NCBI GenBank assembly: GCA_002731275.1
Contig: PCBK01000150.1
Coordinates: 1-64,000 of the forward strand
DNA from: Deltaproteobacteria bacterium
GTDB taxonomy: Bacteria > Myxococcota_C > UBA6777
Direction: 5' to 3'
Length of the DNA: 64,000 nt
The translations under genes were made by a program, and so were the position numbers. Shown here piece after piece: positions 1 to 64,000 of the stretch. Under the pieces are notes generated by a model, which saw only the letters and a program-made list of their open reading frames with translations, did no database searches and had not been told where the DNA came from. Each line of letters begins with the position of its first letter. Positions within the stretch are counted from its first letter, which is position 1.

Positions 1-60
1 AAAAAAAGAAAGAAAAGAGGGACAAAACAAGGGCGGGCATTCATCCCTGCCCTAAAGAGC
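1..60 (-). terminator. Probable Rho-independent terminator of the 91-residue ORF
   Basis: Read on the minus strand, two overlapping GC-rich hairpins (CCCTGC/GCAGGG, then GGGC..GGG/CCC.GCCC) are followed by a long T-rich tract that runs to the window edge. This fits the 3' end of the minus-strand ORF that stops at position 41, and argues that the ORF really is short. The stems are imperfect and overlap the last codons. Confidence 0.45.
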
Positions 61-316
61 AGGGCCTTCTGCCTCCTTTTTGCGGTAAAAAAGGTTCGAG
101 GAAGGCGACGAGTGCGTCCGTATCTTCCTCGAAGTGTGACAAAGAATCTTCACCCAACCCTTGCAAAGTGGTCACGAGATCGGGAAAACTCTCCAACCAG
201 GGAATGTCTCGATGTCGAAAAGGCAACGCCTGCCAGATGGCGGCAAAACGAGACAACCCCCTCGCGAGCACGTCAAAATGTTGTTGGATGTGTGGTGTTG
301 ACAGGATGGATGACAT
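41..316 (-). CDS. Small protein resembling an N-terminal methyltransferase segment
   Basis: A 91-residue protein. The start is ATG at 316, because AAGGA lies seven bases upstream; an upstream ATG at 364 has no such site. It diverges from the Sui1-like gene, with 32 bp between the two starts. The middle (LSRFAAIWQALPFRHRDIPW, then an acidic stretch ending LEPFLPQ) reads like the helical leader that precedes the SAM-binding fold in some myxobacterial methyltransferases. That is recall rather than a search. The catalytic fold itself is absent. The last residues are basic and low complexity, and a terminator-like hairpin follows at once. It may be a stand-alone small protein or a gene cut short by a frameshift near position 90. 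No signal peptide or membrane segment is visible. Confidence 0.5.
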   Translation of the reverse strand: MSSILSTPHIQQHFDVLARGLSRFAAIWQALPFRHRDIPWLESFPDLVTTLQGLGEDSLSHFEEDTDALVAFLEPFLPQKGGRRPCSLGQG

Positions 317-348
317 CTTCGGTTCCTTGACGAGATGGAGTGTAGAGT

Positions 349-780
349 ATGGCAAAAAAATCAAAAAAGAAGAAAATACCTCTCGGAGATACAGGCAGCA
401 GTGGCTTCGGTAACTCCATGGCTGATCTACTCAAACAGAGCGGGCTCGTCAACAAGGACGCCCAAGTCCCTCAAGAACCCGAAGAAAGCACACAAGAAGA
501 TCTACCAGAGAGAGACTTCACAAAGATCAAAAAGGTCGTCATCAGACACGAAACAAAAGGACGTGGTGGCAAAACTGTCACCTCACTGACAGGACTTCCC
601 TTCAACAAAGAACAGCTCAAACAGACCGCCAAAGAGATGAGAAAATCACTCGGCTGTGGCGCAGGTCTCGAAGAAGACCGCGTCGTCCTACAAGGTGACC
701 AAGTCATCAGAGCACACAAATGGCTCGAAGAAAAAGGGGTCCCCAACATCGTACTCGGTACACGACCCAAAAAAAAATAA
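349..780 (+). CDS. Sui1/eIF1-like translation factor (YciH family)
   Basis: A 143-residue protein. Residues 1-60 are a Lys-rich, probably disordered leader (MAKKSKKKKIP). Residues 62-140 form the SUI1 fold: a strand with KVVIRHETKGRGGKTVTSLTGL, then a helix, then LGCGAGLEEDRVVLQGDQ, then the typical last strand VLGTRPKKK. The GRGGKTVT and GCGAG..D..V.LQGD signatures are the family hallmarks. Bacterial members (YciH type) are thought to influence start-codon fidelity on the 30S subunit; their exact role is poorly known. The start is supported by GGAG eight bases upstream. The extended basic N-terminus is longer than in E. coli YciH. The gene stands alone, divergent from the small ORF at 41-316, and its 3' end faces a leucine-rich-repeat gene across a hairpin-rich repeat. 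Confidence 0.9.
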   Translation: MAKKSKKKKIPLGDTGSSGFGNSMADLLKQSGLVNKDAQVPQEPEESTQEDLPERDFTKIKKVVIRHETKGRGGKTVTSLTGLPFNKEQLKQTAKEMRKSLGCGAGLEEDRVVLQGDQVIRAHKWLEEKGVPNIVLGTRPKKK

Positions 781-790
781 CGGGATTTTT

Positions 791-906
791 GGGCGGCATC
801 TTTGGGCAAGTTCCCACTTGCCCCTTCTTCTGCCGCGCTTCGCTTGCCGGGCTGCATCTTTGGGCAAGTTGCCACTTGCCCCTTCTTCTGCCGCGCTTCG
901 CTTGCC
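791..906. repeat. Two tandem 58-bp palindromic repeat units
   Basis: Unit 1 (791-848) and unit 2 (849-906) are nearly identical. Each contains the palindrome GGCAAGTTGCCACTTGCC (stem GGCAAGT/ACTTGCC, one base different in unit 1) and ends with GCCGCGCTTCGCTTGCC. The same unit occurs in reverse orientation near 24800-24940. The copies lie between the convergent Sui1-like and leucine-rich-repeat genes. This is a REP-like dispersed repeat family with no coding content. Confidence 0.9.
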
Positions 907-916
907 CCTTTCTAAC

Positions 917-981
917 GGGGATGCACGGGCATCCCCTGGCGCGCTCCGCTTGCCTTCCCCTCCTGTTGACGCCTTCGGCGT
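917..981. repeat. Two further perfect hairpins in the same spacer
   Basis: GGGGATGC/GCATCCCC with loop ACGG lies at 917-936, and ACGCC/GGCGT with loop TTC lies at 969-981. Stem sequences differ from each other and from the tandem units before them, but the layout matches the hairpin series at 24716-24799. They could act as bidirectional terminators for the two convergent genes, although there is no T-run. Confidence 0.75.
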
Positions 982-990
982 GAACCCATC

Positions 991-2280
991 TTATATAATC
1001 TTCACGGCGGCAAATCTCTCCGTTGACTTGAGCTTTTTCACAAGCTCTCTGTACGCCGCGCCGTTATGATAATACAATGGCTTGATCCTCAGTTCCTGAA
1101 GAGACTCCAGCCCTGTTGTCTCCAAAAACACCTCTAACATGTTGACATTTGAAAAGACACTCGACACATTCAAGTGAGTCAACGAAGATAAATAGGGCGC
1201 AGAGACCAACTTCTTATACTCTTTCAACTCCCAATGGTTCCCGTCCAGAGACAGCGAACGAAGATGTTGCAATCTTGGACTCTCAAGTATCCTCTCCAGA
1301 CCTCTACTGCGAATCGAACAATGTGAAAGAGACAAAGACTCTAACAACTCAAGACCTGACCACTTGAGTAACTCTTCGACACCCTGATCACCAATAGGAT
1401 TATTGGACATATTAAGCGCACGAAGCTGTGGCAACCTCCACGCCTTGAGGAGCTTCTTAAAGTTATCCGCGGTCAACACAGAACTCTCCATCGAAAGAGC
1501 CTGCAAAGAATCCCACATCGGATGACCAGACCACGCCTTGATCCAATCCGTCTTACCAGACGAACCACCTCGAAGACCACCTAATGAAAGGTCTTCGAGA
1601 TCAGGCCAGCCTTCACACTCCGCGACCTTCACAACCGTCGCTGGATTGAAAAAACAATGATCAACGTTGAGCACATGCAGTGAACGAAGATGAGGCGACT
1701 TTGCCAACGCAACCACACCTTCCTCCGAGCCTGTATGAGGGAGATGAAGCGCCTCCAATGTGCTCAACTGTGGAGCACGCGCAAGCACTTCTGCACCTGC
1801 CTTTTGCATATAGTTCCCTGCCAACATCAACTTACGAAGCGCTGGCCAACCACCACTCGAAAATAAGATGTCGAGATCGTCCTTCGACAAGTGACAAGAC
1901 GAAAGGTGAAGCTGTGTAATCGACTTCTGGCTTGCAGGCGCGTCGAGATGGAGTAGCTCATCATCCACAAAGGAGTGACCATTTAAGCGCAACGTACGCA
2001 CAATCTCCCAAAAAGGTTCCTGCTCATAAAATGAACGGAAGAAAACGTGCAAAGGCATATTTTTGCCAGGTGTGATGATACGTGTCTCATCATCCCAAGA
2101 AGACAGATGGACCCCCAAGTACGCGAGCGCCATCTGTCGCTCCGCCTCAGAAGACCAGCCATCATCACGCAAAATCTCCACCAACCGCCTCCACACACGA
2201 CCCCCACCTTTTCCACGAACAGGGCGGTGTTGCCTCGCAGAGACCGATAACATACGACGTATTTCAGCAAAGTGTTCCAT
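991..2280 (-). CDS. Leucine-rich-repeat protein (429 residues)
   Basis: The start is ATG at 2280, chosen because AAGGA sits eight bases upstream; the longer frame to 2349 has no ribosome site. Residues 1-100 form a non-repeat head with a segment (AYLGVHLSSWDDETRIITP) that has a clear counterpart in the divergent neighbour at 2453. From about residue 115 to the end, ribonuclease-inhibitor-like repeats of roughly 24-29 residues follow (LRKLMLAGNYMQKAGAEVLA, LRALNMSNNPIGDQGVEELL, LRSLSLDGN). There is no signal peptide or membrane segment, so it is probably cytoplasmic and protein-binding. It is a paralogue of the next gene, arranged head to head, with 172 bp between the starts that must hold both promoters. 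The partner and function are unknown. Confidence 0.85.
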   Translation of the reverse strand: MEHFAEIRRMLSVSARQHRPVRGKGGGRVWRRLVEILRDDGWSSEAERQMALAYLGVHLSSWDDETRIITPGKNMPLHVFFRSFYEQEPFWEIVRTLRLNGHSFVDDELLHLDAPASQKSITQLHLSSCHLSKDDLDILFSSGGWPALRKLMLAGNYMQKAGAEVLARAPQLSTLEALHLPHTGSEEGVVALAKSPHLRSLHVLNVDHCFFNPATVVKVAECEGWPDLEDLSLGGLRGGSSGKTDWIKAWSGHPMWDSLQALSMESSVLTADNFKKLLKAWRLPQLRALNMSNNPIGDQGVEELLKWSGLELLESLSLSHCSIRSRGLERILESPRLQHLRSLSLDGNHWELKEYKKLVSAPYLSSLTHLNVSSVFSNVNMLEVFLETTGLESLQELRIKPLYYHNGAAYRELVKKLKSTERFAAVKII

Positions 2281-2452
2281 CGACACGATCCTTTTTGGGT
2301 TGGCACAAGAGTATTCACGTCCCCAATCATAACGAACACACAAACACAAATGTTCGTTGATGAGGTTGTAAACTTTCTACTTGCGCCAAACAAAAACGTG
2401 TGTACAGATACTCTCATGCTTCAAAGGACCTCCGACCAACAAAGGAATACGG

Positions 2453-4495
2453 ATGACACAAGGCGCCCCATTTGGGCAAGAGCAGCTCACACAATTACGC
2501 GAGCTGCTGCACAAAACTTACACAAGAGGACAATTCAAGAAGATCCTGGACTTGTTCTTGTCACACCAACCATCCGTCGAGATGGAGACAGGCATCCACT
2601 ACGCGCTCGGACACCTGGAAAATTGGTTCGATGAGAGACGATGTACCCTCTCTCCTGTCCACTGGCAGCTATGGATGGACGGTGAATCCCCTGCTCTGAC
2701 GAGTGATTACTGGCCAGATTGTCCGACAGGTGAACCGCACCCTTGCTTTATCCTCGTGCGTTCACTCTCGCTCTTCCAAGAAAATCTACAGACAGCAGAC
2801 GCCGAACAACTCGCCGCCTCTCCACATATGGCGCACATCACAAAGCTCAACTTGGACTTCAATGACATTGGTGACAAAGGTCTTCAGGCTTTCGCGGCGT
2901 CCCCACACTTTCGCAACCTCACCCATCTCGATCTTCACGAAAATGGTATCGGCGACGAAGGCGCAATCGCCCTCGCCAACTCACCTCATCTGACCTCTCT
3001 CACACACCTGAATCTCGACCAAAACCAGCTCGGCTGGCGAGGCATCAAAGCCCTCCTCACCTCCGAACACCTCCCCCTTGTCGAGCTGCGTCTCTCCGAG
3101 AACAACATCTCAGACAAGACCATGCGCGCGCTGCTCGGCGTCCTCGGCCCAACGTCACTTCGCCACCTCTCACTCAGCGACAACGATATCAGCGAAGACA
3201 GTCTCACCTATTTTTGCAAGAGCGCGGCCTTCTCCCAGCTTACACAGCTCGATTTGAGTAGCAATCCCATCGGCCCAAAGGGCGCAAAGGCGCTCGCTCA
3301 ATCCCCACATGTTTCCCATCTCGAAGAACTCCATCTCGTCGAAGCCGAGATAGACGACGAAGGCGCCAAAGCGCTCGCTGAGAGTAAGACACTTGTACAG
3401 CTCAAACGGCTGGATCTGACCAACAACCACATCACAACCAAAAGCATCGAAGCCCTCGCTCACGCGACACTCTTCTCACAACTCACCTATCTGTCGTTGT
3501 CCGGCAATCGCATCGACGTAACAGGCACACAGCTACTCGCTCAATCCCCACACACGACCTCTCTCGAAACCCTGAATCTCAGCCACAACCCCATCGGTCA
3601 TTGCGTTGAACTCGTCCACTCACCAAACATGTCGGCGCTCAGACAGCTTGTCCTCGTGGGCTGTTCACTCGAAGATGAGAGCCTGAAGGCCATCGCCACC
3701 TCAAGCGCGATGAGACAACTCAAAGATCTCGACCTGCGCGACAACAAAATCACCGCAGAAGGTCTCCTCAGTCTCAGCAAACCTAACGAATTACATGCGC
3801 TTGTGTTTCTGGATCTGTCGGAAAATGCGCTCAACACACATCACCCATTCCCTTTACAAACACTACAACACCTCCCCTCATTAAAACGTCTGTCCTTGCA
3901 ATTTTGCGCCCTTGATGAAGAGTGCACTGATGCCCTCATCACCCCGGAGAATTTGCGTAATTTGCGTGAGTTGATGGTGTACGGCAATACACTCGGAGAA
4001 AAAGGCTTCAAGGCGCTCTTACAACACGCACAACAACAAGGCGCGACAGGACTCGACCTCTCCTACCATAACCTCACAGATGAACACATCACGCTGATGG
4101 TCGAAGGACACTATCTATCGGGGATGCGGAGCCTTATGCTCGATGAGAATTTTATCTCTGACCAAGGGCTCATCACCCTCTTCTCATCTCCTGATATTGC
4201 AGATCTCGAAGAGCTTAATCTCGGTGGCAATGCCTTCGGAGAAGAAGGTCTTCAGGCCATCGCGGCATCTCCCTACTTGACCAAATTGCGGATCATGTAT
4301 CTCGATATCGATGAATACGATCCAGGTAATTGTGAGATCATCGGCCTCTCCACGACACTCCCCCCAGCCATACGGCGCCCCTTCGTCGAACAGCTCCCAA
4401 CAGAGTTACTCCGTCAACACGTCCAGAGAAACTTCTTCTTGCGCACATTCATGGACCGCGAAACCCTCATCGAGGCGCTCCTCGAAGACAAATAA
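2453..4495 (+). CDS. Leucine-rich-repeat protein (680 residues)
   Basis: The start is ATG at 2453 with AAAGGA six bases upstream; the frame extends to a TTG at 2381 that has no ribosome site. Residues 1-110 are a helical head related to that of the divergent gene (HYALGHLENWFDERRCTLSPVH). About twenty repeats of the type LxxLxLxxNxIGDxGAxALAxSPHL follow and run almost to the C-terminus, which ends in a short charged helix. There is no signal peptide. Bacterial ribonuclease-inhibitor-like repeat proteins of this kind are common in Myxococcota and Planctomycetes and usually lack a known ligand. The 3' end meets the APS reductase gene tail to tail with only two bases between the stop codons, so no terminator fits between them. 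Confidence 0.88.
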   Translation: MTQGAPFGQEQLTQLRELLHKTYTRGQFKKILDLFLSHQPSVEMETGIHYALGHLENWFDERRCTLSPVHWQLWMDGESPALTSDYWPDCPTGEPHPCFILVRSLSLFQENLQTADAEQLAASPHMAHITKLNLDFNDIGDKGLQAFAASPHFRNLTHLDLHENGIGDEGAIALANSPHLTSLTHLNLDQNQLGWRGIKALLTSEHLPLVELRLSENNISDKTMRALLGVLGPTSLRHLSLSDNDISEDSLTYFCKSAAFSQLTQLDLSSNPIGPKGAKALAQSPHVSHLEELHLVEAEIDDEGAKALAESKTLVQLKRLDLTNNHITTKSIEALAHATLFSQLTYLSLSGNRIDVTGTQLLAQSPHTTSLETLNLSHNPIGHCVELVHSPNMSALRQLVLVGCSLEDESLKAIATSSAMRQLKDLDLRDNKITAEGLLSLSKPNELHALVFLDLSENALNTHHPFPLQTLQHLPSLKRLSLQFCALDEECTDALITPENLRNLRELMVYGNTLGEKGFKALLQHAQQQGATGLDLSYHNLTDEHITLMVEGHYLSGMRSLMLDENFISDQGLITLFSSPDIADLEELNLGGNAFGEEGLQAIAASPYLTKLRIMYLDIDEYDPGNCEIIGLSTTLPPAIRRPFVEQLPTELLRQHVQRNFFLRTFMDRETLIEALLEDK

Positions 4496-4497
4496 AC

Positions 4498-5517
4498 TCA
4501 CTCATCCTCCGCGACATGGAGACCACATTCGCGCTTGGTCGACTCTTCCCACCACCAACGTCCAGCTCTCTCGTGCTCATTGGGCCGAACAGTTCGTGTA
4601 CATGGTTCACATCCAATCGAGATAAAACCCTTCTCATGGAGTGGATTGTAGGGGACTTCGTACTGTTGAATGTACTGCCAGACCTGCGCAGAGGTCCACT
4701 GTGCGAGGGGATTGCACTTGAGCAAGGGACCATCCACACCTTCGAAGGCGGGATCCCATTGAAGCTTCTCGACCTCTGCGCGGGTAGGACTTTGATCGCG
4801 ACGCTGTCCCGTGATCCAGGCCCGATACGAAGACAACGCTCGCCGCAGTGGCGCGACCTTACGAATCCCACAGCACTCCTTATGACCGTCTTCATAGAAA
4901 CTAAAGAGCCCTTTCTCCAACACGAAAGCCTCCAGCGCTTGTGCATCAGGAGACATCAACCGGATCTCGATATCGTAGTGTTTGCGGACCTTATCGATAA
5001 ATTGATAGGTCTCTGGGTGGAGCCTCCCTGTGTCGAGACAGAACACCGAAAAGTCCAGGCCAAACCGCGCCGCCATATCGATCAACACGACATCCTCAGC
5101 CCCAGAGAAGGCGATCGCACAAGTCTCTCCAAAACGTCCTAAAATCCACTTGACCACTTGTTGCGGTGACGCCTCAGCAAACTCCGTCGACAACGCATCC
5201 ACATCAATCGCCGTATCAAGAAGTTCTTTGTTGGGTTGGTTGGCCTTGAGCTTCTCCACCTCTTTGGCAAAACGCAGGGCGCTGCGAAAGAGCAACGTCT
5301 CGCCCTTTTTAATGTGGATGAGAAAGAATGGCGCGATCTTTACTTTGTGTTCAGCGGCCAACAACATACCGGGAGACTCAGGGTCACCTTCTTCGGCCCA
5401 CACGACATAATCGATGGTATCCCATAACCCCCGCTCACGCAGGAGATGTTCTGCCTGCTGGCACTTCTCACAGGGTTCACCATCTGCCAATCTCTTCTTC
5501 ACCATTGTAATCTTCAT
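4498..5517 (-). CDS. cysH: Assimilatory APS reductase with N-terminal CxxC redox domain
   Basis: A 339-residue protein; the start at 5517 has AAAGGAGA six bases upstream. Residues 1-95 resemble a glutaredoxin or thioredoxin fold with Cys16-Glu-Lys-Cys19. The rest is the PAPS/APS reductase fold: the nucleotide loop SGAEDVV, the substrate segment [10 protein letters not shown], then KECCGIRK and GCEPCTR, which supply the cysteine pairs that hold a 4Fe-4S cluster in the adenylylsulfate type, and the C-terminal ECGLH with the catalytic cysteine. Presence of both cysteine pairs points to APS rather than PAPS as substrate. The enzyme makes sulfite for cysteine synthesis. Plant APS reductases carry their redox domain at the C-terminus, so the order here is reversed. 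No other sulfate genes are nearby. Confidence 0.9.
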
Positions 5518-5685
5518 GCTCGCTCTCCTTTGGGCTACTCCAAAAATGACCTTCATCATGACGATCTTGGACACGTTTGGCAACATGGACAAATATGTCG
5601 ACAAAGACTTTGGACAAAAAACAAGGACAAAGGCGACATCTACACAGCAAGAGTTTTTCGTTCTACCACCAACAAGGGCAAAGAG

Positions 5686-6372
5686 ATGCTGCGATATAGT
5701 ATCTTTGTGATCACACTGGCTCTCATGAGCCTCCATGCACACGACGTGTCAGCGTCGAATAAACAGCGCGTTGTCCTCAAGGATGGCTCGATTTTCCACG
5801 GGTACATCAAGAATATGGACGGTAAATGGGTTGTCTTGCAAACGTCTGGAGGCAGGCTACGGATTCCAGCAAAGGACATCAAGGGCATCACATTCCTCAA
5901 AGACAGCAGTATGCCGACAACGCGCAACCCCACCCAAAAGAGAAGCAAACGAGTCATTCACAAGTGGCGACAGAAAAAAATCCGCAGGGGCTTAATCGTC
6001 GGTGGGCTTACGGTCTTGACATTGAGTTACAGTCTCGGCGCGTTGGGGAGCTTCGCGGTCACGAGCAGCGGCCTCGGAGGATACCAGGATATCGCCGCAG
6101 GGTTTCTGATGTTGCCCGTCTTGGGGCCCTTTGTGAGCGCAGGGATCTTTGCAGCGAACAGAGGCTCAGGAGATGGTATTATCGCCTTTGTCGTCCTTGG
6201 TGTGTTGCAAACAGGTGGACTTGGACTCCTGCTCGCAGGTATATTTGGCAAGAAGCCAAAAGACAACAAGAAGCGCATGATGCAACCCAAACCAACGAAC
6301 GAGACAACAACCTCATGGCTCCCGGCTCCTCGACAGGAGCCCGCCGCACTTCATCCCATTTTCGTCCGATAG
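5686..6372 (+). CDS. Tandem membrane protein 1 (KDGS beta-domain plus membrane pair)
   Basis: A 228-residue protein starting at ATG 5686 (AAGGGCAAAG upstream). It has a signal or anchor segment (residues 1-25), then a short beta domain with [20 protein letters not shown] and [15 protein letters not shown], a basic linker, and two or three hydrophobic segments (about residues 103-200: [47 protein letters not shown]), then a polar tail. The beta domain resembles small SH3- or Sm-like barrels, but I do not recognise a named family. It is the first of three adjacent paralogues transcribed together (7-bp gap to the next gene). Each shares the motif order KDGS, YGRLRI, LSYS, LLPLVGPF and GxxQGxxLGLL. 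They probably assemble as a hetero-oligomer in the inner membrane. Function unknown. Confidence 0.75.
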
Positions 6373-6379
6373 GTCAGGT

Positions 6380-7099
6380 ATGTTCCCACAACGACAACCT
6401 CTCACACACAGCGTCGCGATGCTCGCGCCTCTCCTCCTTGGGGTGCTTTGTGTTGGCCTGTTGTCCACTCCGAGACAAGCCAAAGCGACAGTGTACGCCA
6501 TTCGTTTAAAAGATGGTTCGAGGATCAAGGGGACGTTGTCGATGATCACACCACTGCGCGTCGTGGTCCAGACCCCATACGGTCGACTCTCTCTCTACCG
6601 CTCAGAGGTCGAATCCATCTACCCACCTCTTTATCGCTACCTGATCATGACGAGGCGTGGATTGCGCATCACGCTCTCTCCTTTCAGAGGGGGCGTACCG
6701 CTCTTCAGGACGACCGCAGTCAAACGCAAAGAACCCACTCCCCGACAGAAGCTGATCACGGCAGGGATGTCGTTGTTCACATTGAGCTACAGCCTGTGTC
6801 TGATCCCTGGACTGTTAAGCCTCGGTCCAATCGCCCCCAATCTCGAATCCACGACCTTGTTGATTCCCTTGGTTGGACCTTTTATCAGCACCTTCGCGAT
6901 GGCTTTGAACCCACAGAACATCAAGGCTTTTGCCGCGCTCCCTCTGACACTTGGCGTCATGCAGGGGCTTGGACTTGGGTTGATGATATGGGGATGGATG
7001 ACACCAAAGAAGACCAAAAAGACGAGACGAACAAAGCGTCTCTCGGCGCACGTTCCACTTTACGACAACGACACAATATTTTACACAGAGAGCAACTGA
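6380..7099 (+). CDS. Tandem membrane protein 2, paralogue of its neighbours
   Basis: A 239-residue protein. A secretion-type N-terminus (about residues 13-36, LAPLLLGVLCVGLLSTPRQAKA) is followed by the beta motif RLKDGSRIKGTLSMITPLRV, then TPYGRLSLYRSEVESI, a linker of about 40 residues, and hydrophobic segments LFTLSYSLCLIPGL, LLIPLVGPFISTFAMAL and GVMQGLGLGLMIWGW. A basic tail (KKTKKTRRTKR) follows, so the C-terminus probably faces the cytoplasm. The start at 6380 follows the first gene by 7 bp; a second ATG at 6419 is possible. The stop overlaps the start of the third gene as ATGA, which implies translational coupling. Function unknown. Confidence 0.75.
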   Translation: MFPQRQPLTHSVAMLAPLLLGVLCVGLLSTPRQAKATVYAIRLKDGSRIKGTLSMITPLRVVVQTPYGRLSLYRSEVESIYPPLYRYLIMTRRGLRITLSPFRGGVPLFRTTAVKRKEPTPRQKLITAGMSLFTLSYSLCLIPGLLSLGPIAPNLESTTLLIPLVGPFISTFAMALNPQNIKAFAALPLTLGVMQGLGLGLMIWGWMTPKKTKKTRRTKRLSAHVPLYDNDTIFYTESN

Positions 7100-7755
7100 T
7101 GAGATGGCTTACACTTTTCATACTTGTGTTGGGTTTGATCAGCCTCACCCCTTCCGAAGTCGACGCCACAACACTGCACAAGATCCAGCGTAAAGATGGT
7201 TCATATATCATCGGTGAGATCCAGCGGCAGACTAGGTATTGGCTCTACGTCAAAACGAAATACGGACGCATTCGTCTACGTATCAGTCGCTATCATCGAC
7301 TCAAAGTCACACCCTATTCATCTTCCAAACCTCTCCCCACAAAAGCCACACACTACTATACATGGCGACGTGGCATCCACCCCAACGAGGAACCTCTACT
7401 CGTCGGGATGTACATGTTTGGTTTGAGCTACATCGTGCCGCTCTCGATCATTTTGTACACCATCCCTTCGAGTAATCAGCCTGCGACACTGCTTCAACTG
7501 CTCCCTTTCGTGGGGCCGATTGCCCACGCAGGTGTCATCATCAGTGAACGGAAAGATCTATGGGCTGTGTATGGTGGTTTGTCCCTTGGATTGGGCATTG
7601 TACAGGGTGTCAGTCTTGGACTGCTTTACTTTACGATGAAGAAGTCTCGCCCCAAAATCCCCTTCTGGAAGCGTCCTCGAATAGGTCGCAGATACATCCC
7701 CACACCATCAATGACGGGCAAACTCACGACACTCAGCCGTGAGCTTGGTTTATAG
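7099..7755 (+). CDS. Tandem membrane protein 3, paralogue of its neighbours
   Basis: A 218-residue protein whose ATG at 7099 overlaps the previous TGA by four bases. It has a signal segment (residues 3-24, ending EVDAT), then QRKDGSYIIGEIQRQTRYWL and TKYGRIRLRISRYHRL, a linker, then hydrophobic stretches MFGLSYIVPLSIILYTI, LLPFVGPIAHAGVII and GLGIVQGVSLGLLYF. The tail is basic. The motif order is the same as in the two genes before it, while sequence identity outside the motifs looks low, so the triplication is old. The gene ends 20 bp from the convergent HEAT-repeat gene. Function unknown; an envelope complex is the simplest reading. Confidence 0.75.
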   Translation: MRWLTLFILVLGLISLTPSEVDATTLHKIQRKDGSYIIGEIQRQTRYWLYVKTKYGRIRLRISRYHRLKVTPYSSSKPLPTKATHYYTWRRGIHPNEEPLLVGMYMFGLSYIVPLSIILYTIPSSNQPATLLQLLPFVGPIAHAGVIISERKDLWAVYGGLSLGLGIVQGVSLGLLYFTMKKSRPKIPFWKRPRIGRRYIPTPSMTGKLTTLSRELGL

Positions 7756-7775
7756 CCTTTTGTGGAACATGTGCT

Positions 7776-10700
7776 TCAGGAGGTGGGTTTTTTGTTCGTC
7801 GGCATACTTGTGGGGCGGGGCTTTTGACTCGCGTCGTAGAGGGCCTGGATCTTACGTACCATTTCACGTCGTCTGTGCAACCCTTCATCGAGGGTTTTCT
7901 TTCCCTTTTTGCCGAGAGAGAGGAGAGACTTTTGTGTCTGTCGTCTGACACCTGCGTATGGATCGTCGAGGAAAGGTTGCAGCGTCGCGATAACTTCAGG
8001 AGCTGCTCCTCCTACCCGCGCGATCGCCTGAATCAACGTCATCCGAAGATACCCTGTCGTTTTTCTCTCCAACAGCTCGAACAAGAGAGGCAACGTCTCC
8101 TTGGCTTTCCCACGAAGCTCACCAATCGCCAGGACCAGCTCATCCATGATCCAATGTTTCTTGGCGTGCTGTAAGCGACGGACGAGCGCGGGAAGACCAC
8201 GTTTTCCAGCCTTCCCAAGCGCCCGCACGACCTGAGAAAACTCCCAACTGTCTTTGGTCTGTAAACAAGACGCGAGCAACGGGATAGAGGAAGGAGGTGG
8301 ACCGATCAAGTAGAGCGCTCTGGCCACAGAAGCCCGCACTCTTGGCTTGGGATCTTTCAACATCTTCACGAGCTTGGGAAGCTCTTTCACCGCGTCCTTC
8401 TCGTACTCGCCGATGGCCGCTGCTGCATACCCACGTAAGAAGGCATTTTTGTGTGTCAAAAAAGGCCGCAACAAAGGGATCATCTTCTTTCCGAGCTTCT
8501 TCTGTCGAGAGACCGCCTGGATCACAAAACGATGTGTCGTCGTCCCGACCTTTTTGGAGCGCAGGACGAGTTTGAGTCCGTACATCGCTTTGGGCCACTC
8601 ATTCGCGAGCTTTGCGAGCGCAACAGCCGATTCCTTACGTGTGTGGTAACGTCCCCTCACGAGTGAGCGAACAAGTGTGTAGACGATGGAGTGTGTGCCG
8701 ATGCCAACCTTACCAAGAGCACGCGCCATATACCGACGCAGCTTGCGTTTACCTTTGCGCAGGTAATAATTGAGCCACAACACGGCTTGTTTGCCACCTT
8801 TCCCCATCGCACCAATCGTCTTGAGGAGCTCTTTACGGAGCGCCCCATCTTTCTCCAGGATGAAGGCTCTGATCACGGACCAATTCTCCGTCTCAGGAAA
8901 CTCCTTCACGGCGAGGAGTGTCTTGACAGCCTCACGACGCAAGCCTTTCTTCTTAGAAGACAACAATTGAATCAGGTACGGCGACGCCATCGCCGCCTTT
9001 GTCTCCATCTTTTGCCAAATCCCAAACAACGAAGGGATCCTCTTGGGTTCCTGTTCAAAGAGCCGTAAGGTCTCAAACATCGCGTCCATACCATACGTCG
9101 CGATGGAGAGCTGCGCCTGTTTACGGACCGCCTTGTGCTTGCTCTTGAGCTGTGTAAACAAGAGCGCCAAGGCTTCGGAGGAGTGAAAATCCTTACGTCC
9201 GAGGAGTTGGGCCGCTTTGGCCCGTACAATGGGAAATGGACTTTCGAGCGACTTGCGCAACAACGTGTAGGACACTTGGGGTGTGAGGAGTCCATTGACA
9301 AGCGCCTCAAGCGCGGCCTCACGGACATCGCCATCCATCGATTCGAGGAGCTGCTTGAGGCGGAATGTCGCCCACTTGCCCTTGCTCCCAAGTGTCGAGA
9401 GGACCCTGGCGGCGTGTTTTTGCAAGTGAGGATGCTTTGCGTACAGCGCGGATTCGAGGACCTTTTGGGCAGAAGGATGTGCTGCCTTCTTGAGCATACT
9501 CAAGACGAGCAATTTTCCACGCGTCTTCAGCGGCGCATACAACGAGAACACCGCAGGCATCCACTCTTGCGTTTGTCGTTTCAGTGCGAGGAGTGCGTAC
9601 TTTCGGACGCTCTTGTGGCTATCGTCGAGGGAGGAAAAGAGCGCCTTGAGCGCAAAGGGCGCGAGCAGCTCCATACGTTTCGCGAGCCCGTAGGCTGCGT
9701 GGTAACGGATCTTCTTGTTTGGATCAGAGAGTGCGTTGACGAGCACAGGCATAGACTGTAATCCCAAGCGACTGATCGCCCACACGGCGGTCCTTCTGAC
9801 CTGGACAGAGGTGTCTTTGTACGCGAGCATCAGCGCCGAAAATGCAGCAGGCCCTAGCCCACCGAGTTGTGCAGCGGCGACTCTTCGGACACGTGGATCG
9901 GGATCTTGAAGACCATGTCGTAAAATCGGCAACAACGAGGCGAGGTCATGTGCGGCGAGCCTCGCGAAGCCACTCATCGCCCACATCCGCAGACGGGGAT
10001 ACTTTGTGCCGAGCGCTCGCTGCAGATAAGGCAGCCTCTGCCCTGCAGGGAGCGCGTCGAGTCTCTTACGGGAGTAGCTTCTGATCTCGGAGGTCGGGTG
10101 GAGCATCCCCTTCATCCAGGCGATGGGAGAACGTCGGTCCCACTTCTTCAGATATTGATTGGCTAATTCTCGCAAGCTCTCTGTTTTATCGGACAGGAGC
10201 TTCAAAAATGCCGGAAAGACCTGTGCTCTGGCATAAGGAGCGTGAAGGACCAGCACTTTACCGAGCTGTTCTCTCACCCGCGCGTCTTTGTCGAACACTC
10301 TTCTCAGGATGTAAGGCAACAGAGGCAAGGAGCGCGCCTTCCACTGTGCAGCGACAAACAGGCTGTTGCGCCTCACCCACCAATGTGGATCTTGCAGTGA
10401 GCGCGTCAGGTGGGGGATGATCTTGGCCGAATGTTTGGGGAAACGACTCAACACGTACAGCACGTTGACGCGACAGCGCCAGTTTTTCGAGGCCAGACCA
10501 CGTAGAATGAGCTTCAAATAGCGCCCCTTCATACTCACGAGGATCATGGCTGCGCCCATCCGGATGGCGCGCTTCTTGTGACCTAACCCCGCGACGATTG
10601 TGGGGACACTCGATGGCGCGTGTTTACGAAGGAACAAGAAGGCCGCGCGTTTGTCGGCTTTCTTTTTGCTCGCGAGCTTTGCCAACCAGCGCCCATAGAG

Positions 10701-10874
10701 GTCGGACGATGAAGACGTTTTTTTGGCTGTGATTTTCTTTTTCGTGGGTGTGATTTTCTTTTTGGCTGGAGCACGTTTGGTTTGTTTGGTGTTCGTTGGT
10801 TGTTTGGCCAGCGCTTGAGAAGAGAGCAAGCACCACCCCAAACATACCAACATTCCGAATCGCAATCTGTCCAC
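7776..10874 (-). CDS. Secreted HEAT-repeat protein (1032 residues)
   Basis: The start is GTG at 10874, with GGGAGG four to five bases upstream; no ATG in this frame has a comparable site. Residues 1-23 are a signal peptide ending SSQALA, followed by a Lys/Thr-rich linker to about residue 55. The rest is a continuous run of some 25 HEAT repeats of 35-40 residues, with recurring DPxxxVRxxAAxALGxLG-type helices (LQDPDPRVRRVAAAQLGGLG, LKDPKPRVRASVARALYLIG). No enzymatic domain is seen. HEAT solenoids scaffold protein complexes; a fully periplasmic or exported one of this size is uncommon outside Myxococcota-like genomes. It lies convergent to the membrane triplet, and its partner is unknown. Confidence 0.88.
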   Translation of the reverse strand: MDRLRFGMLVCLGWCLLSSQALAKQPTNTKQTKRAPAKKKITPTKKKITAKKTSSSSDLYGRWLAKLASKKKADKRAAFLFLRKHAPSSVPTIVAGLGHKKRAIRMGAAMILVSMKGRYLKLILRGLASKNWRCRVNVLYVLSRFPKHSAKIIPHLTRSLQDPHWWVRRNSLFVAAQWKARSLPLLPYILRRVFDKDARVREQLGKVLVLHAPYARAQVFPAFLKLLSDKTESLRELANQYLKKWDRRSPIAWMKGMLHPTSEIRSYSRKRLDALPAGQRLPYLQRALGTKYPRLRMWAMSGFARLAAHDLASLLPILRHGLQDPDPRVRRVAAAQLGGLGPAAFSALMLAYKDTSVQVRRTAVWAISRLGLQSMPVLVNALSDPNKKIRYHAAYGLAKRMELLAPFALKALFSSLDDSHKSVRKYALLALKRQTQEWMPAVFSLYAPLKTRGKLLVLSMLKKAAHPSAQKVLESALYAKHPHLQKHAARVLSTLGSKGKWATFRLKQLLESMDGDVREAALEALVNGLLTPQVSYTLLRKSLESPFPIVRAKAAQLLGRKDFHSSEALALLFTQLKSKHKAVRKQAQLSIATYGMDAMFETLRLFEQEPKRIPSLFGIWQKMETKAAMASPYLIQLLSSKKKGLRREAVKTLLAVKEFPETENWSVIRAFILEKDGALRKELLKTIGAMGKGGKQAVLWLNYYLRKGKRKLRRYMARALGKVGIGTHSIVYTLVRSLVRGRYHTRKESAVALAKLANEWPKAMYGLKLVLRSKKVGTTTHRFVIQAVSRQKKLGKKMIPLLRPFLTHKNAFLRGYAAAAIGEYEKDAVKELPKLVKMLKDPKPRVRASVARALYLIGPPPSSIPLLASCLQTKDSWEFSQVVRALGKAGKRGLPALVRRLQHAKKHWIMDELVLAIGELRGKAKETLPLLFELLERKTTGYLRMTLIQAIARVGGAAPEVIATLQPFLDDPYAGVRRQTQKSLLSLGKKGKKTLDEGLHRRREMVRKIQALYDASQKPRPTSMPTNKKPTS

Positions 10875-11238
10875 ACAGACCTCCCATCAAATTCACTGGC
10901 TCATGCCCTTATGTGTCCAGTTCGAGAAAAGGATCGAGCACAGACAGTGAGAAAAAAGTGGAGCGCACCCCACTTTGGAATACATCATGCACGCATTCGG
11001 TTATTCTAGGTCGCTTTCGGCAAAGAACAAGCACCCATCCACAAGAAAGCACACAGAAGAGCTTGATCTTTGTGTACAAGAAAGCCTAAATGCATACAGA
11101 CCACCGCACCACTACGAGACCGGACACTGAAGAGAAAAAGTTCTTTTGTACACACGGAGGACTTGTTCAATGCGTCATCGTGACCGAAAGTGGGGGTGGA
11201 GAGTGATACAACCATCACGTTTCAGGGAGAAAGAAAGT
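10875..11238. other. Intergenic region between divergent HEAT and PDZ genes
   Basis: This 364-bp spacer separates two divergent starts and must contain both promoters. No hairpin or RNA gene stands out. At 11158 there is a strong GGAGGA with an ATG at 11170, in frame with the PDZ gene that starts at 11239, so the last 69 bases may be coding. The rest shows no supported ORF on either strand. Confidence 0.6.
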
Positions 11239-11916
11239 ATGTCAACATCACAAAGTAACAAGTGGATGCTGTTGGCTCCACTTGGAGTCATTGTCGCCCT
11301 TATCGCAATCGCCTGGGGAGTCTCAAAGTTCTTGGGTGGGGTCCTTCCAGAGGAAAAACAGACGACCTACACACAACCATCTTCACCAGCCCCACGCCTC
11401 GTGCGCTTTCCTGCCACCCCCAACAACACGACGCCACGTCCTGTTGCTCGCAAGACGGCGAAGAAAGGCACAAAACCCAAAGAGAGAGAGTGGGTTGGAA
11501 AACCCTCCAAGCTCCCACCTCACGCGGAGTTGATGGCCCGCGCCAACAAAAAGTACAGAGTCAACCCCAACGCACCAAAGCTCCCCAAGCCCGGCAGCAA
11601 ACACTACGTGCTCAAAAGAGCCAACTTCAAGCGCTGGGCTGATCTTCCGCTCAAAGAACAAGGCGCTCGCTACGCCCCCAATGTCAACTTCGGACGTCCC
11701 AAAGGGATGCGCATTACAGAGCTGGAAGAGAACTCATTTATCAGACGTTTGGGCTTGTACAAGGACGATGTGATCATGTCTATCAATGGACGCGGTGTGA
11801 TCGCCCCCGGGCAAGCCAAAGAGTACTACAAGAGAGCCGCCACACGTTCACGTAACCTCACCATCAGCTTCCGAAGAGGACGAAAAGTCCACACGATCGA
11901 CTTCTCTCTTCGCTAA
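11239..11916 (+). CDS. Membrane-anchored PDZ protein resembling GspC
   Basis: A 225-residue protein from ATG 11239 (GGGAG upstream). An alternative ATG at 11170 has a better ribosome site (GGAGGA) and would add a 23-residue basic cytoplasmic leader. One membrane helix (residues 10-32, LLAPLGVIVALIAIAWGVSKFL) is followed by a Pro/Lys-rich periplasmic linker to about residue 100, and then YVLKRANFKRWADLP. The C-terminal 75 residues are a PDZ domain (GMRITELEENSFIRRLGLYKDDVIMSINGRGV). The order of single helix, linker, LKRxxF helix and C-terminal PDZ matches GspC, the inner-membrane connector of type II secretion. No other gsp gene is in the window, so it may be an orphan or a stand-alone relative. 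Confidence 0.75.
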   Translation: MSTSQSNKWMLLAPLGVIVALIAIAWGVSKFLGGVLPEEKQTTYTQPSSPAPRLVRFPATPNNTTPRPVARKTAKKGTKPKEREWVGKPSKLPPHAELMARANKKYRVNPNAPKLPKPGSKHYVLKRANFKRWADLPLKEQGARYAPNVNFGRPKGMRITELEENSFIRRLGLYKDDVIMSINGRGVIAPGQAKEYYKRAATRSRNLTISFRRGRKVHTIDFSLR

Positions 11917-11945
11917 ATCACCCCTCATCTCTACGACACGCATCT

Positions 11946-12518
11946 CTACGCCACAGACTTCCGCCTTCTGAGCACATAATCGTGTGCAAAAGATGTATGC
12001 ACATCACCTGACTGTGGATCACAGAGCCACTCCATCGCGAGCTTCTCAGGTACGCGGATCTGCTCGGGTTCCACGTATGTCCCAAACACAATGTCCCAGA
12101 TAGGGCTTGTCACGCCATGGTTCATCTTGGGATTGACGAAGTGATGATAAAAGTGATGTCGACGTGCCCACCGACCGTAAAAACCACGAGGGGGATGACT
12201 GTGTAAGCGTCGGTGCAACCACTCGTACAAAAAGTACATCACGGAGAAACCAAGGGTGTAACTCAGACCAAACAGCTTCCCCATCAAGAACACACTCACG
12301 ACACCCATCGGTCCAACAACAGCGATGGAAGCCACCAGCTTTTGCCAGGCAGGAGCAAAGTAATCACCTTTCGAGTGGTGATGCAGGTGCTCACGAGAAA
12401 AGTGGTTCTTTCCACGCCCAAGATGGCCCACCCAGTTGTGCAATGCATACTCTGAAAAACTCCATGTCATCGCTCCCAGAAAACACATCAAGACTGCCAA
12501 AAGAAGACTCGTTACCAT
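11946..12518 (-). CDS. Fatty acid hydroxylase / sterol desaturase family membrane enzyme
   Basis: A 190-residue integral membrane protein with the eight-histidine di-iron pattern: SEYALHNWVGH, REHLHHHS, EWLHRRLHSH and RRHHFYHHF. Two pairs of hydrophobic segments (residues 3-20 and 62-100) alternate with the His clusters as in the family. It is short for a sterol C5 desaturase and close in size to carotenoid or fatty-acid hydroxylases. The substrate cannot be told. AGGAG precedes the ATG. It starts 3 bp after the stop of the TetR regulator, in the same operon, so it is the likely regulatory target. The likely reaction is oxygen-dependent hydroxylation or desaturation of a membrane lipid. Confidence 0.85.
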   Translation of the reverse strand: MVTSLLLAVLMCFLGAMTWSFSEYALHNWVGHLGRGKNHFSREHLHHHSKGDYFAPAWQKLVASIAVVGPMGVVSVFLMGKLFGLSYTLGFSVMYFLYEWLHRRLHSHPPRGFYGRWARRHHFYHHFVNPKMNHGVTSPIWDIVFGTYVEPEQIRVPEKLAMEWLCDPQSGDVHTSFAHDYVLRRRKSVA

Positions 12519-12521
12519 CTC

Positions 12522-13280
12522 TTACTCTCCTCGTTTCTCTCGTTGTACGCCTTTGACATCGGCACGAAGCTCAAAGGGTGTGCGTTCATCGAGCTGTTTG
12601 ACATACTGATCAGCACACACGACATCATCCGGACTTGCGCCCCAGCCGAGTAACAACGCCTGGGAAAACTGTTTGCTCAGATCGACCATATCCAATCCAC
12701 CAGGGACATATCGCTCGATCTTCTGAACCTGTAAAACACCATGTAGACCCGACCAAAAGATCAACGCCTTCTTCAAGGCTTCTTGCTGCTCGGAGGCCAC
12801 ACCTGCCTGCATCATCGCCATCCCGATCAGGAGCATCAACGCTTGTACGCGCTCCTTCACACCGCCTGCGTCCTCTTCTTCAACCAGGATCTTTGGATCA
12901 CCCAACAATCGACTGTTCAGGTAAAAATGTGACGAAGAGTGACGTGTGTATTCGGCGTAAAATGTGATGATCCCACGTAGATATGTGATGCCTATCAGCG
13001 AAGGCTCAGAGGCACAGACATCAGCGACGTCCTCCATCAACGCCTCCAAAGACGTCTTTAAGACATCCAACACCTGACACTGAAGTGACGAAATCAACGC
13101 GCTCTTTGAAGGAAAATATCGGTACAAGGCGCCCACCGTATACCCAAGCTCTTTCGACAACTTGTGCATACTCAAACCATCCAGCCCACGCTCCTCGATC
13201 AGCTCAAGCGCCACATCCAACACCAACTGATGACGCGCCTCTCGATCTTCTTTTCGTCTTGACAATCTGGTCTTTGGCAA
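12522..13280 (-). CDS. TetR-family regulator, first gene of lipid-hydroxylase operon
   Basis: A 252-residue protein. I place the start at TTG 13280, because AAGGAG lies seven bases upstream; the open frame to 13337 would put the start inside the operator boxes. Residues 8-55 are the TetR helix-turn-helix (VLDVALELIEERGLDGLSMHKLSKELGYTVGALYRYFPSKSAL). The all-helical C-terminal part carries the ligand and dimer region (ITYLRGIITFYAEYTRHS onward). It is longer than the usual 200 residues, mainly from a charged tail ending QREKRGE. It is co-transcribed with the hydroxylase downstream. Two 15-bp imperfect palindromes just upstream suggest autoregulation. The ligand may be an acyl-CoA, by analogy with lipid-linked TetR proteins; that is inference. 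Confidence 0.88.
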   Translation of the reverse strand: MPKTRLSRRKEDREARHQLVLDVALELIEERGLDGLSMHKLSKELGYTVGALYRYFPSKSALISSLQCQVLDVLKTSLEALMEDVADVCASEPSLIGITYLRGIITFYAEYTRHSSSHFYLNSRLLGDPKILVEEEDAGGVKERVQALMLLIGMAMMQAGVASEQQEALKKALIFWSGLHGVLQVQKIERYVPGGLDMVDLSKQFSQALLLGWGASPDDVVCADQYVKQLDERTPFELRADVKGVQREKRGE

Positions 13281-13307
13281 CCTCGTACTCCTTCTTTTTT
13301 CCAATTC

Positions 13308-13344
13308 GTAAACAGCGTTCACAAAAAGAGTAAACAATGTTCAC
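13308..13344. promoter_or_regulatory. Twin operator boxes upstream of the TetR gene
   Basis: GTAAACAGCGTTCAC at 13308-13322 and GTAAACAATGTTCAC at 13330-13344 differ only in the two central bases. They repeat every 22 bp, about two helical turns. Each box is an imperfect palindrome (GTAAAC/GTTCAC). They lie 28-64 bp upstream of the TTG start of the regulator, where dimers binding on the same DNA face could block transcription. Confidence 0.7.
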
Positions 13345-13423
13345 GAAAAATCAACAAGAAAATGAAAAAACTTTCAGAACAGGTAAGATACTCCCGGTGT
13401 AAGGGGGTTCTTTTTGGGAAAAA

Positions 13424-13463
13424 AAACTCGCCTTGGGAATGAATCCAGAGGGGCGAGTTGTTG
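13424..13463 (-). terminator. Orphan Rho-independent terminator on the minus strand
   Basis: Read on the minus strand, AACTCGCC pairs with GGCGAGTT around an 18-base loop and is followed directly by a run of eight or nine T. No supported protein gene lies upstream on this strand before the divergent HtrA gene. It may end a small RNA or an antisense transcript, or act as a leader attenuator for the TetR operon. Confidence 0.55.
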
Positions 13464-13915
13464 CAAGAGGACATGAGCATCTGTGATCAGGTCACACGGA
13501 AGTGATTTGGACACACCTTTCACGTCACACACAAACCACGTGGGAAGGAGCGATATGAAACAGTGTCACCAAGGAGACGGTTTTCGCGTCTATCAAAAAC
13601 CGGCAGGTGATCACCCAAGATGGGTATGGCACGAGAGCACCAAGGCGACTCCAAGAAGCCATGAAGGCACCAATGGTGTGTTCTTTCGTGTGATCGACAC
13701 ATGGTCATTTGACATTCCGAAAAGTGGATCTACATATTCACTACGTGAGGGCGACACGTCGCCACTCACGACAAAACATGACAAAGACAACGTCTACAAA
13801 AGAGAAGAACACCATTCCACGGGGTGTATGGAATGTCAGGGTCGCGTTACGTCTCACAAACGCCGACCCGCGTGGATTGATTTTTCTTCTCAAAACAGGA
13901 AAGTAGGGAGCAACG
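13464..13915. other. Spacer before htrA with one weak ORF
   Basis: An open frame from ATG 13555 to 13953 has AAGGAG four bases upstream. It would encode about 132 residues rich in His, Lys, Thr and Trp, with no recognisable domain, and it overlaps the start of htrA by 38 bp. Codon use looks unlike the neighbours. I treat the stretch as regulatory spacer or leader with a doubtful small gene. Nothing else was seen. Confidence 0.3.
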
Positions 13916-15403
13916 ATGAAAACAAACAACATCTTTCTGACAAACATTTGTAAAGCGCTGGCGACCATGTCAGCCGTCGCAGTCCTTGGCTTTGGCTCGT
14001 GGACACTGTGGGCAGGCAGCGATCCTCTTCAACTATATCACGTCCGGCCCGAGAACAAGCCCACACCTGCCGTCAGAGCATATGATTACTCGAAACTAGT
14101 GAAACATCTAAAACCGAGCGTCTTCAATTTACAGGTTGAAGGGCAACGGATCGCCAACACCAGCTCACGGGATATGTTCCGCTTCTTTGGCGAAGAGGGC
14201 TCCCCCTTTGGCTTCCGTATGCCACGCCGAGTGCGTCCACGAGCTATCCCGATGCGCTCCAGCGGCTCGGGTTTTGTGATCAACGCAGAGGGTTACGCCC
14301 TGACCAACCATCACGTGATCAAGGGCGCCAAAAAGATCACCGTCCAATTTGACGATGGTCGCGAATACCCAGCAACCATCGTAGGAAAGTCGAAAGTCAT
14401 CGACCTCGCCCTGCTCAAAATCAAAGCCCCCAAAGGCACGAAGTTCTCCTACACTTACCTCGGGGACTCAGAGACCATCCAGATGGGCGACGCCGTCCTC
14501 GCGATGGGGAACGCACGAGGTCTTGGGTTGACTGTTACAGCCGGGATTGTCAGCGCAAAAGGTCGCTTCATCGGAAGCGGAAGCTACGATAACTACATCC
14601 AAACAGACGCCGCCATCAACCACGGAAACAGTGGCGGTCCTTTGTTCAACATCAAAGGAGAGGTCATCGGTATCAACACTGCGATCTTGCGAGGTGGACG
14701 AGGTATTGGCTTTGCCATCCCGATCAACCAGGTTCGTCGCATCCTTCCACAGTTGAAAAAGTACGGAAAAGTCAGACGCGCAAAACTCGGTGTGATGATT
14801 CAAAAGATCACCCCCACACTCGCGAAGTCCTTCGGCTTAAAAAAGGCAAGAGGTGCGCTCGTCGCGAAAGTCATGAGAGGAAGCGCAGCCGCCCGTGCAG
14901 GCATTCAACCTGGCGACGTGATCACACACGTCAACGGCAAAAAAGTCAAAGACCAACGTCATCTCCCCCTCTTGATCGCGTTCCTGAAGCCCGGAACAAA
15001 GGTCACATTGACCATCGTTCGTGACGGAAAGGTCCGCAAACAAACCGCCAAGCTCGCAAACTGGGATAGTAACGACACACCTGTCGCTTCAGCGCCAGAG
15101 CCTCCCAAACAAGAGAAAAAAGACACCTCCATTAAGCGACTCGGTGTGACCATTGGTGTGTTACCTCAAAAACAATTGAAAGCCGGAAAGAAAGGTATCG
15201 AAGTCCTCAGTGTAAAGCCGGGTTCTATCGCCGAAAAGAACGGCATTCGTAGAGGTGATATTATCCTCAAGATCGACAGAAAGGCCGTCAAAACCCCACA
15301 AGATGCGCAACGCATTATCTCGGGGATTGGGCCTTCAGATGTCGCGCTCTTTCTCATCCAACGAGGCGAAGACAGCCTCTTCCTCGCCTTCACCCTTCCC
15401 TAA
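13916..15403 (+). CDS. HtrA/DegP-type periplasmic serine protease with two PDZ domains
   Basis: A 495-residue protein with a signal or anchor at residues 11-33. The trypsin-like domain carries the triad His133 (TNHHV), Asp163 (IDLALLK) and Ser239 (NHGNSGGPL). PDZ1 follows at about residues 285-370 (KARGALVAKVMRGSAAARAGIQPGDVITHVNGK) and PDZ2 at about 410-495 (KKGIEVLSVKPGSIAEKNGIRRGDIILKIDRK), joined by a charged linker. A flexible Gly/Arg/Phe-rich loop at residues 85-115 corresponds to the LA loop. AGGGAG precedes the ATG. The family degrades or refolds misfolded envelope proteins. It is a single gene, convergent with the esterase lipoprotein across a MITE-like palindrome that abuts its stop codon. 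Confidence 0.95.
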   Translation: MKTNNIFLTNICKALATMSAVAVLGFGSWTLWAGSDPLQLYHVRPENKPTPAVRAYDYSKLVKHLKPSVFNLQVEGQRIANTSSRDMFRFFGEEGSPFGFRMPRRVRPRAIPMRSSGSGFVINAEGYALTNHHVIKGAKKITVQFDDGREYPATIVGKSKVIDLALLKIKAPKGTKFSYTYLGDSETIQMGDAVLAMGNARGLGLTVTAGIVSAKGRFIGSGSYDNYIQTDAAINHGNSGGPLFNIKGEVIGINTAILRGGRGIGFAIPINQVRRILPQLKKYGKVRRAKLGVMIQKITPTLAKSFGLKKARGALVAKVMRGSAAARAGIQPGDVITHVNGKKVKDQRHLPLLIAFLKPGTKVTLTIVRDGKVRKQTAKLANWDSNDTPVASAPEPPKQEKKDTSIKRLGVTIGVLPQKQLKAGKKGIEVLSVKPGSIAEKNGIRRGDIILKIDRKAVKTPQDAQRIISGIGPSDVALFLIQRGEDSLFLAFTLP

Positions 15404-15577
15404 GGTCGTCGGATGGAAAAAAGCGAAGACAAGAGGGCAGTGGGTGGGGCCTCAGGCAAGGCATGAGGAGAAGGCGTAGCATCGCTACGCCGACGACAAA
15501 TAACAAAGCCTGTGGCTTCAGCAACAACCTTCTGTCTTCGTCTCATTTTCCGTATTCTTTTTTCTATCCGACGGCCT
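15404..15577. repeat. MITE-like palindromic element between convergent genes
   Basis: A 174-bp segment bounded by inverted ends of about 20 bp: left end GGTCGTCGGATGGAAAAAAG, right end (reverse complement) GGCCGTCGGATAGAAAAAAG, with two mismatches. Inside lie a second inverted match around GAAGACA and a perfect hairpin GGCGTAGC-ATC-GCTACGCC at 15473-15491. It begins right at the htrA stop codon and ends 20 bp before the stop of the esterase gene. No coding capacity. A flanking target duplication is at most TA. It could also fold as one long bidirectional terminator. Confidence 0.65.
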
Positions 15578-15597
15578 AACCTCCACAGACACACTGC

Positions 15598-16845
15598 TCA
15601 AGGCTTCCCAAACAGATCTTCCAATAACGCAAGTGTCGAACAATTCGCCGTATCGTAGATCGCGACGGGCGTAAATGGTCCCTTGTGTTCGCCACCTTTG
15701 ACACGAATATACAGGTAGTTTGCGCCTCGGGTTTTCAGTCGCCTCTCGTACTGATCGGCTTGGGCAATCTCCACTGTTTTGTCATCCGTCCCGTGGTACA
15801 TCAAGATCGGAGGTTCAGTCCCGTCAATATGGTACAGCGGCGAGGAACGTTTGGCTTTTTGTGGATTCGCTGTCGGTGTATCACCGAGCAAGGTTGGGAC
15901 AACATTCCCAGAGAAGGTCGTCAGATCATATACACCGGAGAAAGAGACGATCCCAGAGATATGAATGGGCGTCGCTTTGGTGGGACAATCAGGGCTATCG
16001 AGGAGCGCGTCTCTCGCCACTTTGACACCCACCAATGAAGCGAGATGGCCTCCGGCAGAGTATCCCATGATCACAACGCGTGTGGTGTCGATGTTGTACT
16101 TCTTTGCGTTTGCAGGAGTGAGCAACCAACGCACGGCACAACGGACATCGTGGATCGCCGCAGGGAATGTGTTTTTGTACTTCACACCACCGACGTCTTG
16201 ATTCAGTAAACGATAATTGATCGTCGCGCCAGCGTAACCAAGCACCGCGAGCGCGCCGAGCTTGTTGACAAACGACGCTTTGTCACCCTTCGCCCAGCCA
16301 CCTCCGTGTACCATGATCACCAAAGGGAAAGGACCTGTCCCACTTTTTGGAACGATCACATCGAGCTTTTGAGGTTGCTTTGGATCAATCGCCGCGTATT
16401 GGAGGTCTTGATGCAATGTGTACTTTGTCTTATCAGGTCTCCCCAAGGCCTGACATGTCTTCACTTTTCTGATCGTAAATGGAGTCTTCTCAGGGATGGT
16501 CTCAGCGCCCCCTGTCTCCGGAGTAGGTTCAGTGTTTGCGACCTCTGCAACGGGCTCAGTCTGTGTTGTCTCGACAACAGGTTCAGTGAGCGCCTCAGTC
16601 TGTGTCTCTTTCTGTTCAGATGGTGGGGACACGTCGGGCGCTTCGTCGAGAGGAGCGCTTGCATCTGCTTTCGATGTTTCGTTCTTTTCAGTCGGCTTCT
16701 CCAAGGGTGTTTCTTGTTGGACTGAAATCTCAGCACCAGAGACCTCCGCCTTTGTTTCTTGGGTTTGTGTCCCACCATCCCCACAGGCATACACTACCAA
16801 AGACACACAGCACACACAAACCCATACCAAACATGACCTTTTCAT
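15598..16845 (-). CDS. Lipoprotein with alpha/beta-hydrolase (esterase) domain
   Basis: A 415-residue protein starting at ATG 16845 (GGAG five bases upstream). The signal peptide has a lipobox-like end (VVYAC, Cys21). Residues 22-120 are a Glu/Thr/Pro-rich, disordered spacer typical of surface lipoproteins. The C-terminal 290 residues are an esterase/lipase of the BD-FAE or hormone-sensitive-lipase type: oxyanion motif VHGGGWAKGD, nucleophile elbow GYSAGG, the acid in GTDDKTVE and the histidine in GGEHKGPF. These fit acyl-ester or acetyl-xylan hydrolysis, but the substrate is not known. It is likely anchored in the outer membrane. It stands alone, convergent with htrA and divergent from the malate synthase gene. 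Confidence 0.85.
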   Translation of the reverse strand: MKRSCLVWVCVCCVSLVVYACGDGGTQTQETKAEVSGAEISVQQETPLEKPTEKNETSKADASAPLDEAPDVSPPSEQKETQTEALTEPVVETTQTEPVAEVANTEPTPETGGAETIPEKTPFTIRKVKTCQALGRPDKTKYTLHQDLQYAAIDPKQPQKLDVIVPKSGTGPFPLVIMVHGGGWAKGDKASFVNKLGALAVLGYAGATINYRLLNQDVGGVKYKNTFPAAIHDVRCAVRWLLTPANAKKYNIDTTRVVIMGYSAGGHLASLVGVKVARDALLDSPDCPTKATPIHISGIVSFSGVYDLTTFSGNVVPTLLGDTPTANPQKAKRSSPLYHIDGTEPPILMYHGTDDKTVEIAQADQYERRLKTRGANYLYIRVKGGEHKGPFTPVAIYDTANCSTLALLEDLFGKP

Positions 16846-17055
16846 CCCATCTCCATTGTCCAAATAAGTACATTCAACGCAGGCTTCAACCAAAGAAGCC
16901 CTGGGCAAGGCAAAAATGTAAAGCTGTAGACACATTTTTTTGCAGACAATGGCGTCGACCCGCGTCAGCCTTGACTTGCAAGGCTGAAACACATAAGCTT
17001 ACGAGCTTCGATCGATGATCCAAATACGTTATTTTCATACGCAGGAGTGCCTTTG

Positions 17056-19095
17056 ATGGCCCACATAGACATCCCCTACTACCTCGACTTTCTTCCTCAA
17101 TCTCTCCTTCAAGAGTGCAACACACGTGCGAAGGCCATCCCCAATGTCCCAGGTCTCTCCCTCGCCCCCGGCATTCGTGAACAATTTCCCAATGTCGAAA
17201 CGGATGACGCGCTGCGCTTTGTCGTCCAGCTCTACGAAGAGACCAAAGACGAGCTCAATCAAGTCCTCGTCAAGCGACAAGAAGACCGGGCCTTTATGGA
17301 TCAAGAGACGCTCCAATGTCTCGAAGAAAACAAGGATGTCCCCTACCTCTCTCCAGATTATCAGACCGTCCTGGGGCGCAAAGACCAGACAGGTAGGCTC
17401 GTCGCAGGTCCATTACCACCACAAGAGACGTGGACCAAGGTCGACATCCCGGCGTCGATGGAAGGTGAACAGGTCACACTCTTTGGACCTCCAGACTCCC
17501 CACAGATGGCGATCAACGCGATGAACGCCCTGCACAGAAAGCTCCCCAACGAGCCCGCGATCGTCACCGAGCTCGTCGAGGAATCTGGACAGGTCCCACG
17601 CTGGGGCGCTGACAACGAAGATTCGATGACACCTACCCCCCAAAACATCATCGGCGCCAACCAAAATCTCATCGGCTGTTACGACAGGACCCTCACGTTC
17701 ACCGACGAGGCGCGGGGGAAACACTACGCGCTCGCCGAGGAGAAGCTCTCCAAACCGATCAAACGTATCCCCGGGCTCGCGCTACCAGACGGCAACCATC
17801 TATATCATGGTAATCCCCTGCCGCTTCATATCCTGGACTTTGGGTTGCAACTCTTTCACAACTGGCAACACCCAGAAGCCCTCGTCTTCTACGTCCCCAA
17901 ACTGGAGAATGAAGAAGAAGCCACATACCTCAAGCGATTCATCGAGCGTGCAGAGCGCACCATCAAAGAGCTGCATCCAGCCTATCAGATGGGTTCGATC
18001 AGGCTCTTTATCGTCTTTGAAAACCCCCGCGCGATCTTTCGAATCAGAGAGATCGCCGAAGCGCTCGCGCCCTACTTCGTCGGTGGGAGCCTCGGATGGC
18101 ATGACTTCCTCGCCTCAGCCGCCCGGTTGTTTAAATTTGACCCCAATTACCGCATCCCCGTCAAAGCGGACCCCAACATCGTCATCAACCACATCAAAGA
18201 GTCACACCTGCTGCTCGCCGAAGCGCTTACACCCATTGGCGGTATCAAGATCGGTGGGATGTACGGCATCCTCTACGAAGATGGCAATGAACACTCCTTC
18301 GAAGTCTGTATGGTGGGATACATCAAAGATGTCATTGTCCAACTGAAGCGGGGATTGGATGGTTTTTGGGTCGCCCACCCCAACTTCGTGCGTATGGGTT
18401 TGGCCATCGTGCAGGCGTGGCGACGTCAGGAACAGACACCTGGAGACGACACCCTCGATAGATTAATCAAGGCGCTCGTGCCGACACCTTCTGAACAAGA
18501 GCCGCTGCTCAACTTCGTCCACTCCAAGGACGCACCGGGCCTTGAACACGATGATCCACTGTACCTTCGTGGTGTGCTCGCGGCAGATCTGGAAGTCTCC
18601 GACGTGATCCCCAACGACCACCCTGATGAAGTCCGCTACAACATCTTTCAGGCGCTTCAGTACTTGGCTGACTGGCTCCGAGGGAATGGTTGTGTCGCGC
18701 TCCCTGCGCTCATGCACGACGCCTCTGGTGCCCCCGTCTTTGTGAGGATTATGGATGACCTCGCGACGACAGAGCGTTCACGTTGGGAGTTGTGGGCCGA
18801 GCTGTTCCACAAGCGTGTCTCTCATGAGACCTTTGAGACACTTCTTCAGGAAGAGATCGACTTTATCAAGAGTGGCGCACAGACGCCGACCAAGCGCGTA
18901 CAGATCTTCTGGAATGAACAGACAGAGCGCTGGTATCCTATCGCCATTAAGCTCCTCAAACAGCTCGTGATGAGAGAGGAACCTGTCGAATTTGCGACGG
19001 AGCTGCTCATCCCCTTTACACTTGATATCATCCGCGATGCCGAAGATCCCTGGAAGCGAGCTTGCGAGCTTTGTCCAGGCCACTACCAGGAATAG
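17056..19095 (+). CDS. Malate synthase (divergent, long form)
   Basis: A 679-residue protein; start at ATG 17056 with AGGAG eight bases upstream. It condenses glyoxylate with acetyl-CoA to malate. Family marks are MGSIRLFIVFENPRAIFRI (TIM-barrel strand), GLDGFWVAHPNFV, WLRGNGCV, and the catalytic aspartate segment MDDLATTERSRWELW (Asp567/568, equivalent to MEDAATAEISR). It is about 150 residues longer than malate synthase A, mostly in the N-terminal 250 residues. No isocitrate lyase is in the window; instead the genes after it release glyoxylate from ureides. That suggests the enzyme serves purine breakdown. It is the first gene of a co-directional run with PuuD-type urate oxidase, allantoinase, allantoicase and OHCU decarboxylase. 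Confidence 0.88.
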   Translation: MAHIDIPYYLDFLPQSLLQECNTRAKAIPNVPGLSLAPGIREQFPNVETDDALRFVVQLYEETKDELNQVLVKRQEDRAFMDQETLQCLEENKDVPYLSPDYQTVLGRKDQTGRLVAGPLPPQETWTKVDIPASMEGEQVTLFGPPDSPQMAINAMNALHRKLPNEPAIVTELVEESGQVPRWGADNEDSMTPTPQNIIGANQNLIGCYDRTLTFTDEARGKHYALAEEKLSKPIKRIPGLALPDGNHLYHGNPLPLHILDFGLQLFHNWQHPEALVFYVPKLENEEEATYLKRFIERAERTIKELHPAYQMGSIRLFIVFENPRAIFRIREIAEALAPYFVGGSLGWHDFLASAARLFKFDPNYRIPVKADPNIVINHIKESHLLLAEALTPIGGIKIGGMYGILYEDGNEHSFEVCMVGYIKDVIVQLKRGLDGFWVAHPNFVRMGLAIVQAWRRQEQTPGDDTLDRLIKALVPTPSEQEPLLNFVHSKDAPGLEHDDPLYLRGVLAADLEVSDVIPNDHPDEVRYNIFQALQYLADWLRGNGCVALPALMHDASGAPVFVRIMDDLATTERSRWELWAELFHKRVSHETFETLLQEEIDFIKSGAQTPTKRVQIFWNEQTERWYPIAIKLLKQLVMREEPVEFATELLIPFTLDIIRDAEDPWKRACELCPGHYQE

Positions 19096-19160
19096 ATACG
19101 ATCTCTTTTCCTCGCTCCCCTCTCGGTATTCTCGTCGTTTTTTGGAAAGGAAAGAAATAG

Positions 19161-20369
19161 ATGGAGAGTTACATTCTCGATTGGCTCAACCTCTTGTTGC
19201 GTTGGTTCCACTTGATCGCTGGTGCCGCGTGGATTGGTGCTTCATTTTACTTCAACTGGCTCAACCACAGCATCCGCCCACCTGAAGACGAAGGGCTGGA
19301 AGGTATGGAGGGCATCAAAGGGCAACTCTTCGCCGTACACGGCGGTGCCTTTTACCAAGTCCTCAAGTACAAAGGTGCCCCTGCCAAGCTGCCCAAGACG
19401 CTGCACTGGTTTATGTGGGAAGCCTACTCGACGTGGTTGTCGGGATTTGGCCTTGTGATCGTCGTCTATTACTGGAACGCCAAACTCTACCTGATCAAAA
19501 GTGGCGCGAACGCGCTCGTCCCCTGGCAGGCGATCTTGATCAGCCTGGGCTTCATCGTCGGTGGTTGGTTGATTTACGACTTCTTGTGTAAAACGCCCCT
19601 GCCCAAAAAATCTCCAGTGCTCTTCGTCACGCTCGGCTTTGCGCTCATCTCCGTCGCGGCCTTCGCGCTCTCTTACATCTATCCTCCCCGCGCATCGTAC
19701 ATTCATGTTGGTGTGATCTTGGGGACGATTATGGCGGCGAACGTCTTCTTTGTGATCATCCCTAAGCAGCGCGTGATGGTCAACGCGATGATCGAAGGCA
19801 AAGAGCCAGACGTCACAGCCGGCGAAGCTGGCGCGATGCGTTCACTGCACAACAACTACTTCACGCTCCCAGTGTTGTTCATCATGATCAGCAACCACTT
19901 CCCGATGACGTATGGACATAAGTTCAACTGGATCGTGCTGCTCGCGATCTCCGTCATCGGCGCAGGTGTACGTCACTACTTCAACCTCAAGCACAAGGGG
20001 CATTACAACGTCTGGGTCCTACCAGTCGCTGCGGTCGCGATGTTCTCCCTGGCGTTTGTCATCCGACCTGTCCCAAAAGCAGCTTCTAAGACATTCGTGA
20101 TCAAAAAGAAGCTGGCATACGGTGACGTCGCCTCGATCATCCAAAAGCGCTGTGTCCCCTGTCACGCGAGTAAACCGACATACCCCGGCTTTACAGCACC
20201 ACCACAAGGTTCCAAGTTTGAAGCCTACCAGGAGATCGTCAAGCTGCGTGCCAAGATGCTGACCAACGTCAAAAACAGCGTCATGCCTCCGGGCAATCTC
20301 ACGGGCCTTACGGATAGAGAACGTGCGTATCTCGTCCACTGGCTCGATCATGGTGCTCCCGAAAAATAA
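19161..20369 (+). CDS. puuD: Membrane urate oxidase with cytochrome c domain (PuuD type)
   Basis: A 402-residue protein with about eight membrane segments over residues 1-305 (starting LLLRWFHLIAGAAWIGASFYF, the family signature), then a C-terminal cytochrome c domain with the haem site Cys331-Val-Pro-Cys334-His335 and the distal Met in VMPPGNLTGLT. The family oxidises urate to 5-hydroxyisourate and passes electrons to the respiratory chain instead of making peroxide. AAAGGAAAG precedes the ATG. The next enzymes in the pathway (HIU hydrolase, OHCU decarboxylase, allantoinase, allantoicase) are all nearby, which fixes the role with confidence. Gene spacing (65 bp before, 35 bp after) fits one operon. 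Confidence 0.93.
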   Translation: MESYILDWLNLLLRWFHLIAGAAWIGASFYFNWLNHSIRPPEDEGLEGMEGIKGQLFAVHGGAFYQVLKYKGAPAKLPKTLHWFMWEAYSTWLSGFGLVIVVYYWNAKLYLIKSGANALVPWQAILISLGFIVGGWLIYDFLCKTPLPKKSPVLFVTLGFALISVAAFALSYIYPPRASYIHVGVILGTIMAANVFFVIIPKQRVMVNAMIEGKEPDVTAGEAGAMRSLHNNYFTLPVLFIMISNHFPMTYGHKFNWIVLLAISVIGAGVRHYFNLKHKGHYNVWVLPVAAVAMFSLAFVIRPVPKAASKTFVIKKKLAYGDVASIIQKRCVPCHASKPTYPGFTAPPQGSKFEAYQEIVKLRAKMLTNVKNSVMPPGNLTGLTDRERAYLVHWLDHGAPEK

Positions 20370-20404
20370 CCTAAAAAATTACTTTATCTTTTACGGAGAC
20401 CTAT

Positions 20405-21739
20405 ATGTGGGGAATTCGTTCGACAAATATCGTCCACGCTGACCGCATTGTGTCCGGCGTCATCCTGATCAAGGGGCAACACATCCACTCGATCGTCCAA
20501 GAGGCTCCAGAGGGCATCGAGATAGAAGATGTCGGAGACCTCGCAGTCATGGCCGGTGGTGTGGACTCACACGTACACATCAACGAGCCAGGACGGACAG
20601 AGTGGGAAGGATTCGAGACTGCCACAAAGGCCGCGCTGAAGAGCGGCTTGACGACGCTCGTCGATATGCCACTCAATTGTTCACCTGTCACGACCACGCT
20701 CGATGCCTTCGAACAAAAACTCGCCAGTATGCCTGGAAAATGTCATGTAGACGTCGGCTTTTGGGCAGGTGTTGTCCCTGACAGTGTCTCTTCACTCGAC
20801 GCGCTGATGCAACGAGGAACACTCGGTGGCAAAGCCTTCATGTGCCACTCTGGTATCGATGAATTCCCTGCAGCCGATGAAGAGACACTCCGTCAATCAC
20901 TGAAGATCTTCAAACGATACGACGTCCCGCTGCTCGCCCATGCAGAGATCACTTCGGAGGTCGCTCTTCCTGCGCTCCCGACGACATCGTACAAGTGCTA
21001 TCTCGCATCACGTCCGACCTCTTGGGAGATCGACGCCATCGAGATGTTAATTCGTCTATGTCGAGAGACAGGGGCCCACGTACATATCGTCCACCTCTCC
21101 GCAGCCGACGCGCTCCCGATGATCAAAGAAGCTCGCGAAGAAGGCCTCCCCCTGACCGTCGAGACTTGTCCTCACTACCTCTGTCTTCAGGCTGAGGATA
21201 TCCCGGACGCATCACCTCTTTACAAGTGCGCGCCCCCTATCCGCGAGAAGGCGAACAGAGACGCGCTGTGGCAGGGTCTTAAAGATGGCCTGATCGACTT
21301 TGTGATCTCCGACCACTCGCCCTGCCCGACGACGATGAAGGAGCTGGAGAGTGGCGACTACTTCAAGGCTTGGGGAGGTATCTCTTCTCTGGATCTTGGG
21401 CTCTCCTTGCTGTGGACGGAGGCGTCCGAGCGGGGATATGGGTTGACTGACATCGCCCGCTGGCTATGTGAAGGCCCGGCTCGCTTCGCCGGTATCGAGG
21501 CACAAAAAGGGAATCTCGCGCCGGGAACAGATGCGGACATCGTCATCTGGGATCCTGAGGTGGAGTACACCTTGCAAAGAGAACACCTCGTCACGCGACA
21601 TGCAGCCACACCATACCTTGGGATGTCTCTCAAGGGTCAGGTGAAGAAGGTCTACCTTCGTGGTGAGGTCGCGCTCGACGAAGAAGGATTCCATCCTCCC
21701 CGTGGTCAGGCTCTCCTCCACCAACACTCCAACACATAA
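20405..21739 (+). CDS. allB: Allantoinase
   Basis: A 444-residue amidohydrolase of the cyclic-amidohydrolase class that opens allantoin to allantoate. The metal site begins with DSHVHINEPG (His56, His58). Lys143 in GGKAFMCHSG is the expected carboxylated bridging lysine. Later metal histidines lie in LLAHAEI and VHIVHLS, and the metal aspartate in ISDHSPC. The C-terminal segment (GNLAPGTDADIVIWDPE) closes the beta-sandwich. Length matches AllB. It is followed after 10 bp by allantoicase in the same direction, so the operon continues through allantoate. The start ATG at 20405 has GGAGA seven bases upstream. Confidence 0.95.
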   Translation: MWGIRSTNIVHADRIVSGVILIKGQHIHSIVQEAPEGIEIEDVGDLAVMAGGVDSHVHINEPGRTEWEGFETATKAALKSGLTTLVDMPLNCSPVTTTLDAFEQKLASMPGKCHVDVGFWAGVVPDSVSSLDALMQRGTLGGKAFMCHSGIDEFPAADEETLRQSLKIFKRYDVPLLAHAEITSEVALPALPTTSYKCYLASRPTSWEIDAIEMLIRLCRETGAHVHIVHLSAADALPMIKEAREEGLPLTVETCPHYLCLQAEDIPDASPLYKCAPPIREKANRDALWQGLKDGLIDFVISDHSPCPTTMKELESGDYFKAWGGISSLDLGLSLLWTEASERGYGLTDIARWLCEGPARFAGIEAQKGNLAPGTDADIVIWDPEVEYTLQREHLVTRHAATPYLGMSLKGQVKKVYLRGEVALDEEGFHPPRGQALLHQHSNT

Positions 21740-21749
21740 GGTAATATAG

Positions 21750-22778
21750 ATGAAAGACAATCAATCGATTGGTATCTCCAATGGCATCGACCTTCTCGCT
21801 GAATCACTTGGTGGAAAGGCGCTCTTGTGTTCAGATGATTTTTTTGCGTCCATGGACAATCTCGTCAAAGAGGGCCGCGGTGTCTTCTTACCTGATGAGT
21901 ACACGGAGCGCGGCAAATGGATGGACGGCTGGGAGAGTCGCAGAAAGCGAGATGAAGGACACGATTGGTGTATCTTGAAGCTCGGTGTGCCAGGTGTGAT
22001 CTCCGTCTTCGACATCGACACCAATCACTTCCTCGGCAACCACGCACCATTCGCCTCGGTGGAAGGCTGCTTTGCGCCAGATGCTGATGACACATCTGAC
22101 TTTTCAGACGTCAATTGGAAGCCATTGCTCGGACAAGTTCCTCTGCAACGAGGTTCACAAAACCTGTGTATGGCGTCCTCACAAGAACCTGTCACCCATC
22201 TCAAGTTGCACATTTACCCGGATGGTGGTGTCGCTCGCTTCCGAGCCTATGGCAAGCCCATGCCACGTTGGGAGCAGAGTGAAGACGACAGCCGCTTCCC
22301 ACTCAAAGAGGGTGAAATTGATCTGGCGGCGCTGCGAAATGGTGGCGAGGCGCTGGTGTGTTCAGATATGTTCTTTGGCACGATGCACAACTTGATCGCG
22401 CCGGGTCGTGCCCGTGTGATGGGTGAAGGCTGGGAGACACGTCGTAGCCGCAGAGAAGGCTATGATTGGATCATCGTCAAGCTCGGCGCGATCGGAAACA
22501 TTGACTTTGTGGTTGCGGACACAAACCACTTTAAAGGAAATTTCCCAGAGAGTTTTCGGTTGTATGGACTTCATGCACCGGAGACATCGTTGTTGGAGCT
22601 TCAGCAATCCTCTCAGCCTTGGGAAGAGATCATCCCCCAGACAAAGATGCAAGCACACCATGAGCACATGTTCCGCGACGAGATCAAGGCGCGTGGACCT
22701 TTTAGTCATGTGAGGCTGGATATCTTCCCAGATGGGGGTGTGAGTCGTCTTCGTGTGTATGGGAGTAAAGCATCATGA
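21750..22778 (+). CDS. alc: Allantoicase
   Basis: A 342-residue protein made of two homologous halves, each beginning with a conserved run (GGKALLCSDDFFASMDNLVKEGR and GGEALVCSDMFFGTMHNLIAPGR) and containing GWE(S/T)RR(K/S)R, DTNHF(L/K)GN and a final IxPDGGV(A/S)R strand. This is the allantoicase jelly-roll repeat. It cleaves allantoate to ureidoglycolate and urea. The stop codon overlaps the start of the OHCU decarboxylase as ATGA, so translation is coupled. No ureidoglycolate lyase or urease gene is seen in the window, so those steps must be coded elsewhere or be spontaneous. Confidence 0.95.
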   Translation: MKDNQSIGISNGIDLLAESLGGKALLCSDDFFASMDNLVKEGRGVFLPDEYTERGKWMDGWESRRKRDEGHDWCILKLGVPGVISVFDIDTNHFLGNHAPFASVEGCFAPDADDTSDFSDVNWKPLLGQVPLQRGSQNLCMASSQEPVTHLKLHIYPDGGVARFRAYGKPMPRWEQSEDDSRFPLKEGEIDLAALRNGGEALVCSDMFFGTMHNLIAPGRARVMGEGWETRRSRREGYDWIIVKLGAIGNIDFVVADTNHFKGNFPESFRLYGLHAPETSLLELQQSSQPWEEIIPQTKMQAHHEHMFRDEIKARGPFSHVRLDIFPDGGVSRLRVYGSKAS

Positions 22779-23284
22779 GTACGGTCGCAATGCACCTCAA
22801 CGGGCTCGACGATGAACAATGTAAAGAGGCGCTTACGAGATGCTGTGGAGCCCATCGTTGGGTCGAGCAGATGATGAATAAGCGTCCTTTTGCTTCGGAT
22901 GAGCAGGTCTTTTCGGAGGCCGAATCGATTTGGCAATCTTTGGGGCGAGAGGACATTTTAGAGGCCTTTACCCACCACCCTAAGATCGGCGCAAATGTCG
23001 ACGAGTTAAGGAAGAAGTTCCAAAAGACGCATACATGGTCATCGCAAGAACAAGCTTCTGTGCAGGAGGCAGATGAAGAGACCCTTCAGGCGCTCGCCCA
23101 AGGGAATCGTGATTACGAAGCGCGTTTTGGTTATATCTTTATCGTGTGTGCGACAGGCAAAAGTGCCCAAGAGATGCTGACGTTATTACAAGCACGTATT
23201 CACAACGAAGACGAAAAAGAGTTGTCTATTGCGGCAGGTGAGCAGCAAAAGATTACCAAGATTCGATTAGAAAAATTATCGTAA
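22775..23284 (+). CDS. OHCU decarboxylase
   Basis: A 169-residue all-helical protein that converts 2-oxo-4-hydroxy-4-carboxy-5-ureidoimidazoline to S-allantoin, the third step after urate oxidation. The signature is CCGAHRWVEQM, then AFTHHPKIGA with catalytic His68, WSSQEQASV, and NRDYEARFGYIFIVCATGKSAQEML. A helix with an E..I..RL-like end follows. The ATG lies inside the allantoicase stop (four-base overlap). In many genomes this enzyme is adjacent to or fused with HIU hydrolase; here that partner lies 1.1 kb downstream, past two unrelated small genes. Confidence 0.95.
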   Translation: MSTVAMHLNGLDDEQCKEALTRCCGAHRWVEQMMNKRPFASDEQVFSEAESIWQSLGREDILEAFTHHPKIGANVDELRKKFQKTHTWSSQEQASVQEADEETLQALAQGNRDYEARFGYIFIVCATGKSAQEMLTLLQARIHNEDEKELSIAAGEQQKITKIRLEKLS

Positions 23285-23338
23285 CAGTCCATTCCCGACA
23301 AACAAAGGCTATCGAGAAAAAGCTTTGGAGAGGTGTGT

Positions 23339-23656
23339 ATGAGTTTATTTTGGCTCAATGTCATGATAGCTGTAGTGCTCGAAGCTTTTGGTTTGTGGCT
23401 CACAGCTCACCTCGTCTGGCCAAGATGGAAGGTTGTGGGAAAAACAATGTTCTACTTGAGCTTAAGTACCGCGCTCTCCTGGTATTGGCCACGTTGGGCG
23501 TTAATATTTATAATAGGACACCCGCTGCTTGGATTGGGAATCCATATCTGGCTCTGTCATTCATGGGGACTGACTTGGTGGAATGTTGATGCTGAAAAGT
23601 ACATTCAAGCACAAAAGGACTGGGTCAAGAGCCTCGAAAACAGACAAAAACAATAG
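23339..23656 (+). CDS. Small membrane protein of the ureide region
   Basis: A 105-residue protein; start ATG 23339 with GGAGAGG upstream. It has three hydrophobic segments (residues 4-25, 34-52, 56-75) rich in Trp (SLFWLNVMIAVVLEAFGLW, ALSWYWPRWALIFIIG, LGLGIHIWLCHSWGLTWW) and a charged C-terminal helix. No family recognised. It lies 54 bp after OHCU decarboxylase on the same strand, so it may be co-transcribed, and could serve transport or anchoring. That is inference from position only. Confidence 0.7.
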   Translation: MSLFWLNVMIAVVLEAFGLWLTAHLVWPRWKVVGKTMFYLSLSTALSWYWPRWALIFIIGHPLLGLGIHIWLCHSWGLTWWNVDAEKYIQAQKDWVKSLENRQKQ

Positions 23657-23680
23657 TCCACACACACCGGTTCTAAAAGA

Positions 23681-24214
23681 CTATGCCCCACCCCTGATAG
23701 AAATGGGCGTCTCTAAGCAAAACTCACAAAAAGCATCATTCCTCTTGTGATACACTCTGACTGAACAGACAGCCCCAACCTCCAAACTCTCCTCTCCAAC
23801 AATGGGAGGAAAGAGTTGTCTATCCATTCCATCCTGTATACATTCTCTGGCGACAAGTACACCCTCAACCAAATCATCAAGACTCACAAAAACATACCCC
23901 CATTCAAGAATCGCAGTCACCTTGACCTCTACGACATCACCGAGACTCAAACGCCGCCGGAGACTCTCCTCAGGAGTCCACTCTGACAAAATATATGTAT
24001 CCGTTTCTGAGACATAGCTTACGATATACAAATCGACGACATCACCCACCCCAAACAAATCATCTGACAGTGGCCGAACCAACTTTCTCTCCAAACGGAT
24101 ATCAGGATACCGAAGGATTCCTTTGCGTCCATGACCAAAAGAAACCACAAACCCCAAATCAAAGGGTCCTTTTATCGTCGCCCTGACTTTTTCTCCACCA
24201 AACAAAGACATCAT
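23681..24214 (-). CDS. Protein with tandem S1-like RNA-binding folds
   Basis: A 177-residue protein starting at ATG 24214 (AGGAGG six bases upstream; an adjacent ATG at 24211 is equally possible). Two segments look like OB/S1 barrels: residues 5-75 (VRATIKGPFDLGFVVSFG..GILRYPDI..VGDVVDLYIVSY) and 85-140 (LGDVVEVKVTAILEWGYVFVSLDDLVEGVLV). The pattern of a G(Y/F)V strand followed by a G(I/V)L strand and GD.V is typical of S1 domains. The rest is a third beta-rich region with three cysteines. The role may be RNA binding or only structural. It lies on the opposite strand between two ureide genes and breaks their order. Confidence 0.65.
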   Translation of the reverse strand: MMSLFGGEKVRATIKGPFDLGFVVSFGHGRKGILRYPDIRLERKLVRPLSDDLFGVGDVVDLYIVSYVSETDTYILSEWTPEESLRRRLSLGDVVEVKVTAILEWGYVFVSLDDLVEGVLVARECIQDGMDRQLFPPIVGEESLEVGAVCSVRVYHKRNDAFCEFCLETPISIRGGA

Positions 24215-24358
24215 CGTCAACCTCCTCGTCATATCATACACCATTCTGCTCTTTCATGGGGGGTGTACATCCATTGATCACAAAGGAAGCGTGTGTTATC
24301 CTTCGCGCCTTGAAACAATGATTTGGCCGAAACAACAAATGAGGTTGGAGAAAATAAA

Positions 24359-24700
24359 ATGAAGAGCCCCATCACAACACACGTCCTCGACACAATGACA
24401 GGTTCCCCGGCGGCAGGTCTGGCGATCAAGTTGCTCCAAAAGCAGGATGAACAATATGTCCAGCTTGCGTCGGGATATACCAACAACGACGGCCGCATTG
24501 TCGATTTGCTGGAACCAGGTTCACTCACCCCTGGCATTTACCAGATGCACTTCGACACAGGTGAATACCATCACGCCGCCGGCTTGAAAGGCTTTTATCC
24601 TGAAGCTGTCATTACCTTCGAGGTTGTCTCGACTGATGAACACTACCACATCCCCCTCCTGCTCAGCCCCTTCGGATACTCAACCTACAGAGGCTCCTGA
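24359..24700 (+). CDS. hiuH: 5-hydroxyisourate hydrolase (transthyretin-like)
   Basis: A 113-residue protein; start ATG 24359 (GGAG eight bases upstream). It shows the family pattern from end to end: ITTHVLDTMTGSPAAGL (catalytic His8), GRIVDLL (Arg in the active site), FFYPEAV-like segment GFYPEAVITF, HYHIPLLLSPFGYSTYRGS with the C-terminal YRGS that separates the enzyme from transthyretin proper. It hydrolyses 5-hydroxyisourate, the product of urate oxidase, to OHCU. There is no signal peptide, so it is cytoplasmic. It completes the urate-to-allantoin set in this window. The 3' end faces a long array of hairpins. Confidence 0.95.
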   Translation: MKSPITTHVLDTMTGSPAAGLAIKLLQKQDEQYVQLASGYTNNDGRIVDLLEPGSLTPGIYQMHFDTGEYHHAAGLKGFYPEAVITFEVVSTDEHYHIPLLLSPFGYSTYRGS

Positions 24701-24715
24701 TCCAACGTTCCAAAA

Positions 24716-24945
24716 GCGCCGCAGGCGCAACACAAACGATACGCAGTATCGTGGGGTTCGGGGTGAAAACCCCGAGCAGGTGTGGACGGCGAGTCCACAA
24801 CGCCAAGCGAAGCGCGGCAGCAAAAGGGGCAAGCGAAGCGCGGCAGCAACAGGGGCAAGTGGCAACTTGCCCAAAAAAGCGGCAGCAAAAAGGGGCAAGT
24901 GGCAACTTGCCCAAAAAAGCGGCAGCAACAGGCGCAAGTGGAAAT
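24716..24945. repeat. Hairpin array with reversed copies of the 58-bp-type unit
   Basis: A series of perfect short hairpins with different stems: GCGCC-GCA-GGCGC (24716-24728), CGATAC-GCA-GTATCG (24737-24751), GGGGTT/AACCCC (24753-24773), and TGTGGAC-GGCGA-GTCCACA (24781-24799). They are followed by repeated GCGAAGCGCGGCAGCAA and two copies of GGCAAGTGGCAACTTGCC. The latter are the reverse complement of the palindrome at 791-906. The array lies between the convergent HIU hydrolase gene and the gene ending at 25026. No protein is likely. Confidence 0.88.
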
Positions 24946-25025
24946 GTGGAAAACAGAAGAGACGACCTGCCCGTCCACAGAAGGCAAGAAAAGTGTGGTC
25001 ATGGGGGAAGAAGAATGAGGACAAA

Positions 25026-25757
25026 TCACACAAACTCAAAGTCAAGCGTGACGTTCCCCTCCTGATTAAATCGGCAATCGACAGACACACCCCCCAACAT
25101 GGGAAAAGAGAAGTTCTTCAGATCAAAAAAGTAGCACCAAATCGAATCGTACGTAAGAACTTGAATAGAAGTGATCCTCTCAGGACGAAAGCAAGAAACA
25201 AACTCAGCGCGATTGATGTCAAGATCACCAAAAGCATATGGCAATGGGTCTTCTGCGCCATAACTCGACCATGAGCTATCATTCAAATAACGCTCCCACA
25301 TTGGACCTTTCGCCAAATCGTACAATAGCTCTGAGCTATCGAATGACAATATAGGCTCTAGCCAATCACAAAGGCTATTCTCCATCACTTTCAGCTCCTC
25401 TTTGGAGAGAGTATCTTCGGGAACCTCAGGATACAATAGCCTTACGAGCTGTGATTCATCGACAGCTGGATGGGAAAGTTCCGCCACCTCAACACATTCT
25501 AATCGTTTGAGCCTCCCTCCAAAATCGACAAAACCAAATAAGTCACCGTCAGAATTTATGACGGCCACAAAGTGATGGGAAAAATCATGACGCCTGGATA
25601 ACAACATAGGTGAACGTTCTCCCCAACATTCACGCATGGTTTGGCGCAGCTCCTCGAAAGTCTCTTCATTAGCTTCTCGAAGCAAAGTGACAAATTCGCG
25701 ACATACTGCTTTGTGATCTGATTGCTCTCGCAAGAGCTGTTCGATGTGTTCTCTCAT
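25026..25757 (-). CDS. Hypothetical acidic protein (243 residues)
   Basis: The start is ATG at 25757; AAGGTG lies ten bases upstream, and a TTG at 25763 is an alternative. It opens with a charged helix (REHIEQLLREQSDHKAVCREFVTLLREANEETF), then a strand-rich core (FSHHFVAVINSDGDLFGFVDFGGRLKRLECVEVAE), a middle acidic part and a C-terminal beta region (DSIWCYFFDLKNFSFPMLGGVSVDCRFNQEGNVTLDFEFV). The protein is acidic, with no signal or membrane segment. I do not recognise a family; the shape recalls small SMI1/KNR4- or DUF-type cytoplasmic proteins used as immunity proteins, but no toxin gene is adjacent. It is transcribed in the same direction as the Mqo gene upstream (48 bp gap). Confidence 0.6.
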   Translation of the reverse strand: MREHIEQLLREQSDHKAVCREFVTLLREANEETFEELRQTMRECWGERSPMLLSRRHDFSHHFVAVINSDGDLFGFVDFGGRLKRLECVEVAELSHPAVDESQLVRLLYPEVPEDTLSKEELKVMENSLCDWLEPILSFDSSELLYDLAKGPMWERYLNDSSWSSYGAEDPLPYAFGDLDINRAEFVSCFRPERITSIQVLTYDSIWCYFFDLKNFSFPMLGGVSVDCRFNQEGNVTLDFEFV

Positions 25758-25805
25758 TTTCAATGATCACCTTGGAAAGATGGATTGTGTAGGGAAGAAA
25801 GACAC

Positions 25806-27437
25806 TTAGGGGAGGTTATCGATATTGAGGACTTCGTTGTTGTGTTTGCGGATTTTGCGGAAGAGTTCGTCGTTTTGATTGAGATCTTCACCGTAGGAAG
25901 GGATCATCTCTTTGAGTTTCTTCTGCCACGCTTCACTTTTGACTTCTTCAGGGAAGCAGTCTTCAATCACACGAAGCATCACCGCGACAGCCGTCGATGC
26001 ACCGGGTGAAGCACCAAGCAACGCAGAGAGTGAACCATCTGATGCAGAGACGACCTCTGTACCAAATTGAAGTTTTCCGAGCTTCTTCTCACCCTTTTTG
26101 ATGATCTGAACGCGCTGTCCAGCGATCGCAAGCTCCCAATCCTCTGGCTTGGCTTCCTTGTAGAACCGATGAAGAGCCTGACAACGACCCTTTCTGTCCT
26201 TGAGGACTTCTTTGATCAGATAAATGGTCAGTGGGACGTTGTCCATCCCAGCCGCGATCATGGGCACGAGGTTATCAGGGCGAAAGCTCGTAAACAGATC
26301 GAGATACGAACCGTTCTTGAGATACTTGGTCGAGAAGCCAGCGAACGGACCAAACAACAACTTGCGCTTACCATCAATGGTGCGTGTGTCGAGGTGAGGA
26401 ACAGACATCGGAGGTGCGCCAATTTCAGCGTTCCCGTACACTTTGGCCAGATGTTGATCGACGATCTTGGGATTGTCACAGATCAACCACTGCCCACCGA
26501 CAGGAAAACCACCATAACCACGACCTTCTGGGATGCCTGATTTTTGCAGCAGAGGCAACGCCCCACCACCAGCTCCCAAAAAGACAAACTTCGCGTTGAT
26601 GAATTCTCTTTTGCCTTGACGTGTATCGTACACATCGACCAACCAACTACAATCTTTGTTGCGTCGGAGATTGGTGACGACACGACTCAAGCGCAGATCA
26701 AAATGGTCTTGCTGCTCAAGATGCCGAGCCATCCCACGCGCCAGATCGCCAAAGTTGACATCCGTCCCATAACGAACCCTCGTCGCAGCGACAACATCTG
26801 ACGCAGGACGATCTTTCATGATCAATGGGACCCACTCTTTGAGCTTCTTGTGGTCATCACTAAACTCCATATCACCAAAGGCAACGGAGTCTTTGAGCAG
26901 CTCATAGCGCTTGCGCAAGAAATCGACGTCGTCCTTGCCAAAGACAAAGCTCAAGTGAGGTACTTGGTTGATAAATGTGGAAGGTTCGCCTAACAGGCCT
27001 TTTTCGACAAGGTGTGACCAAAATTGTAAGCTGACCTCAAAATCGGCATTGATCTTAAAGGCTTTCTTTGTGTCAATGCTGCCATCATCGTTTTGTGGCG
27101 TGTAATTCAGCTCACAATTGCCGGCATGTCCCGTACCAGCGTTATTGAGTGCATCAGTGCTCTCTTTTGCGACGCGATCCAGCTTCTCGACCATGCAAAT
27201 CCGTAGACTTGGATCGAGCTGCTGCAATAACATCCCCAATGTCGTGCTCATCGCCCCTGCACCGACAAGCAACACATCGACGGACTCGACGGCCTTGCTG
27301 CCTGTAGGTGAATCTGCGTTGTGTCCGGATGATATAAAGAACACTTCGCTTCCAGGAAGTACCTTCGTATCAAAGAACCCAGAGACACACAGATAGGTGA
27401 TGATTGCAATGGAGATGACTAAAGAAATCAGTGTCAT
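25806..27437 (-). CDS. mqo: Malate:quinone oxidoreductase with N-terminal membrane anchor
   Basis: A 543-residue FAD enzyme oxidising malate to oxaloacetate with electron transfer to quinone. After a hydrophobic anchor (residues 2-23, LISLVISIAIITYLCVSGFF) and a 25-residue linker comes the dinucleotide fold VDVLLVGAGAMSTTLGMLL, then family blocks LNNAGTGHAGNCELNYTPQ, GTDVNFGDLARGM, FVFLGAGGGALPLLQKSGI, FPVGGQWL, FGPFAGFSTKYLKNGS and LLGASPGASTAVAVML. The usual enzyme is peripheral and lacks such a helix, so the anchor is a variation. GGAG lies seven bases before the ATG. It fits the ureide cluster, since glyoxylate made there becomes malate by malate synthase. The opposite orientation suggests separate regulation. 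Confidence 0.95.
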   Translation of the reverse strand: MTLISLVISIAIITYLCVSGFFDTKVLPGSEVFFISSGHNADSPTGSKAVESVDVLLVGAGAMSTTLGMLLQQLDPSLRICMVEKLDRVAKESTDALNNAGTGHAGNCELNYTPQNDDGSIDTKKAFKINADFEVSLQFWSHLVEKGLLGEPSTFINQVPHLSFVFGKDDVDFLRKRYELLKDSVAFGDMEFSDDHKKLKEWVPLIMKDRPASDVVAATRVRYGTDVNFGDLARGMARHLEQQDHFDLRLSRVVTNLRRNKDCSWLVDVYDTRQGKREFINAKFVFLGAGGGALPLLQKSGIPEGRGYGGFPVGGQWLICDNPKIVDQHLAKVYGNAEIGAPPMSVPHLDTRTIDGKRKLLFGPFAGFSTKYLKNGSYLDLFTSFRPDNLVPMIAAGMDNVPLTIYLIKEVLKDRKGRCQALHRFYKEAKPEDWELAIAGQRVQIIKKGEKKLGKLQFGTEVVSASDGSLSALLGASPGASTAVAVMLRVIEDCFPEEVKSEAWQKKLKEMIPSYGEDLNQNDELFRKIRKHNNEVLNIDNLP

Positions 27438-27586
27438 ATACCAGCTCCAGTGTGAAGATTGAAAAAAATGAACTTATCTTCAATTTCATCCTTACGAGCT
27501 GTAAATTACTCCCTCTCGGCCTCTCCATCAAGCTCTTTTTCCAAATATGTCTTCAACATCCCCGAAATGCACGCAAGATATCAACG

Positions 27587-28348
27587 CTATGAGGAGAGGA
27601 CAGGTGCGGAGGTCAGGATGATAGGCTTTTTGTCGGTAATCACGATAGTATGTTCGTATTGTGCGAATCGAGATCCAGCAGGGCCTTTGAGTGTCCAGCC
27701 ATCATCACCTTCCGTCACTTCATCGACATGAAAGGAAAAGAAAGGCTCGATCGTCAACACCAACCCCTTCCAAAAACGACGGCGATCAGAGGGTTCAAAG
27801 TAGGCAGGGATAAACTTGGGGGATTCATGTAGTGCCCGCCCCACACCGTGTCCACCGAGATTCCGAATGACGCGAAAACCACCTTCTTTTGCAACACGTT
27901 CAACAGCACGTCCGATCACGTGAAAGGGTTTCTTAGCACGTGACGCGGCGATCGCTTGGTTGAGTGCATTCTCAGTGTAAACACAGAGTTTTTCGTACTT
28001 CTCCTCAACAGGATGTAGCACAAAAGAACGGCCAGCGTCTGCGAAGAAGCCATCTTTCTCGGCGGAGACGTCTACATTCACGATGTCTCCGGCTTGCAGC
28101 ACGCGCGCTCCGGGGATACCATGTGCCGCCTCTTCGTTGACGCTGATACACGTCGCGCCTGGAAAATCATAGACGAGACGAGGTGCTGAACGAGCCCCTT
28201 CTCTCGCAAGAATCGCCGCACCGATCTCGTCCAATTCGAGCGTCGTCATACCAGGCTCGGCTTTCTTTTGCATCTCCGCGATGGTCAGCGCAACAATCGC
28301 GCCGATCTTTTTCAGCTTGGCAAGTTCTTCTTCTTTTTGTATGGTCAT
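27587..28348 (-). CDS. map: Methionine aminopeptidase, type I
   Basis: A 253-residue protein that removes the initiator methionine. All metal ligands are visible: the first aspartate in IVNVDVSAEKDGFFADAGR with the second in the same run, the histidine in LGGHGVGRALHESP, the glutamate in LTIEPFFSF and the last glutamate in FAQYEHTIVIT. The active-site His lies in EAAHGIPG. The N-terminus has no zinc-finger or linker extension, so it is the short form. It lies 149 bp downstream of the Mqo start on the same strand and divergent from the pseudokinase gene. Probably housekeeping and unrelated to the ureide block. Confidence 0.95.
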   Translation of the reverse strand: MTIQKEEELAKLKKIGAIVALTIAEMQKKAEPGMTTLELDEIGAAILAREGARSAPRLVYDFPGATCISVNEEAAHGIPGARVLQAGDIVNVDVSAEKDGFFADAGRSFVLHPVEEKYEKLCVYTENALNQAIAASRAKKPFHVIGRAVERVAKEGGFRVIRNLGGHGVGRALHESPKFIPAYFEPSDRRRFWKGLVLTIEPFFSFHVDEVTEGDDGWTLKGPAGSRFAQYEHTIVITDKKPIILTSAPVLSS

Positions 28349-28617
28349 AGTGGTTTATTCACCTCGTGTGGTTGCTTTGTGCGAAAAAATCGCAAAAAAC
28401 ATCCCATAATCAACATATTTGACTGGGCTTTGTCGATGTACACCACCAACATATATCATACCCAACTTCATACAGGGTGGGTTGCTGGGTGCAAAAAAGA
28501 AACCCCGTTCTTCAAAGATGCAGTCTATCATGCTACAATGCCTCAAGCCAAGAAGAGTTGATACGTTGAGGTTGTCGTGCGTATCCAAATGTTCTAGCGG
28601 ATACAGGAGTAAGGCGA

Positions 28618-31485
28618 ATGCAAAAGTGTCCTAGTTGTGCGAGCGCGGTCCCAGATGGGATGAAGTTTTGTACCCAATGCGGAAGCAAGCTCGGTGATGC
28701 TGCACCAGCAGCCCCCACACCAACAGCAGAAAAACAACCTGCCACTCCAGCCCCCGTCAAACCAATGACGCCGGCCCCAACAACGGCACCGGCTCCGACA
28801 CCGGCGCCAACACCGGCCCCCTCCATGCCCCCAATGCCTCCCATCTCCAAGCCAGCAGCCACGCAAACCAAAGCACCCCCGCCGCCACCTAACGCTGCGT
28901 TTAAACCGAGCAAAAATCCTCCCCCACCACCCAATGCCGCGTTTAAACCAACAAAGACGCCTCCTCCACCACCTCCTGCAGCAGCCAAAACACCGTTGCC
29001 GCCTATGCAGGCGACCCCTGCACCTTTACCACCAGCCAACACGGCACCTGAGCCTGAGGCAGACACACAAAAAAATCCAGTGGTCGTCGTAGACTCTCCT
29101 CCCCAAGAAGGTGCCCCTGTCACACTCGCCACAAAAGCACCGCAGACGCCCGCTCCAAGTCAACAGGCACCTGACATGTGGGATGCGATCGAAGCAGCCA
29201 CCCCAGCCCCCACTTCAGAAGCGCCCAACGAAGTCGCGGTCAATATCCAAACCCTCGATGAACCAGAAGACTTCAACGCGACAGTGAAAGAAGATGTCTC
29301 AAAGATCATCGCCGAAACACAACCCAAGCAAGAGAGCGCCATCTCCAAAAAAGTGATCCACGGCGCTCCTCCCCCTGTCGAACAAGTAGACGCGCAAGAG
29401 ACTGACTCACAAGCAGTCCGGGTCTCGCTCGACCCCAACGTACAAGTCGAGACATCACGCTCCACGATCGAGGCTATGCCGAGCGTCATCGTCGACGAGA
29501 TCTACAAACAGAAAATCGTCGGCACGCGCTCATCTATGGATGAGAATGCCCAACCAAGCAAAGAAGAACCACTCATCGAGCTGCAAGAGAGTCTTCTCGT
29601 TGGACAACAGTTCGGTCAATACAAGATCGAAGGGCTCCTGCACAAGACGGACTTTGGTGCGGTGTACAAGGCACAACACACCTACCTCCAACAGACCGCT
29701 CACCTCGAAGTCTTCCCGCTCAAACAAGGCGACTCCACGAAGCTCAGTGAGGACTTTCGCAAGTTCGCCACAAAGTACATGCAATTTAAACACCCCTACG
29801 CTGTACAATGGACGGACTTTGGCGAGATTCCCAAGACGGGTTTCTACGCGGTCAAAGAACAATTTGAGAGCAAAAGCCTCGCCGAACGTTTTGCCTCTCG
29901 TGAGCCATTCCCGACTCACAGAATCAGACGAATCATCGAGCAATTAACTCATGTCCTCGAAAAAGCCCACCTCTCAGATTTTCTACACGAAGACATTCGG
30001 CCGGAGAACGTCCACATCACGCTGAACGCGCTCGGTGAAGAGACGATCAAATTAGGTGGTTTTGGTATCCAGTCCGTCTACAAAAAACATAACTGCCGCC
30101 CACTCTCAAAAGAGATCCGCCACCGCATGGCGCAGTACAATTCTCCCGAGCAAGACAAAGCCCCACGTTTTGTGGGACCACGTTCGGACCTCTACAGCCT
30201 CGGAGTGTTACTCTTTGAGTTGCTGACAGGTCGCCCTCCCTTCAATGAATCGGACACCAGCCTCTTGCTCAAAGACCACGTCATCACACCTCCCCCAACC
30301 CTCAAAGAGGTCGCATCGTGGGAGAAATGGCATCCTGAGCTGGAAGCCTTCATCCAGACCGCCTTGGCCAAAGAGAGCGCAGGCCGGCCAGCCGGCGTCG
30401 CAGCCTTCCGAGATGCCTGCTTGCAAGCCATCGACGCCCAACTTCAAAAGGACTTCGTCTCAGCGTCAGGTTCTCACCCCGCCCTCCCCGCAGTCGGACA
30501 ACAAGCGGCGCAGACAGCACAGCAACCTGACCCCTCGACATTCCTGTCCACACCCGCCCCCGCCCAGGATCTTGGTGGCTTTGATGAGCAGGAGTTTGAC
30601 CGCGACTTCAGCGCCTTCGATGCTCTGGACGATGATCTTCCCTCCTCCAAGAAAAACATGATGCTTCCCATCATGCTCGGTGTCATCGCCGTTCTTCTCA
30701 TCGCCATCTGGTTCTTTTTGCCCAGTGGCAAAAAAACGGATAATAAAAACCCCAATCGACGCACCAAAATCACCAAACGCCCCCCCTCCGAACCACGTGA
30801 AACGAAGGTGGGAATGACCAACGTCGAACGACGAACACCACCTCCCAAGCGCGTTGAAGAACCTTCCACCGGAACACCAGACGCAGCCACAGCACCAGAT
30901 GTATCGGAGCCTTCGACACCTCCACCGGCTCGGCGTATCGAGCGTCGTCCTCCACCTGTACGGAGACGTCGCATCGTGAGACCAAGACGACGCATCGTCA
31001 GACCGAGACGGCGCATCGTCAAACCAAGACGACGAGTGATCATCGCGCGTCGTCGTGCGCCTTCGCCCCTCGCAGGAAAAGCCAACGCGCTCAAAAAAGC
31101 ATTCACATCGTGGAAGTCCTCACACAGACTCCACTACAAAGACATCACAGGCGCAAGTCGATTGTACTCAAAAGCCCGCTCCCTTATGAAAAAACGTAAG
31201 TACAGCGCGGCGATCTCAACACTCGAAGCGCTCAAAAAGAAATTTGGGAATTACGCCAAACTCACCCGCCCTGTCATGCAAAAGAAATTTAGCCGACTCC
31301 AGGCCGCTCATAAGTGGGCAAAGAAGAAAAAACGCGTCCCCGAAGGCACACTCAAAAGTGTCGAAAACCAACAATTCCCCAAAATCTACATGTTCTTCAT
31401 GAAGGGTAACTTCACCAGTATGAACAAGGCCATGAACAAGGCATTTACAACCCTCAAAACCAACCCCTCTCGCTTCTCTCCCTGA
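28618..31485 (+). CDS. Zinc-ribbon transmembrane pseudokinase (955 residues)
   Basis: Domain order: zinc ribbon (Cys4, Cys7, Cys18, Cys21), a Pro/Ala/Thr-rich disordered region to about residue 190, an acidic stretch, a Hanks-type kinase fold at about 329-590, a membrane helix at 681-701, an Arg-rich repeat (RRRIVRP units, about 780-815) and a C-terminal helical domain. The kinase fold is decayed. The VAIK lysine is Glu364, HRD reads His457-Glu-Asp459, and DFG reads Gly481-Phe-Gly. The APE/RSDLYSLGVLLFELLTGRPPF part is well kept. It is therefore probably a non-catalytic scaffold or nucleotide-free regulator. AGGAG precedes the ATG. The zinc ribbon also occurs in the intact kinase at 49401-51917. 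The substrate or partner is unknown. Confidence 0.88.
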   Translation: MQKCPSCASAVPDGMKFCTQCGSKLGDAAPAAPTPTAEKQPATPAPVKPMTPAPTTAPAPTPAPTPAPSMPPMPPISKPAATQTKAPPPPPNAAFKPSKNPPPPPNAAFKPTKTPPPPPPAAAKTPLPPMQATPAPLPPANTAPEPEADTQKNPVVVVDSPPQEGAPVTLATKAPQTPAPSQQAPDMWDAIEAATPAPTSEAPNEVAVNIQTLDEPEDFNATVKEDVSKIIAETQPKQESAISKKVIHGAPPPVEQVDAQETDSQAVRVSLDPNVQVETSRSTIEAMPSVIVDEIYKQKIVGTRSSMDENAQPSKEEPLIELQESLLVGQQFGQYKIEGLLHKTDFGAVYKAQHTYLQQTAHLEVFPLKQGDSTKLSEDFRKFATKYMQFKHPYAVQWTDFGEIPKTGFYAVKEQFESKSLAERFASREPFPTHRIRRIIEQLTHVLEKAHLSDFLHEDIRPENVHITLNALGEETIKLGGFGIQSVYKKHNCRPLSKEIRHRMAQYNSPEQDKAPRFVGPRSDLYSLGVLLFELLTGRPPFNESDTSLLLKDHVITPPPTLKEVASWEKWHPELEAFIQTALAKESAGRPAGVAAFRDACLQAIDAQLQKDFVSASGSHPALPAVGQQAAQTAQQPDPSTFLSTPAPAQDLGGFDEQEFDRDFSAFDALDDDLPSSKKNMMLPIMLGVIAVLLIAIWFFLPSGKKTDNKNPNRRTKITKRPPSEPRETKVGMTNVERRTPPPKRVEEPSTGTPDAATAPDVSEPSTPPPARRIERRPPPVRRRRIVRPRRRIVRPRRRIVKPRRRVIIARRRAPSPLAGKANALKKAFTSWKSSHRLHYKDITGASRLYSKARSLMKKRKYSAAISTLEALKKKFGNYAKLTRPVMQKKFSRLQAAHKWAKKKKRVPEGTLKSVENQQFPKIYMFFMKGNFTSMNKAMNKAFTTLKTNPSRFSP

Positions 31486-31492
31486 TCGCCCC

Positions 31493-32221
31493 TTACAAGA
31501 CCCCCCAACGCTCTAGCACCGCCACCGTCTCAGTGACCTCTCTCCTCAACGCCTCTTGCGCCCTCAACATGTCCACAAAGCGAACCAAATCATCTGCCGT
31601 ATCGACATCCTGAAGGACTTCGGAGAGCAGCCCCACAGTCTCCCCTCGTTCAGCTTGTGCTCGCTGAATGGCCTGGAAATCTTCCCCCTGACTCCAACGA
31701 ATCAACCCTCCCTCTAACACAACAGGAGGCGCTGACGCACCGACCAGATAACAACCCCCTCCATCATCTCCGATCACCAAAGGGTGCTTGAGCAACAACG
31801 CACGAGCTTCTGTGAGGACAGAGAGAGGTAGGTGAGGAAGATCTGTCCCCAATATCAAGACTCGACGAAATCCAGCTCCCAAAAAGTGACGAATCGTAAA
31901 AGACATCGCCTCCCCAATATCCGAAGCCCTCTGCCCTTCAAAGGTTGGCTCCTCGATCACCTCGATCGCCCCTTGCCCAAAGGACTCTTGGAATGTCTCG
32001 ATAGACGCGCCCGGTCGCAGACAAAAGAATGGCGTGACACCGAGTACATCGTCGGTCCCACGTAAACGCCGCACGTAATCCAACAAGAAGGCACGATACA
32101 ACGACGCACATTGTTCATCATCAAGCACGCCAAGAGGCGGAACACGACCTTGCTTGAGGCGGGTTTTGACCTTTCCAGGCTCTGGATATTTGGCGAACAG
32201 CACGAGCGCAGTATCAATCAT
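31493..32221 (-). CDS. Small glycosyltransferase-like protein (DUF2064/TIGR04282 type)
   Basis: A 242-residue protein; I use ATG 32221 because the frame beyond it only reaches a TTG with no ribosome site. It begins ALVLFAKYPEPGKVKTRLK, the nucleotide-binding start of the GT-A fold family that includes CofC-like proteins, then VLILGTDLPHLPLSVL (metal and nucleotide site) and GDDGGGCYLVGAS. Its start overlaps the stop of the upstream GT2 gene by eight bases. These two families are regularly found as neighbours in bacteria, and act on an unknown lipid or surface sugar. The final residues are a helical extension. Function beyond the fold is not known. Confidence 0.85.
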   Translation of the reverse strand: MIDTALVLFAKYPEPGKVKTRLKQGRVPPLGVLDDEQCASLYRAFLLDYVRRLRGTDDVLGVTPFFCLRPGASIETFQESFGQGAIEVIEEPTFEGQRASDIGEAMSFTIRHFLGAGFRRVLILGTDLPHLPLSVLTEARALLLKHPLVIGDDGGGCYLVGASAPPVVLEGGLIRWSQGEDFQAIQRAQAERGETVGLLSEVLQDVDTADDLVRFVDMLRAQEALRREVTETVAVLERWGVL

Positions 32222-33083
32222 CTTTGTGTTCTCTCTGTCGAAGGGATTGGTCGATGAGTTTGACAACAGTTGACGTCAATGTCTTCCAAAAAGCCCACCC
32301 TCCAGGAAATGAACGGTGATAGAGCTGTGACTTGAGGAGCAACGGATCGACGTCAAACAACCTGTACAGTCCCATCACAGAAGCGTTGATCGCGATAGAA
32401 GGCCAGGCTCCGTATTTATCGTATTTTTTGGCGGAGACTTCGACGGGAGAGAGGATCAACTTCCACTGTGATGGGGGGATCATTCGCTTCATCCAATCGG
32501 ACATCTCGACATCCTCCAGAAATCCTCCGACGTAGGGATGGTTCGACGCCAACGCACGTGTCAAAAACATCGCGTTGGTCCCCACGAGTTGTCGATCCAG
32601 CATCGTACGCATCCAGTTGAGGTACTGTTCGGTGAGCAAGAGCGGAGAGAGCCACTTTTTGCCAACGTAGACCTTCAGGAATCCTCCCCCAAGAGCTCCT
32701 CGCGAAAAAGCCTCATTCACCCTGTAGAGACCATCAAACGGGAGCTTACAATCGATATGCAAGAAGAGGAGTCCTTCACCTTGTGTGCGTTGTACGCCGA
32801 GATTCATGGCCTCAGCGCGGCTGAGGGGTTGGGCTCCTGTGATCTCATAGTGGTAGCGCACCTTCGTCGAGAGTGAGGGGAACTCACGCAAGAGATCATC
32901 GACAGTATGGCGTACAACATCATGGTGTTCTTCGGGGCCAGAGTCCGAGAGAAAGAGCTCGAAGTCGGGATAAGATTGTGCCGCCAATTGCGCAAAGAAA
33001 GTGCGCAACGTGGTACGGACACGTGCTTCATGGGGACGAGGAAAGAAGAGAGGAACAACGACAGACAATTGCGGATGTATCAT
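32214..33083 (-). CDS. Glycosyltransferase family 2 protein (TIGR04283 type)
   Basis: A 289-residue protein; start ATG 33083, although the ribosome site is weak and an ATG at 33131 is possible. It has a GT-A fold with LSVVVPLFF, SDSGPEEHH and LSRAEAMNLGVQRTQGEGLLFLHIDCKLP, in which HIDCKLP replaces the DxD with a D-x-x pattern typical of this subfamily, then the EDVEMSDWMKR acceptor motif. It is the usual partner of the preceding family; together they are often found near lipid or carotenoid genes. No membrane segment is evident. It is the first gene of a two-gene minus-strand operon, divergent from the flippase-like gene with a 224-bp spacer. Confidence 0.85.
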   Translation of the reverse strand: MIHPQLSVVVPLFFPRPHEARVRTTLRTFFAQLAAQSYPDFELFLSDSGPEEHHDVVRHTVDDLLREFPSLSTKVRYHYEITGAQPLSRAEAMNLGVQRTQGEGLLFLHIDCKLPFDGLYRVNEAFSRGALGGGFLKVYVGKKWLSPLLLTEQYLNWMRTMLDRQLVGTNAMFLTRALASNHPYVGGFLEDVEMSDWMKRMIPPSQWKLILSPVEVSAKKYDKYGAWPSIAINASVMGLYRLFDVDPLLLKSQLYHRSFPGGWAFWKTLTSTVVKLIDQSLRQREHKDD

Positions 33084-33307
33084 CAAAAAACCAAATAACC
33101 TCAAAAGAGACGAAGGCGGAGAAAGAAACATGTGCTTGTCAACGACCTACAACAAGCCCGTGTGAAGATCAAGCGAAGAGACGTGGTTTCTTGACGCAGC
33201 ATCCAGGTGGTTTGTTACGAAATTGAAAAGATCTTTGGTTTTGGACTTTGGATTTTGGGGCACATCTGGTAAAAGCATCGTGCAAACGTGTTTCAAACTC
33301 CAAAACA

Positions 33308-34318
33308 ATGGATGATTGTATGGAACCAAAGGACATTCCGATTCCGTCCCTATCGGCTTCTTTGAAGAAGTTATGGCTACCTATCCTGATGACATGTGTC
33401 GTCTTGGTGGGTTTGTTTTGGTGGGCGTCAGGGCAACAATCGCTGACAACAATGCTCCAAAAAGCCCAATGGCAATGGCTTTGGGCACCTGCGTTGTTGG
33501 TGTGTTTCAACATGGGGCTGGCAGCCTTTCGCTGGGCTGCGATTGTCAAGACAGCTGGTTATACGATGCTCTGGCGAGAAGGTATGTACGCCATCCTCGC
33601 GACATGGCCTCTTGCGTTGCTGACACCGGGGCGGGCGAGTGATTTGTTACGTCCATATATCGTGCGGCATCGCTTTCCCATGGCAGAAGGGATGAGCAGC
33701 GTCGTCGTCGAGAAGATGATCGACGTACAGTCGTTGTGTATTCTGGTCTTGGTTGGGAGTGTCTGGCACGGCTTGTGGTCGTGGTTTGCGTTTGCGCTGG
33801 TGGGTTTGATCTGTGCGTGGGGTGGGGTCGCGTTGTTGTTGTACACCTCTTTACTTGAGTGGATCAAAGCACGCCCTTACCTGAACAAATTCTCGAAACT
33901 TTTCGATCAGTTTTTTTCCATTTTCGAGCATTTTCGGGCACAACCACTACGATTTGTTTATGTATGTAGCCTCTCGCTGCTTGCGTGGTGTGTGGCCCTA
34001 TTGATTATCTGGTCGTTGCTCCATATCTTTGGAGCCCCACTTCCTGTATCACACGTCGTGAGCTTGTGGCCTATCGCGTTGTTCATTGGACAGCTCCCGA
34101 TCACTTTCGCAGGAATGGGAACACGAGACGCTTCTTTTCTGGCCTTGATCATGCTGACAAGTCCACAAAATGTCCCACAGGCAGGGATCCTGTCTGCTAC
34201 CTTTTCATATGCACTGCTCACGACCTGGATGCCTGCCGTGCTTGGGCTTCCCTGGTCGTTTCGTTTTTTGGCGACGTACAGACAACAACGCCAAGGGAAA
34301 GAGGAACCAAACACATGA
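33308..34318 (+). CDS. Lysylphosphatidylglycerol-synthase-type membrane protein (flippase-like)
   Basis: A 336-residue protein with about eight membrane segments. The start at ATG 33308 is uncertain, since no clear ribosome site is seen and ATG 33320 is near. The family pattern is LAAFRWAAIVKTAG, LALLTPGRASDLLRPYIVRH (with conserved Gly-Arg), VVVEKMIDVQSL and LPITFAGMGTRDASFLALI (conserved E/G-x-R motif). It belongs to the UPF0104/AglD superfamily of membrane proteins, thought to move or modify lipid-linked sugars. Its stop overlaps the start of the methyltransferase as ATGA, and the genes after it act on sugars, so a role in export of a lipid-linked glycan is likely. That is inference. Confidence 0.82.
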   Translation: MDDCMEPKDIPIPSLSASLKKLWLPILMTCVVLVGLFWWASGQQSLTTMLQKAQWQWLWAPALLVCFNMGLAAFRWAAIVKTAGYTMLWREGMYAILATWPLALLTPGRASDLLRPYIVRHRFPMAEGMSSVVVEKMIDVQSLCILVLVGSVWHGLWSWFAFALVGLICAWGGVALLLYTSLLEWIKARPYLNKFSKLFDQFFSIFEHFRAQPLRFVYVCSLSLLAWCVALLIIWSLLHIFGAPLPVSHVVSLWPIALFIGQLPITFAGMGTRDASFLALIMLTSPQNVPQAGILSATFSYALLTTWMPAVLGLPWSFRFLATYRQQRQGKEEPNT

Positions 34319-35070
34319 GTCAACATCAATCTTCGGATATTCCATGGGATGCAGGCGTCATGGACGCGGGATACGCACATGATCGCCTGAAAAAGCCACA
34401 CCTCAAATATCGCTACCAAGTACGCGCACAGCTCGCGGTTAACGCCTACAAAGAGTTTCATCCACACCACAGCGATGTCCGCACTCTGGAAATGGGCGCA
34501 GCCGAAGGCCTGACCCTCCTTCAGATTGCCAGACAATTTGGATTTCAAGGCGAATTTATCGGCGTCGAGCTCGCAGAAGATCTGCTCGCACAAGCTCCCA
34601 CCCTCCCTGAGAACGTCAAGCTCATGCAAGGGAATGTCATGGAGCTGCCAGAGGAGTTGGAAGACAACAGCTTCGATCTTTGCACCTGTCTCGCGGTCCT
34701 GGAGCACCTCCCAGATCCACAGACCTGCTTGAATGAAGCCTTCCGTATCCTCAAGCCCGGAGGGTTATTTGTCGCGACCTGTCCACATCCGATGTGGGAC
34801 CAAATCGCAGGCTTCGCTGGACTCGTCAAAGACGCCTACCATATGGATCATGTCACGATGAAGAAGATGGCAGTGTGGGCTGAACGCGCTCAATTCCAGC
34901 CTGTTATCACGCGCCCGTTTATGTGGGTTGTGTCCGGCTTTATGCCGTACTTTGGTGTGTCGCTGCCTATCGACTTCTCTCTCAAACTCGACGCCATGTT
35001 GAAAAAGCTCGGTACACTCAACCTCGCTTACGTCAACCAAGCGCTGATCGCCCAAAAACCATTTGCATAA
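34315..35070 (+). CDS. SAM-dependent methyltransferase (class I)
   Basis: A 251-residue protein. Motif I is VRTLEMGAAEGLTLLQIA (glycine-rich, with a slightly unusual MGAAEG). The acidic residue after the second strand is in GVELAEDLL, and motif post-II is LMQGNVMELPEELEDNSFDLCTCLAVLEHLPDP, followed by RILKPGGLFVATCPHP. It therefore has a complete Rossmann core and a C-terminal helical cap. It is translationally coupled to the flippase-like gene. The substrate is probably a sugar or lipid intermediate of the adjacent glycan genes. It is not of a type that I can name more closely. Confidence 0.88.
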   Translation: MSQHQSSDIPWDAGVMDAGYAHDRLKKPHLKYRYQVRAQLAVNAYKEFHPHHSDVRTLEMGAAEGLTLLQIARQFGFQGEFIGVELAEDLLAQAPTLPENVKLMQGNVMELPEELEDNSFDLCTCLAVLEHLPDPQTCLNEAFRILKPGGLFVATCPHPMWDQIAGFAGLVKDAYHMDHVTMKKMAVWAERAQFQPVITRPFMWVVSGFMPYFGVSLPIDFSLKLDAMLKKLGTLNLAYVNQALIAQKPFA

Positions 35071-35098
35071 ACAAACAAAAGACCGAGAAAGTATACAT

Positions 35099-36829
35099 AT
35101 GTCTTTTCCAAATGCCCTACGTTTCGAAGCCAAGTTTAACCGCCAACGCTTTCCTCAGCCGCCTCCTGGCGATCGTGAATGGTACACATACGAAGCCCTC
35201 CGCGCGCTTCCTCGTATCATCTTGATGATTGATAAAAACGAATTCTCCGAAACATACGGTTGCTTTGACCGGGAATTCTGGCACTATCGCACCACGGACT
35301 TCCCATGCGCGATGAACCAAGAGTTTTGTCTTCCCCTCGCGCTCGCTTACAGCACCCCCTTTCCCAACAACGCTTACTACCAATCCGAGCGTCTCAAAGA
35401 GTTGGTCATCGCGAGCATCGAGTTTGCCCAAAAGACAACACACGAAGATGGCTCATGTGATGATTACTTCCCCTATGAGCGAGCGCTTGGAGCCCATGTT
35501 TTCTCGACCTACGCGATGACAGAGAGCTATATCGAGCTGGACCTCAATCGACCGGACCTGCTCGAATTCTTCCGCCTGCGCGGAGACTGGCTGCTCAACA
35601 ACAATGAATCTGGTCAGCTCACAAACCACCAGGCCTTCGCAGCCCTCGCACTTTACAACGTGTATATCTTGACAGGTGACGATCGCTACCTCCACGGCAG
35701 CCACCACTTCCGCGATATCACCCTCTCATGGCAGCAAGAAGAAGGTTGGTTCCAAGAGTACGAAGGCGCAGATCCCGGTTATCACTCCTGTTCGATCGCG
35801 TTTTTGGGCAAACTCTACCAAAAATCGAAAGACCAAAAACTGATCGAGCCGCTCAAAAAAGCTGTTGAGTTCTCCGCCTACTTCATGCACCCCGATGGTT
35901 CTTACGCCGGTGAGTATGGTAGCCGCAATACCTACCACTTTTACCCACACGGCTTCGAGATCATGGCCCCCTTCAGCAAGACCGCGACGCGCATCGCTGA
36001 GACGTACCTCCACCGCTCCTTGCCCGAGCGACGAAGGTACTTCAACGACGACAACAGAATGTGTGCGCACTACGTCTACGACTGGATGCAGGCGTGGCGT
36101 GACTACCACCCACAACGAGAGGGGTTGCTCGAAGAGCACCGCGAACCCTTCACAAAATACTTCAAGGCTGCAGGTCTTCTCGTCAAAAAGACACCTCACT
36201 ACTACGCAATCCTCGCCCTCAACAAGGGTGGTGTGTTAAAAGTCTTCGATGAGAACGGTCCCATTTACAGTGACACTGGTTTGATGGCCAAGACGGATGA
36301 CGACAAAGTCCTCGTGTCCCACCTCGTCGACCAACACAACCTCAAAGTCGATCACAAACGTGGGGAGTACAGCGTAGAAGGTGCCATGTCCTATAGGAGA
36401 CAGCCCCTGCCCAGCCCCACCAAACAGATCCTGTTTCGTGGGATGAACCTCAGTGTTGGTCGGTGGAATGCTCACCTCGTCAGACAGATCTTGCAGAAAG
36501 TGTTGATCACAGGCAAACCCAAAACGAAAGTTCGTTTTCGCCGTGAGTTTGTGTTCCACGATGACCACATTGAGTGCAAAAGCTCGATCGACGCGAGTAA
36601 GGATCCACGCACCTTCACCAAACTCGCGATAGGATCGGATGCGACATCGATTTACGTCGCCAACTCCAACACCTTCCAGGAGTCGACATTGATTCCCTGG
36701 CGGGCCTTGCCACAACACATTTACACCCTCAACCAACAACACAAGGTCGAGATCCCGAAGTGGGAGATTCGCCCCTCTGACGAATCCTATACACCCTCAT
36801 CGACAGCAGACACAGATAAAGTCAGTTGA
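35099..36829 (+). CDS. Heparinase/polysaccharide-lyase-like protein (576 residues)
   Basis: The start is ATG 35099, 28 bp after the methyltransferase stop, with only a weak ribosome site. The N-terminal 370 residues are helical with tryptophan and aromatic-rich repeats (MNQEFCLPLALAYS, DGSCDDYFPYERALGAHVFSTYAMTESYIEL, YHSCSIAFLGKLYQKSKDQKL), which fits an alpha/alpha toroid. The C-terminal part is beta-rich (YYAILALNKGGVLKVFDENGPIYSDTG), as in heparinase II/III and alginate lyases. There is no signal peptide, which is unusual for a lyase that acts on exported polymer and suggests a cytoplasmic or maturation role. Catalytic Tyr and His cannot be fixed by eye. It belongs to the glycan operon by position. 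Confidence 0.55.
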   Translation: MSFPNALRFEAKFNRQRFPQPPPGDREWYTYEALRALPRIILMIDKNEFSETYGCFDREFWHYRTTDFPCAMNQEFCLPLALAYSTPFPNNAYYQSERLKELVIASIEFAQKTTHEDGSCDDYFPYERALGAHVFSTYAMTESYIELDLNRPDLLEFFRLRGDWLLNNNESGQLTNHQAFAALALYNVYILTGDDRYLHGSHHFRDITLSWQQEEGWFQEYEGADPGYHSCSIAFLGKLYQKSKDQKLIEPLKKAVEFSAYFMHPDGSYAGEYGSRNTYHFYPHGFEIMAPFSKTATRIAETYLHRSLPERRRYFNDDNRMCAHYVYDWMQAWRDYHPQREGLLEEHREPFTKYFKAAGLLVKKTPHYYAILALNKGGVLKVFDENGPIYSDTGLMAKTDDDKVLVSHLVDQHNLKVDHKRGEYSVEGAMSYRRQPLPSPTKQILFRGMNLSVGRWNAHLVRQILQKVLITGKPKTKVRFRREFVFHDDHIECKSSIDASKDPRTFTKLAIGSDATSIYVANSNTFQESTLIPWRALPQHIYTLNQQHKVEIPKWEIRPSDESYTPSSTADTDKVS

Positions 36830-37155
36830 AAACACAACGCCCAAAAGAATCCATTATCCCCCTCCTGATATTCCCATACACTTGATATTCGCGACTTTAT
36901 CACGTATACGCAGGATCACCCCCTTGCAAAATCAAGCGATCTTTCGTATCAGGATGTGAAAGTTTGCGTCGGTGTGGACAATTCTTTTCACGCTGGCACA
37001 TCCATCACACACAACTTACATCAATATAATCCGGGGTGTTTGGTCCCTTCAGTGAACCCTCCGCGCAACCAGAGGATCACTTGGTCGAGACATGAAACAA
37101 AGAAGAAGACCAAACCGCCGAAACCGTAGAGACCCTAACAGCTGAGGCCACCAAT
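36830..37155. other. Spacer inside the glycan block
   Basis: This 326-bp stretch is AT-rich and contains no supported ORF; a 17-codon ATG frame from 37092 has no ribosome site. A promoter for the glycosyltransferase at 37156 is expected here, because the spacing is far larger than between the preceding genes. No hairpin with a T-run was found. Confidence 0.5.
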
Positions 37156-38079
37156 ATGACCAAGGAAGAAACGAACAGCCCCGCGACGCCCTCCATCGAA
37201 GAACTTGGCGGTGTGAGTATTGTCATCCCCGCATACAACGAAGAAGGCGGTATCGCCGGTGTTGTACAGGAGCTTCTTGGGATCCTCGAAGACTGCGATG
37301 AGCTGCTCAGTGACTGGGAAGTCGTCGTGGTCAACGATGGCTCAACAGACCGCACAACAGACGAAGTCAAGCCCTTTATCGGCGGTCGCGTCAGACTCGT
37401 CGAGCACCCTGTCAACCAGGGCTACGGCGCAGCGCTCAAGACAGGAATCCGCAACGCGCGCTTTCCATGGATCATGATCACGGATGCCGACGGGACCTAC
37501 CCCAACACGTTCATCCCCTCTTTGCTCGAACACCGCGCTGAGCAAGATATGATCGTCGGTGCCCGTATCGGCGAAAACTCCCATATCCCACTCATCCGCC
37601 GTCCGCCCAAATGGGTTCTGCGCAAACTCGCTTCTTACCTCAGCCAAAAAAGCATCCCAGACCTCAACAGTGGTCTGCGCTTGATGCGTCGCAATGTCCT
37701 CGAACAATTCTTGAACATCCTGCCCAACGGCTTCTCGTTTACCACGACGATCACGCTCGCGATGTTCTCCGCAGGATTCCGCGTAAAATACGTGCCCATC
37801 GACTACCTCAAGCGAACAGGTCGCTCCAAAATCCGCCCCATCGCGGATACATTGAACTTCCTCAAGCTGATCATCCGCACGAGTTTGTACTTCGATCCAC
37901 TGCGTGTGTTTATCCCTGTCTCCTTCCTCTTCTTCTTCATGAGTGTATTTGTCGGGGTGGGTAGCCTGCTGTTCACCGAGAAGATGATGGACGTCACGAC
38001 TGTTTTGTTATTCGTGACAGGTGTGCAGATGCTCGCGCTCGGCATGTTTGCGGACATGATCAACAGACGCCTATCCTGA
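37156..38079 (+). CDS. Glycosyltransferase family 2, polyprenyl-phosphate sugar synthase type
   Basis: A 307-residue protein. The GT-A domain opens VSIVIPAYNEEGGIAGVV, then VVVVNDGSTDRT and the metal site ITDADGTYP, followed by SGLRLMRR and NGFSFTTTITLAMFSAGFRVKYVPIDYLKRTGRSKI, as in dolichyl or undecaprenyl-phosphate glucose/mannose synthases. Two membrane helices lie at the C-terminus (about residues 253-300). It probably loads a sugar on undecaprenyl phosphate at the inner membrane for the GT-C enzyme encoded next, which fits the usual donor-acceptor pairing. The start is ATG 37156; TGAGG nearby is a weak ribosome site. Confidence 0.9.
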   Translation: MTKEETNSPATPSIEELGGVSIVIPAYNEEGGIAGVVQELLGILEDCDELLSDWEVVVVNDGSTDRTTDEVKPFIGGRVRLVEHPVNQGYGAALKTGIRNARFPWIMITDADGTYPNTFIPSLLEHRAEQDMIVGARIGENSHIPLIRRPPKWVLRKLASYLSQKSIPDLNSGLRLMRRNVLEQFLNILPNGFSFTTTITLAMFSAGFRVKYVPIDYLKRTGRSKIRPIADTLNFLKLIIRTSLYFDPLRVFIPVSFLFFFMSVFVGVGSLLFTEKMMDVTTVLLFVTGVQMLALGMFADMINRRLS

Positions 38080-38121
38080 CCTTTGTCTCCAACGAGGCTC
38101 CGTTCCAAGGAAAAAAACCCT

Positions 38122-40314
38122 ATGTGGACATTCCATCGTACTTGCGTCCTCCTGTTGTTTGCGCTGTTGACGCTTCTACTGAGTCTCCAGATAGGGGAAA
38201 TGTGGCACGTAGGTCATCTCGGCTACAATGGCGCGTTGCGCAGCAGTATCGCGCGCAATTACCACCGCTACTCCATCAAGAAAACAAAGCTCGCCCCTAT
38301 CCCATCTCCCGGTCGCATAGATGAGTCGGAGTTTGAAATCCGATTCAATCACCCACCCATCTCGGGATTACTCGTCGCAGGTGCGTACGCGATCTTCGGG
38401 GAACACCCTTGGGCAGCCAAACTCCCCTTTATACTGTTCACGTTGCTCGGTGCGTTCTTCTTCTATCAGATCGGACGGATACTCTGGGGGCGGGAGTTTG
38501 GGCTGTGGGCGCTGTTCTTGTACACCATCGCTCCACTTGTAGGCATTTACGGCCCCATGGCCAACTACGAATCACTCATCGTCTCCGTGATGTTTGGCTC
38601 GTTTTACAGCTATCTCAAGTGGAGTGAGACCAAACAAGCACGTTATCTTTGGCTCTCTTTGATGTTGTGTACGTTGGGATTTTGGACTGACTGGCCAGCG
38701 TGGATCTTCGCGTTCTTTATCTTCGTTTACGCCCTCATCCGAGAAGGAAAACAGCGCAGCCTGACGACGTGGGAATCCATCCGTTTTCCGACCTACTACG
38801 CGCTCTGGGTGTGCCTGCAAGTCATCATCTTCGTCTACTACTACGCTGTGATTCTTGAGGTCAACAGGGCCAAAATCGAGCAACTCTTCAAGTTCCGCAC
38901 AAAGAGTCGGACAGGGCTCTCCAAGACGCTGGAAGTGATCCTCGGACGTACAGAGCAGTTGATGATCCCGCTCGTCGCGTACATCGCGCTCGTTACCCTT
39001 GTATCACTCATCCTTTACACCCTGTGGAAAAAGGCCGCTCACCAAAAGTCACCAACCCTGGTGCTCGCGTTCTTACTGTGTGTGTGGACCCCTGGACTGA
39101 TCTATTCCATCGTGTTTAAGGGACAATTCTTCATTCACTGCTTCAGCGCGTACTACTCCATGCCTTTCGCGGTCTTTGCCGCAGCGGGCTTTTTGGGGTG
39201 GACCACACGCTACATCAAGACGCACTCCTCGTGGTCCTCAAGACTCTATGTCACAGCGATGGTCGTAGCGTTAGGATGGGTGGGCATCTCGACAACCCTC
39301 GAAGGTAAATACACTCACGGCTCTCCCTACGAAGGGAAGAAAAAGGTCATCTGGAAACCATTTGTGCTGCACAACTGGTTGAAAACACATTCGCGCGACA
39401 CACAGAGCATCTTGTTTACCCCATCTGCGCCAAATAAAGGGCGTATTGTCGACTACTACCTGGATCGCAAACAAAAAAATGTCTACAGTTGGCGTCAGTT
39501 CACCAAGCACCTCGACAAAGGCTCCTTCCCTCATGGCGTCGTGTCAGGTAGGGCACTTTGGAGAACAGGACTCTACACACAGATGAAGCAGATGGGCTTC
39601 ACGATATTCGACAAATACGTGATCTTCCACCCAAATGATCGACAAAAACGCATCCAGTATATTCAGGCAATTGAACAGCCTTTCGACTGGTTCCACCGGT
39701 ACTTTGTATCGATGACCGTGCCTCCTCACCGATGGCACCACTCGAAGATCTTTGCCGCTCGATACGAGCTACAATACCGCAAGACACTCTCAGCCCAACA
39801 CAAGACACTGTCTTTCAAAAGCAAGACCTCCTCCCCCTTTGAGCAAGCGATGTTGTACAATCTCATGCTCTGGAAGAAGAAGTCACCAGGTGATCCACAA
39901 ATGCGGATGTTGGAGCAATCTTTCTTGACGCGATATGATCTCGTCCAAGCGAGTCTCAGCCCATACCTTGAGTGGAAAGGATTCTACAACTCCAAAGACC
40001 CCCACGGTCGAACACTGCTACACTTTCTATTCCAGGTAAAGAAGCCTTTTAAGGGCTACAAAGTCATCCACAACACGCTCAAACATATCAACAGCGGCAA
40101 GACATACACCCTCAAGTGGAATGCCCCTCGTGTCTACGGTCTCTCGTGGAAACAACATGAGTACTTTGAAGTCAAGCGCATCATCCCCCAACACTTCAAA
40201 AAAGGCCGCTACTACCTGCAAACGATGCAAAAAGGTTCCAAACCCGAACCATACCATTCCCCAACCTTCCTCCACGCCCCAGCTCCATTTATGAAGCTCC
40301 ACAAACGAATCTAG
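38122..40314 (+). CDS. GT-C glycosyltransferase (PMT/ArnT type)
   Basis: A 730-residue protein; start ATG 38122 (AAGGA upstream). The first hydrophobic helix is followed by a periplasmic loop with YNGALRSSIARNYHRY and FEIRFNHPPISGLL, which matches the glutamate/aspartate plus HPP loop of the ArnT/PMT family. At least ten more hydrophobic segments run to about residue 400, and a soluble domain of about 300 residues follows (from SPYEGKKKVIWKPFV to the end). This is a large periplasmic tail. It would use the polyprenyl-linked sugar made by the preceding enzyme to glycosylate a lipid or protein outside the cytoplasm. It lies 42 bp from the stop of the preceding gene, in the same operon. Confidence 0.8.
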   Translation: MWTFHRTCVLLLFALLTLLLSLQIGEMWHVGHLGYNGALRSSIARNYHRYSIKKTKLAPIPSPGRIDESEFEIRFNHPPISGLLVAGAYAIFGEHPWAAKLPFILFTLLGAFFFYQIGRILWGREFGLWALFLYTIAPLVGIYGPMANYESLIVSVMFGSFYSYLKWSETKQARYLWLSLMLCTLGFWTDWPAWIFAFFIFVYALIREGKQRSLTTWESIRFPTYYALWVCLQVIIFVYYYAVILEVNRAKIEQLFKFRTKSRTGLSKTLEVILGRTEQLMIPLVAYIALVTLVSLILYTLWKKAAHQKSPTLVLAFLLCVWTPGLIYSIVFKGQFFIHCFSAYYSMPFAVFAAAGFLGWTTRYIKTHSSWSSRLYVTAMVVALGWVGISTTLEGKYTHGSPYEGKKKVIWKPFVLHNWLKTHSRDTQSILFTPSAPNKGRIVDYYLDRKQKNVYSWRQFTKHLDKGSFPHGVVSGRALWRTGLYTQMKQMGFTIFDKYVIFHPNDRQKRIQYIQAIEQPFDWFHRYFVSMTVPPHRWHHSKIFAARYELQYRKTLSAQHKTLSFKSKTSSPFEQAMLYNLMLWKKKSPGDPQMRMLEQSFLTRYDLVQASLSPYLEWKGFYNSKDPHGRTLLHFLFQVKKPFKGYKVIHNTLKHINSGKTYTLKWNAPRVYGLSWKQHEYFEVKRIIPQHFKKGRYYLQTMQKGSKPEPYHSPTFLHAPAPFMKLHKRI

Positions 40315-40319
40315 TCACC

Positions 40320-41336
40320 TCAGTTTCCATCACTTTCTCCCCAGGCGAACTTCATCTTCGCGATCTTGTCGAGCAGGACTTGACACTCGATCTCATCTCC
40401 CCCAACAGGGACGAGTGTATGGTAGACCTCCAGCGCGTCCTCGTAATCCTCCATCCCTGCATGATCAAATGTATGAAAGACAAGACCGTCAACACCTGCA
40501 AAGCGAGCCGCCAGGAGCTGTAGCAACGCCATCAACTCTCTCGACCCACCATAGGCACCGCACCCCCAAAATCCGGTGTGAATGACGACCTTGGCACCTT
40601 CTGCACCTCGTCGCTCAGAGAGGGTACGAGCTGCTGAGAATCCACTCCACGCGGTCTGGAAGATAAAGGAGATCTCTTCGGGTTTATAGAGCCCACCTCG
40701 TAAAACAGGTGGTGCCTCCATCGCGAGAATGTTGGAGCGCGTAGGTGGTGTGAGCAGCGTCGTCGCGTCGAGCACAGCCTCCTGTGAAGCGCGTCCAAAA
40801 CGATGGCCATACAGTCCATACAGACGACCTTCTCGCTCTGGACATGGTGTTGTGTCGATCGAACATCGACGCTCAACACCCATGATCAGCACAGGCGTCG
40901 CGACACCATCTTCTACAGTGAGGGGTTCTTCTCCATCGTGGACAAGCGCCTCTCGCAAAGATCCGAGCGCTGGATGTTCAGCGACCTGCATCTCATCTTG
41001 CGCCATCAAGCCACTTTTGTATGCGATAAAGAGCCGCTGATGCGCAAAGTTCAGGTACCACTCGATCGTCGTGTCGCCTTCAGGAAGAGGTTCATACCCA
41101 AAGATGTCTTCTCGGGCCTCAAAGTGGATATCTCCCTCTACAGCAAACAACGAAGGAAGCGGTAAGGCACGCCACCTGGAATAATAGAGTTCGCCTTCGT
41201 GGTGTGTCCCTTCAGGTGTCGAATACGCATACAGAGCCTGTTTGTTTTTGTCTTTCCATACAGGCGGATGTGCTTGCATTAAGTCGTGGGCGGCAAATGT
41301 CCGTTCGGCTAACAACTCGGGGGTAGGTCTGCTCAT
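40320..41336 (-). CDS. PARG-like protein with degenerate catalytic loop
   Basis: A 338-residue protein; AAGGA precedes ATG 41336. The C-terminal HTGFWGCGAYGGSRELMALLQLLAARFAGVDGLVFHTFD (about residues 253-290) matches the canonical end of poly(ADP-ribose) glycohydrolases (TGNWGCGAFGGD...). Further upstream, LNFAHQRLFIAYKSGLMAQDEMQVAEHP can be aligned with the catalytic region DFANKYLGGGVL...QEE. Here the GGG loop is lost and QEE reads Gln113-Asp114-Glu115. Catalytic activity is therefore doubtful, though the second glutamate is kept. It may bind ADP-ribose or a related nucleotide. No signal peptide. It lies 39 bp downstream of the secreted nuclease gene in the same direction. This is recognised by motif only, so the assignment is fairly but not fully secure. 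Confidence 0.65.
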   Translation of the reverse strand: MSRPTPELLAERTFAAHDLMQAHPPVWKDKNKQALYAYSTPEGTHHEGELYYSRWRALPLPSLFAVEGDIHFEAREDIFGYEPLPEGDTTIEWYLNFAHQRLFIAYKSGLMAQDEMQVAEHPALGSLREALVHDGEEPLTVEDGVATPVLIMGVERRCSIDTTPCPEREGRLYGLYGHRFGRASQEAVLDATTLLTPPTRSNILAMEAPPVLRGGLYKPEEISFIFQTAWSGFSAARTLSERRGAEGAKVVIHTGFWGCGAYGGSRELMALLQLLAARFAGVDGLVFHTFDHAGMEDYEDALEVYHTLVPVGGDEIECQVLLDKIAKMKFAWGESDGN

Positions 41337-41375
41337 TTTTTGTTCCTTTGTCCCTTAGGAGAGGAGCTTGGAGCC

Positions 41376-42161
41376 TCAACGAAAGACACACCGTTTATGG
41401 GGTCTAAAGCCTTGCTTTTTGGCTTGTTTGAGGCTGCGCAGCTCGATCACACAATTTCTGCACTTGTAGTAGCGACATCCAGGCGCATGAAAGACATGAG
41501 AGCGTCGGTTCCCTCGATATATCAACTTCTTTTTGCCAGGTCGATGCATCGAAGGACGACTCTCCTCGTCTTTGTATGTCCGAGGTCTGTAACGACGTCT
41601 ATGCGGCCTATATTTCCGGTAGGTTCTGCGTCTTCCCCGACGATATCTCCCTCGTCTTCTGTATCGTCTTTTTCCGTACTTGCGATACTGTCGATAACGC
41701 CATGTCCAAGGAGGTGTTGGGTTTGCACGCGCCCATACACCAAGACGTGCACGTCGCGCATTTTGTTCGAGCATCGCAAATCTCTTGGAGCGGCTGAACT
41801 TTTTGTAATGCCAAGCCCACCCGGCAGCGAGTAGCGCTTCGTTGAGTGAGCGTCCATTGACAAACACAAGCGCGACATAGCGGCCATACCTGTCACGGTC
41901 CATGACCTTGATGTGACAGCGCTTGCCCAACACAAACCGCCGTGTAAACGCGGTCGCCTTGTTGCCATCCTCCTGGGCCTTTTCCGGCGTGTCGATCCCA
42001 TAGAGTCGAAGAATCATCACACCATCTTGCGTCTTCAATGCGACGGTGTCGCCATCCGCGACGTTAATAACCTTCCCATGATGAACATCACCTCGGCGGG
42101 CCTGGAGCTCTCCACCCCACAAAAACAAGCAAACGATCACAAATACACGAACCAATGACAT
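41376..42161 (-). CDS. Secreted thermonuclease-like nuclease with Cys-rich C-terminal tail
   Basis: A 261-residue protein (ATG 42161, AGGAG six bases upstream). It has a signal peptide at residues 1-21 and an SNase domain at about 26-150 with the calcium site Asp38 and Asp57 and the catalytic set Arg52, Glu60 and Arg94 (RLYGIDTPE, DRDRYGR). An Arg/Tyr-rich linker follows at 155-200 (YRRRGRYRRGRRRTYRKYRPHRRRY). The C-terminus (HVFHAPGCRYYKCRNCVIELRSLKQAKKQGFRPHKRC) resembles the metal-binding motif of Ada-type or MopB tails, with four cysteines and histidines. The domain mix is secretion plus nuclease plus nucleic-acid binding. It may degrade extracellular DNA or RNA. The PARG-like gene follows. 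Confidence 0.88.
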   Translation of the reverse strand: MSLVRVFVIVCLFLWGGELQARRGDVHHGKVINVADGDTVALKTQDGVMILRLYGIDTPEKAQEDGNKATAFTRRFVLGKRCHIKVMDRDRYGRYVALVFVNGRSLNEALLAAGWAWHYKKFSRSKRFAMLEQNARRARLGVWARANPTPPWTWRYRQYRKYGKRRYRRRGRYRRGRRRTYRKYRPHRRRYRPRTYKDEESRPSMHRPGKKKLIYRGNRRSHVFHAPGCRYYKCRNCVIELRSLKQAKKQGFRPHKRCVFR

Positions 42162-42291
42162 GATAGACTCCTGTCGATCACGATACAACACAACGCCCGG
42201 ACGCAAGGACCGAACCGACGAAAAGTACGAGCAACACTCGGACACAAGCCCCAAGTTCAGGGACAAAACGTACAAGATGCTGCGCAAGGAA

Positions 42292-42337
42292 ACAGAAAAA
42301 AGCCAAGAGGTCAGGCTTCATGTCTGACCTCTTGGCT
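42292..42337 (-). terminator. Strong Rho-independent terminator of the repeat lipoprotein gene
   Basis: A 14-bp perfect stem (AGCCAAGAGGTCAG and CTGACCTCTTGGCT, loop nine bases) at 42301-42337 is followed, on the minus strand, by a T6 run. It lies 24 bp after the stop codon at 42361 and before the nuclease start at 42161, so it separates the two transcripts. Confidence 0.85.
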
Positions 42338-42360
42338 TACGTATGACGTGAGAGACGTAC

Positions 42361-43464
42361 TCAAGGACACTTGGGATTGTCGTCGACCTTTCCGTTACAG
42401 TCGTTGTCTTTTCCATCACAGGTCTCCGACTGAGGTGCGATACTTCCGATACATGGTCCAAATGAACCATTTTTACACTTTTGCTGCCCTTGTACACACT
42501 CACCAACAGCCGACCCACAAGCGCGGGTGTCTGTGGGTTGACATTCACACACTTCGTCAATCGCACCATCACAGTTGTTGTCCTTGCCATCACAGATCTC
42601 CGCCTGCGGTGTAATCGCCCCTTCACATGCCCCCCACTTCCCATTGATACATGTCTGAAGGCCTTGCTGACAGGGTCCAAGGGTGATCCCACAAGAGCGC
42701 TTTTGGTCGTTGGTCGGACAATCACAGGCAAAGTCTACAGCGCCGTCACAGTTGTTGTCCTTCCCATCGCAAGCTGCGGCTTGTGGTTGTTGTGTTCCCA
42801 CACACACGATCTTGCCTTGCTCACACTTGCGCACACCGTCGCGACAGATCCCTAATAGACCTGTCTTACAAGAGGTTCCCTCGTCGCGTGTTTGCTCGTC
42901 GATGGTCCCATCACAGTCATTGTCCTTTCCATCACAGACTTCGAAGCTATCAGGGATTTTGTCCCCCACACAGATCTCCCACTTGCCACTGAGACAGCGC
43001 TGTTGGCCATCGACGCAAGTCCCCTTTCCGCGAGTCTCAGAAGGGCCACTGTAGCAGGAGCGAATTAAACCCTCGTCGACTTGGCCATCGCAATCGTTGT
43101 CTTTTCCATCGCACTGCTCTTCAGAGGGAACGACTGCGCCTGTGCACTCTCCCCAATTCACCCCATCACAAGTCTGTTGACCTTCCTTACAAAGACCCTG
43201 CCCTGCGGTCCCTTCGAGACCAGAGTAGCAAGTACGTGTCTCTCCAGCCTGGGCACACGTTCGAGCCACAGGAGGTCGCCTTCTGGTTGTCGCTTCGGCA
43301 CATTGTCCTTCAGTACAGACATATGTGCCATCGATAGAACAATCACCATCAAGTTGACACTCAGCACATCCCATCAAAGAATGGCTTCCCAACCAAAGAC
43401 CACAAAGAAACACGCACATAGACAACAAAACACGCCGATATGCTGGCTTCATCAACAAATACAT
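42361..43464 (-). CDS. Lipoprotein of CDGKDNxCDG repeats (MopE-like)
   Basis: A 367-residue protein; ATG 43464 has AGG eight bases upstream. A signal peptide ends at a lipobox-like SLMGC (about residue 33). The body is made of five repeats of the type CDGKDN(D/N)C(D/N)G.(V/I)D, each in a module of 50-60 residues with further paired cysteines (CxxGxQxCxxGxWGxC). The acidic CDGKDNDCDG motif is the putative metal-binding motif of MopE-type proteins, which bind copper or calcium. Myxococcota genomes carry many such lipoproteins, of unknown ligand. Probably an outer-membrane surface protein. It is transcribed alone and has its own terminator. Confidence 0.88.
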   Translation of the reverse strand: MYLLMKPAYRRVLLSMCVFLCGLWLGSHSLMGCAECQLDGDCSIDGTYVCTEGQCAEATTRRRPPVARTCAQAGETRTCYSGLEGTAGQGLCKEGQQTCDGVNWGECTGAVVPSEEQCDGKDNDCDGQVDEGLIRSCYSGPSETRGKGTCVDGQQRCLSGKWEICVGDKIPDSFEVCDGKDNDCDGTIDEQTRDEGTSCKTGLLGICRDGVRKCEQGKIVCVGTQQPQAAACDGKDNNCDGAVDFACDCPTNDQKRSCGITLGPCQQGLQTCINGKWGACEGAITPQAEICDGKDNNCDGAIDEVCECQPTDTRACGSAVGECVQGQQKCKNGSFGPCIGSIAPQSETCDGKDNDCNGKVDDNPKCP

Positions 43465-43587
43465 TCGTACAACCTACCTTCAAAGAGATTCCAGGTATAC
43501 ATGCACCTTTCATCAAAAAAAGCTCAACAGGTACATACTCTTCCAATCATCATAGCACCCGAACGAAACAAAAGCAAAGATCCCCCA

Positions 43588-43627
43588 TTGCGAGCGTTTT
43601 TCGTAGGCTTACGTGGTGCTCTCGCAA
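43588..43627. other. Long imperfect inverted repeat in the 43.5-43.7 kb spacer
   Basis: TTGCGAGC at 43588 pairs with the CTCGCAA that ends at 43627, around an inner pair CGTA/TACG. There is no T-run, so its status as terminator for the gene ending at 43729 is weak. The remaining spacer shows no ORF. Confidence 0.35.
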
Positions 43628-43728
43628 AGAAAAGGGATGAAGGGATGGTAGTGATGTTACATTTGCCCTGCGGGTTTGGGCGCTGTGTCGGAGGGTGATG
43701 TCGTTAGATGGGAGGAGACACCCAAGGT

Positions 43729-44991
43729 TTAGAATAGATCGTCCGCTTCGAGTGTCCCAAACAGCCAGTCCGCCTGTTGGATTTCGACAGCCGAGGTGAT
43801 CGGCGCGATAACTTGCTCAAGTCGCTGTTTTCGTTCACCCATCAGCTTTTTAAGTTCTTCTTCGATGTTGGGGTTTTGTTGCTTGATGGTGTGGTACGTT
43901 TTGGGCAAGAGATGAAGGAGCATCCCACCGTTGGGCATCCAGATAGAGGCTGTCGTGAGTTCGCCAGTCAACAAAGAGAATTCACCGAATGTATCCCCTT
44001 CATAAAGGTCCGCAACCCAAACACGACGCCCATCATCCGTTTGCTTGTAGACGACAGCTTGACCGTGCAAGATCACAAACAGCCCAGGAGGCCGAATCCC
44101 CTGGCCAAAGACCTCTTCGTCAAGCTCGACGACACGAAGCGCAAAAGAGCGCAAAATCGTCTCGCGGTCTTCGAGATGTTTAAAGAGGGTTGAGGTCCGC
44201 AACATGTTGTTGAGCAGACGTCTCTGCAAAAGTCTTCGAAAGTGTTGCGGCAGCTCAGGGTGTTGGCCTGTAAGTGACTGGATCAGTTCGGAGTTGATTT
44301 TCCAGGCGATGGAGTCTGTCAGAGCGAGCACAGAAGCTCTTGGAGCCAGATTGGTCATCAAAGACATCTCTCCAATCAACGTAGGTGCAGGCACCTTCGC
44401 CAAGTGGATGGTCTCCTTTTCGCCTTCATGCTCTCGTGTCTGTACAACTTCGACCTCACCGTGTGTCAGCAAGTACAACGCAGGCACGTGGTGACCTTGT
44501 TGTACGAGGACATCACCCCGTGCAAAGCGGGCAGGCTCCATCCCTTTGGCGAGCGCCACAAAAGCCTCTGTCGTAAGCTCGCCAAACAGTGGAACGGAGT
44601 ATGAAGGATCGGGCATCTCCAATGCAGAAGGGAGCGCCGTCGCGACAGCGATCGCAAATCGCTCTAACTCTTTGCCACTTTCGGGGACCTTTGTCCCAAC
44701 AGGCACCAAGCCAGAGGATTTGGAAGCGAACGCGATCTGTCTACGGTCTTTTGCATACAACATCGCGAGTTTGCGAAGAGACTGTTCGAGCAAAGCACCT
44801 TGCAAGTGGAGACGTGCGAGAGCCAAGGCGCTAAAGAAGTCCCCATTGGACGCTGCCCATTGCACAGATGTCGCCCAGGCGTTCTGTAGCCGCTCAGGTG
44901 CAAAAGCAGCGAGTGCCATATTGAGGGCTGCGCGCTCCCTCAAAGAGCGAGGCGCAGCGATCACAGTCTCAACCAAATTCTTTAACGACAT
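43729..44991 (-). CDS. Double cyclic-nucleotide-binding-domain protein
   Basis: A 420-residue protein; start ATG 44991 (GGGAGAGA upstream). The N-terminal 125 residues are helical and Ala/Leu-rich (NMALAAFAPERLQNAWATSVQWAASNGDFF), possibly TPR-like. Two CNB folds follow. CNB1 (about 150-265) has LVQQGHHVPALYLLTHGEVEVV and TLIGEMSLMTNLAPRASVLA; CNB2 (about 285-400) has EVFGQGIRPPGLFVILHGQAVVY and DTFGEFSLLTGELTTASI. Both have the phosphate-binding cassette GE.SL, but the final Arg is in PRAS in CNB1 and absent in CNB2 (TTAS), so only the first may bind cAMP or cGMP. No effector domain or DNA-binding domain was seen, so it is probably a regulatory subunit-like sensor. Confidence 0.85.
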   Translation of the reverse strand: MSLKNLVETVIAAPRSLRERAALNMALAAFAPERLQNAWATSVQWAASNGDFFSALALARLHLQGALLEQSLRKLAMLYAKDRRQIAFASKSSGLVPVGTKVPESGKELERFAIAVATALPSALEMPDPSYSVPLFGELTTEAFVALAKGMEPARFARGDVLVQQGHHVPALYLLTHGEVEVVQTREHEGEKETIHLAKVPAPTLIGEMSLMTNLAPRASVLALTDSIAWKINSELIQSLTGQHPELPQHFRRLLQRRLLNNMLRTSTLFKHLEDRETILRSFALRVVELDEEVFGQGIRPPGLFVILHGQAVVYKQTDDGRRVWVADLYEGDTFGEFSLLTGELTTASIWMPNGGMLLHLLPKTYHTIKQQNPNIEEELKKLMGERKQRLEQVIAPITSAVEIQQADWLFGTLEADDLF

Positions 44992-45050
44992 GTTCTTTCT
45001 CTCCCAGCGCACATTGAGTCTACCTACACGACAAAGGTCTCGGAGCAGTC

Positions 45051-47430
<2,380 letters not shown>

Positions 47431-48489
47431 ATGCGCAAGCCCAACAACAGAAACAAACATCCAAACGAGACCCTCCCGAAACCCTCGCTCGATGAACACC
47501 TCTCCCACCACGGTGATCCAGGCGAGGACACCTTCGAATTTGTCATGCGGCAAAAGAAGGCGGAGGAGACACCAGACAAAGGCTTTCAGCCGGGTTCGAT
47601 GAACATCACACAGACGATGCAGATCAACCTCCCACTGGAAAAGCTGACGCAAGAGCCGTGTCTTCTGTACATGTCTGGTCTTCAAGCGGGAAAACTTTGG
47701 CCACTCTCATTCAACCACAACAATCTCATCAACATTGGACGTGACCCTGACTGCGAGGTCTCCTTTGAGAGTCCAGAGATCTCCAGACGCCACGCAGAGA
47801 TCGAACGCCTCGATGATGGCACTCTGCTGCTCGCTGACCTCAACAGCAAAAATGGTACATTTGTCAACAATCACAAGATCAAACGTTGTAGCCTCCAACC
47901 AAATGACAAGATCCAGGTCGGGGCACGCGAGATCATCAAACTCGTCTACCAAGATCAAGAAGAGGTCGCTTGCTGGCATCAACTCTACCGGCATTCAGTC
48001 AGTGATTGGTTAACAGGCGCATACAATCGCCGCTACTTTTTCCACTACATCGAAAAAGAGTGGGGCTTCGCCACCCGTCACCAGATCCCCTTCTCGATGA
48101 TACTCTTTGACATTGACCACTTCAAACATATCAACGACACCTACGGACACCCCGTCGGCGACCGTGTCCTCTGTGAGCTTGTGAGCCGCGTACAACAAGA
48201 GATCAGACAAGAAGACATCCTCGCACGATACGGCGGTGAGGAGTTCGCGATCTTGCTGCGCAATACAAACCAACAAGGCACACAATGGCAAGCAGAGCGG
48301 ATCCGCCAACTCGTCAGCAGTCGGCCATTCGACATCGGTAACCAAAGGCTCAACATCACAGTCTCAGTCGGTTTCGTCTGCTATACAGCGGACATCCTCC
48401 CACACAAAAGCCCACAAGAGCTCATCGCTGATGCCGATATCCAGCTCTACCACGCCAAAGAAGGTGGACGCAACAGAATAAGCGGATAA
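47431..48489 (+). CDS. FHA-domain diguanylate cyclase (GGDEF)
   Basis: A 352-residue protein. A polar leader (1-75) is followed by an FHA domain at about 80-170 (INIGRDPDCEVSFESPEISRRHAEI and LLLADLNSKNGTFVNN, with the phospho-Thr contact residues Arg, Ser, His and Asn). A GGDEF domain runs from 185 to 350 (DWLTGAYNRRYF, FDIDHFKHINDTYGHPVGD, ARYGGEEFAILL). The signature GGEEF is a catalytically competent variant; an RxxD inhibitory site is not obvious. It makes c-di-GMP and probably docks on phospho-threonine made by Hanks kinases such as the one at 49401. ATG 47431 has a poor ribosome site (GAGGAG is 15 bases upstream), so the start is tentative. Confidence 0.9.
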   Translation: MRKPNNRNKHPNETLPKPSLDEHLSHHGDPGEDTFEFVMRQKKAEETPDKGFQPGSMNITQTMQINLPLEKLTQEPCLLYMSGLQAGKLWPLSFNHNNLINIGRDPDCEVSFESPEISRRHAEIERLDDGTLLLADLNSKNGTFVNNHKIKRCSLQPNDKIQVGAREIIKLVYQDQEEVACWHQLYRHSVSDWLTGAYNRRYFFHYIEKEWGFATRHQIPFSMILFDIDHFKHINDTYGHPVGDRVLCELVSRVQQEIRQEDILARYGGEEFAILLRNTNQQGTQWQAERIRQLVSSRPFDIGNQRLNITVSVGFVCYTADILPHKSPQELIADADIQLYHAKEGGRNRISG

Positions 48490-48799
48490 ATAACGAATTT
48501 TCATATACCTACCAACCTATCCAGTTGCAACTCTGCCCACTTTCTTTCTGCCAATATGTAACTTTTCCCAAAAAGCGTCGTTACTACCTTATGTAGGACA
48601 TAGATGTCTTCCCCTCGTCAGGATGACGTGCCACATTGTCTTTGCTTTGCGTATGCGAAACCAGAGAACATCCTGTGCCAAAAGCTCCTTTTGTATGCAC
48701 AGACAGTATGGCACACAATGTGCTTTATGACGTGTCCATAGCTCTCAAAGAGGCAGATGACTCAGGGACTTGCTGTTGGGTCCGAATGTGGAGTTGGAG
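48490..48799. other. Spacer between FHA-GGDEF and a small membrane protein
   Basis: This 310-bp stretch shows no supported gene. It has several short frames without ribosome sites, and the promoter of the gene at 48800 is expected here. No hairpin with a T-run was noticed. Confidence 0.45.
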
Positions 48800-49384
48800 A
48801 TGGAACGGTTTGTATTCGAGAACATGGGTATCCTGATGGTCGGTCTATCAGGTGTGATCTTGTCGCTCATAGGTTTGTGGGCGTTGTCTCGCCGCACGAT
48901 CTGGTCGGCTTTTGTGCTCCCGACGCTGCTGTTAACGTGTATTCTCCCATTCATCGGGCTTGCAGCCCCCACCCAACAAGAACAGCTCGCAGCCTCTCTT
49001 CACAGAACAAAAGCACAACTACACGGACAAACACTTGGGGCGGTCCTCCACCAAGCACATTACGAACCGCACCGAAAGCTCGCGTACGCCATACTGCTCC
49101 AACAACACCTCGGGACACAGTGGAGACGTTGGACGATCCACGACACACGTACGCAATTTTGGCACATCACACACCACTCCTCCCACGCCAGCACAGCCCT
49201 CATCCGACTGGATGGACGGTTAGTCCTTGGTGAACGACAAACAACCCTACCCGGTGTATTTTGGCGCGTTCATTTTTCCCACAAGGGAGGACGTTGGCAC
49301 CCCATTCAGTTGACCCCTATCGGGACCCAACCCCCACTCCTCGATCGTTTCGCCTCAGCGACAGTTTCCTATCGCGCTCCTTAG
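48800..49384 (+). CDS. Hypothetical membrane-anchored protein (194 residues)
   Basis: The start is ATG 48800, supported by GGAG six bases upstream; an in-frame TTG at 48770 is possible. Two hydrophobic segments (residues 8-28, NMGILMVGLSGVILSLIGLW, and 36-55, AFVLPTLLLTCILPFIGLA) are followed by a soluble part rich in His, Gln and Thr (LHRTKAQLHGQTLGAVLHQAHYEPHRKLAYAILLQQHLG). The C-terminal part is beta-rich (FWRVHFSHKGGRWHPIQLTPIG). No family recognised. It is convergent with the kinase-propeller gene, 16 bp between stops. It may be part of the same signalling region, but there is no direct evidence. Confidence 0.65.
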   Translation: MERFVFENMGILMVGLSGVILSLIGLWALSRRTIWSAFVLPTLLLTCILPFIGLAAPTQQEQLAASLHRTKAQLHGQTLGAVLHQAHYEPHRKLAYAILLQQHLGTQWRRWTIHDTRTQFWHITHHSSHASTALIRLDGRLVLGERQTTLPGVFWRVHFSHKGGRWHPIQLTPIGTQPPLLDRFASATVSYRAP

Positions 49385-49400
49385 TCAACGTCGGAATGAA

Positions 49401-51917
49401 TCACCGAAACGCGTATAGATATCCATCATATCCATGCACATAGACTGTCTTTTGATCGACAAATGGCGCAGAGCCGATGCTCGTGTTGAGTTTGATGGAC
49501 CAAAGGATTCTTCCGGTTTTGTAGTGTCTCGCCACAAGCCTTTTGCCATAACTGGCATGTAGGACAACGCCACCAGCAACGACCATCCTCTTTGATGGGC
49601 GTCCTCGCTTTGTCTCCCAAAGGATCTTTCCATCTCTTGCGCGCACACCGTACAAAGAAGACGTTCGACTCCTCTTCCCTGTCGTCGTCACCATGACCAC
49701 CCCGTTGTACACGATAGGTGAGTAACTCCACCCATCAAGCCGAATGGTCCACATCTTCTTGAGTGTCCTCAAGTTAATACCAGAGAAATCTTTGTCGCTA
49801 CCTGCAAAGGCCATATGCCGATACAACGCAACAGCTGAGACATCACTTTTAAACCGAAAATTTTTGATGAATCGACCACTCCCCATCTCCCGCACGGTCA
49901 ATGTGTCATCGTTAGAGCTGTACACAAGGGAGCTTCGGTATAAAGCGATGGGATGGTAAACCCGCCCGGCCATTCGATAGGACCAAAGCATGGACTTATT
50001 GACATGATCGTAGCTTCGAAGCAAGCGTCCCTCGGTAAAGTAGATGGCTCTTTTGTACACGAGCGGCGGGTGCAAGAATACATACCGAGCGGAGAACGTT
50101 CGTTTAATCGTACCTTTATGGGCATCGACAATAAAGAGGTCGCTGCTCTTGTTTGTCACAAAAAGCTCATTGCCAACTGCTGAGTATGCCATCCAAGCCC
50201 AAGAGCCCCTGGAGGCGTAGTCTCTGGTCTTGAGTTTCCACAACACATCCCCAGTTTTTCGGTCCAACGCTCGAAGTACACCTCTGTTGGACCCTACATA
50301 TACGCGCCCATGTGCAACAATCGGGGCACCACGTCCAAGACCTCCCGTCTTTGTACGCCACAACAGCTTTGGTTTTCTCCACACTCCACGTGTTCTGAGA
50401 TTACCAGCACGGTCATAACCACCTCGATACCGCACAATCCTCCGTGTGTAGTAACCTCTCTTCTTCTTTCTCTTGACCTTCCTTCGAACAAAAGGTCTGA
50501 CAGGCGGCCTTGTCGATAGCGTTGAACGTCGCACCTCAGGCTGCTTCACAACGTTTCGTTTGGGTGGCGTCGCGACAGGCTTCTTGACCTTGCGTGGCTT
50601 GACGACAGCTCTCATACGAGGCTTTGCCTTCGGAGGCCTTGGCCCTTTTAAAGATGTAACACGGAGCTTGCCGACCTCCCTGACAGATTGCTTTTTGCCG
50701 AGCGCATATAACCACCAACCTCCTCCAACGAGCAAAACGATCACCAACAGACCGACAAGCAGAGGAACAACAGGGACACGCAAGGGCTCTTTCTTTGGCG
50801 AGGTCGACTGCGCAGACTCAAACACAGGCTCTCCCATCACGATCGTCTCTCTTTCATCGGTAAGATCGGGGGTGGGTAACACATGTTCAACAAAAGACGT
50901 GCCTGTAGACGCGCCTGTCGGCAACGCAGGTAAAGCGTCCATACTCACACCACCAAGAGAGGACATTTCAGCGGAGAATTGAGCAGCAAATGGAAGCAGC
51001 GCCTCCCAAAAAGAGGCCACATCTGGGTAACGTTGCTCAGGTGTTTTGGCCAACGCGCGCAAAACAACATCATCAAGACCCAAAGGAAAAGCGGCCTCAG
51101 GTGCCATCACAGCGAGTGGTATGGGTTCTTGATGGACGTGCGCCATCAACCACACGAGGTCTTCATCAGAGTCGACGACGTAGGGTTTCTTCCCTGTGAG
51201 CATCTCGTACAGAATGATCCCCATCGAGTAGATATCTGCGCGTTTGTCGACAGCTTTGCCAAGACATTGTTCGGGGGACATGTAATAAGGTGTCCCCAAC
51301 ACGCCTTTGGTCAACTCCGACTTGGCCTTTGTCGGCCTTGCGATACCAAAATCGATGATCTTGACGAAGTGAGATTCTTGTTGCTTCTGGATCAAGAAGA
51401 GGTTGTCGGGCTTGAGATCCCTGTGTACGATGCCAGCCTCGTGAGCGGCCTTCATCCCCACACACATCTGGCGAAAGAGATGCAGGGCAAAAGCAAACGG
51501 CAGCATCCCATCTCGCGACAAGAACTGCTTCAGCGTCATGCCCTTGAGATATTCCATGACATAGTAATGGCCTAGATTGGGCTCTTCCCCAAAGTCATCG
51601 TAGATCCGAACGATATGATCGTTTTTCTCGGAGAGCGTCGTCGTAATCTGGACTTCTCGATGAAAGCGGGCTTCCACGTTCTCTTTTGCAAAGATCTCCG
51701 GCTTGATCACTTTGATGACGCGCTTTTTCTCTTCGAGTCCGACGTGGTGTGCGAGGTAGACAAAACCAAAACCTCCCTCTGCGAGCACCTTTTCGAGTCG
51801 GTACTTTCCAGCAATCACCATCAGCGGAAAGCGACAGCGAGGACAAAACGTCAGCTCCAACACGCCCTGCTGCAAATCCAACGCACAACTGGGACACTGT
51901 TGCAATTTCTCCGTCAT
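49401..51917 (-). CDS. Zinc-ribbon Ser/Thr kinase with membrane helix and periplasmic PQQ-type propeller
   Basis: An 838-residue protein (ATG 51917). Domains: zinc ribbon (Cys8, Cys11, Cys25, Cys28), an intact Hanks kinase at about 39-310 (glycine loop GEGGFG-like EGGFGFVY, Lys69 in VIKVI, His165-Arg-Asp167, DFG, GTPYYMSPEQ), a spacer, a membrane helix at about 381-406, a Lys/Arg/Pro-rich stalk, and a C-terminal beta propeller of repeats of the PQQ/YncE type (KLLWRTKTGGLGRGAPIVAHGRVYVGSNRGVLRALDRKTGDVLWK). It is thus a receptor kinase whose sensor domain is outside the inner membrane. The propeller may bind a sugar, peptide or quinone cofactor. Its kinase is active by motif, in contrast to the related pseudokinase at 28618. 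Confidence 0.92.
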   Translation of the reverse strand: MTEKLQQCPSCALDLQQGVLELTFCPRCRFPLMVIAGKYRLEKVLAEGGFGFVYLAHHVGLEEKKRVIKVIKPEIFAKENVEARFHREVQITTTLSEKNDHIVRIYDDFGEEPNLGHYYVMEYLKGMTLKQFLSRDGMLPFAFALHLFRQMCVGMKAAHEAGIVHRDLKPDNLFLIQKQQESHFVKIIDFGIARPTKAKSELTKGVLGTPYYMSPEQCLGKAVDKRADIYSMGIILYEMLTGKKPYVVDSDEDLVWLMAHVHQEPIPLAVMAPEAAFPLGLDDVVLRALAKTPEQRYPDVASFWEALLPFAAQFSAEMSSLGGVSMDALPALPTGASTGTSFVEHVLPTPDLTDERETIVMGEPVFESAQSTSPKKEPLRVPVVPLLVGLLVIVLLVGGGWWLYALGKKQSVREVGKLRVTSLKGPRPPKAKPRMRAVVKPRKVKKPVATPPKRNVVKQPEVRRSTLSTRPPVRPFVRRKVKRKKKRGYYTRRIVRYRGGYDRAGNLRTRGVWRKPKLLWRTKTGGLGRGAPIVAHGRVYVGSNRGVLRALDRKTGDVLWKLKTRDYASRGSWAWMAYSAVGNELFVTNKSSDLFIVDAHKGTIKRTFSARYVFLHPPLVYKRAIYFTEGRLLRSYDHVNKSMLWSYRMAGRVYHPIALYRSSLVYSSNDDTLTVREMGSGRFIKNFRFKSDVSAVALYRHMAFAGSDKDFSGINLRTLKKMWTIRLDGWSYSPIVYNGVVMVTTTGKRSRTSSLYGVRARDGKILWETKRGRPSKRMVVAGGVVLHASYGKRLVARHYKTGRILWSIKLNTSIGSAPFVDQKTVYVHGYDGYLYAFR

Positions 51918-52162
51918 CTTCAATCACTCCATTTTGTAAATCACATGGATGTACCTCTAGCACAAATCACCTAGCACCGAAAGACCTTCTCTGATGGCCT
52001 GCTGATGGACTTTGGACTATCACCCCACAAAAAATAACGAACAAAGAGCTTCTATATCAACACATTTTCGACTATTATTTCAAAAAAAGAAGAAACATTT
52101 CAGAACATGAAACGAGAATAGACAGTAGAGTCAAAAACCATCACAAAAGACCGGAGGATACG
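51918..52162. promoter_or_regulatory. AT-rich divergent promoter region
   Basis: This 245-bp region between the divergent kinase and RGG/Asn-rich genes is markedly AT-rich from 52020 to 52110, with A-runs at 52029 and 52081. It must hold both promoters. No hairpin or palindrome was clear enough to call an operator. Confidence 0.4.
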
Positions 52163-52900
52163 ATGAGAGTTGGTGGAGGAAGAGGATGTAATCGCGGTGG
52201 CAGCTCTCGCAGAAGTCACCGTGGACATGGCACAAGAACACATCGTGGACATCGACAAGGTCGTAGAAGACGTTGCAATCGACAAAGTGAGGATACCTTC
52301 TCTACAGCACCTCAAAACGTGCGAGAGACACACGTCCCTGATGTCCCAAGGGCATCCGATCCAAGTCGCTTCCCAACACAGACCACACACCGCCCCAGCT
52401 CTGGTCGCGGACAGGGTCTCAACATCCTCCGTGACATCATCTCCGGGATCATTCAACAACAACCTGCGACCCAACCCAATCAGCCTGTACAAACAACACA
52501 ACCAAGCAGCAACCCTGTCGCGACATTCATCCCACCAAACGGAAACAGCAATAACAACCCTGTCTCCACATTTGTCCCCCCCAGCAACAACAACGGGAAC
52601 AACGCAAACAGCAACCCTGTCTCGACGTTCATCCCCCCCTCCAACAACAACAACGCAAACAACAATCCAGTCTCGACGTTTGTCCCTCCCAACAACGCAA
52701 ATAACAACGGGAACAAGAGCGCGAATAACAACCCCGTCTCGACCTTTCTCCCTCCCAACAACGCAAAGAACAACACCGCGACGACGACAAACAACACCGC
52801 AACAATCGCAAATCACATCCCCGTTGTGAATCACATCCCCACAGTCAACATCGCCAACACCAACCCCATCGCGACCTTTCTTGATCCCACCAAAAAATAG
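52163..52900 (+). CDS. RGG-type and Asn-rich low-complexity protein
   Basis: A 245-residue protein behind a perfect ribosome site (GGAGG, five bases, ATG 52163). Residues 1-41 are rich in Arg, Gly and His, with RGG/RGH-like spacing (RGCNRGGSSRRSHRGHG). Residues 85-100 are a hydrophobic helix (GLNILRDIISGIIQQQ). From about 115 to the end there are six units of NP(V/I)(S/A)TF(V/I/L)(P/D)P separated by Asn-rich spacers of 5-35 residues. No signal peptide or known domain. The composition matches disordered RNA-binding or condensate-forming proteins in eukaryotes, which is rare in bacteria. The frame is supported by the ribosome site and by the periodic repeat; the other frames through this region are less credible. 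Confidence 0.65.
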   Translation: MRVGGGRGCNRGGSSRRSHRGHGTRTHRGHRQGRRRRCNRQSEDTFSTAPQNVRETHVPDVPRASDPSRFPTQTTHRPSSGRGQGLNILRDIISGIIQQQPATQPNQPVQTTQPSSNPVATFIPPNGNSNNNPVSTFVPPSNNNGNNANSNPVSTFIPPSNNNNANNNPVSTFVPPNNANNNGNKSANNNPVSTFLPPNNAKNNTATTTNNTATIANHIPVVNHIPTVNIANTNPIATFLDPTKK

Positions 52901-52994
52901 CAGCCTGTTTCATTTGGGGAGTGGAGGTTGGGTGGGGGGAGTTGTGAGAATATTCTTAACAGAGGGGTTCTATCTGGCGGGCGATATCAATCGA

Positions 52995-55900
52995 TTACTT
53001 TTCCACACATTTTTGTGAACAAGATGTCCAAGAACCAAGCGCACAGGCTTTCTTAAAGAACGCGTTGGCCTTTGCGCAGTCTCGCTTTGGCCCTTTGCTC
53101 AAGCGCACCGCGACGAGACGACAGTAGTTTGCGCTCTTCAATGCACACGCCTGCTCAAACATCGCGAGCGCTTTGGACGCTTGCTTTTGTCCACCAACAC
53201 CTTCTTCCATCAAGGAACCTACTTTTCCGCAGCCTACAGCATCACGTAGTTTACAAGAGAGCGCAAAGGCCTCACGCGCTTCTTTGTCCGCAGTCTTGCC
53301 ATCCAAAGGCGTACGCAAAAAGAATCCAAGAGAGGCACAACCCTTGCCACTGCCCATCAAACAAGCCTTCTTGTAATAGCGATAGGCTTTGGACTCTTTG
53401 TGTGTGCTCGCCTTCTCATAACGGTACACATCGCCTACACCAATACATGAATCACCGTGACCAAGCTGACATGCCTTCTCAAAATGTTTCTTTGCCAACT
53501 TCTCAGAACGAATACGATCCCAACCAGAGCGCCAACGACGGCGATAACGCCAACGAGACCCCCAACGCCGAAGCGGGATTTTTGAGAACTTGACTGGCGT
53601 AAGCTTGATCTTTTGTCGATGGTACAACCCTGCAACGTGTGCACAGCTTGGCCCATCATTCGCACGACAACCACGCTTGTACAAGTTATGGATATACGTC
53701 GTCTTCTTCTTCTTGTCTTTCTGTTTGTCCATATACTTCGCAAGTTGCCAGCATGCTTCTGGGACCATCAAGTCACAGACTTTCTTCAACAACTCAACGG
53801 CTTGCTCGACTCCTTCTTTGGGAGCCGTATTTTTTTGCAAGAGTCCCACTCCCTTCCACACACAAGCTTTTGGAGAGCGCTTACAAGCAGCCTCGCTCTT
53901 CTTGGTAAAGATCTCAATCCACTGCTTACGCTCGGAAGTCGTGGTCAAATCGCCAAGAATGAATCCCGCACGAACAGCACATGAGCGAAGATCTCCTTTC
54001 AGACATGCCTTCTCAAGGGACACTTGCGCTTTGCTTTGTTTTGGGTTGGTGCGCAGTTGACCGAGCGCAAGGGCACCACAACCACTTGACCAACCAAGCT
54101 TACAAGCAAGAGAGAAGTACGCCTGGGCTTTCTTTTGATCTGGAAGCGTGTAGAGACCTTTTTGCAGCCGCTCACCTAGCAAAAAGCAGCTCTGTGCGTC
54201 TTGGGTCTTGGCCTTGAGTGAACATCCCTCTTCGAGTAATGTATGTGTCGAAGAGGCATCACACTTACCACCTTGTTGGTGGAAGCACATCTTCGCATAA
54301 ATTGAGCATGAACGTTTGCTACCAGAGCGACAGGCTTTTTGATATAGGCTTCGGATCTCGGCCTCATTGTGAACTTGCCCCTCACGTTCGAGAGTACGGG
54401 CGAGGAAGTGACAGGCCTTGAACTCTCCCCACCAACATGCGCGGCGGAAGAAGTATTTTTGCTGCTCTGGTTGTCCCTTGAAATGACGTCCAAGTACATA
54501 GCACGCACGTCGTTCATTGCCTTTACAAGCGACTTTTAGCGCAGACAGGACTTGCGGCTGGAGTGATGAAGATAAGGTGGAGATCACGAGTGCTTCGTGA
54601 GACACACCTGTTTTGCGCTTCACCCACAGGTAACAACCGAGCGCGTCACCTTTTTGACATGACGAATGAAGCATAGAAGTCGCCTTCTTTGGCGCGCGTT
54701 TGAGCATACTAGCGGCGAGCGCAGAGCACGCGTGGACGTGACCAGCCTTACATGCCTTGGAGAACACCTCTTCGGACTTTTTGTGTGCCTTCTCTTGGGC
54801 AGCTTTATCTTTCTCGTCCTTCGCCTTCTGCGCCCACCATTGACCGAGCACAAAGCAACCAAAGCCGTCTTTTAACGCGCAGGATTTCTCAAACCATTCC
54901 CGCGCTTTTTCGGGGGCGACCTTCTCACCAAGTCCCAAGCGATATGAGCGACCACGCAAGATACACCCCTCAGGATCACCGAGTGTACAAGCCTGCTCGA
55001 AGACTCTGTTCGCCTCGCTCTCATCTTTGGTGCCACCTATTTGTTGTCGAGAGAGCCAGCCGAGGAGTGTGCATGCGCGCCCTTTCTTTCCGGCGCAGTC
55101 GTGTTGTACGTCGATAATCGAGCTCAAGAAGAGTCGTCCAACTGGTCCCCCTGGTTTGACTTGGTACTTTGCAAACAGATCTGTTTTGGCATCGAGCGAA
55201 GGACGGCATGTAAACGCACAAGCCGACTTTGCGCCATATTCGCAAGCTTGCTTGTGTAAGAGCCGCGCAGGGAAGCAGTACCTGTCTGTGAAGCCCCAAA
55301 AGGTCTTCGCGAGCTCCAAACACGAACGTCCATTTTTCAACATACAGGCCTTCGCAAAGTGCGCACGAGCGACCTTTTCATCCTGCTCCATCCCAAGGCC
55401 TTCACTCGACAATGCGCCGATGTAGTGACATGAGAAGCTGTTTTTGTACAAACAGGCTTTCTTGAAGTAAGGAATCGCCTTGAGCAGATTGGTCCGCGAC
55501 TGATACCGACCTCGTTCGTGTGCAAGTCCCATCAACAAACAGGCGTAGCCGAGCTTTTTGGTACAGAGCATCTTGAGGAGCTTGACCTTACCGCTGTCGT
55601 CCTTGCCGCTCTCCAAAAGCGCCTTATCAAGACCCTTTGGCAGCGTCTTACATCCCTTGTCGTGCCTCTTGCAGCGAATAAATGACCAACCAAATGCCTT
55701 GCTCAAGGAGACAGGCTGTCCGATCCCCATTCGGTAAAGCATACTCACCGTGACGCAATCCTTATCGCTGCTTTTGTTGCACGATGTCTTCAACTTGGTA
55801 ACATAAGCCTTGTATTCTTTTCGAAGATGAGGGAAAGACTTGTACATTGGCAACAACCGTTGACAATCAGCCTCACTTCCGGCCCAACACTGTGTCCAAA

Positions 55901-56102
55901 AGTGGCAGCTCACACCATCGGTGTGGATGCAAGCTGGTCCTTTCTTTACAGGTTTCTTCTTCAAAGCCATGGTCGTAGGTTGTGCTTTCTTCGCCTTTTT
56001 GGCAGGGAGTTGGATCAGATCGACGACCTGTGCGTGAGCCAGCCCCCCCCATAACAAACAAAGTAACCACACGGACGTCCACATAAAGCGTTTCCTCATC
56101 AT
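52995..56102 (-). CDS. Secreted Cys-rich Sel1-like repeat protein (1035 residues)
   Basis: AGGAG lies four bases before ATG 56102; a second ATG at 56099 is equally good. A signal peptide ends at about residue 25 (LWGGLAHA), and then a Lys-rich linker. The rest is a run of Sel1-like repeats of 32-36 residues (A..YFKKAC....SC..LG..Y..G.G), with one or two cysteines per unit (KACLYKNSFSCHYIG, KACMLKNGRSCLELA, KACKLGWSSGCGALA). The paired cysteines suggest disulphides in the periplasm, as in HcpA-like cysteine-rich proteins of Helicobacter. The N-terminal 100 residues are distinct. It is divergent from the next large gene (271-bp spacer), with which it shares secretion and repeats. The partner is unknown. 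Confidence 0.88.
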   Translation of the reverse strand: MMRKRFMWTSVWLLCLLWGGLAHAQVVDLIQLPAKKAKKAQPTTMALKKKPVKKGPACIHTDGVSCHFWTQCWAGSEADCQRLLPMYKSFPHLRKEYKAYVTKLKTSCNKSSDKDCVTVSMLYRMGIGQPVSLSKAFGWSFIRCKRHDKGCKTLPKGLDKALLESGKDDSGKVKLLKMLCTKKLGYACLLMGLAHERGRYQSRTNLLKAIPYFKKACLYKNSFSCHYIGALSSEGLGMEQDEKVARAHFAKACMLKNGRSCLELAKTFWGFTDRYCFPARLLHKQACEYGAKSACAFTCRPSLDAKTDLFAKYQVKPGGPVGRLFLSSIIDVQHDCAGKKGRACTLLGWLSRQQIGGTKDESEANRVFEQACTLGDPEGCILRGRSYRLGLGEKVAPEKAREWFEKSCALKDGFGCFVLGQWWAQKAKDEKDKAAQEKAHKKSEEVFSKACKAGHVHACSALAASMLKRAPKKATSMLHSSCQKGDALGCYLWVKRKTGVSHEALVISTLSSSLQPQVLSALKVACKGNERRACYVLGRHFKGQPEQQKYFFRRACWWGEFKACHFLARTLEREGQVHNEAEIRSLYQKACRSGSKRSCSIYAKMCFHQQGGKCDASSTHTLLEEGCSLKAKTQDAQSCFLLGERLQKGLYTLPDQKKAQAYFSLACKLGWSSGCGALALGQLRTNPKQSKAQVSLEKACLKGDLRSCAVRAGFILGDLTTTSERKQWIEIFTKKSEAACKRSPKACVWKGVGLLQKNTAPKEGVEQAVELLKKVCDLMVPEACWQLAKYMDKQKDKKKKTTYIHNLYKRGCRANDGPSCAHVAGLYHRQKIKLTPVKFSKIPLRRWGSRWRYRRRWRSGWDRIRSEKLAKKHFEKACQLGHGDSCIGVGDVYRYEKASTHKESKAYRYYKKACLMGSGKGCASLGFFLRTPLDGKTADKEAREAFALSCKLRDAVGCGKVGSLMEEGVGGQKQASKALAMFEQACALKSANYCRLVAVRLSKGPKRDCAKANAFFKKACALGSWTSCSQKCVEK

Positions 56103-56373
56103 TGATCTCCTGGGTTCACTGTTATTCCGATAGTATCATAAAGCAATTGACCTCATGTGCGTATCCATTTGGCAACGCAAACACACATTTGCATGCTTTC
56201 GGAACAAAAGCGTGAGTTCATGGAACAAAATAGGTTGTTCTCAGAACGCATCTCGCACTAGAACGTTCTTTTGTGTATAACGGACAATGTACATGTAACA
56301 CAAAGCGAGTGAGAGCTGAAACCTTCCCTTGGAGAAATCCTGGTGGAATCAACTCCGAAAAACGAGGTAAACG
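56103..56373. promoter_or_regulatory. Divergent promoter region of two giant secreted repeat proteins
   Basis: A 271-bp spacer with GTTC/GAAC-type half-sites (GGAACAAAA at 56200 and 56222, GTTCTCAGAAC near 56235). The pair GTTCTCAGAAC is a short palindrome that could be an operator. No ORF is supported here. Confidence 0.35.
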
Positions 56374-59300
56374 GTGTATAGACGAACGATTTTGCAGTTG
56401 GTCCTGCTGTTGTTGATTTGGCCAACAACCCCTTCGATCACAATGGCAGATGATGGCGACTCCTGGAGTTTGCGAACACGAAACCGCAAACAACTGATCA
56501 TCAGGCGACTTCGTCTGATACTACGTCGCAATCCTTTCTCTCCTTATGCCCTTCGTCGCTTACTCTCAGTGTACAAGAGCCCCAAAGAGCTCAGTGAGCT
56601 TGAAGAGCGCCTTCGCGAATCACTCACACAGGCGCCTAGCGATCTCCCCAACCGCATTCTACTCGCCCGACTCCTCGAAGCCAACAACGAGTGGGCCGAA
56701 GCACAAAAACACTACATGAAGGTGCACAAGCAAAAGCCTAAGTGGGTTGAGCCGATGCTCGCGCTTGGCCGCTGTCTCTTTGCGAGAAAAAAGCACAAAA
56801 AAGCCATCAGCTTCTTTCGCAAAGGCCTCGCGGATCTCAAAGGCTACAGAAAGCGTCGCATTCTTTGGAAGCTCTTGCGCTCTTCACTCAAAGCCAAACA
56901 ACGCAAAGTGATCGCGTTCTCGCTCAAACAGATCGAAGCGCGGCCACTGATGTCAGATGAAAAGCTGACACTCGCCCGTATGCTTGTAGAACACGAGCAA
57001 TGGAAGCCGGGTCTGCGACTGTACGACACGGTCCTCAAAACCAGCGACGGTGCCTTCCGCGTCCGTCTCCTGCTTGAGATGTGCCGCGCCCGTATCGCCG
57101 CCAAAGAGTACACAAAAGCGCTCGCACACATCAAAGAAGCCCGCAGCATCAAGTCCATCCACAAGTGGTTCCTGTGGGAGCTGCAAGTGCGCGAAGTCGA
57201 GATCTACCGCAACCAAAAACGACTGAGCAGCCTGCTGTCCAAGCTACGCACCAAATGGAGTAAAGCCCCACACAACAAAGACTACAGAAAAGTCCTGCTC
57301 CTCGCGCAGCTCTTTCAGGAGGTCAAGCTCGAACAATCAGCGAGACAGTATTTCGAGCGCGCCTCAGCCCTCAAACCAACCGAGAGCGAACCCAGACTTC
57401 AGCTCATCAAGTGGTACTTCAACCATCTCCAACCAGAGAAAGCCTTCGCGCAGATCAAACAATTGATCAAATTCGATGTCGCTTCTCCCATCCACTATCT
57501 CCAGCTCGCCAAGTACAACTTCAAAAAAAGCATGCTGCACAATCTCAGCCCATGGGAGCCAGAGTGGGCAGAACACCGCACATGTAAGCAGGAAGAGACC
57601 ACACAGACGACAAAACAAAGCCTGGAAAAGGTCACCTGCAAACGCAAAGACTGGAACGTACACCGCCAGAGGATGTGGCGTTTTTGGCGCAGATACATCG
57701 CAACACAGACCCAAAAGAAGGCATATGACCGCGCGATCAGCCTGCTTGCGTTGCTCAAAAAGCGATACCAGGGTAATTGGCAAGTGATGTTGGATCTCCA
57801 GGAGATGTACAATCGATACGGTCGACTCAAAGAGTCCGAGCAAGCGTTCCAACACATGGTCAAGGCGACACAAGTTGACGTCAAACAGATCCGCACTGTG
57901 CAGGTGCTCTTGTGGAAAAAAGGACGCACAGACGCGTTCCGAAAAGTCTTGATTGGTCTCCTACACAAGTCCGTCCCAACATTCCGCAACGCGGTCGAGT
58001 TTGCCTCGTATGTGTACAACCCAACGGCCCTTCCAGATCCAGCCCCAGAACCCACGCTCGAAGAAGTTCGCGCGTGGCAAAAGAAAATACACTTACCGCT
58101 TCGGCTGTTCCTGTACAAAATCCAGCGCCGTTTGCCCGAGAGCTTTGTCAAAAGTCATCCCGAACTCTCCGTTCGAATGAATGTCCTGCGATACCAATGT
58201 GGGGACAAAAGTCCCAAAGTCCGAAGCGCTATCAAACGCGCAGAGGAGCGCCTGATCGAGACGACCCCTGGCGTCAAGTTCCTGCTCTCACTCTATCTCG
58301 AATACCAATACGACGAAGCACTCGGACGCCTGCTGACACATCCGCGATTCAAAAAATACCCCCAACAACTTCACGCCCTGTTGTACCCACTCATCGACAA
58401 AAAGATCAGCATCGGGCAAGTTCAATTTCTGCTCAACACGACCTTTACCTCCACACAAAAACGAAACCCTCTGTTTATCAGCTTGTTGACCAAGGCATGT
58501 CGACAAAAGCGTCTGTGTGTGAGGCTCCAACCTTACTTTGAAAAGGCCATCAATACGACCTCTATCCCACCTCAAATGTTGATGCAAGGGCTCCAACAAG
58601 CCATGCGTTTCAAGCCTTACAAGAGCAAGAGCACCAAGTGGCTCGCCTCCCTCAAAAAAAATTACTGGGAGCACCCAGCTTCGTTGCACAAACTCGTGGA
58701 ATCATCGGCGCTCTTCAAGAGCAGCAAAGAGATGCAAAACCTCCACCTATCGATCTTGATCCGCGCCCTCCAAAAGCGAAAGACACAACCCTTCAAGCTT
58801 GGTGCGTGGGGACGGATGATCCAGGAACACCTCAAACGCCTGCGTCCTCGCCGCTTTAAAGATAAACAAATGATCTTGAAGCTCGAACAAGCGACCAAGC
58901 GCTTCCCCATGTTGTATAGACAAATCCTCGCGTTCTACCTGTACAATTACAAATACCGCAAAAAATACGGTATCCCCAGACTCAAAGTCTGGTTGCTCTC
59001 CAACCCACAAGTCGATGATTTGATGTTCTTGGAGCGTTACTACTACTACATCAACCGCAGCCAAGGTGATTGGCTCGCCGATCTCGTCAAACAGATGAAG
59101 ACCTCCAGTCAGTTGCACTGGATGGCGACCTTCGCGCACAAAAAAGGCAAGCTCAAGCTCCACATCCAAGTACTCAAGAGACTGATTCAGCTACACCCCA
59201 AGTCATCAAGATATCTCAAACGTATCGTCGAGCTGATGGACCGCAGCAAACAAAGTCGACAAGCCGATGCCTACGCAATCAGGTGGCTCAAGATGCACCC

Positions 59301-61068
59301 TGAAGTAACGACCATCTCGTCCATACGTTCTTTTGCAAAAGGTTGTTGTGCTGATCTATCTTCACAGCACCGCGCACGTAGACTCCTCTTTGTTGGACTC
59401 AAACAACATGGCTTCAAGTCACTTTGGCCTTCCTTTGAGCAGCTCTACCCACAACTTCAGCGCAAACAACAGGACGCCCTTGTCAAGCTGATTCTCCAAC
59501 AAAAACACTCAAAACAACAGCTACTCAAGCTCGACGAGCTGCTCCAAAAAGGTCCGGCGATCGCTGCACATGGTGAAGTCCTCAAGAGACTGCTCGCGAC
59601 AGGCTCTCACTCCAGACAACACCAAAGAAAATATGCGACCCTCCTCGAACGCAAAGGCGAGCCCATCAAAGCCACAGCCTACTGGGAGAAGTATCTCAAG
59701 GGCATGTCCGCAGACAAACGTGTGCGATTCTTTAAGCAACGCGCGAAGCGCTTTGTCCGAGCAGGAGACTTCCGGCTCGCTGGACTCGCCTACTACCGGG
59801 CACTTGCAGTCGATCCTCCCGACAACTCCGAGGAGATTAAAGAGCAAATCGAGGAGATCAGTCGCAAAGAACCCTGGAAAGCCTGGGGAATGTGGCTGTG
59901 GATGCTCGGAAAAAAGAACGCACAGTGTTTACAAAACAACAAAAAGCACTTCCCTCACCGCGCATTTCTCGCGACACCCTTGATGAAGCTCGGGATTTTG
60001 TATCGCGGCCCCTATGTTCAATTCGCTCGCTGTCAGTGGTTACTTCCACAAAGAGTCCGCTACACAGCAGTCACGACATTGATCCAACATCTCAAAAACT
60101 ACCCAATGCAAAAAATCGTGATCACTGGACGCGCCAACAAAGGGAGCGAGCCAGATGAAGCCTTCCTCGCCAAGATGCGAGCGAGTAGCTTGCGTCAGGC
60201 CATCATCAACGCCGGGATCGCGAAAAATAGAGTCAAGGTCGAATACTTTGATAACAGCACCAAACCCTGCGCCAGTCTCACCAAGCAAAAAGAGAAATCA
60301 TTGTGTCACCTCTCCTTGCAACGCGTCTCCATCTCCTTCCGCTCCCCATATATGACACAGGCCTCCACGACCCAAAACCCCGTCTCCTTCAGCAAGATGA
60401 TGAAGAGCGACGCCGACAATGATGGTGTCCCCGACTATATGGATAACTGCCCGCTTGTCTCCATTGAAAAAGCAACACGTTACCAATATAAGCGCCGTTA
60501 CAGAAGAACCAAAAAGAAAACACAACTCAAACACCCTCTGACCAAGCTATACCCCAACAACCACTCCTACCGCTCATATAGACGGTACAATAGAGGCAGT
60601 ACAGCCGGTCCATTGTCCAAAACTTTGTTGCGTGGTTGCCCGCTCACCGCTGTTCACAAGCAAATCAAAGGGCTCCAGGCCGACATTTTGCAGACGGAAA
60701 ACATCCCGTACTACCGCAACTCTACCAGCATCAGAAGTTACGGATATGCAGTCATCAACCAAGTCGCTGCGCTCCTGCGCTTGATGCCCTCCCTCGGAAA
60801 AGTACAGATCGAGGTCAAAGTCAAAGATGAACGCTACAAACGCTACAGAAAGCGTAGGCTTCGCTACTACCAAAAGCCCAAATATATCGCCAAAAAACGT
60901 GCACAATATCTCATCCGTTACCTGAAGCGTCAGGGAATCCCTTCGAGTCGATTGAGCTACGTCCTCGTGACAAAACCCGAGAAGAAACGACCTCGTGTTA
61001 TCTTCCGCCTGCTCGATATCAAGACGAAAATGAGTCCCTTCCCTGATCCCAAAAAAGTAGGGTTGTAA
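56374..61068 (+). CDS. Giant secreted TPR protein with two OmpA-like domains and a TSP3 repeat
   Basis: A 1564-residue protein; GTG at 56374 with GAGGT five bases upstream. The signal peptide is residues 1-24. Residues 40-1180 are a TPR-like helical superstructure with visible repeats (WAEAQKHYMKVHKQKPKWVEPMLALGRCLF, YDRAISLLALLKKRYQGNWQVMLDLQEMY). The end is composite: an OmpA-like segment (about 1230-1325, LIQHLKNYPMQKIVITGRANKGSEPD), a thrombospondin type 3 calcium motif at 1345-1362 (DADNDGVPDYMDNCPL), and a second OmpA-like segment (about 1440-1550). Both OmpA-like parts lack the strict NxxLSxxRA peptidoglycan signature, so they may be degenerate. It probably reaches the periplasm or cell wall. 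The size and order are uncommon. Confidence 0.82.
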   Translation: MYRRTILQLVLLLLIWPTTPSITMADDGDSWSLRTRNRKQLIIRRLRLILRRNPFSPYALRRLLSVYKSPKELSELEERLRESLTQAPSDLPNRILLARLLEANNEWAEAQKHYMKVHKQKPKWVEPMLALGRCLFARKKHKKAISFFRKGLADLKGYRKRRILWKLLRSSLKAKQRKVIAFSLKQIEARPLMSDEKLTLARMLVEHEQWKPGLRLYDTVLKTSDGAFRVRLLLEMCRARIAAKEYTKALAHIKEARSIKSIHKWFLWELQVREVEIYRNQKRLSSLLSKLRTKWSKAPHNKDYRKVLLLAQLFQEVKLEQSARQYFERASALKPTESEPRLQLIKWYFNHLQPEKAFAQIKQLIKFDVASPIHYLQLAKYNFKKSMLHNLSPWEPEWAEHRTCKQEETTQTTKQSLEKVTCKRKDWNVHRQRMWRFWRRYIATQTQKKAYDRAISLLALLKKRYQGNWQVMLDLQEMYNRYGRLKESEQAFQHMVKATQVDVKQIRTVQVLLWKKGRTDAFRKVLIGLLHKSVPTFRNAVEFASYVYNPTALPDPAPEPTLEEVRAWQKKIHLPLRLFLYKIQRRLPESFVKSHPELSVRMNVLRYQCGDKSPKVRSAIKRAEERLIETTPGVKFLLSLYLEYQYDEALGRLLTHPRFKKYPQQLHALLYPLIDKKISIGQVQFLLNTTFTSTQKRNPLFISLLTKACRQKRLCVRLQPYFEKAINTTSIPPQMLMQGLQQAMRFKPYKSKSTKWLASLKKNYWEHPASLHKLVESSALFKSSKEMQNLHLSILIRALQKRKTQPFKLGAWGRMIQEHLKRLRPRRFKDKQMILKLEQATKRFPMLYRQILAFYLYNYKYRKKYGIPRLKVWLLSNPQVDDLMFLERYYYYINRSQGDWLADLVKQMKTSSQLHWMATFAHKKGKLKLHIQVLKRLIQLHPKSSRYLKRIVELMDRSKQSRQADAYAIRWLKMHPEVTTISSIRSFAKGCCADLSSQHRARRLLFVGLKQHGFKSLWPSFEQLYPQLQRKQQDALVKLILQQKHSKQQLLKLDELLQKGPAIAAHGEVLKRLLATGSHSRQHQRKYATLLERKGEPIKATAYWEKYLKGMSADKRVRFFKQRAKRFVRAGDFRLAGLAYYRALAVDPPDNSEEIKEQIEEISRKEPWKAWGMWLWMLGKKNAQCLQNNKKHFPHRAFLATPLMKLGILYRGPYVQFARCQWLLPQRVRYTAVTTLIQHLKNYPMQKIVITGRANKGSEPDEAFLAKMRASSLRQAIINAGIAKNRVKVEYFDNSTKPCASLTKQKEKSLCHLSLQRVSISFRSPYMTQASTTQNPVSFSKMMKSDADNDGVPDYMDNCPLVSIEKATRYQYKRRYRRTKKKTQLKHPLTKLYPNNHSYRSYRRYNRGSTAGPLSKTLLRGCPLTAVHKQIKGLQADILQTENIPYYRNSTSIRSYGYAVINQVAALLRLMPSLGKVQIEVKVKDERYKRYRKRRLRYYQKPKYIAKKRAQYLIRYLKRQGIPSSRLSYVLVTKPEKKRPRVIFRLLDIKTKMSPFPDPKKVGL

Positions 61069-61090
61069 TCACAACCTGGAGTAGGTTTTC

Positions 61091-61846
61091 TTGACCAAGT
61101 ACGAAGAGATTATGCAGGCGTTACGCACAGGTGCACGAAGACCTGTGTTCCCCGACGAAGAGCAGCCCGACGCACAGTACATCGTCGCGCTCGGTGCCCA
61201 GCTCGACACAGCGACGCTCATCGAAGCCTACACCAAAGGCTACTTTCCATGGACAGGCATCCATCCTATCCCCTGGCACTCCCCAGATCCACGCTTGATC
61301 TTGCGACCGCAGGATTTCCACGCCTCGCGCTCCCTCAAAAAACTCGCCAAAAAGGACATTTACCACATCCGCTACGATCACGACTTTCGCGCTGTGATGG
61401 AGGCCTGTGCCTATTCTCTTCGTCCAGACCAAATCGACGATGACGACGAAGGTACCTGGATCACAGAGAACCTAATCGACGCTTACTGCGAACTTCACGA
61501 GTATCAAATCGCTCATAGTATCGAAGTCTACAGAGGCGACAAACTGTGTGGTGGACTCTATGGGTTGAATTTCGGACAGGCGTTCTTTGGTGAGTCGATG
61601 TTTTCTCGCGAGCCAAATACGTCTAAGCTCGCGCTCTGGGCGATTTGTCAGAGGCTCAAACGCAGACGGTTCGATTTTATCGACTGCCAACAAGAGACAG
61701 AGCACCTCGTCTCACTCGGTGGTGTGAATATACCGCGACCTGAATACATCCAGCGCCTTCAACAAGCCCTCACCCATCCCTCTCACCACTACCATTGGGG
61801 ACATCCCCCACAGCCCACCTCAACGCTCCTCGACGAAGACACCTGA
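61091..61846 (+). CDS. aat: Leucyl/phenylalanyl-tRNA-protein transferase
   Basis: A 251-residue enzyme that adds Leu or Phe to proteins with N-terminal Arg or Lys and so marks them for ClpAP (N-degron pathway). Family blocks are all present: FPWTGIHPIPWHSPDPRLIL, ASRSLKKLAKKDIYHIRYDHDFRAVMEACA, GTWITENLIDAYCELHEYQIAHSIEVY, GGLYGLNFGQAFFGESMFSREPNTSKLALWAICQRL and FDFIDCQQETEHLVSLGGVNIPR. The start is uncertain: TTG 61091 has GGAG nine bases upstream, and ATG 61112 also fits. It follows the giant TPR gene by 22 bp and may be co-transcribed. The next gene is convergent. Confidence 0.95.
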   Translation: MTKYEEIMQALRTGARRPVFPDEEQPDAQYIVALGAQLDTATLIEAYTKGYFPWTGIHPIPWHSPDPRLILRPQDFHASRSLKKLAKKDIYHIRYDHDFRAVMEACAYSLRPDQIDDDDEGTWITENLIDAYCELHEYQIAHSIEVYRGDKLCGGLYGLNFGQAFFGESMFSREPNTSKLALWAICQRLKRRRFDFIDCQQETEHLVSLGGVNIPRPEYIQRLQQALTHPSHHYHWGHPPQPTSTLLDEDT

Positions 61847-61850
61847 GACA

Positions 61851-62981
61851 TCAACGAGGTGCAAAGAGTGGGAGCCCTTTCTCGCGTCCGATGCGCCACA
61901 TTCTCTCTCTCACAATATAAGCAAGATCGGGGAAGTCGCTGAAGACACCGTCAATGCCAAGGCGGTAAAAGTACTGATATTCCTCAACGGGTGTCTTCCA
62001 CGCTTTTCCGAGGAAACGCTTCTCGTTGCGGAATGTGTATGCGTGAACGAGTAACCCCGCACGATGAGCGTTCGATAAAAGCGTCGTTGGTGGGAGTCGT
62101 TTTCCACCCTTTATCGGGACGATCATCGACTTTGGAACACCTATCCCTTTGGCATACGTCGCGATCTGCTTCAGTCCCTTCGGCGTCGCCATATCACCGT
62201 ATGTAACGCGACTCTTTTTCAGACGTAGATCGTACGGTTGGTACTTCGGTGTGTAGAGCAATTGTATGAGCGGAAGATCGTGCACCATTTTGTGGAGTTT
62301 CTTTAAATTACCAACCTCAAAAGACTGGACAAAGAGACGCCCGGGCTTGTGCAAGAAGTCGGCACGTTCAAGCTCCATAATCAGCTTTCGCTCCATTGGT
62401 AACTTGATGGAGGCGAAGTACGTTGGATGCTTGGTTTCAGGATAGACGCCGATAGGGCGCCCCGTTAGCTTTGACATCTTTTGAACGAGTTTGAGGATCT
62501 CTCGAAGCGAAGGTACACGATACCTCTTGTTCAAACGTTGATTGCGAAAGGGCAAACGCTGCACAGCGTACAATCGTCGAATCTCTCGAAATGTAAAGTC
62601 CTCCGTAAAGTATCCTGTGACCTTCACACCGTCGATGAGCTTGGTACGTTTTCTTTTTGGGAACTTCTTGGCGACGTTGGTCGTATGGGTGATGTCATTC
62701 TCATGGCGAGCGATCAAGACACCATCTTTGGTCATCACAAGATCAGGCTCGATGAAATCGGCACCTCTCCTCATCGCCGCACGATACGCGCCAAGAGTAT
62801 GTTCAGGGTACCAGCCAGACAGCCCTCGATGACCGATCACAAGTGGCCTCTTCTTTCCCTTTGGAGAAAATTTGATGTGACGAGAGGAAGGACGACTCGT
62901 CGGCTTTGTTGTCCCCCCAAAGACGACGGCTCCGTATCCCAAAAGCAGACAAACAAGCGAACAGAAACTGGCTCTCTTCAT
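61851..62981 (-). CDS. Secreted glycerophosphodiester phosphodiesterase
   Basis: A 376-residue protein; start ATG 62981 with AAGGAAGGGA upstream. A signal peptide (residues 1-22, ending AVVFGG) is followed by a Ser/Thr/Pro linker and the TIM-barrel domain: VIGHRGLSGWYPEHTLGAYRAAMRRGADFIEPDLVMTKDGVLIARHE, the full catalytic signature (HRG, E..T, E.D, H). Metal contacts and the acid region ETKHPTYF follow, and IDGVFSDFPDLA closes the barrel. It resembles periplasmic GlpQ, which splits glycerophosphodiesters from phospholipids. It ends 5 bp from the convergent aat stop. It is likely a nutrient or lipid-turnover enzyme in the periplasm. Confidence 0.93.
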   Translation of the reverse strand: MKRASFCSLVCLLLGYGAVVFGGTTKPTSRPSSRHIKFSPKGKKRPLVIGHRGLSGWYPEHTLGAYRAAMRRGADFIEPDLVMTKDGVLIARHENDITHTTNVAKKFPKRKRTKLIDGVKVTGYFTEDFTFREIRRLYAVQRLPFRNQRLNKRYRVPSLREILKLVQKMSKLTGRPIGVYPETKHPTYFASIKLPMERKLIMELERADFLHKPGRLFVQSFEVGNLKKLHKMVHDLPLIQLLYTPKYQPYDLRLKKSRVTYGDMATPKGLKQIATYAKGIGVPKSMIVPIKGGKRLPPTTLLSNAHRAGLLVHAYTFRNEKRFLGKAWKTPVEEYQYFYRLGIDGVFSDFPDLAYIVRERMWRIGREKGLPLFAPR

Positions 62982-63377
62982 ACAAATTCCCTTCCTTTCT
63001 GGAAAAAAAAACGCGACCAAATGTTAACACATCCATCATAACAACATGAAGCAAGGAAACAAACGATCATGTACATGAAAAAATTGTACACTACCGTTCA
63101 CACACCAGAATAAATGGTATTGGGTGAGTCATCATGGATGGTCCAATGAGAAAGAGCACCACGAAATAACTCTTTGTTATGGGCACGTTGACCAACCCAA
63201 AGGGTTATGGTATCCTCCCTCCTATTCAAGGAAAGATACCATCCGTCTCCTTGGTGTCTTGAGCCGAGTTTTGGCCCACAAGGCATACAAAAGAGACAAA
63301 ATGACATTACAGTCAAGCCAAAGCAGCCGAGTCATGGAAGAAGCGCCTGTGAAAAGCAACCTTGAGGAAACAATCCT
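62982..63377. other. Divergent promoter region upstream of the BTAD regulator
   Basis: A 396-bp spacer. An inverted pair TGTACA (63070-63075) and TGTACA (63085-63090), spaced nine bases, is the only strong symmetry. Weak frames on both strands have no ribosome site and no family. One or two promoters must lie here, for the diesterase and the regulator. Confidence 0.5.
63070..63090. promoter_or_regulatory. Candidate operator (TGTACA inverted pair)
   Basis: Two copies of TGTACA, each itself palindromic, spaced by an A-rich nine-base segment, about 89 bp upstream of the diesterase start. The symmetry fits a dimeric regulator. No protein can be assigned. Confidence 0.3.
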
Positions 63378-64000
63378 TTGTTACAGATTCAACTGTTTGG
63401 TGGACTACACATCGTAGAAAATGGTATCGGGATCTCTCCGATAAAGTCTTTTCAACTGCAAAAGATCCTCGCATACCTCACCCTCCAGCGACAACAGGTG
63501 ATGGTGCGTCGCCATGTCGCCTCCCAATTATGGCCAGACTACGACGAACAGCGTGCAACAGGAAACCTCCGTAACATCCTATATAGACTCAAGAAAAGCC
63601 TCTCTTCACTCACAGACATTCTACAGATCGACAAATTCCACATCCAATGGGATCCCAACTTCCCTGTAGAGATCGACACAGAACAATTCCAACATCTACT
63701 CCAACAAGCAGCAGCCCCAACCCAACAAGCCGAAGAAAAAGTCGCTCTACTCGAACAAGCGCTGCAGCTGTACAAAGGGCCACTCTTGCCCTGGTGCTAC
63801 GATGATTGGCTGCTCGCCTACAGAGAACAGTACGCAGAGCAGTACGTCAACGCGTTACGACTCCTCGTCAAGACGACAACACAACTCAAAGACTACAGAA
63901 AAGCCATCCACTACGGCAACAGACTCTTGCAAGAAGATCCCTACAACGAGGCGTTGCTCCTTCAGTTGATGCGCAACTACATGAAGTCAGGTGATCGAGT
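63378..64000 (+). CDS. AfsR/SARP-type regulator with winged-helix and BTAD domain (partial)
   Basis: A partial protein of at least 207 residues that runs off the window. I take the start at TTG 63378, since GAGGAAA lies six bases upstream and the frame closes at a stop at 63363. It opens with LLQIQLFGGLHI and SFQLQKILAYLTLQRQQVMVRRHVASQLWPD, followed by GNLRNILYRLKKSL: the winged-helix DNA-binding domain of the SARP family. From about residue 110 it has the bacterial transcriptional activator domain (VALLEQALQLYKGPLLPWCYDDWLLAYREQYAEQYVNALRLL, ALLLQLMRNYMKSGDR). The C-terminus (often ATPase plus TPR) is outside the window. It has no shared operon with the diesterase, which diverges from it. 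Confidence 0.85.
   Translation, partial: MLQIQLFGGLHIVENGIGISPIKSFQLQKILAYLTLQRQQVMVRRHVASQLWPDYDEQRATGNLRNILYRLKKSLSSLTDILQIDKFHIQWDPNFPVEIDTEQFQHLLQQAAAPTQQAEEKVALLEQALQLYKGPLLPWCYDDWLLAYREQYAEQYVNALRLLVKTTTQLKDYRKAIHYGNRLLQEDPYNEALLLQLMRNYMKSGDR

Follow-up and report, generated by a model that had tools for sequence, protein, structure and literature searches.

The hairpin clusters at two sites of the window, the 64,000-nucleotide stretch of DNA analysed here, are members of a polar family of mosaic repeats that occupies roughly 200 places in the genome. Both sites probably represent REP/BIME-type copies, in which GTAA-tagged tails would be the REPs, a RAYT-like HUH/Y1 protein encoded on C107 would move these tails, and the heads would be structured passengers. 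The assembly that contains the window consisted of 10.75 Mb in 200 contigs, with an estimated contamination of 5.5% and repeats at many contig ends. The species is represented by this one assembly, and four species of the same family, belonging to two other genera (G001–G004), were used as relatives.

Scanning of the 64-kb window for clusters with at least three stems of at least 7 bp revealed only these two sites. Site 1 (781–990) lies between the convergent SUI1 gene (plus strand, 349–780) and LRR gene (minus strand, 991–2349), with perfect hairpins at 804–823, 862–881, 917–936, and 969–981. The hairpins and units of site 2 lie within 24701–24949, flanked by the convergent transthyretin/HIUase gene (plus strand, 24323–24700) and an ORF (minus strand, 25026–25763); its perfect hairpins occupy 24716–24728, 24736–24752, 24758–24775, 24781–24799, 24853–24872, and 24893–24912. 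An earlier note on this DNA had described series of perfect short hairpins at both places with the loops GCA, TTC, ACGG, and GGCGA, a shared REP-like unit GGCAAGTTGCCACTTGCC in opposite orientations, and a position between the 3' ends of convergent genes. All three descriptions could be confirmed, the last from gene calls. Read on the minus strand, site 1 has the same module order as site 2 read on the plus strand, running from the head through CAAGCGAAGCGCG units to the tail palindromes, as follows (read from the sequence except where other evidence is given).

912–983, minus strand: head A, three hairpins (hp1 with loop GAA, hp2 CAAGCGGAGCGCG, hp3 GGGGATGCCCGTGCATCCCC) with conserved linkers and the end GTTAG; 102.7 bits with covariance model R1; covariation over 67 distinct copies
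889–908, minus strand: middle unit GGGGCAAGCGAAGCGCGGCA, of a repeated family
862–881, minus strand: REP-like tail palindrome GGGCAAGTGGCAACTTGCCC, found at 95 genomic sites with at most one mismatch (control matches, 0)
831–848, minus strand: middle unit GGCAAGCGAAGCGCGGCA, also of a family
804–823, minus strand: tail palindrome GGGCAAGTGGGAACTTGCCC, a loop variant, also from the hairpin scan
24716–24728, plus strand: optional first hairpin of head B, GCGCC-GCA-GGCGC; other copies have other stems, such as GCGCTC-GCA-GAGCGC
24729–24820, plus strand: head B, hairpins at 24736–24752, 24758–24775, and 24781–24799, and CGCCAAGCGAAGCGCGGCAG; 96.6 bits with covariance model R2; covariation over 118 distinct copies
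24826–24846, plus strand: middle unit GGGGCAAGCGAAGCGCGGCAG, of a repeated family
24853–24872, plus strand: tail palindrome GGGCAAGTGGCAACTTGCCC, of the 95-site tail family
24893–24912, plus strand: tail palindrome GGGCAAGTGGCAACTTGCCC, of the same tail family
24930–24949, plus strand: decayed tail unit (AGGCGCAAGTGGAAATGTGG)

Across the genome, the covariance models R1 and R2 revealed at least 74 matches to head A and at least 126 to head B. The tail palindrome, GGGC[A/G]AGT-GGNA-ACT[T/C]GCCC, bears out the REP-like nature that had been suggested earlier; it resembles known REPs, and its 20-mer was present at the 95 sites noted above. Among fuzzy tail matches, all eight pairs were Watson–Crick in 128 of 245. 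The tetranucleotide GTAA, which differs by one base from the classical GTAG, stood on the 5' side of 75 of about 130 perfect tail units, and GTAG and GTGG preceded one unit each. The mosaic element is polar, since the tail lay on the same strand and downstream of the head in 99 of 110 head–tail pairs. A head without a tail was seen at 62 of 175 sites, and in this genome terminal inverted repeats of at least 11 bp surrounded just 7 of the 162 head sites. A head A identical to one copy of this genome is found on two contigs of a viral collection (L145 and L146), which may belong to the same organism as the window.

The stems of the heads vary in sequence and remain paired. In head A (67 distinct copies), 98.7% of cells were paired and both-sided changes occurred in 14 of 18 pairs, amounting to 273 cells; in head B (118 distinct copies), 94.8% of cells were paired, with both-sided changes in 19 of 26 pairs (247 cells). 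When the partner was slid by 1–3 columns, pairing dropped to 30–60% in head A and 33–49% in head B. Because the head alignments had been fitted to the structure, they favour pairing; the slid controls and a plain reading of the copies nonetheless agree with the result. The covariation that the earlier note had asked for is thus present across the copies of this genome, and its variable perfect stems stand insofar as they change while staying paired; they are not individually novel, as both sites belong to the large families counted above. Each helix is represented by a handful of common alleles, as in hp3 of head A (GGGGATGC, GGGGACCG, GGGGGATT, GGGTCTTT, GGGGGAAA, and a few more). These alleles are reassorted in many four-gamete combinations, most clearly in head B, and some hybrid copies join hp1 of head A to hp3/hp4 of head B. 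The suggested mechanism that makes new hairpins rather than copying them is not borne out, as the recurrent alleles are found as copies at dozens of places, in reassorted combinations. Alleles were probably exchanged between head copies by recombination, with hairpins swapped as blocks, and stem pairing may be maintained either by selection on the fold or by palindrome-correcting repair.

The shape itself might be unselected, if template switching at quasi-palindromes copied one arm onto the other so that mutation mimicked covariation. Such a process would fit the nearly complete Watson–Crick pairing of the stems, in which double changes are many and G-U or mismatched intermediates few; however, a small number of alleles recur, and hairpins appear to be swapped as wholes. 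Arm correction would also leave unexplained the conserved linkers and the head-strand loops, for the most part of the form C(GNA)G or C(GNNA)G, and this explanation is considered quite unlikely. Covarying stems with conserved unpaired linkers also resemble an RNA family, and the heads could represent a structured non-coding RNA or transcribed 3'-UTR element present in many copies, with a selected RNA fold, the tails being unrelated REPs. The position after genes would permit transcription, and a relative in the sister genus retains a G-T wobble position in a stem. Against this, G-U pairs made up just approximately 2–3% of cells in heads A and B, as counted from the covariation tables, paralogues within the one genome are very numerous, and no Rfam family matched: at the gathering score there was no match in the window, and no relevant weak hit was obtained in six loci that carry heads or the plasmid relative. 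In tandem spacers, the strand preference was not significant either (same to opposite, 11:21 for head A and 19:20 for head B). An RNA origin of the heads is considered unlikely.

Genomic placement was evaluated in a sample of approximately 1.0 Mb enriched for element sites, in which 704 genes were called with our own dicodon-model caller. The classified sites comprised 64 in tandem spacers, 48 in convergent spacers, 9 in divergent spacers, 21 at contig edges, and approximately 9 apparently intragenic; the last mostly reflect over-extended ORF starts, and head sites are otherwise intergenic. Restriction to convergent spacers, as proposed in the earlier note, does not hold, since tandem sites outnumber convergent ones, although the convergent rate per spacer is about twice the tandem rate. 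Only relative rates can be compared, because the sample was picked around elements: 48 of 135 convergent spacers (0.36), 64 of 331 tandem spacers (0.19), and 9 of 114 divergent spacers (0.08) carried a site (convergent versus tandem, p = 0.0003; tandem versus divergent, p = 0.003). These rates are near 2:1:0, the number of flanking gene 3' ends. Both observations named beforehand as contrary to the note's proposal, hairpins as frequent inside genes or between tandem genes and stems that are simply copies of one master sequence, were at least partly made, in that tandem sites are more numerous and alleles recur. Known REPs elsewhere likewise favour unidirectional and convergent spacers (PMC3733652). 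The copies would persist mainly 3' of genes, where insertion may do the least harm, and the 3'-end bias probably reflects tolerance rather than function.

The same positions raise the question of intrinsic termination of convergent and tandem genes. Stable hairpins lie close to stop codons (median distance, 79 bp), on the strand that faces the gene a terminator scan picks a few sites, and TTTT follows hp1 on the opposite strand in 31 of 77 A heads. However, the orientation of A heads with such a T-run (11 to 4, p = 0.12) was not significantly biased, and TTTT followed tail hairpins in only 2 of 125 cases on their own strand and 3 of 125 on the other, and head B rarely. Termination would not call for polar composite heads that have conserved linkers, and a terminator role of the arrays appears very unlikely.

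The earlier note had proposed a search for a RAYT-like gene, and this search revealed an HUH/Y1 protein beside a tail array. The 173-amino-acid ORF (P0001; C107:24894–25412) lies downstream of an array of approximately 14 tail units, which occur in both orientations, and starts 24 bp past the final unit; on the downstream side of the gene, no REP was seen. P0001 scored over the cut-off of Pfam Y1_Tnp, while its match to NCBIfam REP_Tyr_transpos (E 6e-15) was under the curated cut-off. Its HxH lies within MPDHFHAL, and the HxH, W.RNY, and RQYI..NP..W motifs are common to P0001 and the RAYT-like proteins of G002 and G004. The predicted fold, modelled at middling confidence from three sequences (mean pLDDT 58.7), matched IS608 TnpA and the E. 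coli-type TnpA-REP 4er8 (Z 9.6). P0001 is the sole RAYT-like gene found in this genome. IS200/IS605 elements were also considered as the mobiliser and rejected: the Y1_Tnp family search yielded only four tnpA-like genes, each beside a tnpB-like ORF, and the insertion sequence next to an array on C11 has its own ends.

On the preferred REP/BIME-type reading, the tail palindromes, often GTAA-tagged on the 5' side, would serve as REP units, and by analogy with known systems the C107 RAYT most likely processes their single-stranded hairpin form and brings about their spread. The RAYT would thus act on the tails, copying would proceed via single-stranded DNA, new sites would arise from copying, and heads A and B would be larger folded modules travelling in, or as, tail arrays. 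Counting against this reading are the GTAA tag in place of GTAG or GTGG, the one-sided array, the sub-cut-off NCBIfam score, and the pLDDT of the model. No empty site could be shown in this genome itself, which also counts against it; the one insertion with an empty site is in the sister genus. The heads may instead have their own mobiliser, since no RAYT was found beside any head in this genome and heads stand alone at the tail-less sites. Heads A and B could also be structured modules of single-stranded DNA (or RNA) and form a new mobile class, moved separately from REPs and swapping whole covarying hairpins among approximately 200 copies, and perhaps related to a plasmid hairpin block with the order hp2-hp3-TTAG; this proposal is rated as rather unlikely.

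In the sister genus, a diverged head-B relative, whose inner stems vary strongly, gave 90 pattern matches in G002 and 126 in G004, counted on both strands, and the RAYT-like genes of these two genomes lie near GTAGGGGCGG...CCGCCC or similar palindromes. One G004 unit lies inside an insert of approximately 430 bp that is missing at the corresponding G002 site, which was seen at one place; another unit is shared by G002 and G004 with few changes. In the third genus (G001 and G003), R1, R2, the head-B pattern, and a RAYT were all not found. The elements and RAYT therefore co-occur, both being found in two genera and neither in the third, within a small sample of five genomes; this speaks for the preferred reading. 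A degenerate head-A pattern had one match in 84,980 genomes, on a Thauera contig, and the block around this match recurs in small mobilizable plasmids. GGCAAGCGAAGCGCGSCAG or close variants could be found beside replication genes in several small plasmids of Vibrio, Aeromonas, and Pseudomonas, several of which are probably rolling-circle plasmids. The lone pattern match is near chance (approximately 0.1 expected by our own estimate), and the hp3 and TTAG that follow it lower the chance odds; the plasmid block is regarded as a lead, not as evidence. No phages or plasmids resembling the window arrays were found.

Two further candidates for a relationship with head A were rejected. The complementary-strand origin of phage G4 gave no model match. 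Integron attC sites were set aside, as the head A end GTTAG is not conserved and also occurs as GATAG and GGTAG. A match to R1 in another genome (G032) was weak (33.6 bits), with hp3 poorly paired.

The 67 and 118 distinct copies of heads A and B within one genome allow a direct test of whether perfect stems result from selection on shape, through transposase or RNA recognition, or from palindrome-rewriting repair; the perfection of these stems is a long-open question on bacterial palindromic repeats. Through this family, REP/RAYT-like biology is seen in an uncultivated deep lineage as well, with a polar architecture more elaborate than any known to us. A relation to the plasmid block, if true, would link chromosomal repeats with plasmid single-stranded DNA origins.

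Among known systems, IS200/IS605 elements share an HUH/Y1 transposase fold acting on hairpins, and one of the four tnpA-like genes of this genome adjoins an array; however, tnpB is present in the IS200/IS605 copies, which also have ends of their own where a comparison was possible, and the arrays are not those ends. A likeness to MITEs is seen in the sister genus, where some copies of the head-B relative lie in units bounded by inverted terminal repeats GGACTTACGCAGTT...AACTGCGTAAGTCC, and a related species has the empty site of one such insert, whereas the heads of this genome, unlike MITEs of DDE insertion sequences, are without terminal inverted repeats. The GTAG- and CGTC-tagged REPIN super-families (PMC3116915, PMC3733652) are likewise extragenic, in unidirectional and convergent spacers, and occur in several phyla. 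Compared with those super-families, the present family is without a GTAG/CGTC tag and is not paired as inverted REPINs, and we know of no counterpart of heads A and B from a term search of those papers. The closest resemblance is to REP/BIME and RAYT systems, namely the REPtrons of Stenotrophomonas and E. coli (PMC2817692, PMC8266576), with which the family shares high-copy short perfect palindromes, a preferred unpaired 5' tetranucleotide (here GTAA, one base off the consensus tag), mosaic clusters downstream of genes, and an array with a rayt-like gene next to it. In related REPs, stem changes that complement each other were described before (PMC2817692, PMC8266576). Alternating orientation, as in BIMEs, is uncommon here, given the same-strand, downstream tails. 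Classical rayt genes have inverted REPs on both flanks (PMC2817692), whereas here the tag is mostly GTAA and the array lies on a single side of the rayt-like gene; as REPs were seen on one flank only, the family is a variant rather than a classical REP/BIME-RAYT member. Unlike in REPtrons, the palindromes here are preceded by a long polar head with conserved linkers and covarying hairpins.

The contigs of the genome that holds the window differed strongly in the density of heads, the folded multi-hairpin modules of the mosaic repeat. Among the matches listed, approximately 12 heads were present in 49 kb on C143 and 11 in 81 kb on C177, a group that also includes C47, whereas no head was found on C3 (595 kb). 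This uneven distribution could reflect islands or a second replicon, or some of the contigs could be contaminants. The head A sequences of two IMG/VR contigs (L145, 55 kb; L146, 75 kb) were identical to one copy of this genome. Long LRR and HEAT-repeat proteins were encoded near the hairpin array at 781-990 (window 2381-4495 and 7776-10874).

Comparison of the two sister-genus genomes revealed an insert of approximately 430 bp in G004 (L182:1329-1765), which was absent from the corresponding site of G002 (L196:15881-15883). The insert contained a hairpin unit and a GTAG-type palindrome, with GGACTTACGCAGTT/AACTGCGTAAGTCC as its inverted repeats. The RAYT-like ORF of G002 (L264:1006-1770, minus strand) contained a long in-frame QAQIGQAQIG run, apparently an intragenic expansion of a palindromic repeat.

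An intergenic block of several hairpins ending ...GGGGAGGCAAGCGAAGCGCGCCAGGGGCAGCGCCCCTTAG was common to small Proteobacteria plasmids, either mobilizable or probably rolling-circle:

L141:1870-2104, plasmid hairpin block; also in L142, L143, L147, L148 and other plasmid loci

One plasmid locus searched against Rfam gave no match. The stems carried matched changes from plasmid to plasmid, and the block is possibly a replication or transfer origin.

What the first reader, a model, noticed from the sequence alone, without database searches (positions are those of the whole stretch)
52163..52900. Bacterial RGG plus Asn-rich NPVSTFxPP repeat protein
The protein has an RGG/RGH-like head, one amphipathic helix and six NPV(S/A)TF(V/I/L)PP motifs in Asn-rich spacers, behind a perfect ribosome site. 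The mix is typical of condensate-forming RNA-binding proteins and is rarely seen in bacteria. The regular hydrophobic motifs within disordered Asn look like stickers in a sticker-and-spacer polymer.
Basis: partly seen in the sequence, partly recalled or inferred. Interest (0 to 1): 0.7.

Follow-up and report, generated by a model that had tools for sequence, protein, structure and literature searches.

The report
Orphan disordered bacterial repeat protein
A one-of-a-kind bacterial gene encodes a floppy protein with an arginine-rich head and six copies of a short NPVSTF-type motif strung on an asparagine-rich chain; selection seems to have kept the motif, so it probably works as a flexible multi-site tether, but no relative and no direct evidence of function was found.

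Summary
The ORF at 52163-52900(+), 245 aa, is real. It has a Shine-Dalgarno site 5 nt before the ATG and genome-typical codon usage. Motif variation among copies falls mostly at wobble positions. It has a +14 Arg/Gly/His head (aa 1-41), one predicted helix (84-96), and an almost uncharged Asn-rich tail. The tail carries five exact NPV[SA]TF[VIL]PP motifs plus one degenerate C-terminal copy (NPIATFLDP); all six tail Phe lie in the motifs. AlphaFold2 (single sequence) gives pLDDT 44. It is an orphan: no homologue in its own genome, the four other searched genomes of its phylum, 386 genomes, 85k-species contigs, viruses, phages, plasmids, Pfam, NCBIfam or PDB. The "RGG" label fails the strict tri/di-RGG and tri-RG definitions (one RGG; di-RG only). 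Asn-rich spacers are not exotic here: this bacterium uses poly-Asn as the tether behind many lipoprotein lipoboxes. Best explanation: a cytoplasmic multivalent linear-motif tether, with a polyanion-binding head and hexavalent docking tail. The head's ligand and the motif's partner are inferred, not shown. Self-driven condensation with RNA is possible but not specifically supported; six single-Phe motifs are few. A type III-secreted protein, or a young orphan with little function, cannot be excluded.

The parts
52153..52165 (+). Shine-Dalgarno GGAGG followed by 5-nt spacer (ATACG) and ATG
   Evidence: Direct sequence...GACCGGAGGATACGATG
52163..52900 (+). Orphan 245-aa disordered repeat protein (26.3 kDa, pI about 12)
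   Evidence: ORF; codon-usage score; composition
52163..52285 (+). Arg/Gly/His-rich head, aa 1-41, net +14, no acidic residue; one di-RG motif, two Cys, one RRRR
52286..52411 (+). Disordered linker, aa 42-83
   Evidence: AlphaFold2 low pLDDT, no helix or strand
52412..52462 (+). Short amphipathic helix QGLNILRDIISGI (aa 84-96) and following Ile/Gln run
   Evidence: AlphaFold2 helix 84-96; highest hydrophobic moment in the protein
52511..52537 (+). Motif 1 NPVATFIPP (aa 117-125)
52556..52582 (+). Motif 2 NPVSTFVPP (aa 132-140)
52613..52639 (+). Motif 3 NPVSTFIPP (aa 151-159)
52664..52690 (+). Motif 4 NPVSTFVPP (aa 168-176)
52730..52756 (+). Motif 5 NPVSTFLPP (aa 190-198)
52862..52888 (+). Degenerate motif 6 NPIATFLDP (aa 234-242), C-terminal
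   Evidence: not matched by the exact pattern
52553..52774 (+). Imperfect DNA tandem repeats (periods 51 and 66 nt, 76-85% matches): duplication history of the motif-plus-spacer unit
   Evidence: Tandem Repeats Finder

Best explanation
A leaderless, most likely cytoplasmic, intrinsically disordered tether. Shown: a gene with strong coding signals; a basic Arg/Gly/His head; one short predicted amphipathic helix; a nearly uncharged Asn/Pro/Thr/Ser tail with six NPVSTF-type motifs, whose copies vary mainly at synonymous positions while the spacers differ in length and sequence. Inferred: the +14 head binds a polyanion (RNA, DNA, polyphosphate or acidic lipid); the helix gives weak self-association or membrane docking; each NPV[SA]TF[VIL]PP is a docking peptide for one partner protein, so that six copies on an inert Asn-rich string gather several partner molecules on the anchored head by avidity.
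For: Coding signal and ribosome site. Wobble-biased divergence of the motif copies. All tail Phe in motifs and almost no charge in the tail. Disorder with a single helix at 84-96. No signal peptide or lipobox visible in the sequence. Asn-rich stretches act as plain tethers in this genome: about nine own-genome proteins have poly-Asn just behind the lipobox Cys. Outlier even among 1542 predicted ORFs in 2.19 Mb of the same genome. Precedent for the logic: CsoS2, a disordered bacterial protein whose repeated short motifs bind partners multivalently (PMC11365436), and pyrenoid linkers, which keep this architecture with little sequence conservation (PMC11570498).
Against: No homologue in any genome searched, so selection is seen only among internal copies. 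The motif set was found by its protein similarity, which biases the wobble test, and an antisense frame sharing the wobble positions gives a similar synonymous share. No partner is known and the gene stands alone between two genes on the other strand. AlphaFold2 was run without an alignment.
Confidence: 0.4

Rival explanations
1. Self-cohesive condensate former with RNA: motifs are mutual stickers, Asn-rich stretches are spacers, and the head recruits RNA.
For: Tail Phe only in motifs and uncharged spacers of 6-35 residues. Same design principle as Nup98 FG domains: hydrophobic motifs, uncharged spacers, cohesion set by spacer length (abstract of PMC9918544). Arg-rich head.
Against: Only six motifs with one Phe each and no Tyr or Trp. 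Strict RGG-box definitions not met. Asn-richness is a general linker habit of this genome.
Confidence: 0.2
2. Young or fast-evolving orphan low-complexity gene with little specific function; the motifs are left over from duplication of a short DNA segment.
For: No homologue anywhere searched. DNA tandem repeats of 51 and 66 nt at 76-85% matches. Low-complexity composition.
Against: Copies differ mainly at wobble positions (7/9 third, 0/9 second). Typical host codon usage and a strong ribosome site.
Confidence: 0.17
3. Leaderless protein exported by the type III secretion system of this bacterium (or a leaderless surface protein), acting outside the cell.
For: The genome has type III secretion genes (SctJ and SctI-like, locus L312) with a leaderless Asn/Gly/Ser-rich protein beside them; the query has no signal peptide.
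Against: The gene is on another contig, not near secretion genes. Its first 25 residues are 68% Arg/Gly/His and only 20% Ser/Thr/Ile/Asn/Gln, unlike the N-termini of two other leaderless proteins of the genome, 36% and 56%.
Confidence: 0.1
4. Multisite substrate of the divergently transcribed Ser/Thr kinase (49401-51923, minus strand), read by an FHA-domain protein such as the FHA-GGDEF gene at 47431-48489: the invariant Thr of each NPV[SA]TF motif is the phosphosite.
For: The kinase gene shares the 239-bp intergenic region; an FHA-GGDEF gene lies 3.7 kb away. Thr is invariant in all six motifs.
Against: The genome holds 123 kinase matches, so a kinase neighbour is weak evidence. Pro at +3 after the Thr is not a typical FHA-bound phosphothreonine context (general knowledge, not tested). 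No conserved neighbourhood.
Confidence: 0.08
5. Scaffold of a bacterial microcompartment, with helix 84-96 as an encapsulation peptide.
For: Short amphipathic helix joined to a disordered linker; encapsulation peptides are of this form and can drive condensation (PMC12339742). One BMC-H shell gene exists in the genome.
Against: Only one BMC-H gene, on another contig beside an aldolase/dehydrogenase, and no BMC-P pentamer gene. The helix is internal and the protein has no enzyme domain.
Confidence: 0.02

Closest known systems
CsoS2, alpha-carboxysome scaffold (PMC11365436)
   Same: Bacterial, intrinsically disordered, with repeated short motifs that act multivalently
   Different: No sequence similarity found (no Pfam or NCBIfam match); motif differs (VTG and Tyr versus NPVSTFxPP); no full shell gene set here; CsoS2 is about 90 kDa
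EPYC1 and CsLinker, pyrenoid Rubisco linkers (PMC11570498)
   Same: Disordered chain with repeated binding elements; architecture kept while sequence is poorly conserved, so homology searches fail
   Different: Algal; repeats are helical and sought at 20-120 residue spacing; here the motifs are short, not predicted helical, and 6-35 residues apart
Nup98-type FG-repeat domains (PMC9918544)
   Same: Phe-containing hydrophobic motifs joined by uncharged polar spacers
   Different: Eukaryotic nuclear pore protein; FG/GLFG rather than TF(V/I/L)PP; repeat number not compared here, recalled as tens of FG motifs
RNase E C-terminal region / BR-bodies (PMC11964227, PMC10412687)
   Same: Bacterial disordered region that scaffolds partners through short linear motifs and can condense
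   Different: Attached to an enzyme; motifs are not a homogeneous tandem set (own knowledge); no similarity found
Eukaryotic RGG-box RNA-binding proteins (definitions in PMC9957100)
   Same: Arg/Gly-rich disordered head
   Different: Only one RGG; tri-RGG, di-RGG and tri-RG patterns not met; no RNA-binding domain

Membership tests
RGG-box (GAR) protein | tri-RGG, di-RGG or tri-RG with 0-4 residue gaps | tested here: not met
   Pattern search: none of the three; one di-RG (RGCNRG, aa 7-12) only (definitions in PMC9957100)
RGG-box (GAR) protein | RNA binding | not testable with these tools
   Needs a binding assay
Multivalent disordered scaffold/linker (CsoS2/EPYC1-like in mode of action) | Mostly disordered chain | tested here: met
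   AlphaFold2 mean pLDDT 44.2, one helix 84-96 (single sequence)
Multivalent disordered scaffold/linker (CsoS2/EPYC1-like in mode of action) | Repeated conserved short motif with variable spacers | tested here: met
   Five exact plus one degenerate motif, spacers of 6-35 aa, wobble-biased variation
Multivalent disordered scaffold/linker (CsoS2/EPYC1-like in mode of action) | Binding of a partner by the motif | not testable with these tools
   Partner unknown
CsoS2 family proper | Sequence match to a CsoS2 or any other known family model | tested here: not met
   No Pfam or NCBIfam match
Bacterial microcompartment cargo/scaffold | Shell genes BMC-H and BMC-P in the genome | tested here: not met
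   One BMC-H, no BMC-P; genome about 95% complete
Bacterial microcompartment cargo/scaffold | Encapsulation peptide at a terminus of a core enzyme | tested here: not met
   Helix is internal (aa 84-96), no enzyme domain
Lipoprotein with poly-Asn tether (the usual Asn-rich protein of this genome) | N-terminal signal peptide with lipobox Cys before the Asn run | tested here: not met
   Head is Arg/Gly/His, no hydrophobic leader, unlike the proteins
Type III-secreted protein | Ser/Thr/Asn/Ile-rich N-terminus and linkage to secretion genes | tested here: inconclusive
   Composition atypical; secretion genes present in the genome but elsewhere

The most novel reading that the evidence does not exclude
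A lineage-specific bacterial organiser in which six copies of a previously undescribed linear motif, NPV[SA]TF[VIL]PP, on an Asn-rich string recruit an unknown partner domain to a nucleic-acid-bound Arg-rich head, forming a new membraneless assembly.
Probability: 0.15. Interest if true: 0.65.

Novelty: new variant of a known kind. Interest (0 to 1): 0.36.

Why it matters
If the tether model holds, it shows that large-genome bacteria of a little-sampled phylum (five searched genomes) invent their own motif-on-a-string scaffolds, invisible to homology searches, from a linker style (poly-Asn) they already use for lipoproteins. It also gives a clean test object: one small gene, one motif, one aromatic residue (Phe) per site.

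Tried and rejected
Homology by protein in own genome, 60 and 386 other genomes, the phylum, viral contigs, 85k-species contigs, phages and plasmids, Pfam, PHROGs, NCBIfam and PDB: nothing; weak hits (E 0.01-1) are low complexity and several contain stops. Synteny through the kinase, Sel1 and TPR-OmpA neighbours: orthologues diverged and in other contexts; no counterpart gene. Poly-Asn proteins as relatives: lipoprotein tethers, not relatives. Microcompartment scaffold: rejected. Reverse-strand ORFs 52100-52834 and 52480-52797: poor codon scores and no ribosome site. Promoter/terminator scan and Rfam: nothing useful.

Full report
OBSERVATION. The window is contig C139 of a 10.75-Mb, 200-contig genome. 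ORF 52163-52900(+) encodes 245 aa and starts 5 nt after GGAGG. Coding status rests on two signals. (a) Synonymous codon choice scores 0.214, within the range of 22 window genes (0.02-0.26) and above all their non-coding frames (maximum 0.076); head and tail score 0.18 and 0.24 separately; the overlapping ORFs score 0.06, -0.20 and 0.08, and those on the other strand have no ribosome site. (b) The five exact motif copies differ at 7 of 9 third positions, 2 of 9 first and 0 of 9 second positions. Caveats: the motifs were chosen by protein similarity, and the antisense frame that shares the wobble positions has a similar synonymous share (37:23 against 45:28), so (b) supports the frame only together with (a).

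ANATOMY. Head, aa 1-41: 14 Arg, 10 Gly, 4 His, 2 Cys, no acidic residue, net +14; RG at 7, 11, 20 and 28, one RGG. Linker 42-83. Helix 84-96 (within QGLNILRDIISGII), seen by AlphaFold2 (mean pLDDT 44.2, single sequence) and as the hydrophobic-moment maximum. Tail 101-245: no Arg or Glu, 4 Lys, 1 Asp; six Phe, every one in a motif; no Tyr or Trp in the whole protein. Motifs: NPVATFIPP, NPVSTFVPP, NPVSTFIPP, NPVSTFVPP, NPVSTFLPP and degenerate NPIATFLDP; spacers of 6, 10, 8, 13 and 35 aa. DNA-level tandem repeats of 51 and 66 nt, 76-85% matches, indicate that the units arose by duplication. No shuffle of the tail out of 20000 contained a motif.

RELATIVES. None found. The protein was compared with its own genome, the five genomes held for its phylum, 386 genomes, viral contigs, 85k-species contigs, phages and plasmids, Pfam, PHROGs, NCBIfam and PDB. 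Motif patterns elsewhere occur once per listed record, so they look like chance. Neighbour orthologues in the four relatives are too diverged and differently placed to offer a syntenic slot.

GENOME CONTEXT. The gene lies alone on the plus strand between a minus-strand Ser/Thr kinase with a PQQ propeller (49401-51923) and a minus-strand Sel1-repeat protein (52995-56102). The genome has 123 kinase matches, so this neighbour says little. Asn runs in this genome were traced with a DNA pattern and read: most belong to lipoproteins with poly-Asn right after the lipobox Cys. Asn-rich chain is therefore the house style for flexible linkers, which weakens the prion-like reading and strengthens the reading of the tail as motif plus inert string. 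In 2.19 Mb of the genome (1542 predicted ORFs) only one other leaderless protein of this class appeared: L299:10346-11125, a Gly-rich GGGLGGILGGLFGGG repeat protein with an Asn/Gln-rich head, without a Pfam match and with no convincing similarity to the query.

MECHANISM. Shown: gene, disorder prediction, repeat set, wobble-biased divergence. Inferred: polyanion binding by the head; self-association or membrane docking by the helix; one partner per motif. I favour a multivalent tether (0.40) over RNA-driven condensation (0.20), a near-functionless orphan (0.17), a type III-exported protein (0.10), a kinase substrate/FHA hub (0.08) and a microcompartment scaffold (0.02). Condensation is not excluded: CsoS2 shows that repeated motifs in a disordered bacterial protein can both bind partners and condense (PMC11365436), and FG domains show cohesion from Phe motifs in uncharged spacers (abstract of PMC9918544). 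But six single-Phe motifs are few.

COMPARISON. It works, probably, like CsoS2 or pyrenoid linkers; it is not a member of either. As an RGG-box protein it fails the strict definitions (PMC9957100). As a microcompartment part it fails on the missing BMC-P gene. Verdict: a real, unusual orphan of modest interest; I found no description of the motif, but nothing ties it to a function yet.

Noticed in passing
L299:10346-11125 (own genome, contig C48): Another leaderless, low-complexity 259-aa repeat protein: Asn/Gln-rich head, then several GGGLGGILGGLFGGG-type repeats; its segment GLNLGNISNIFQQGLQQ vaguely resembles the query helix GLNILRDIISGIIQQ. No Pfam match.
   Followed up: partly
L256, L258-L263, L265, L266 (own genome): Poly-Asn runs directly behind the lipobox Cys are a recurrent lipoprotein tether in this lineage (for example CGDPGSNNNNNNNNN, CGGENNNNNNN).
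   Followed up: partly
L312:14034-20000 (own genome, contig C61): Non-flagellar type III secretion genes: SctJ (18105-18986), SctI-like (17391-17930), a sigma factor and a leaderless Asn/Gly/Ser-rich protein.
   Followed up: partly
G000:C172:31211-31435 (minus), L296: A single BMC-H shell gene beside a class II aldolase/short-chain dehydrogenase fusion, with no BMC-P gene found in the genome.
   Followed up: partly
52916-52940 (+): G-rich run just after the stop codon (GGGGAGTGGAGGTTGGGTGGGGGG), and a two-tier G-quadruplex pattern at 52172-52185 inside the first head codons (GGTGGAGGAAGAGG); RGG-coding G-quadruplexes have been linked to autoregulation in humans (PMC11789052).
   Followed up: no
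5446-7755 (+): Three tandem genes with similar layout: short leader, a KDGS segment, then a hydrophobic multi-pass-looking region; they look like a duplicated membrane-protein family.
   Followed up: no
56374-61068 (+): Giant TPR-OmpA protein with a thrombospondin type 3 repeat, with two diverged paralogues in the same genome (C2 and C21) and a counterpart in each of the four relatives.
   Followed up: partly
whole genome: 123 kinase-domain matches in one genome, and 75-115 in each of the four relatives.
   Followed up: no
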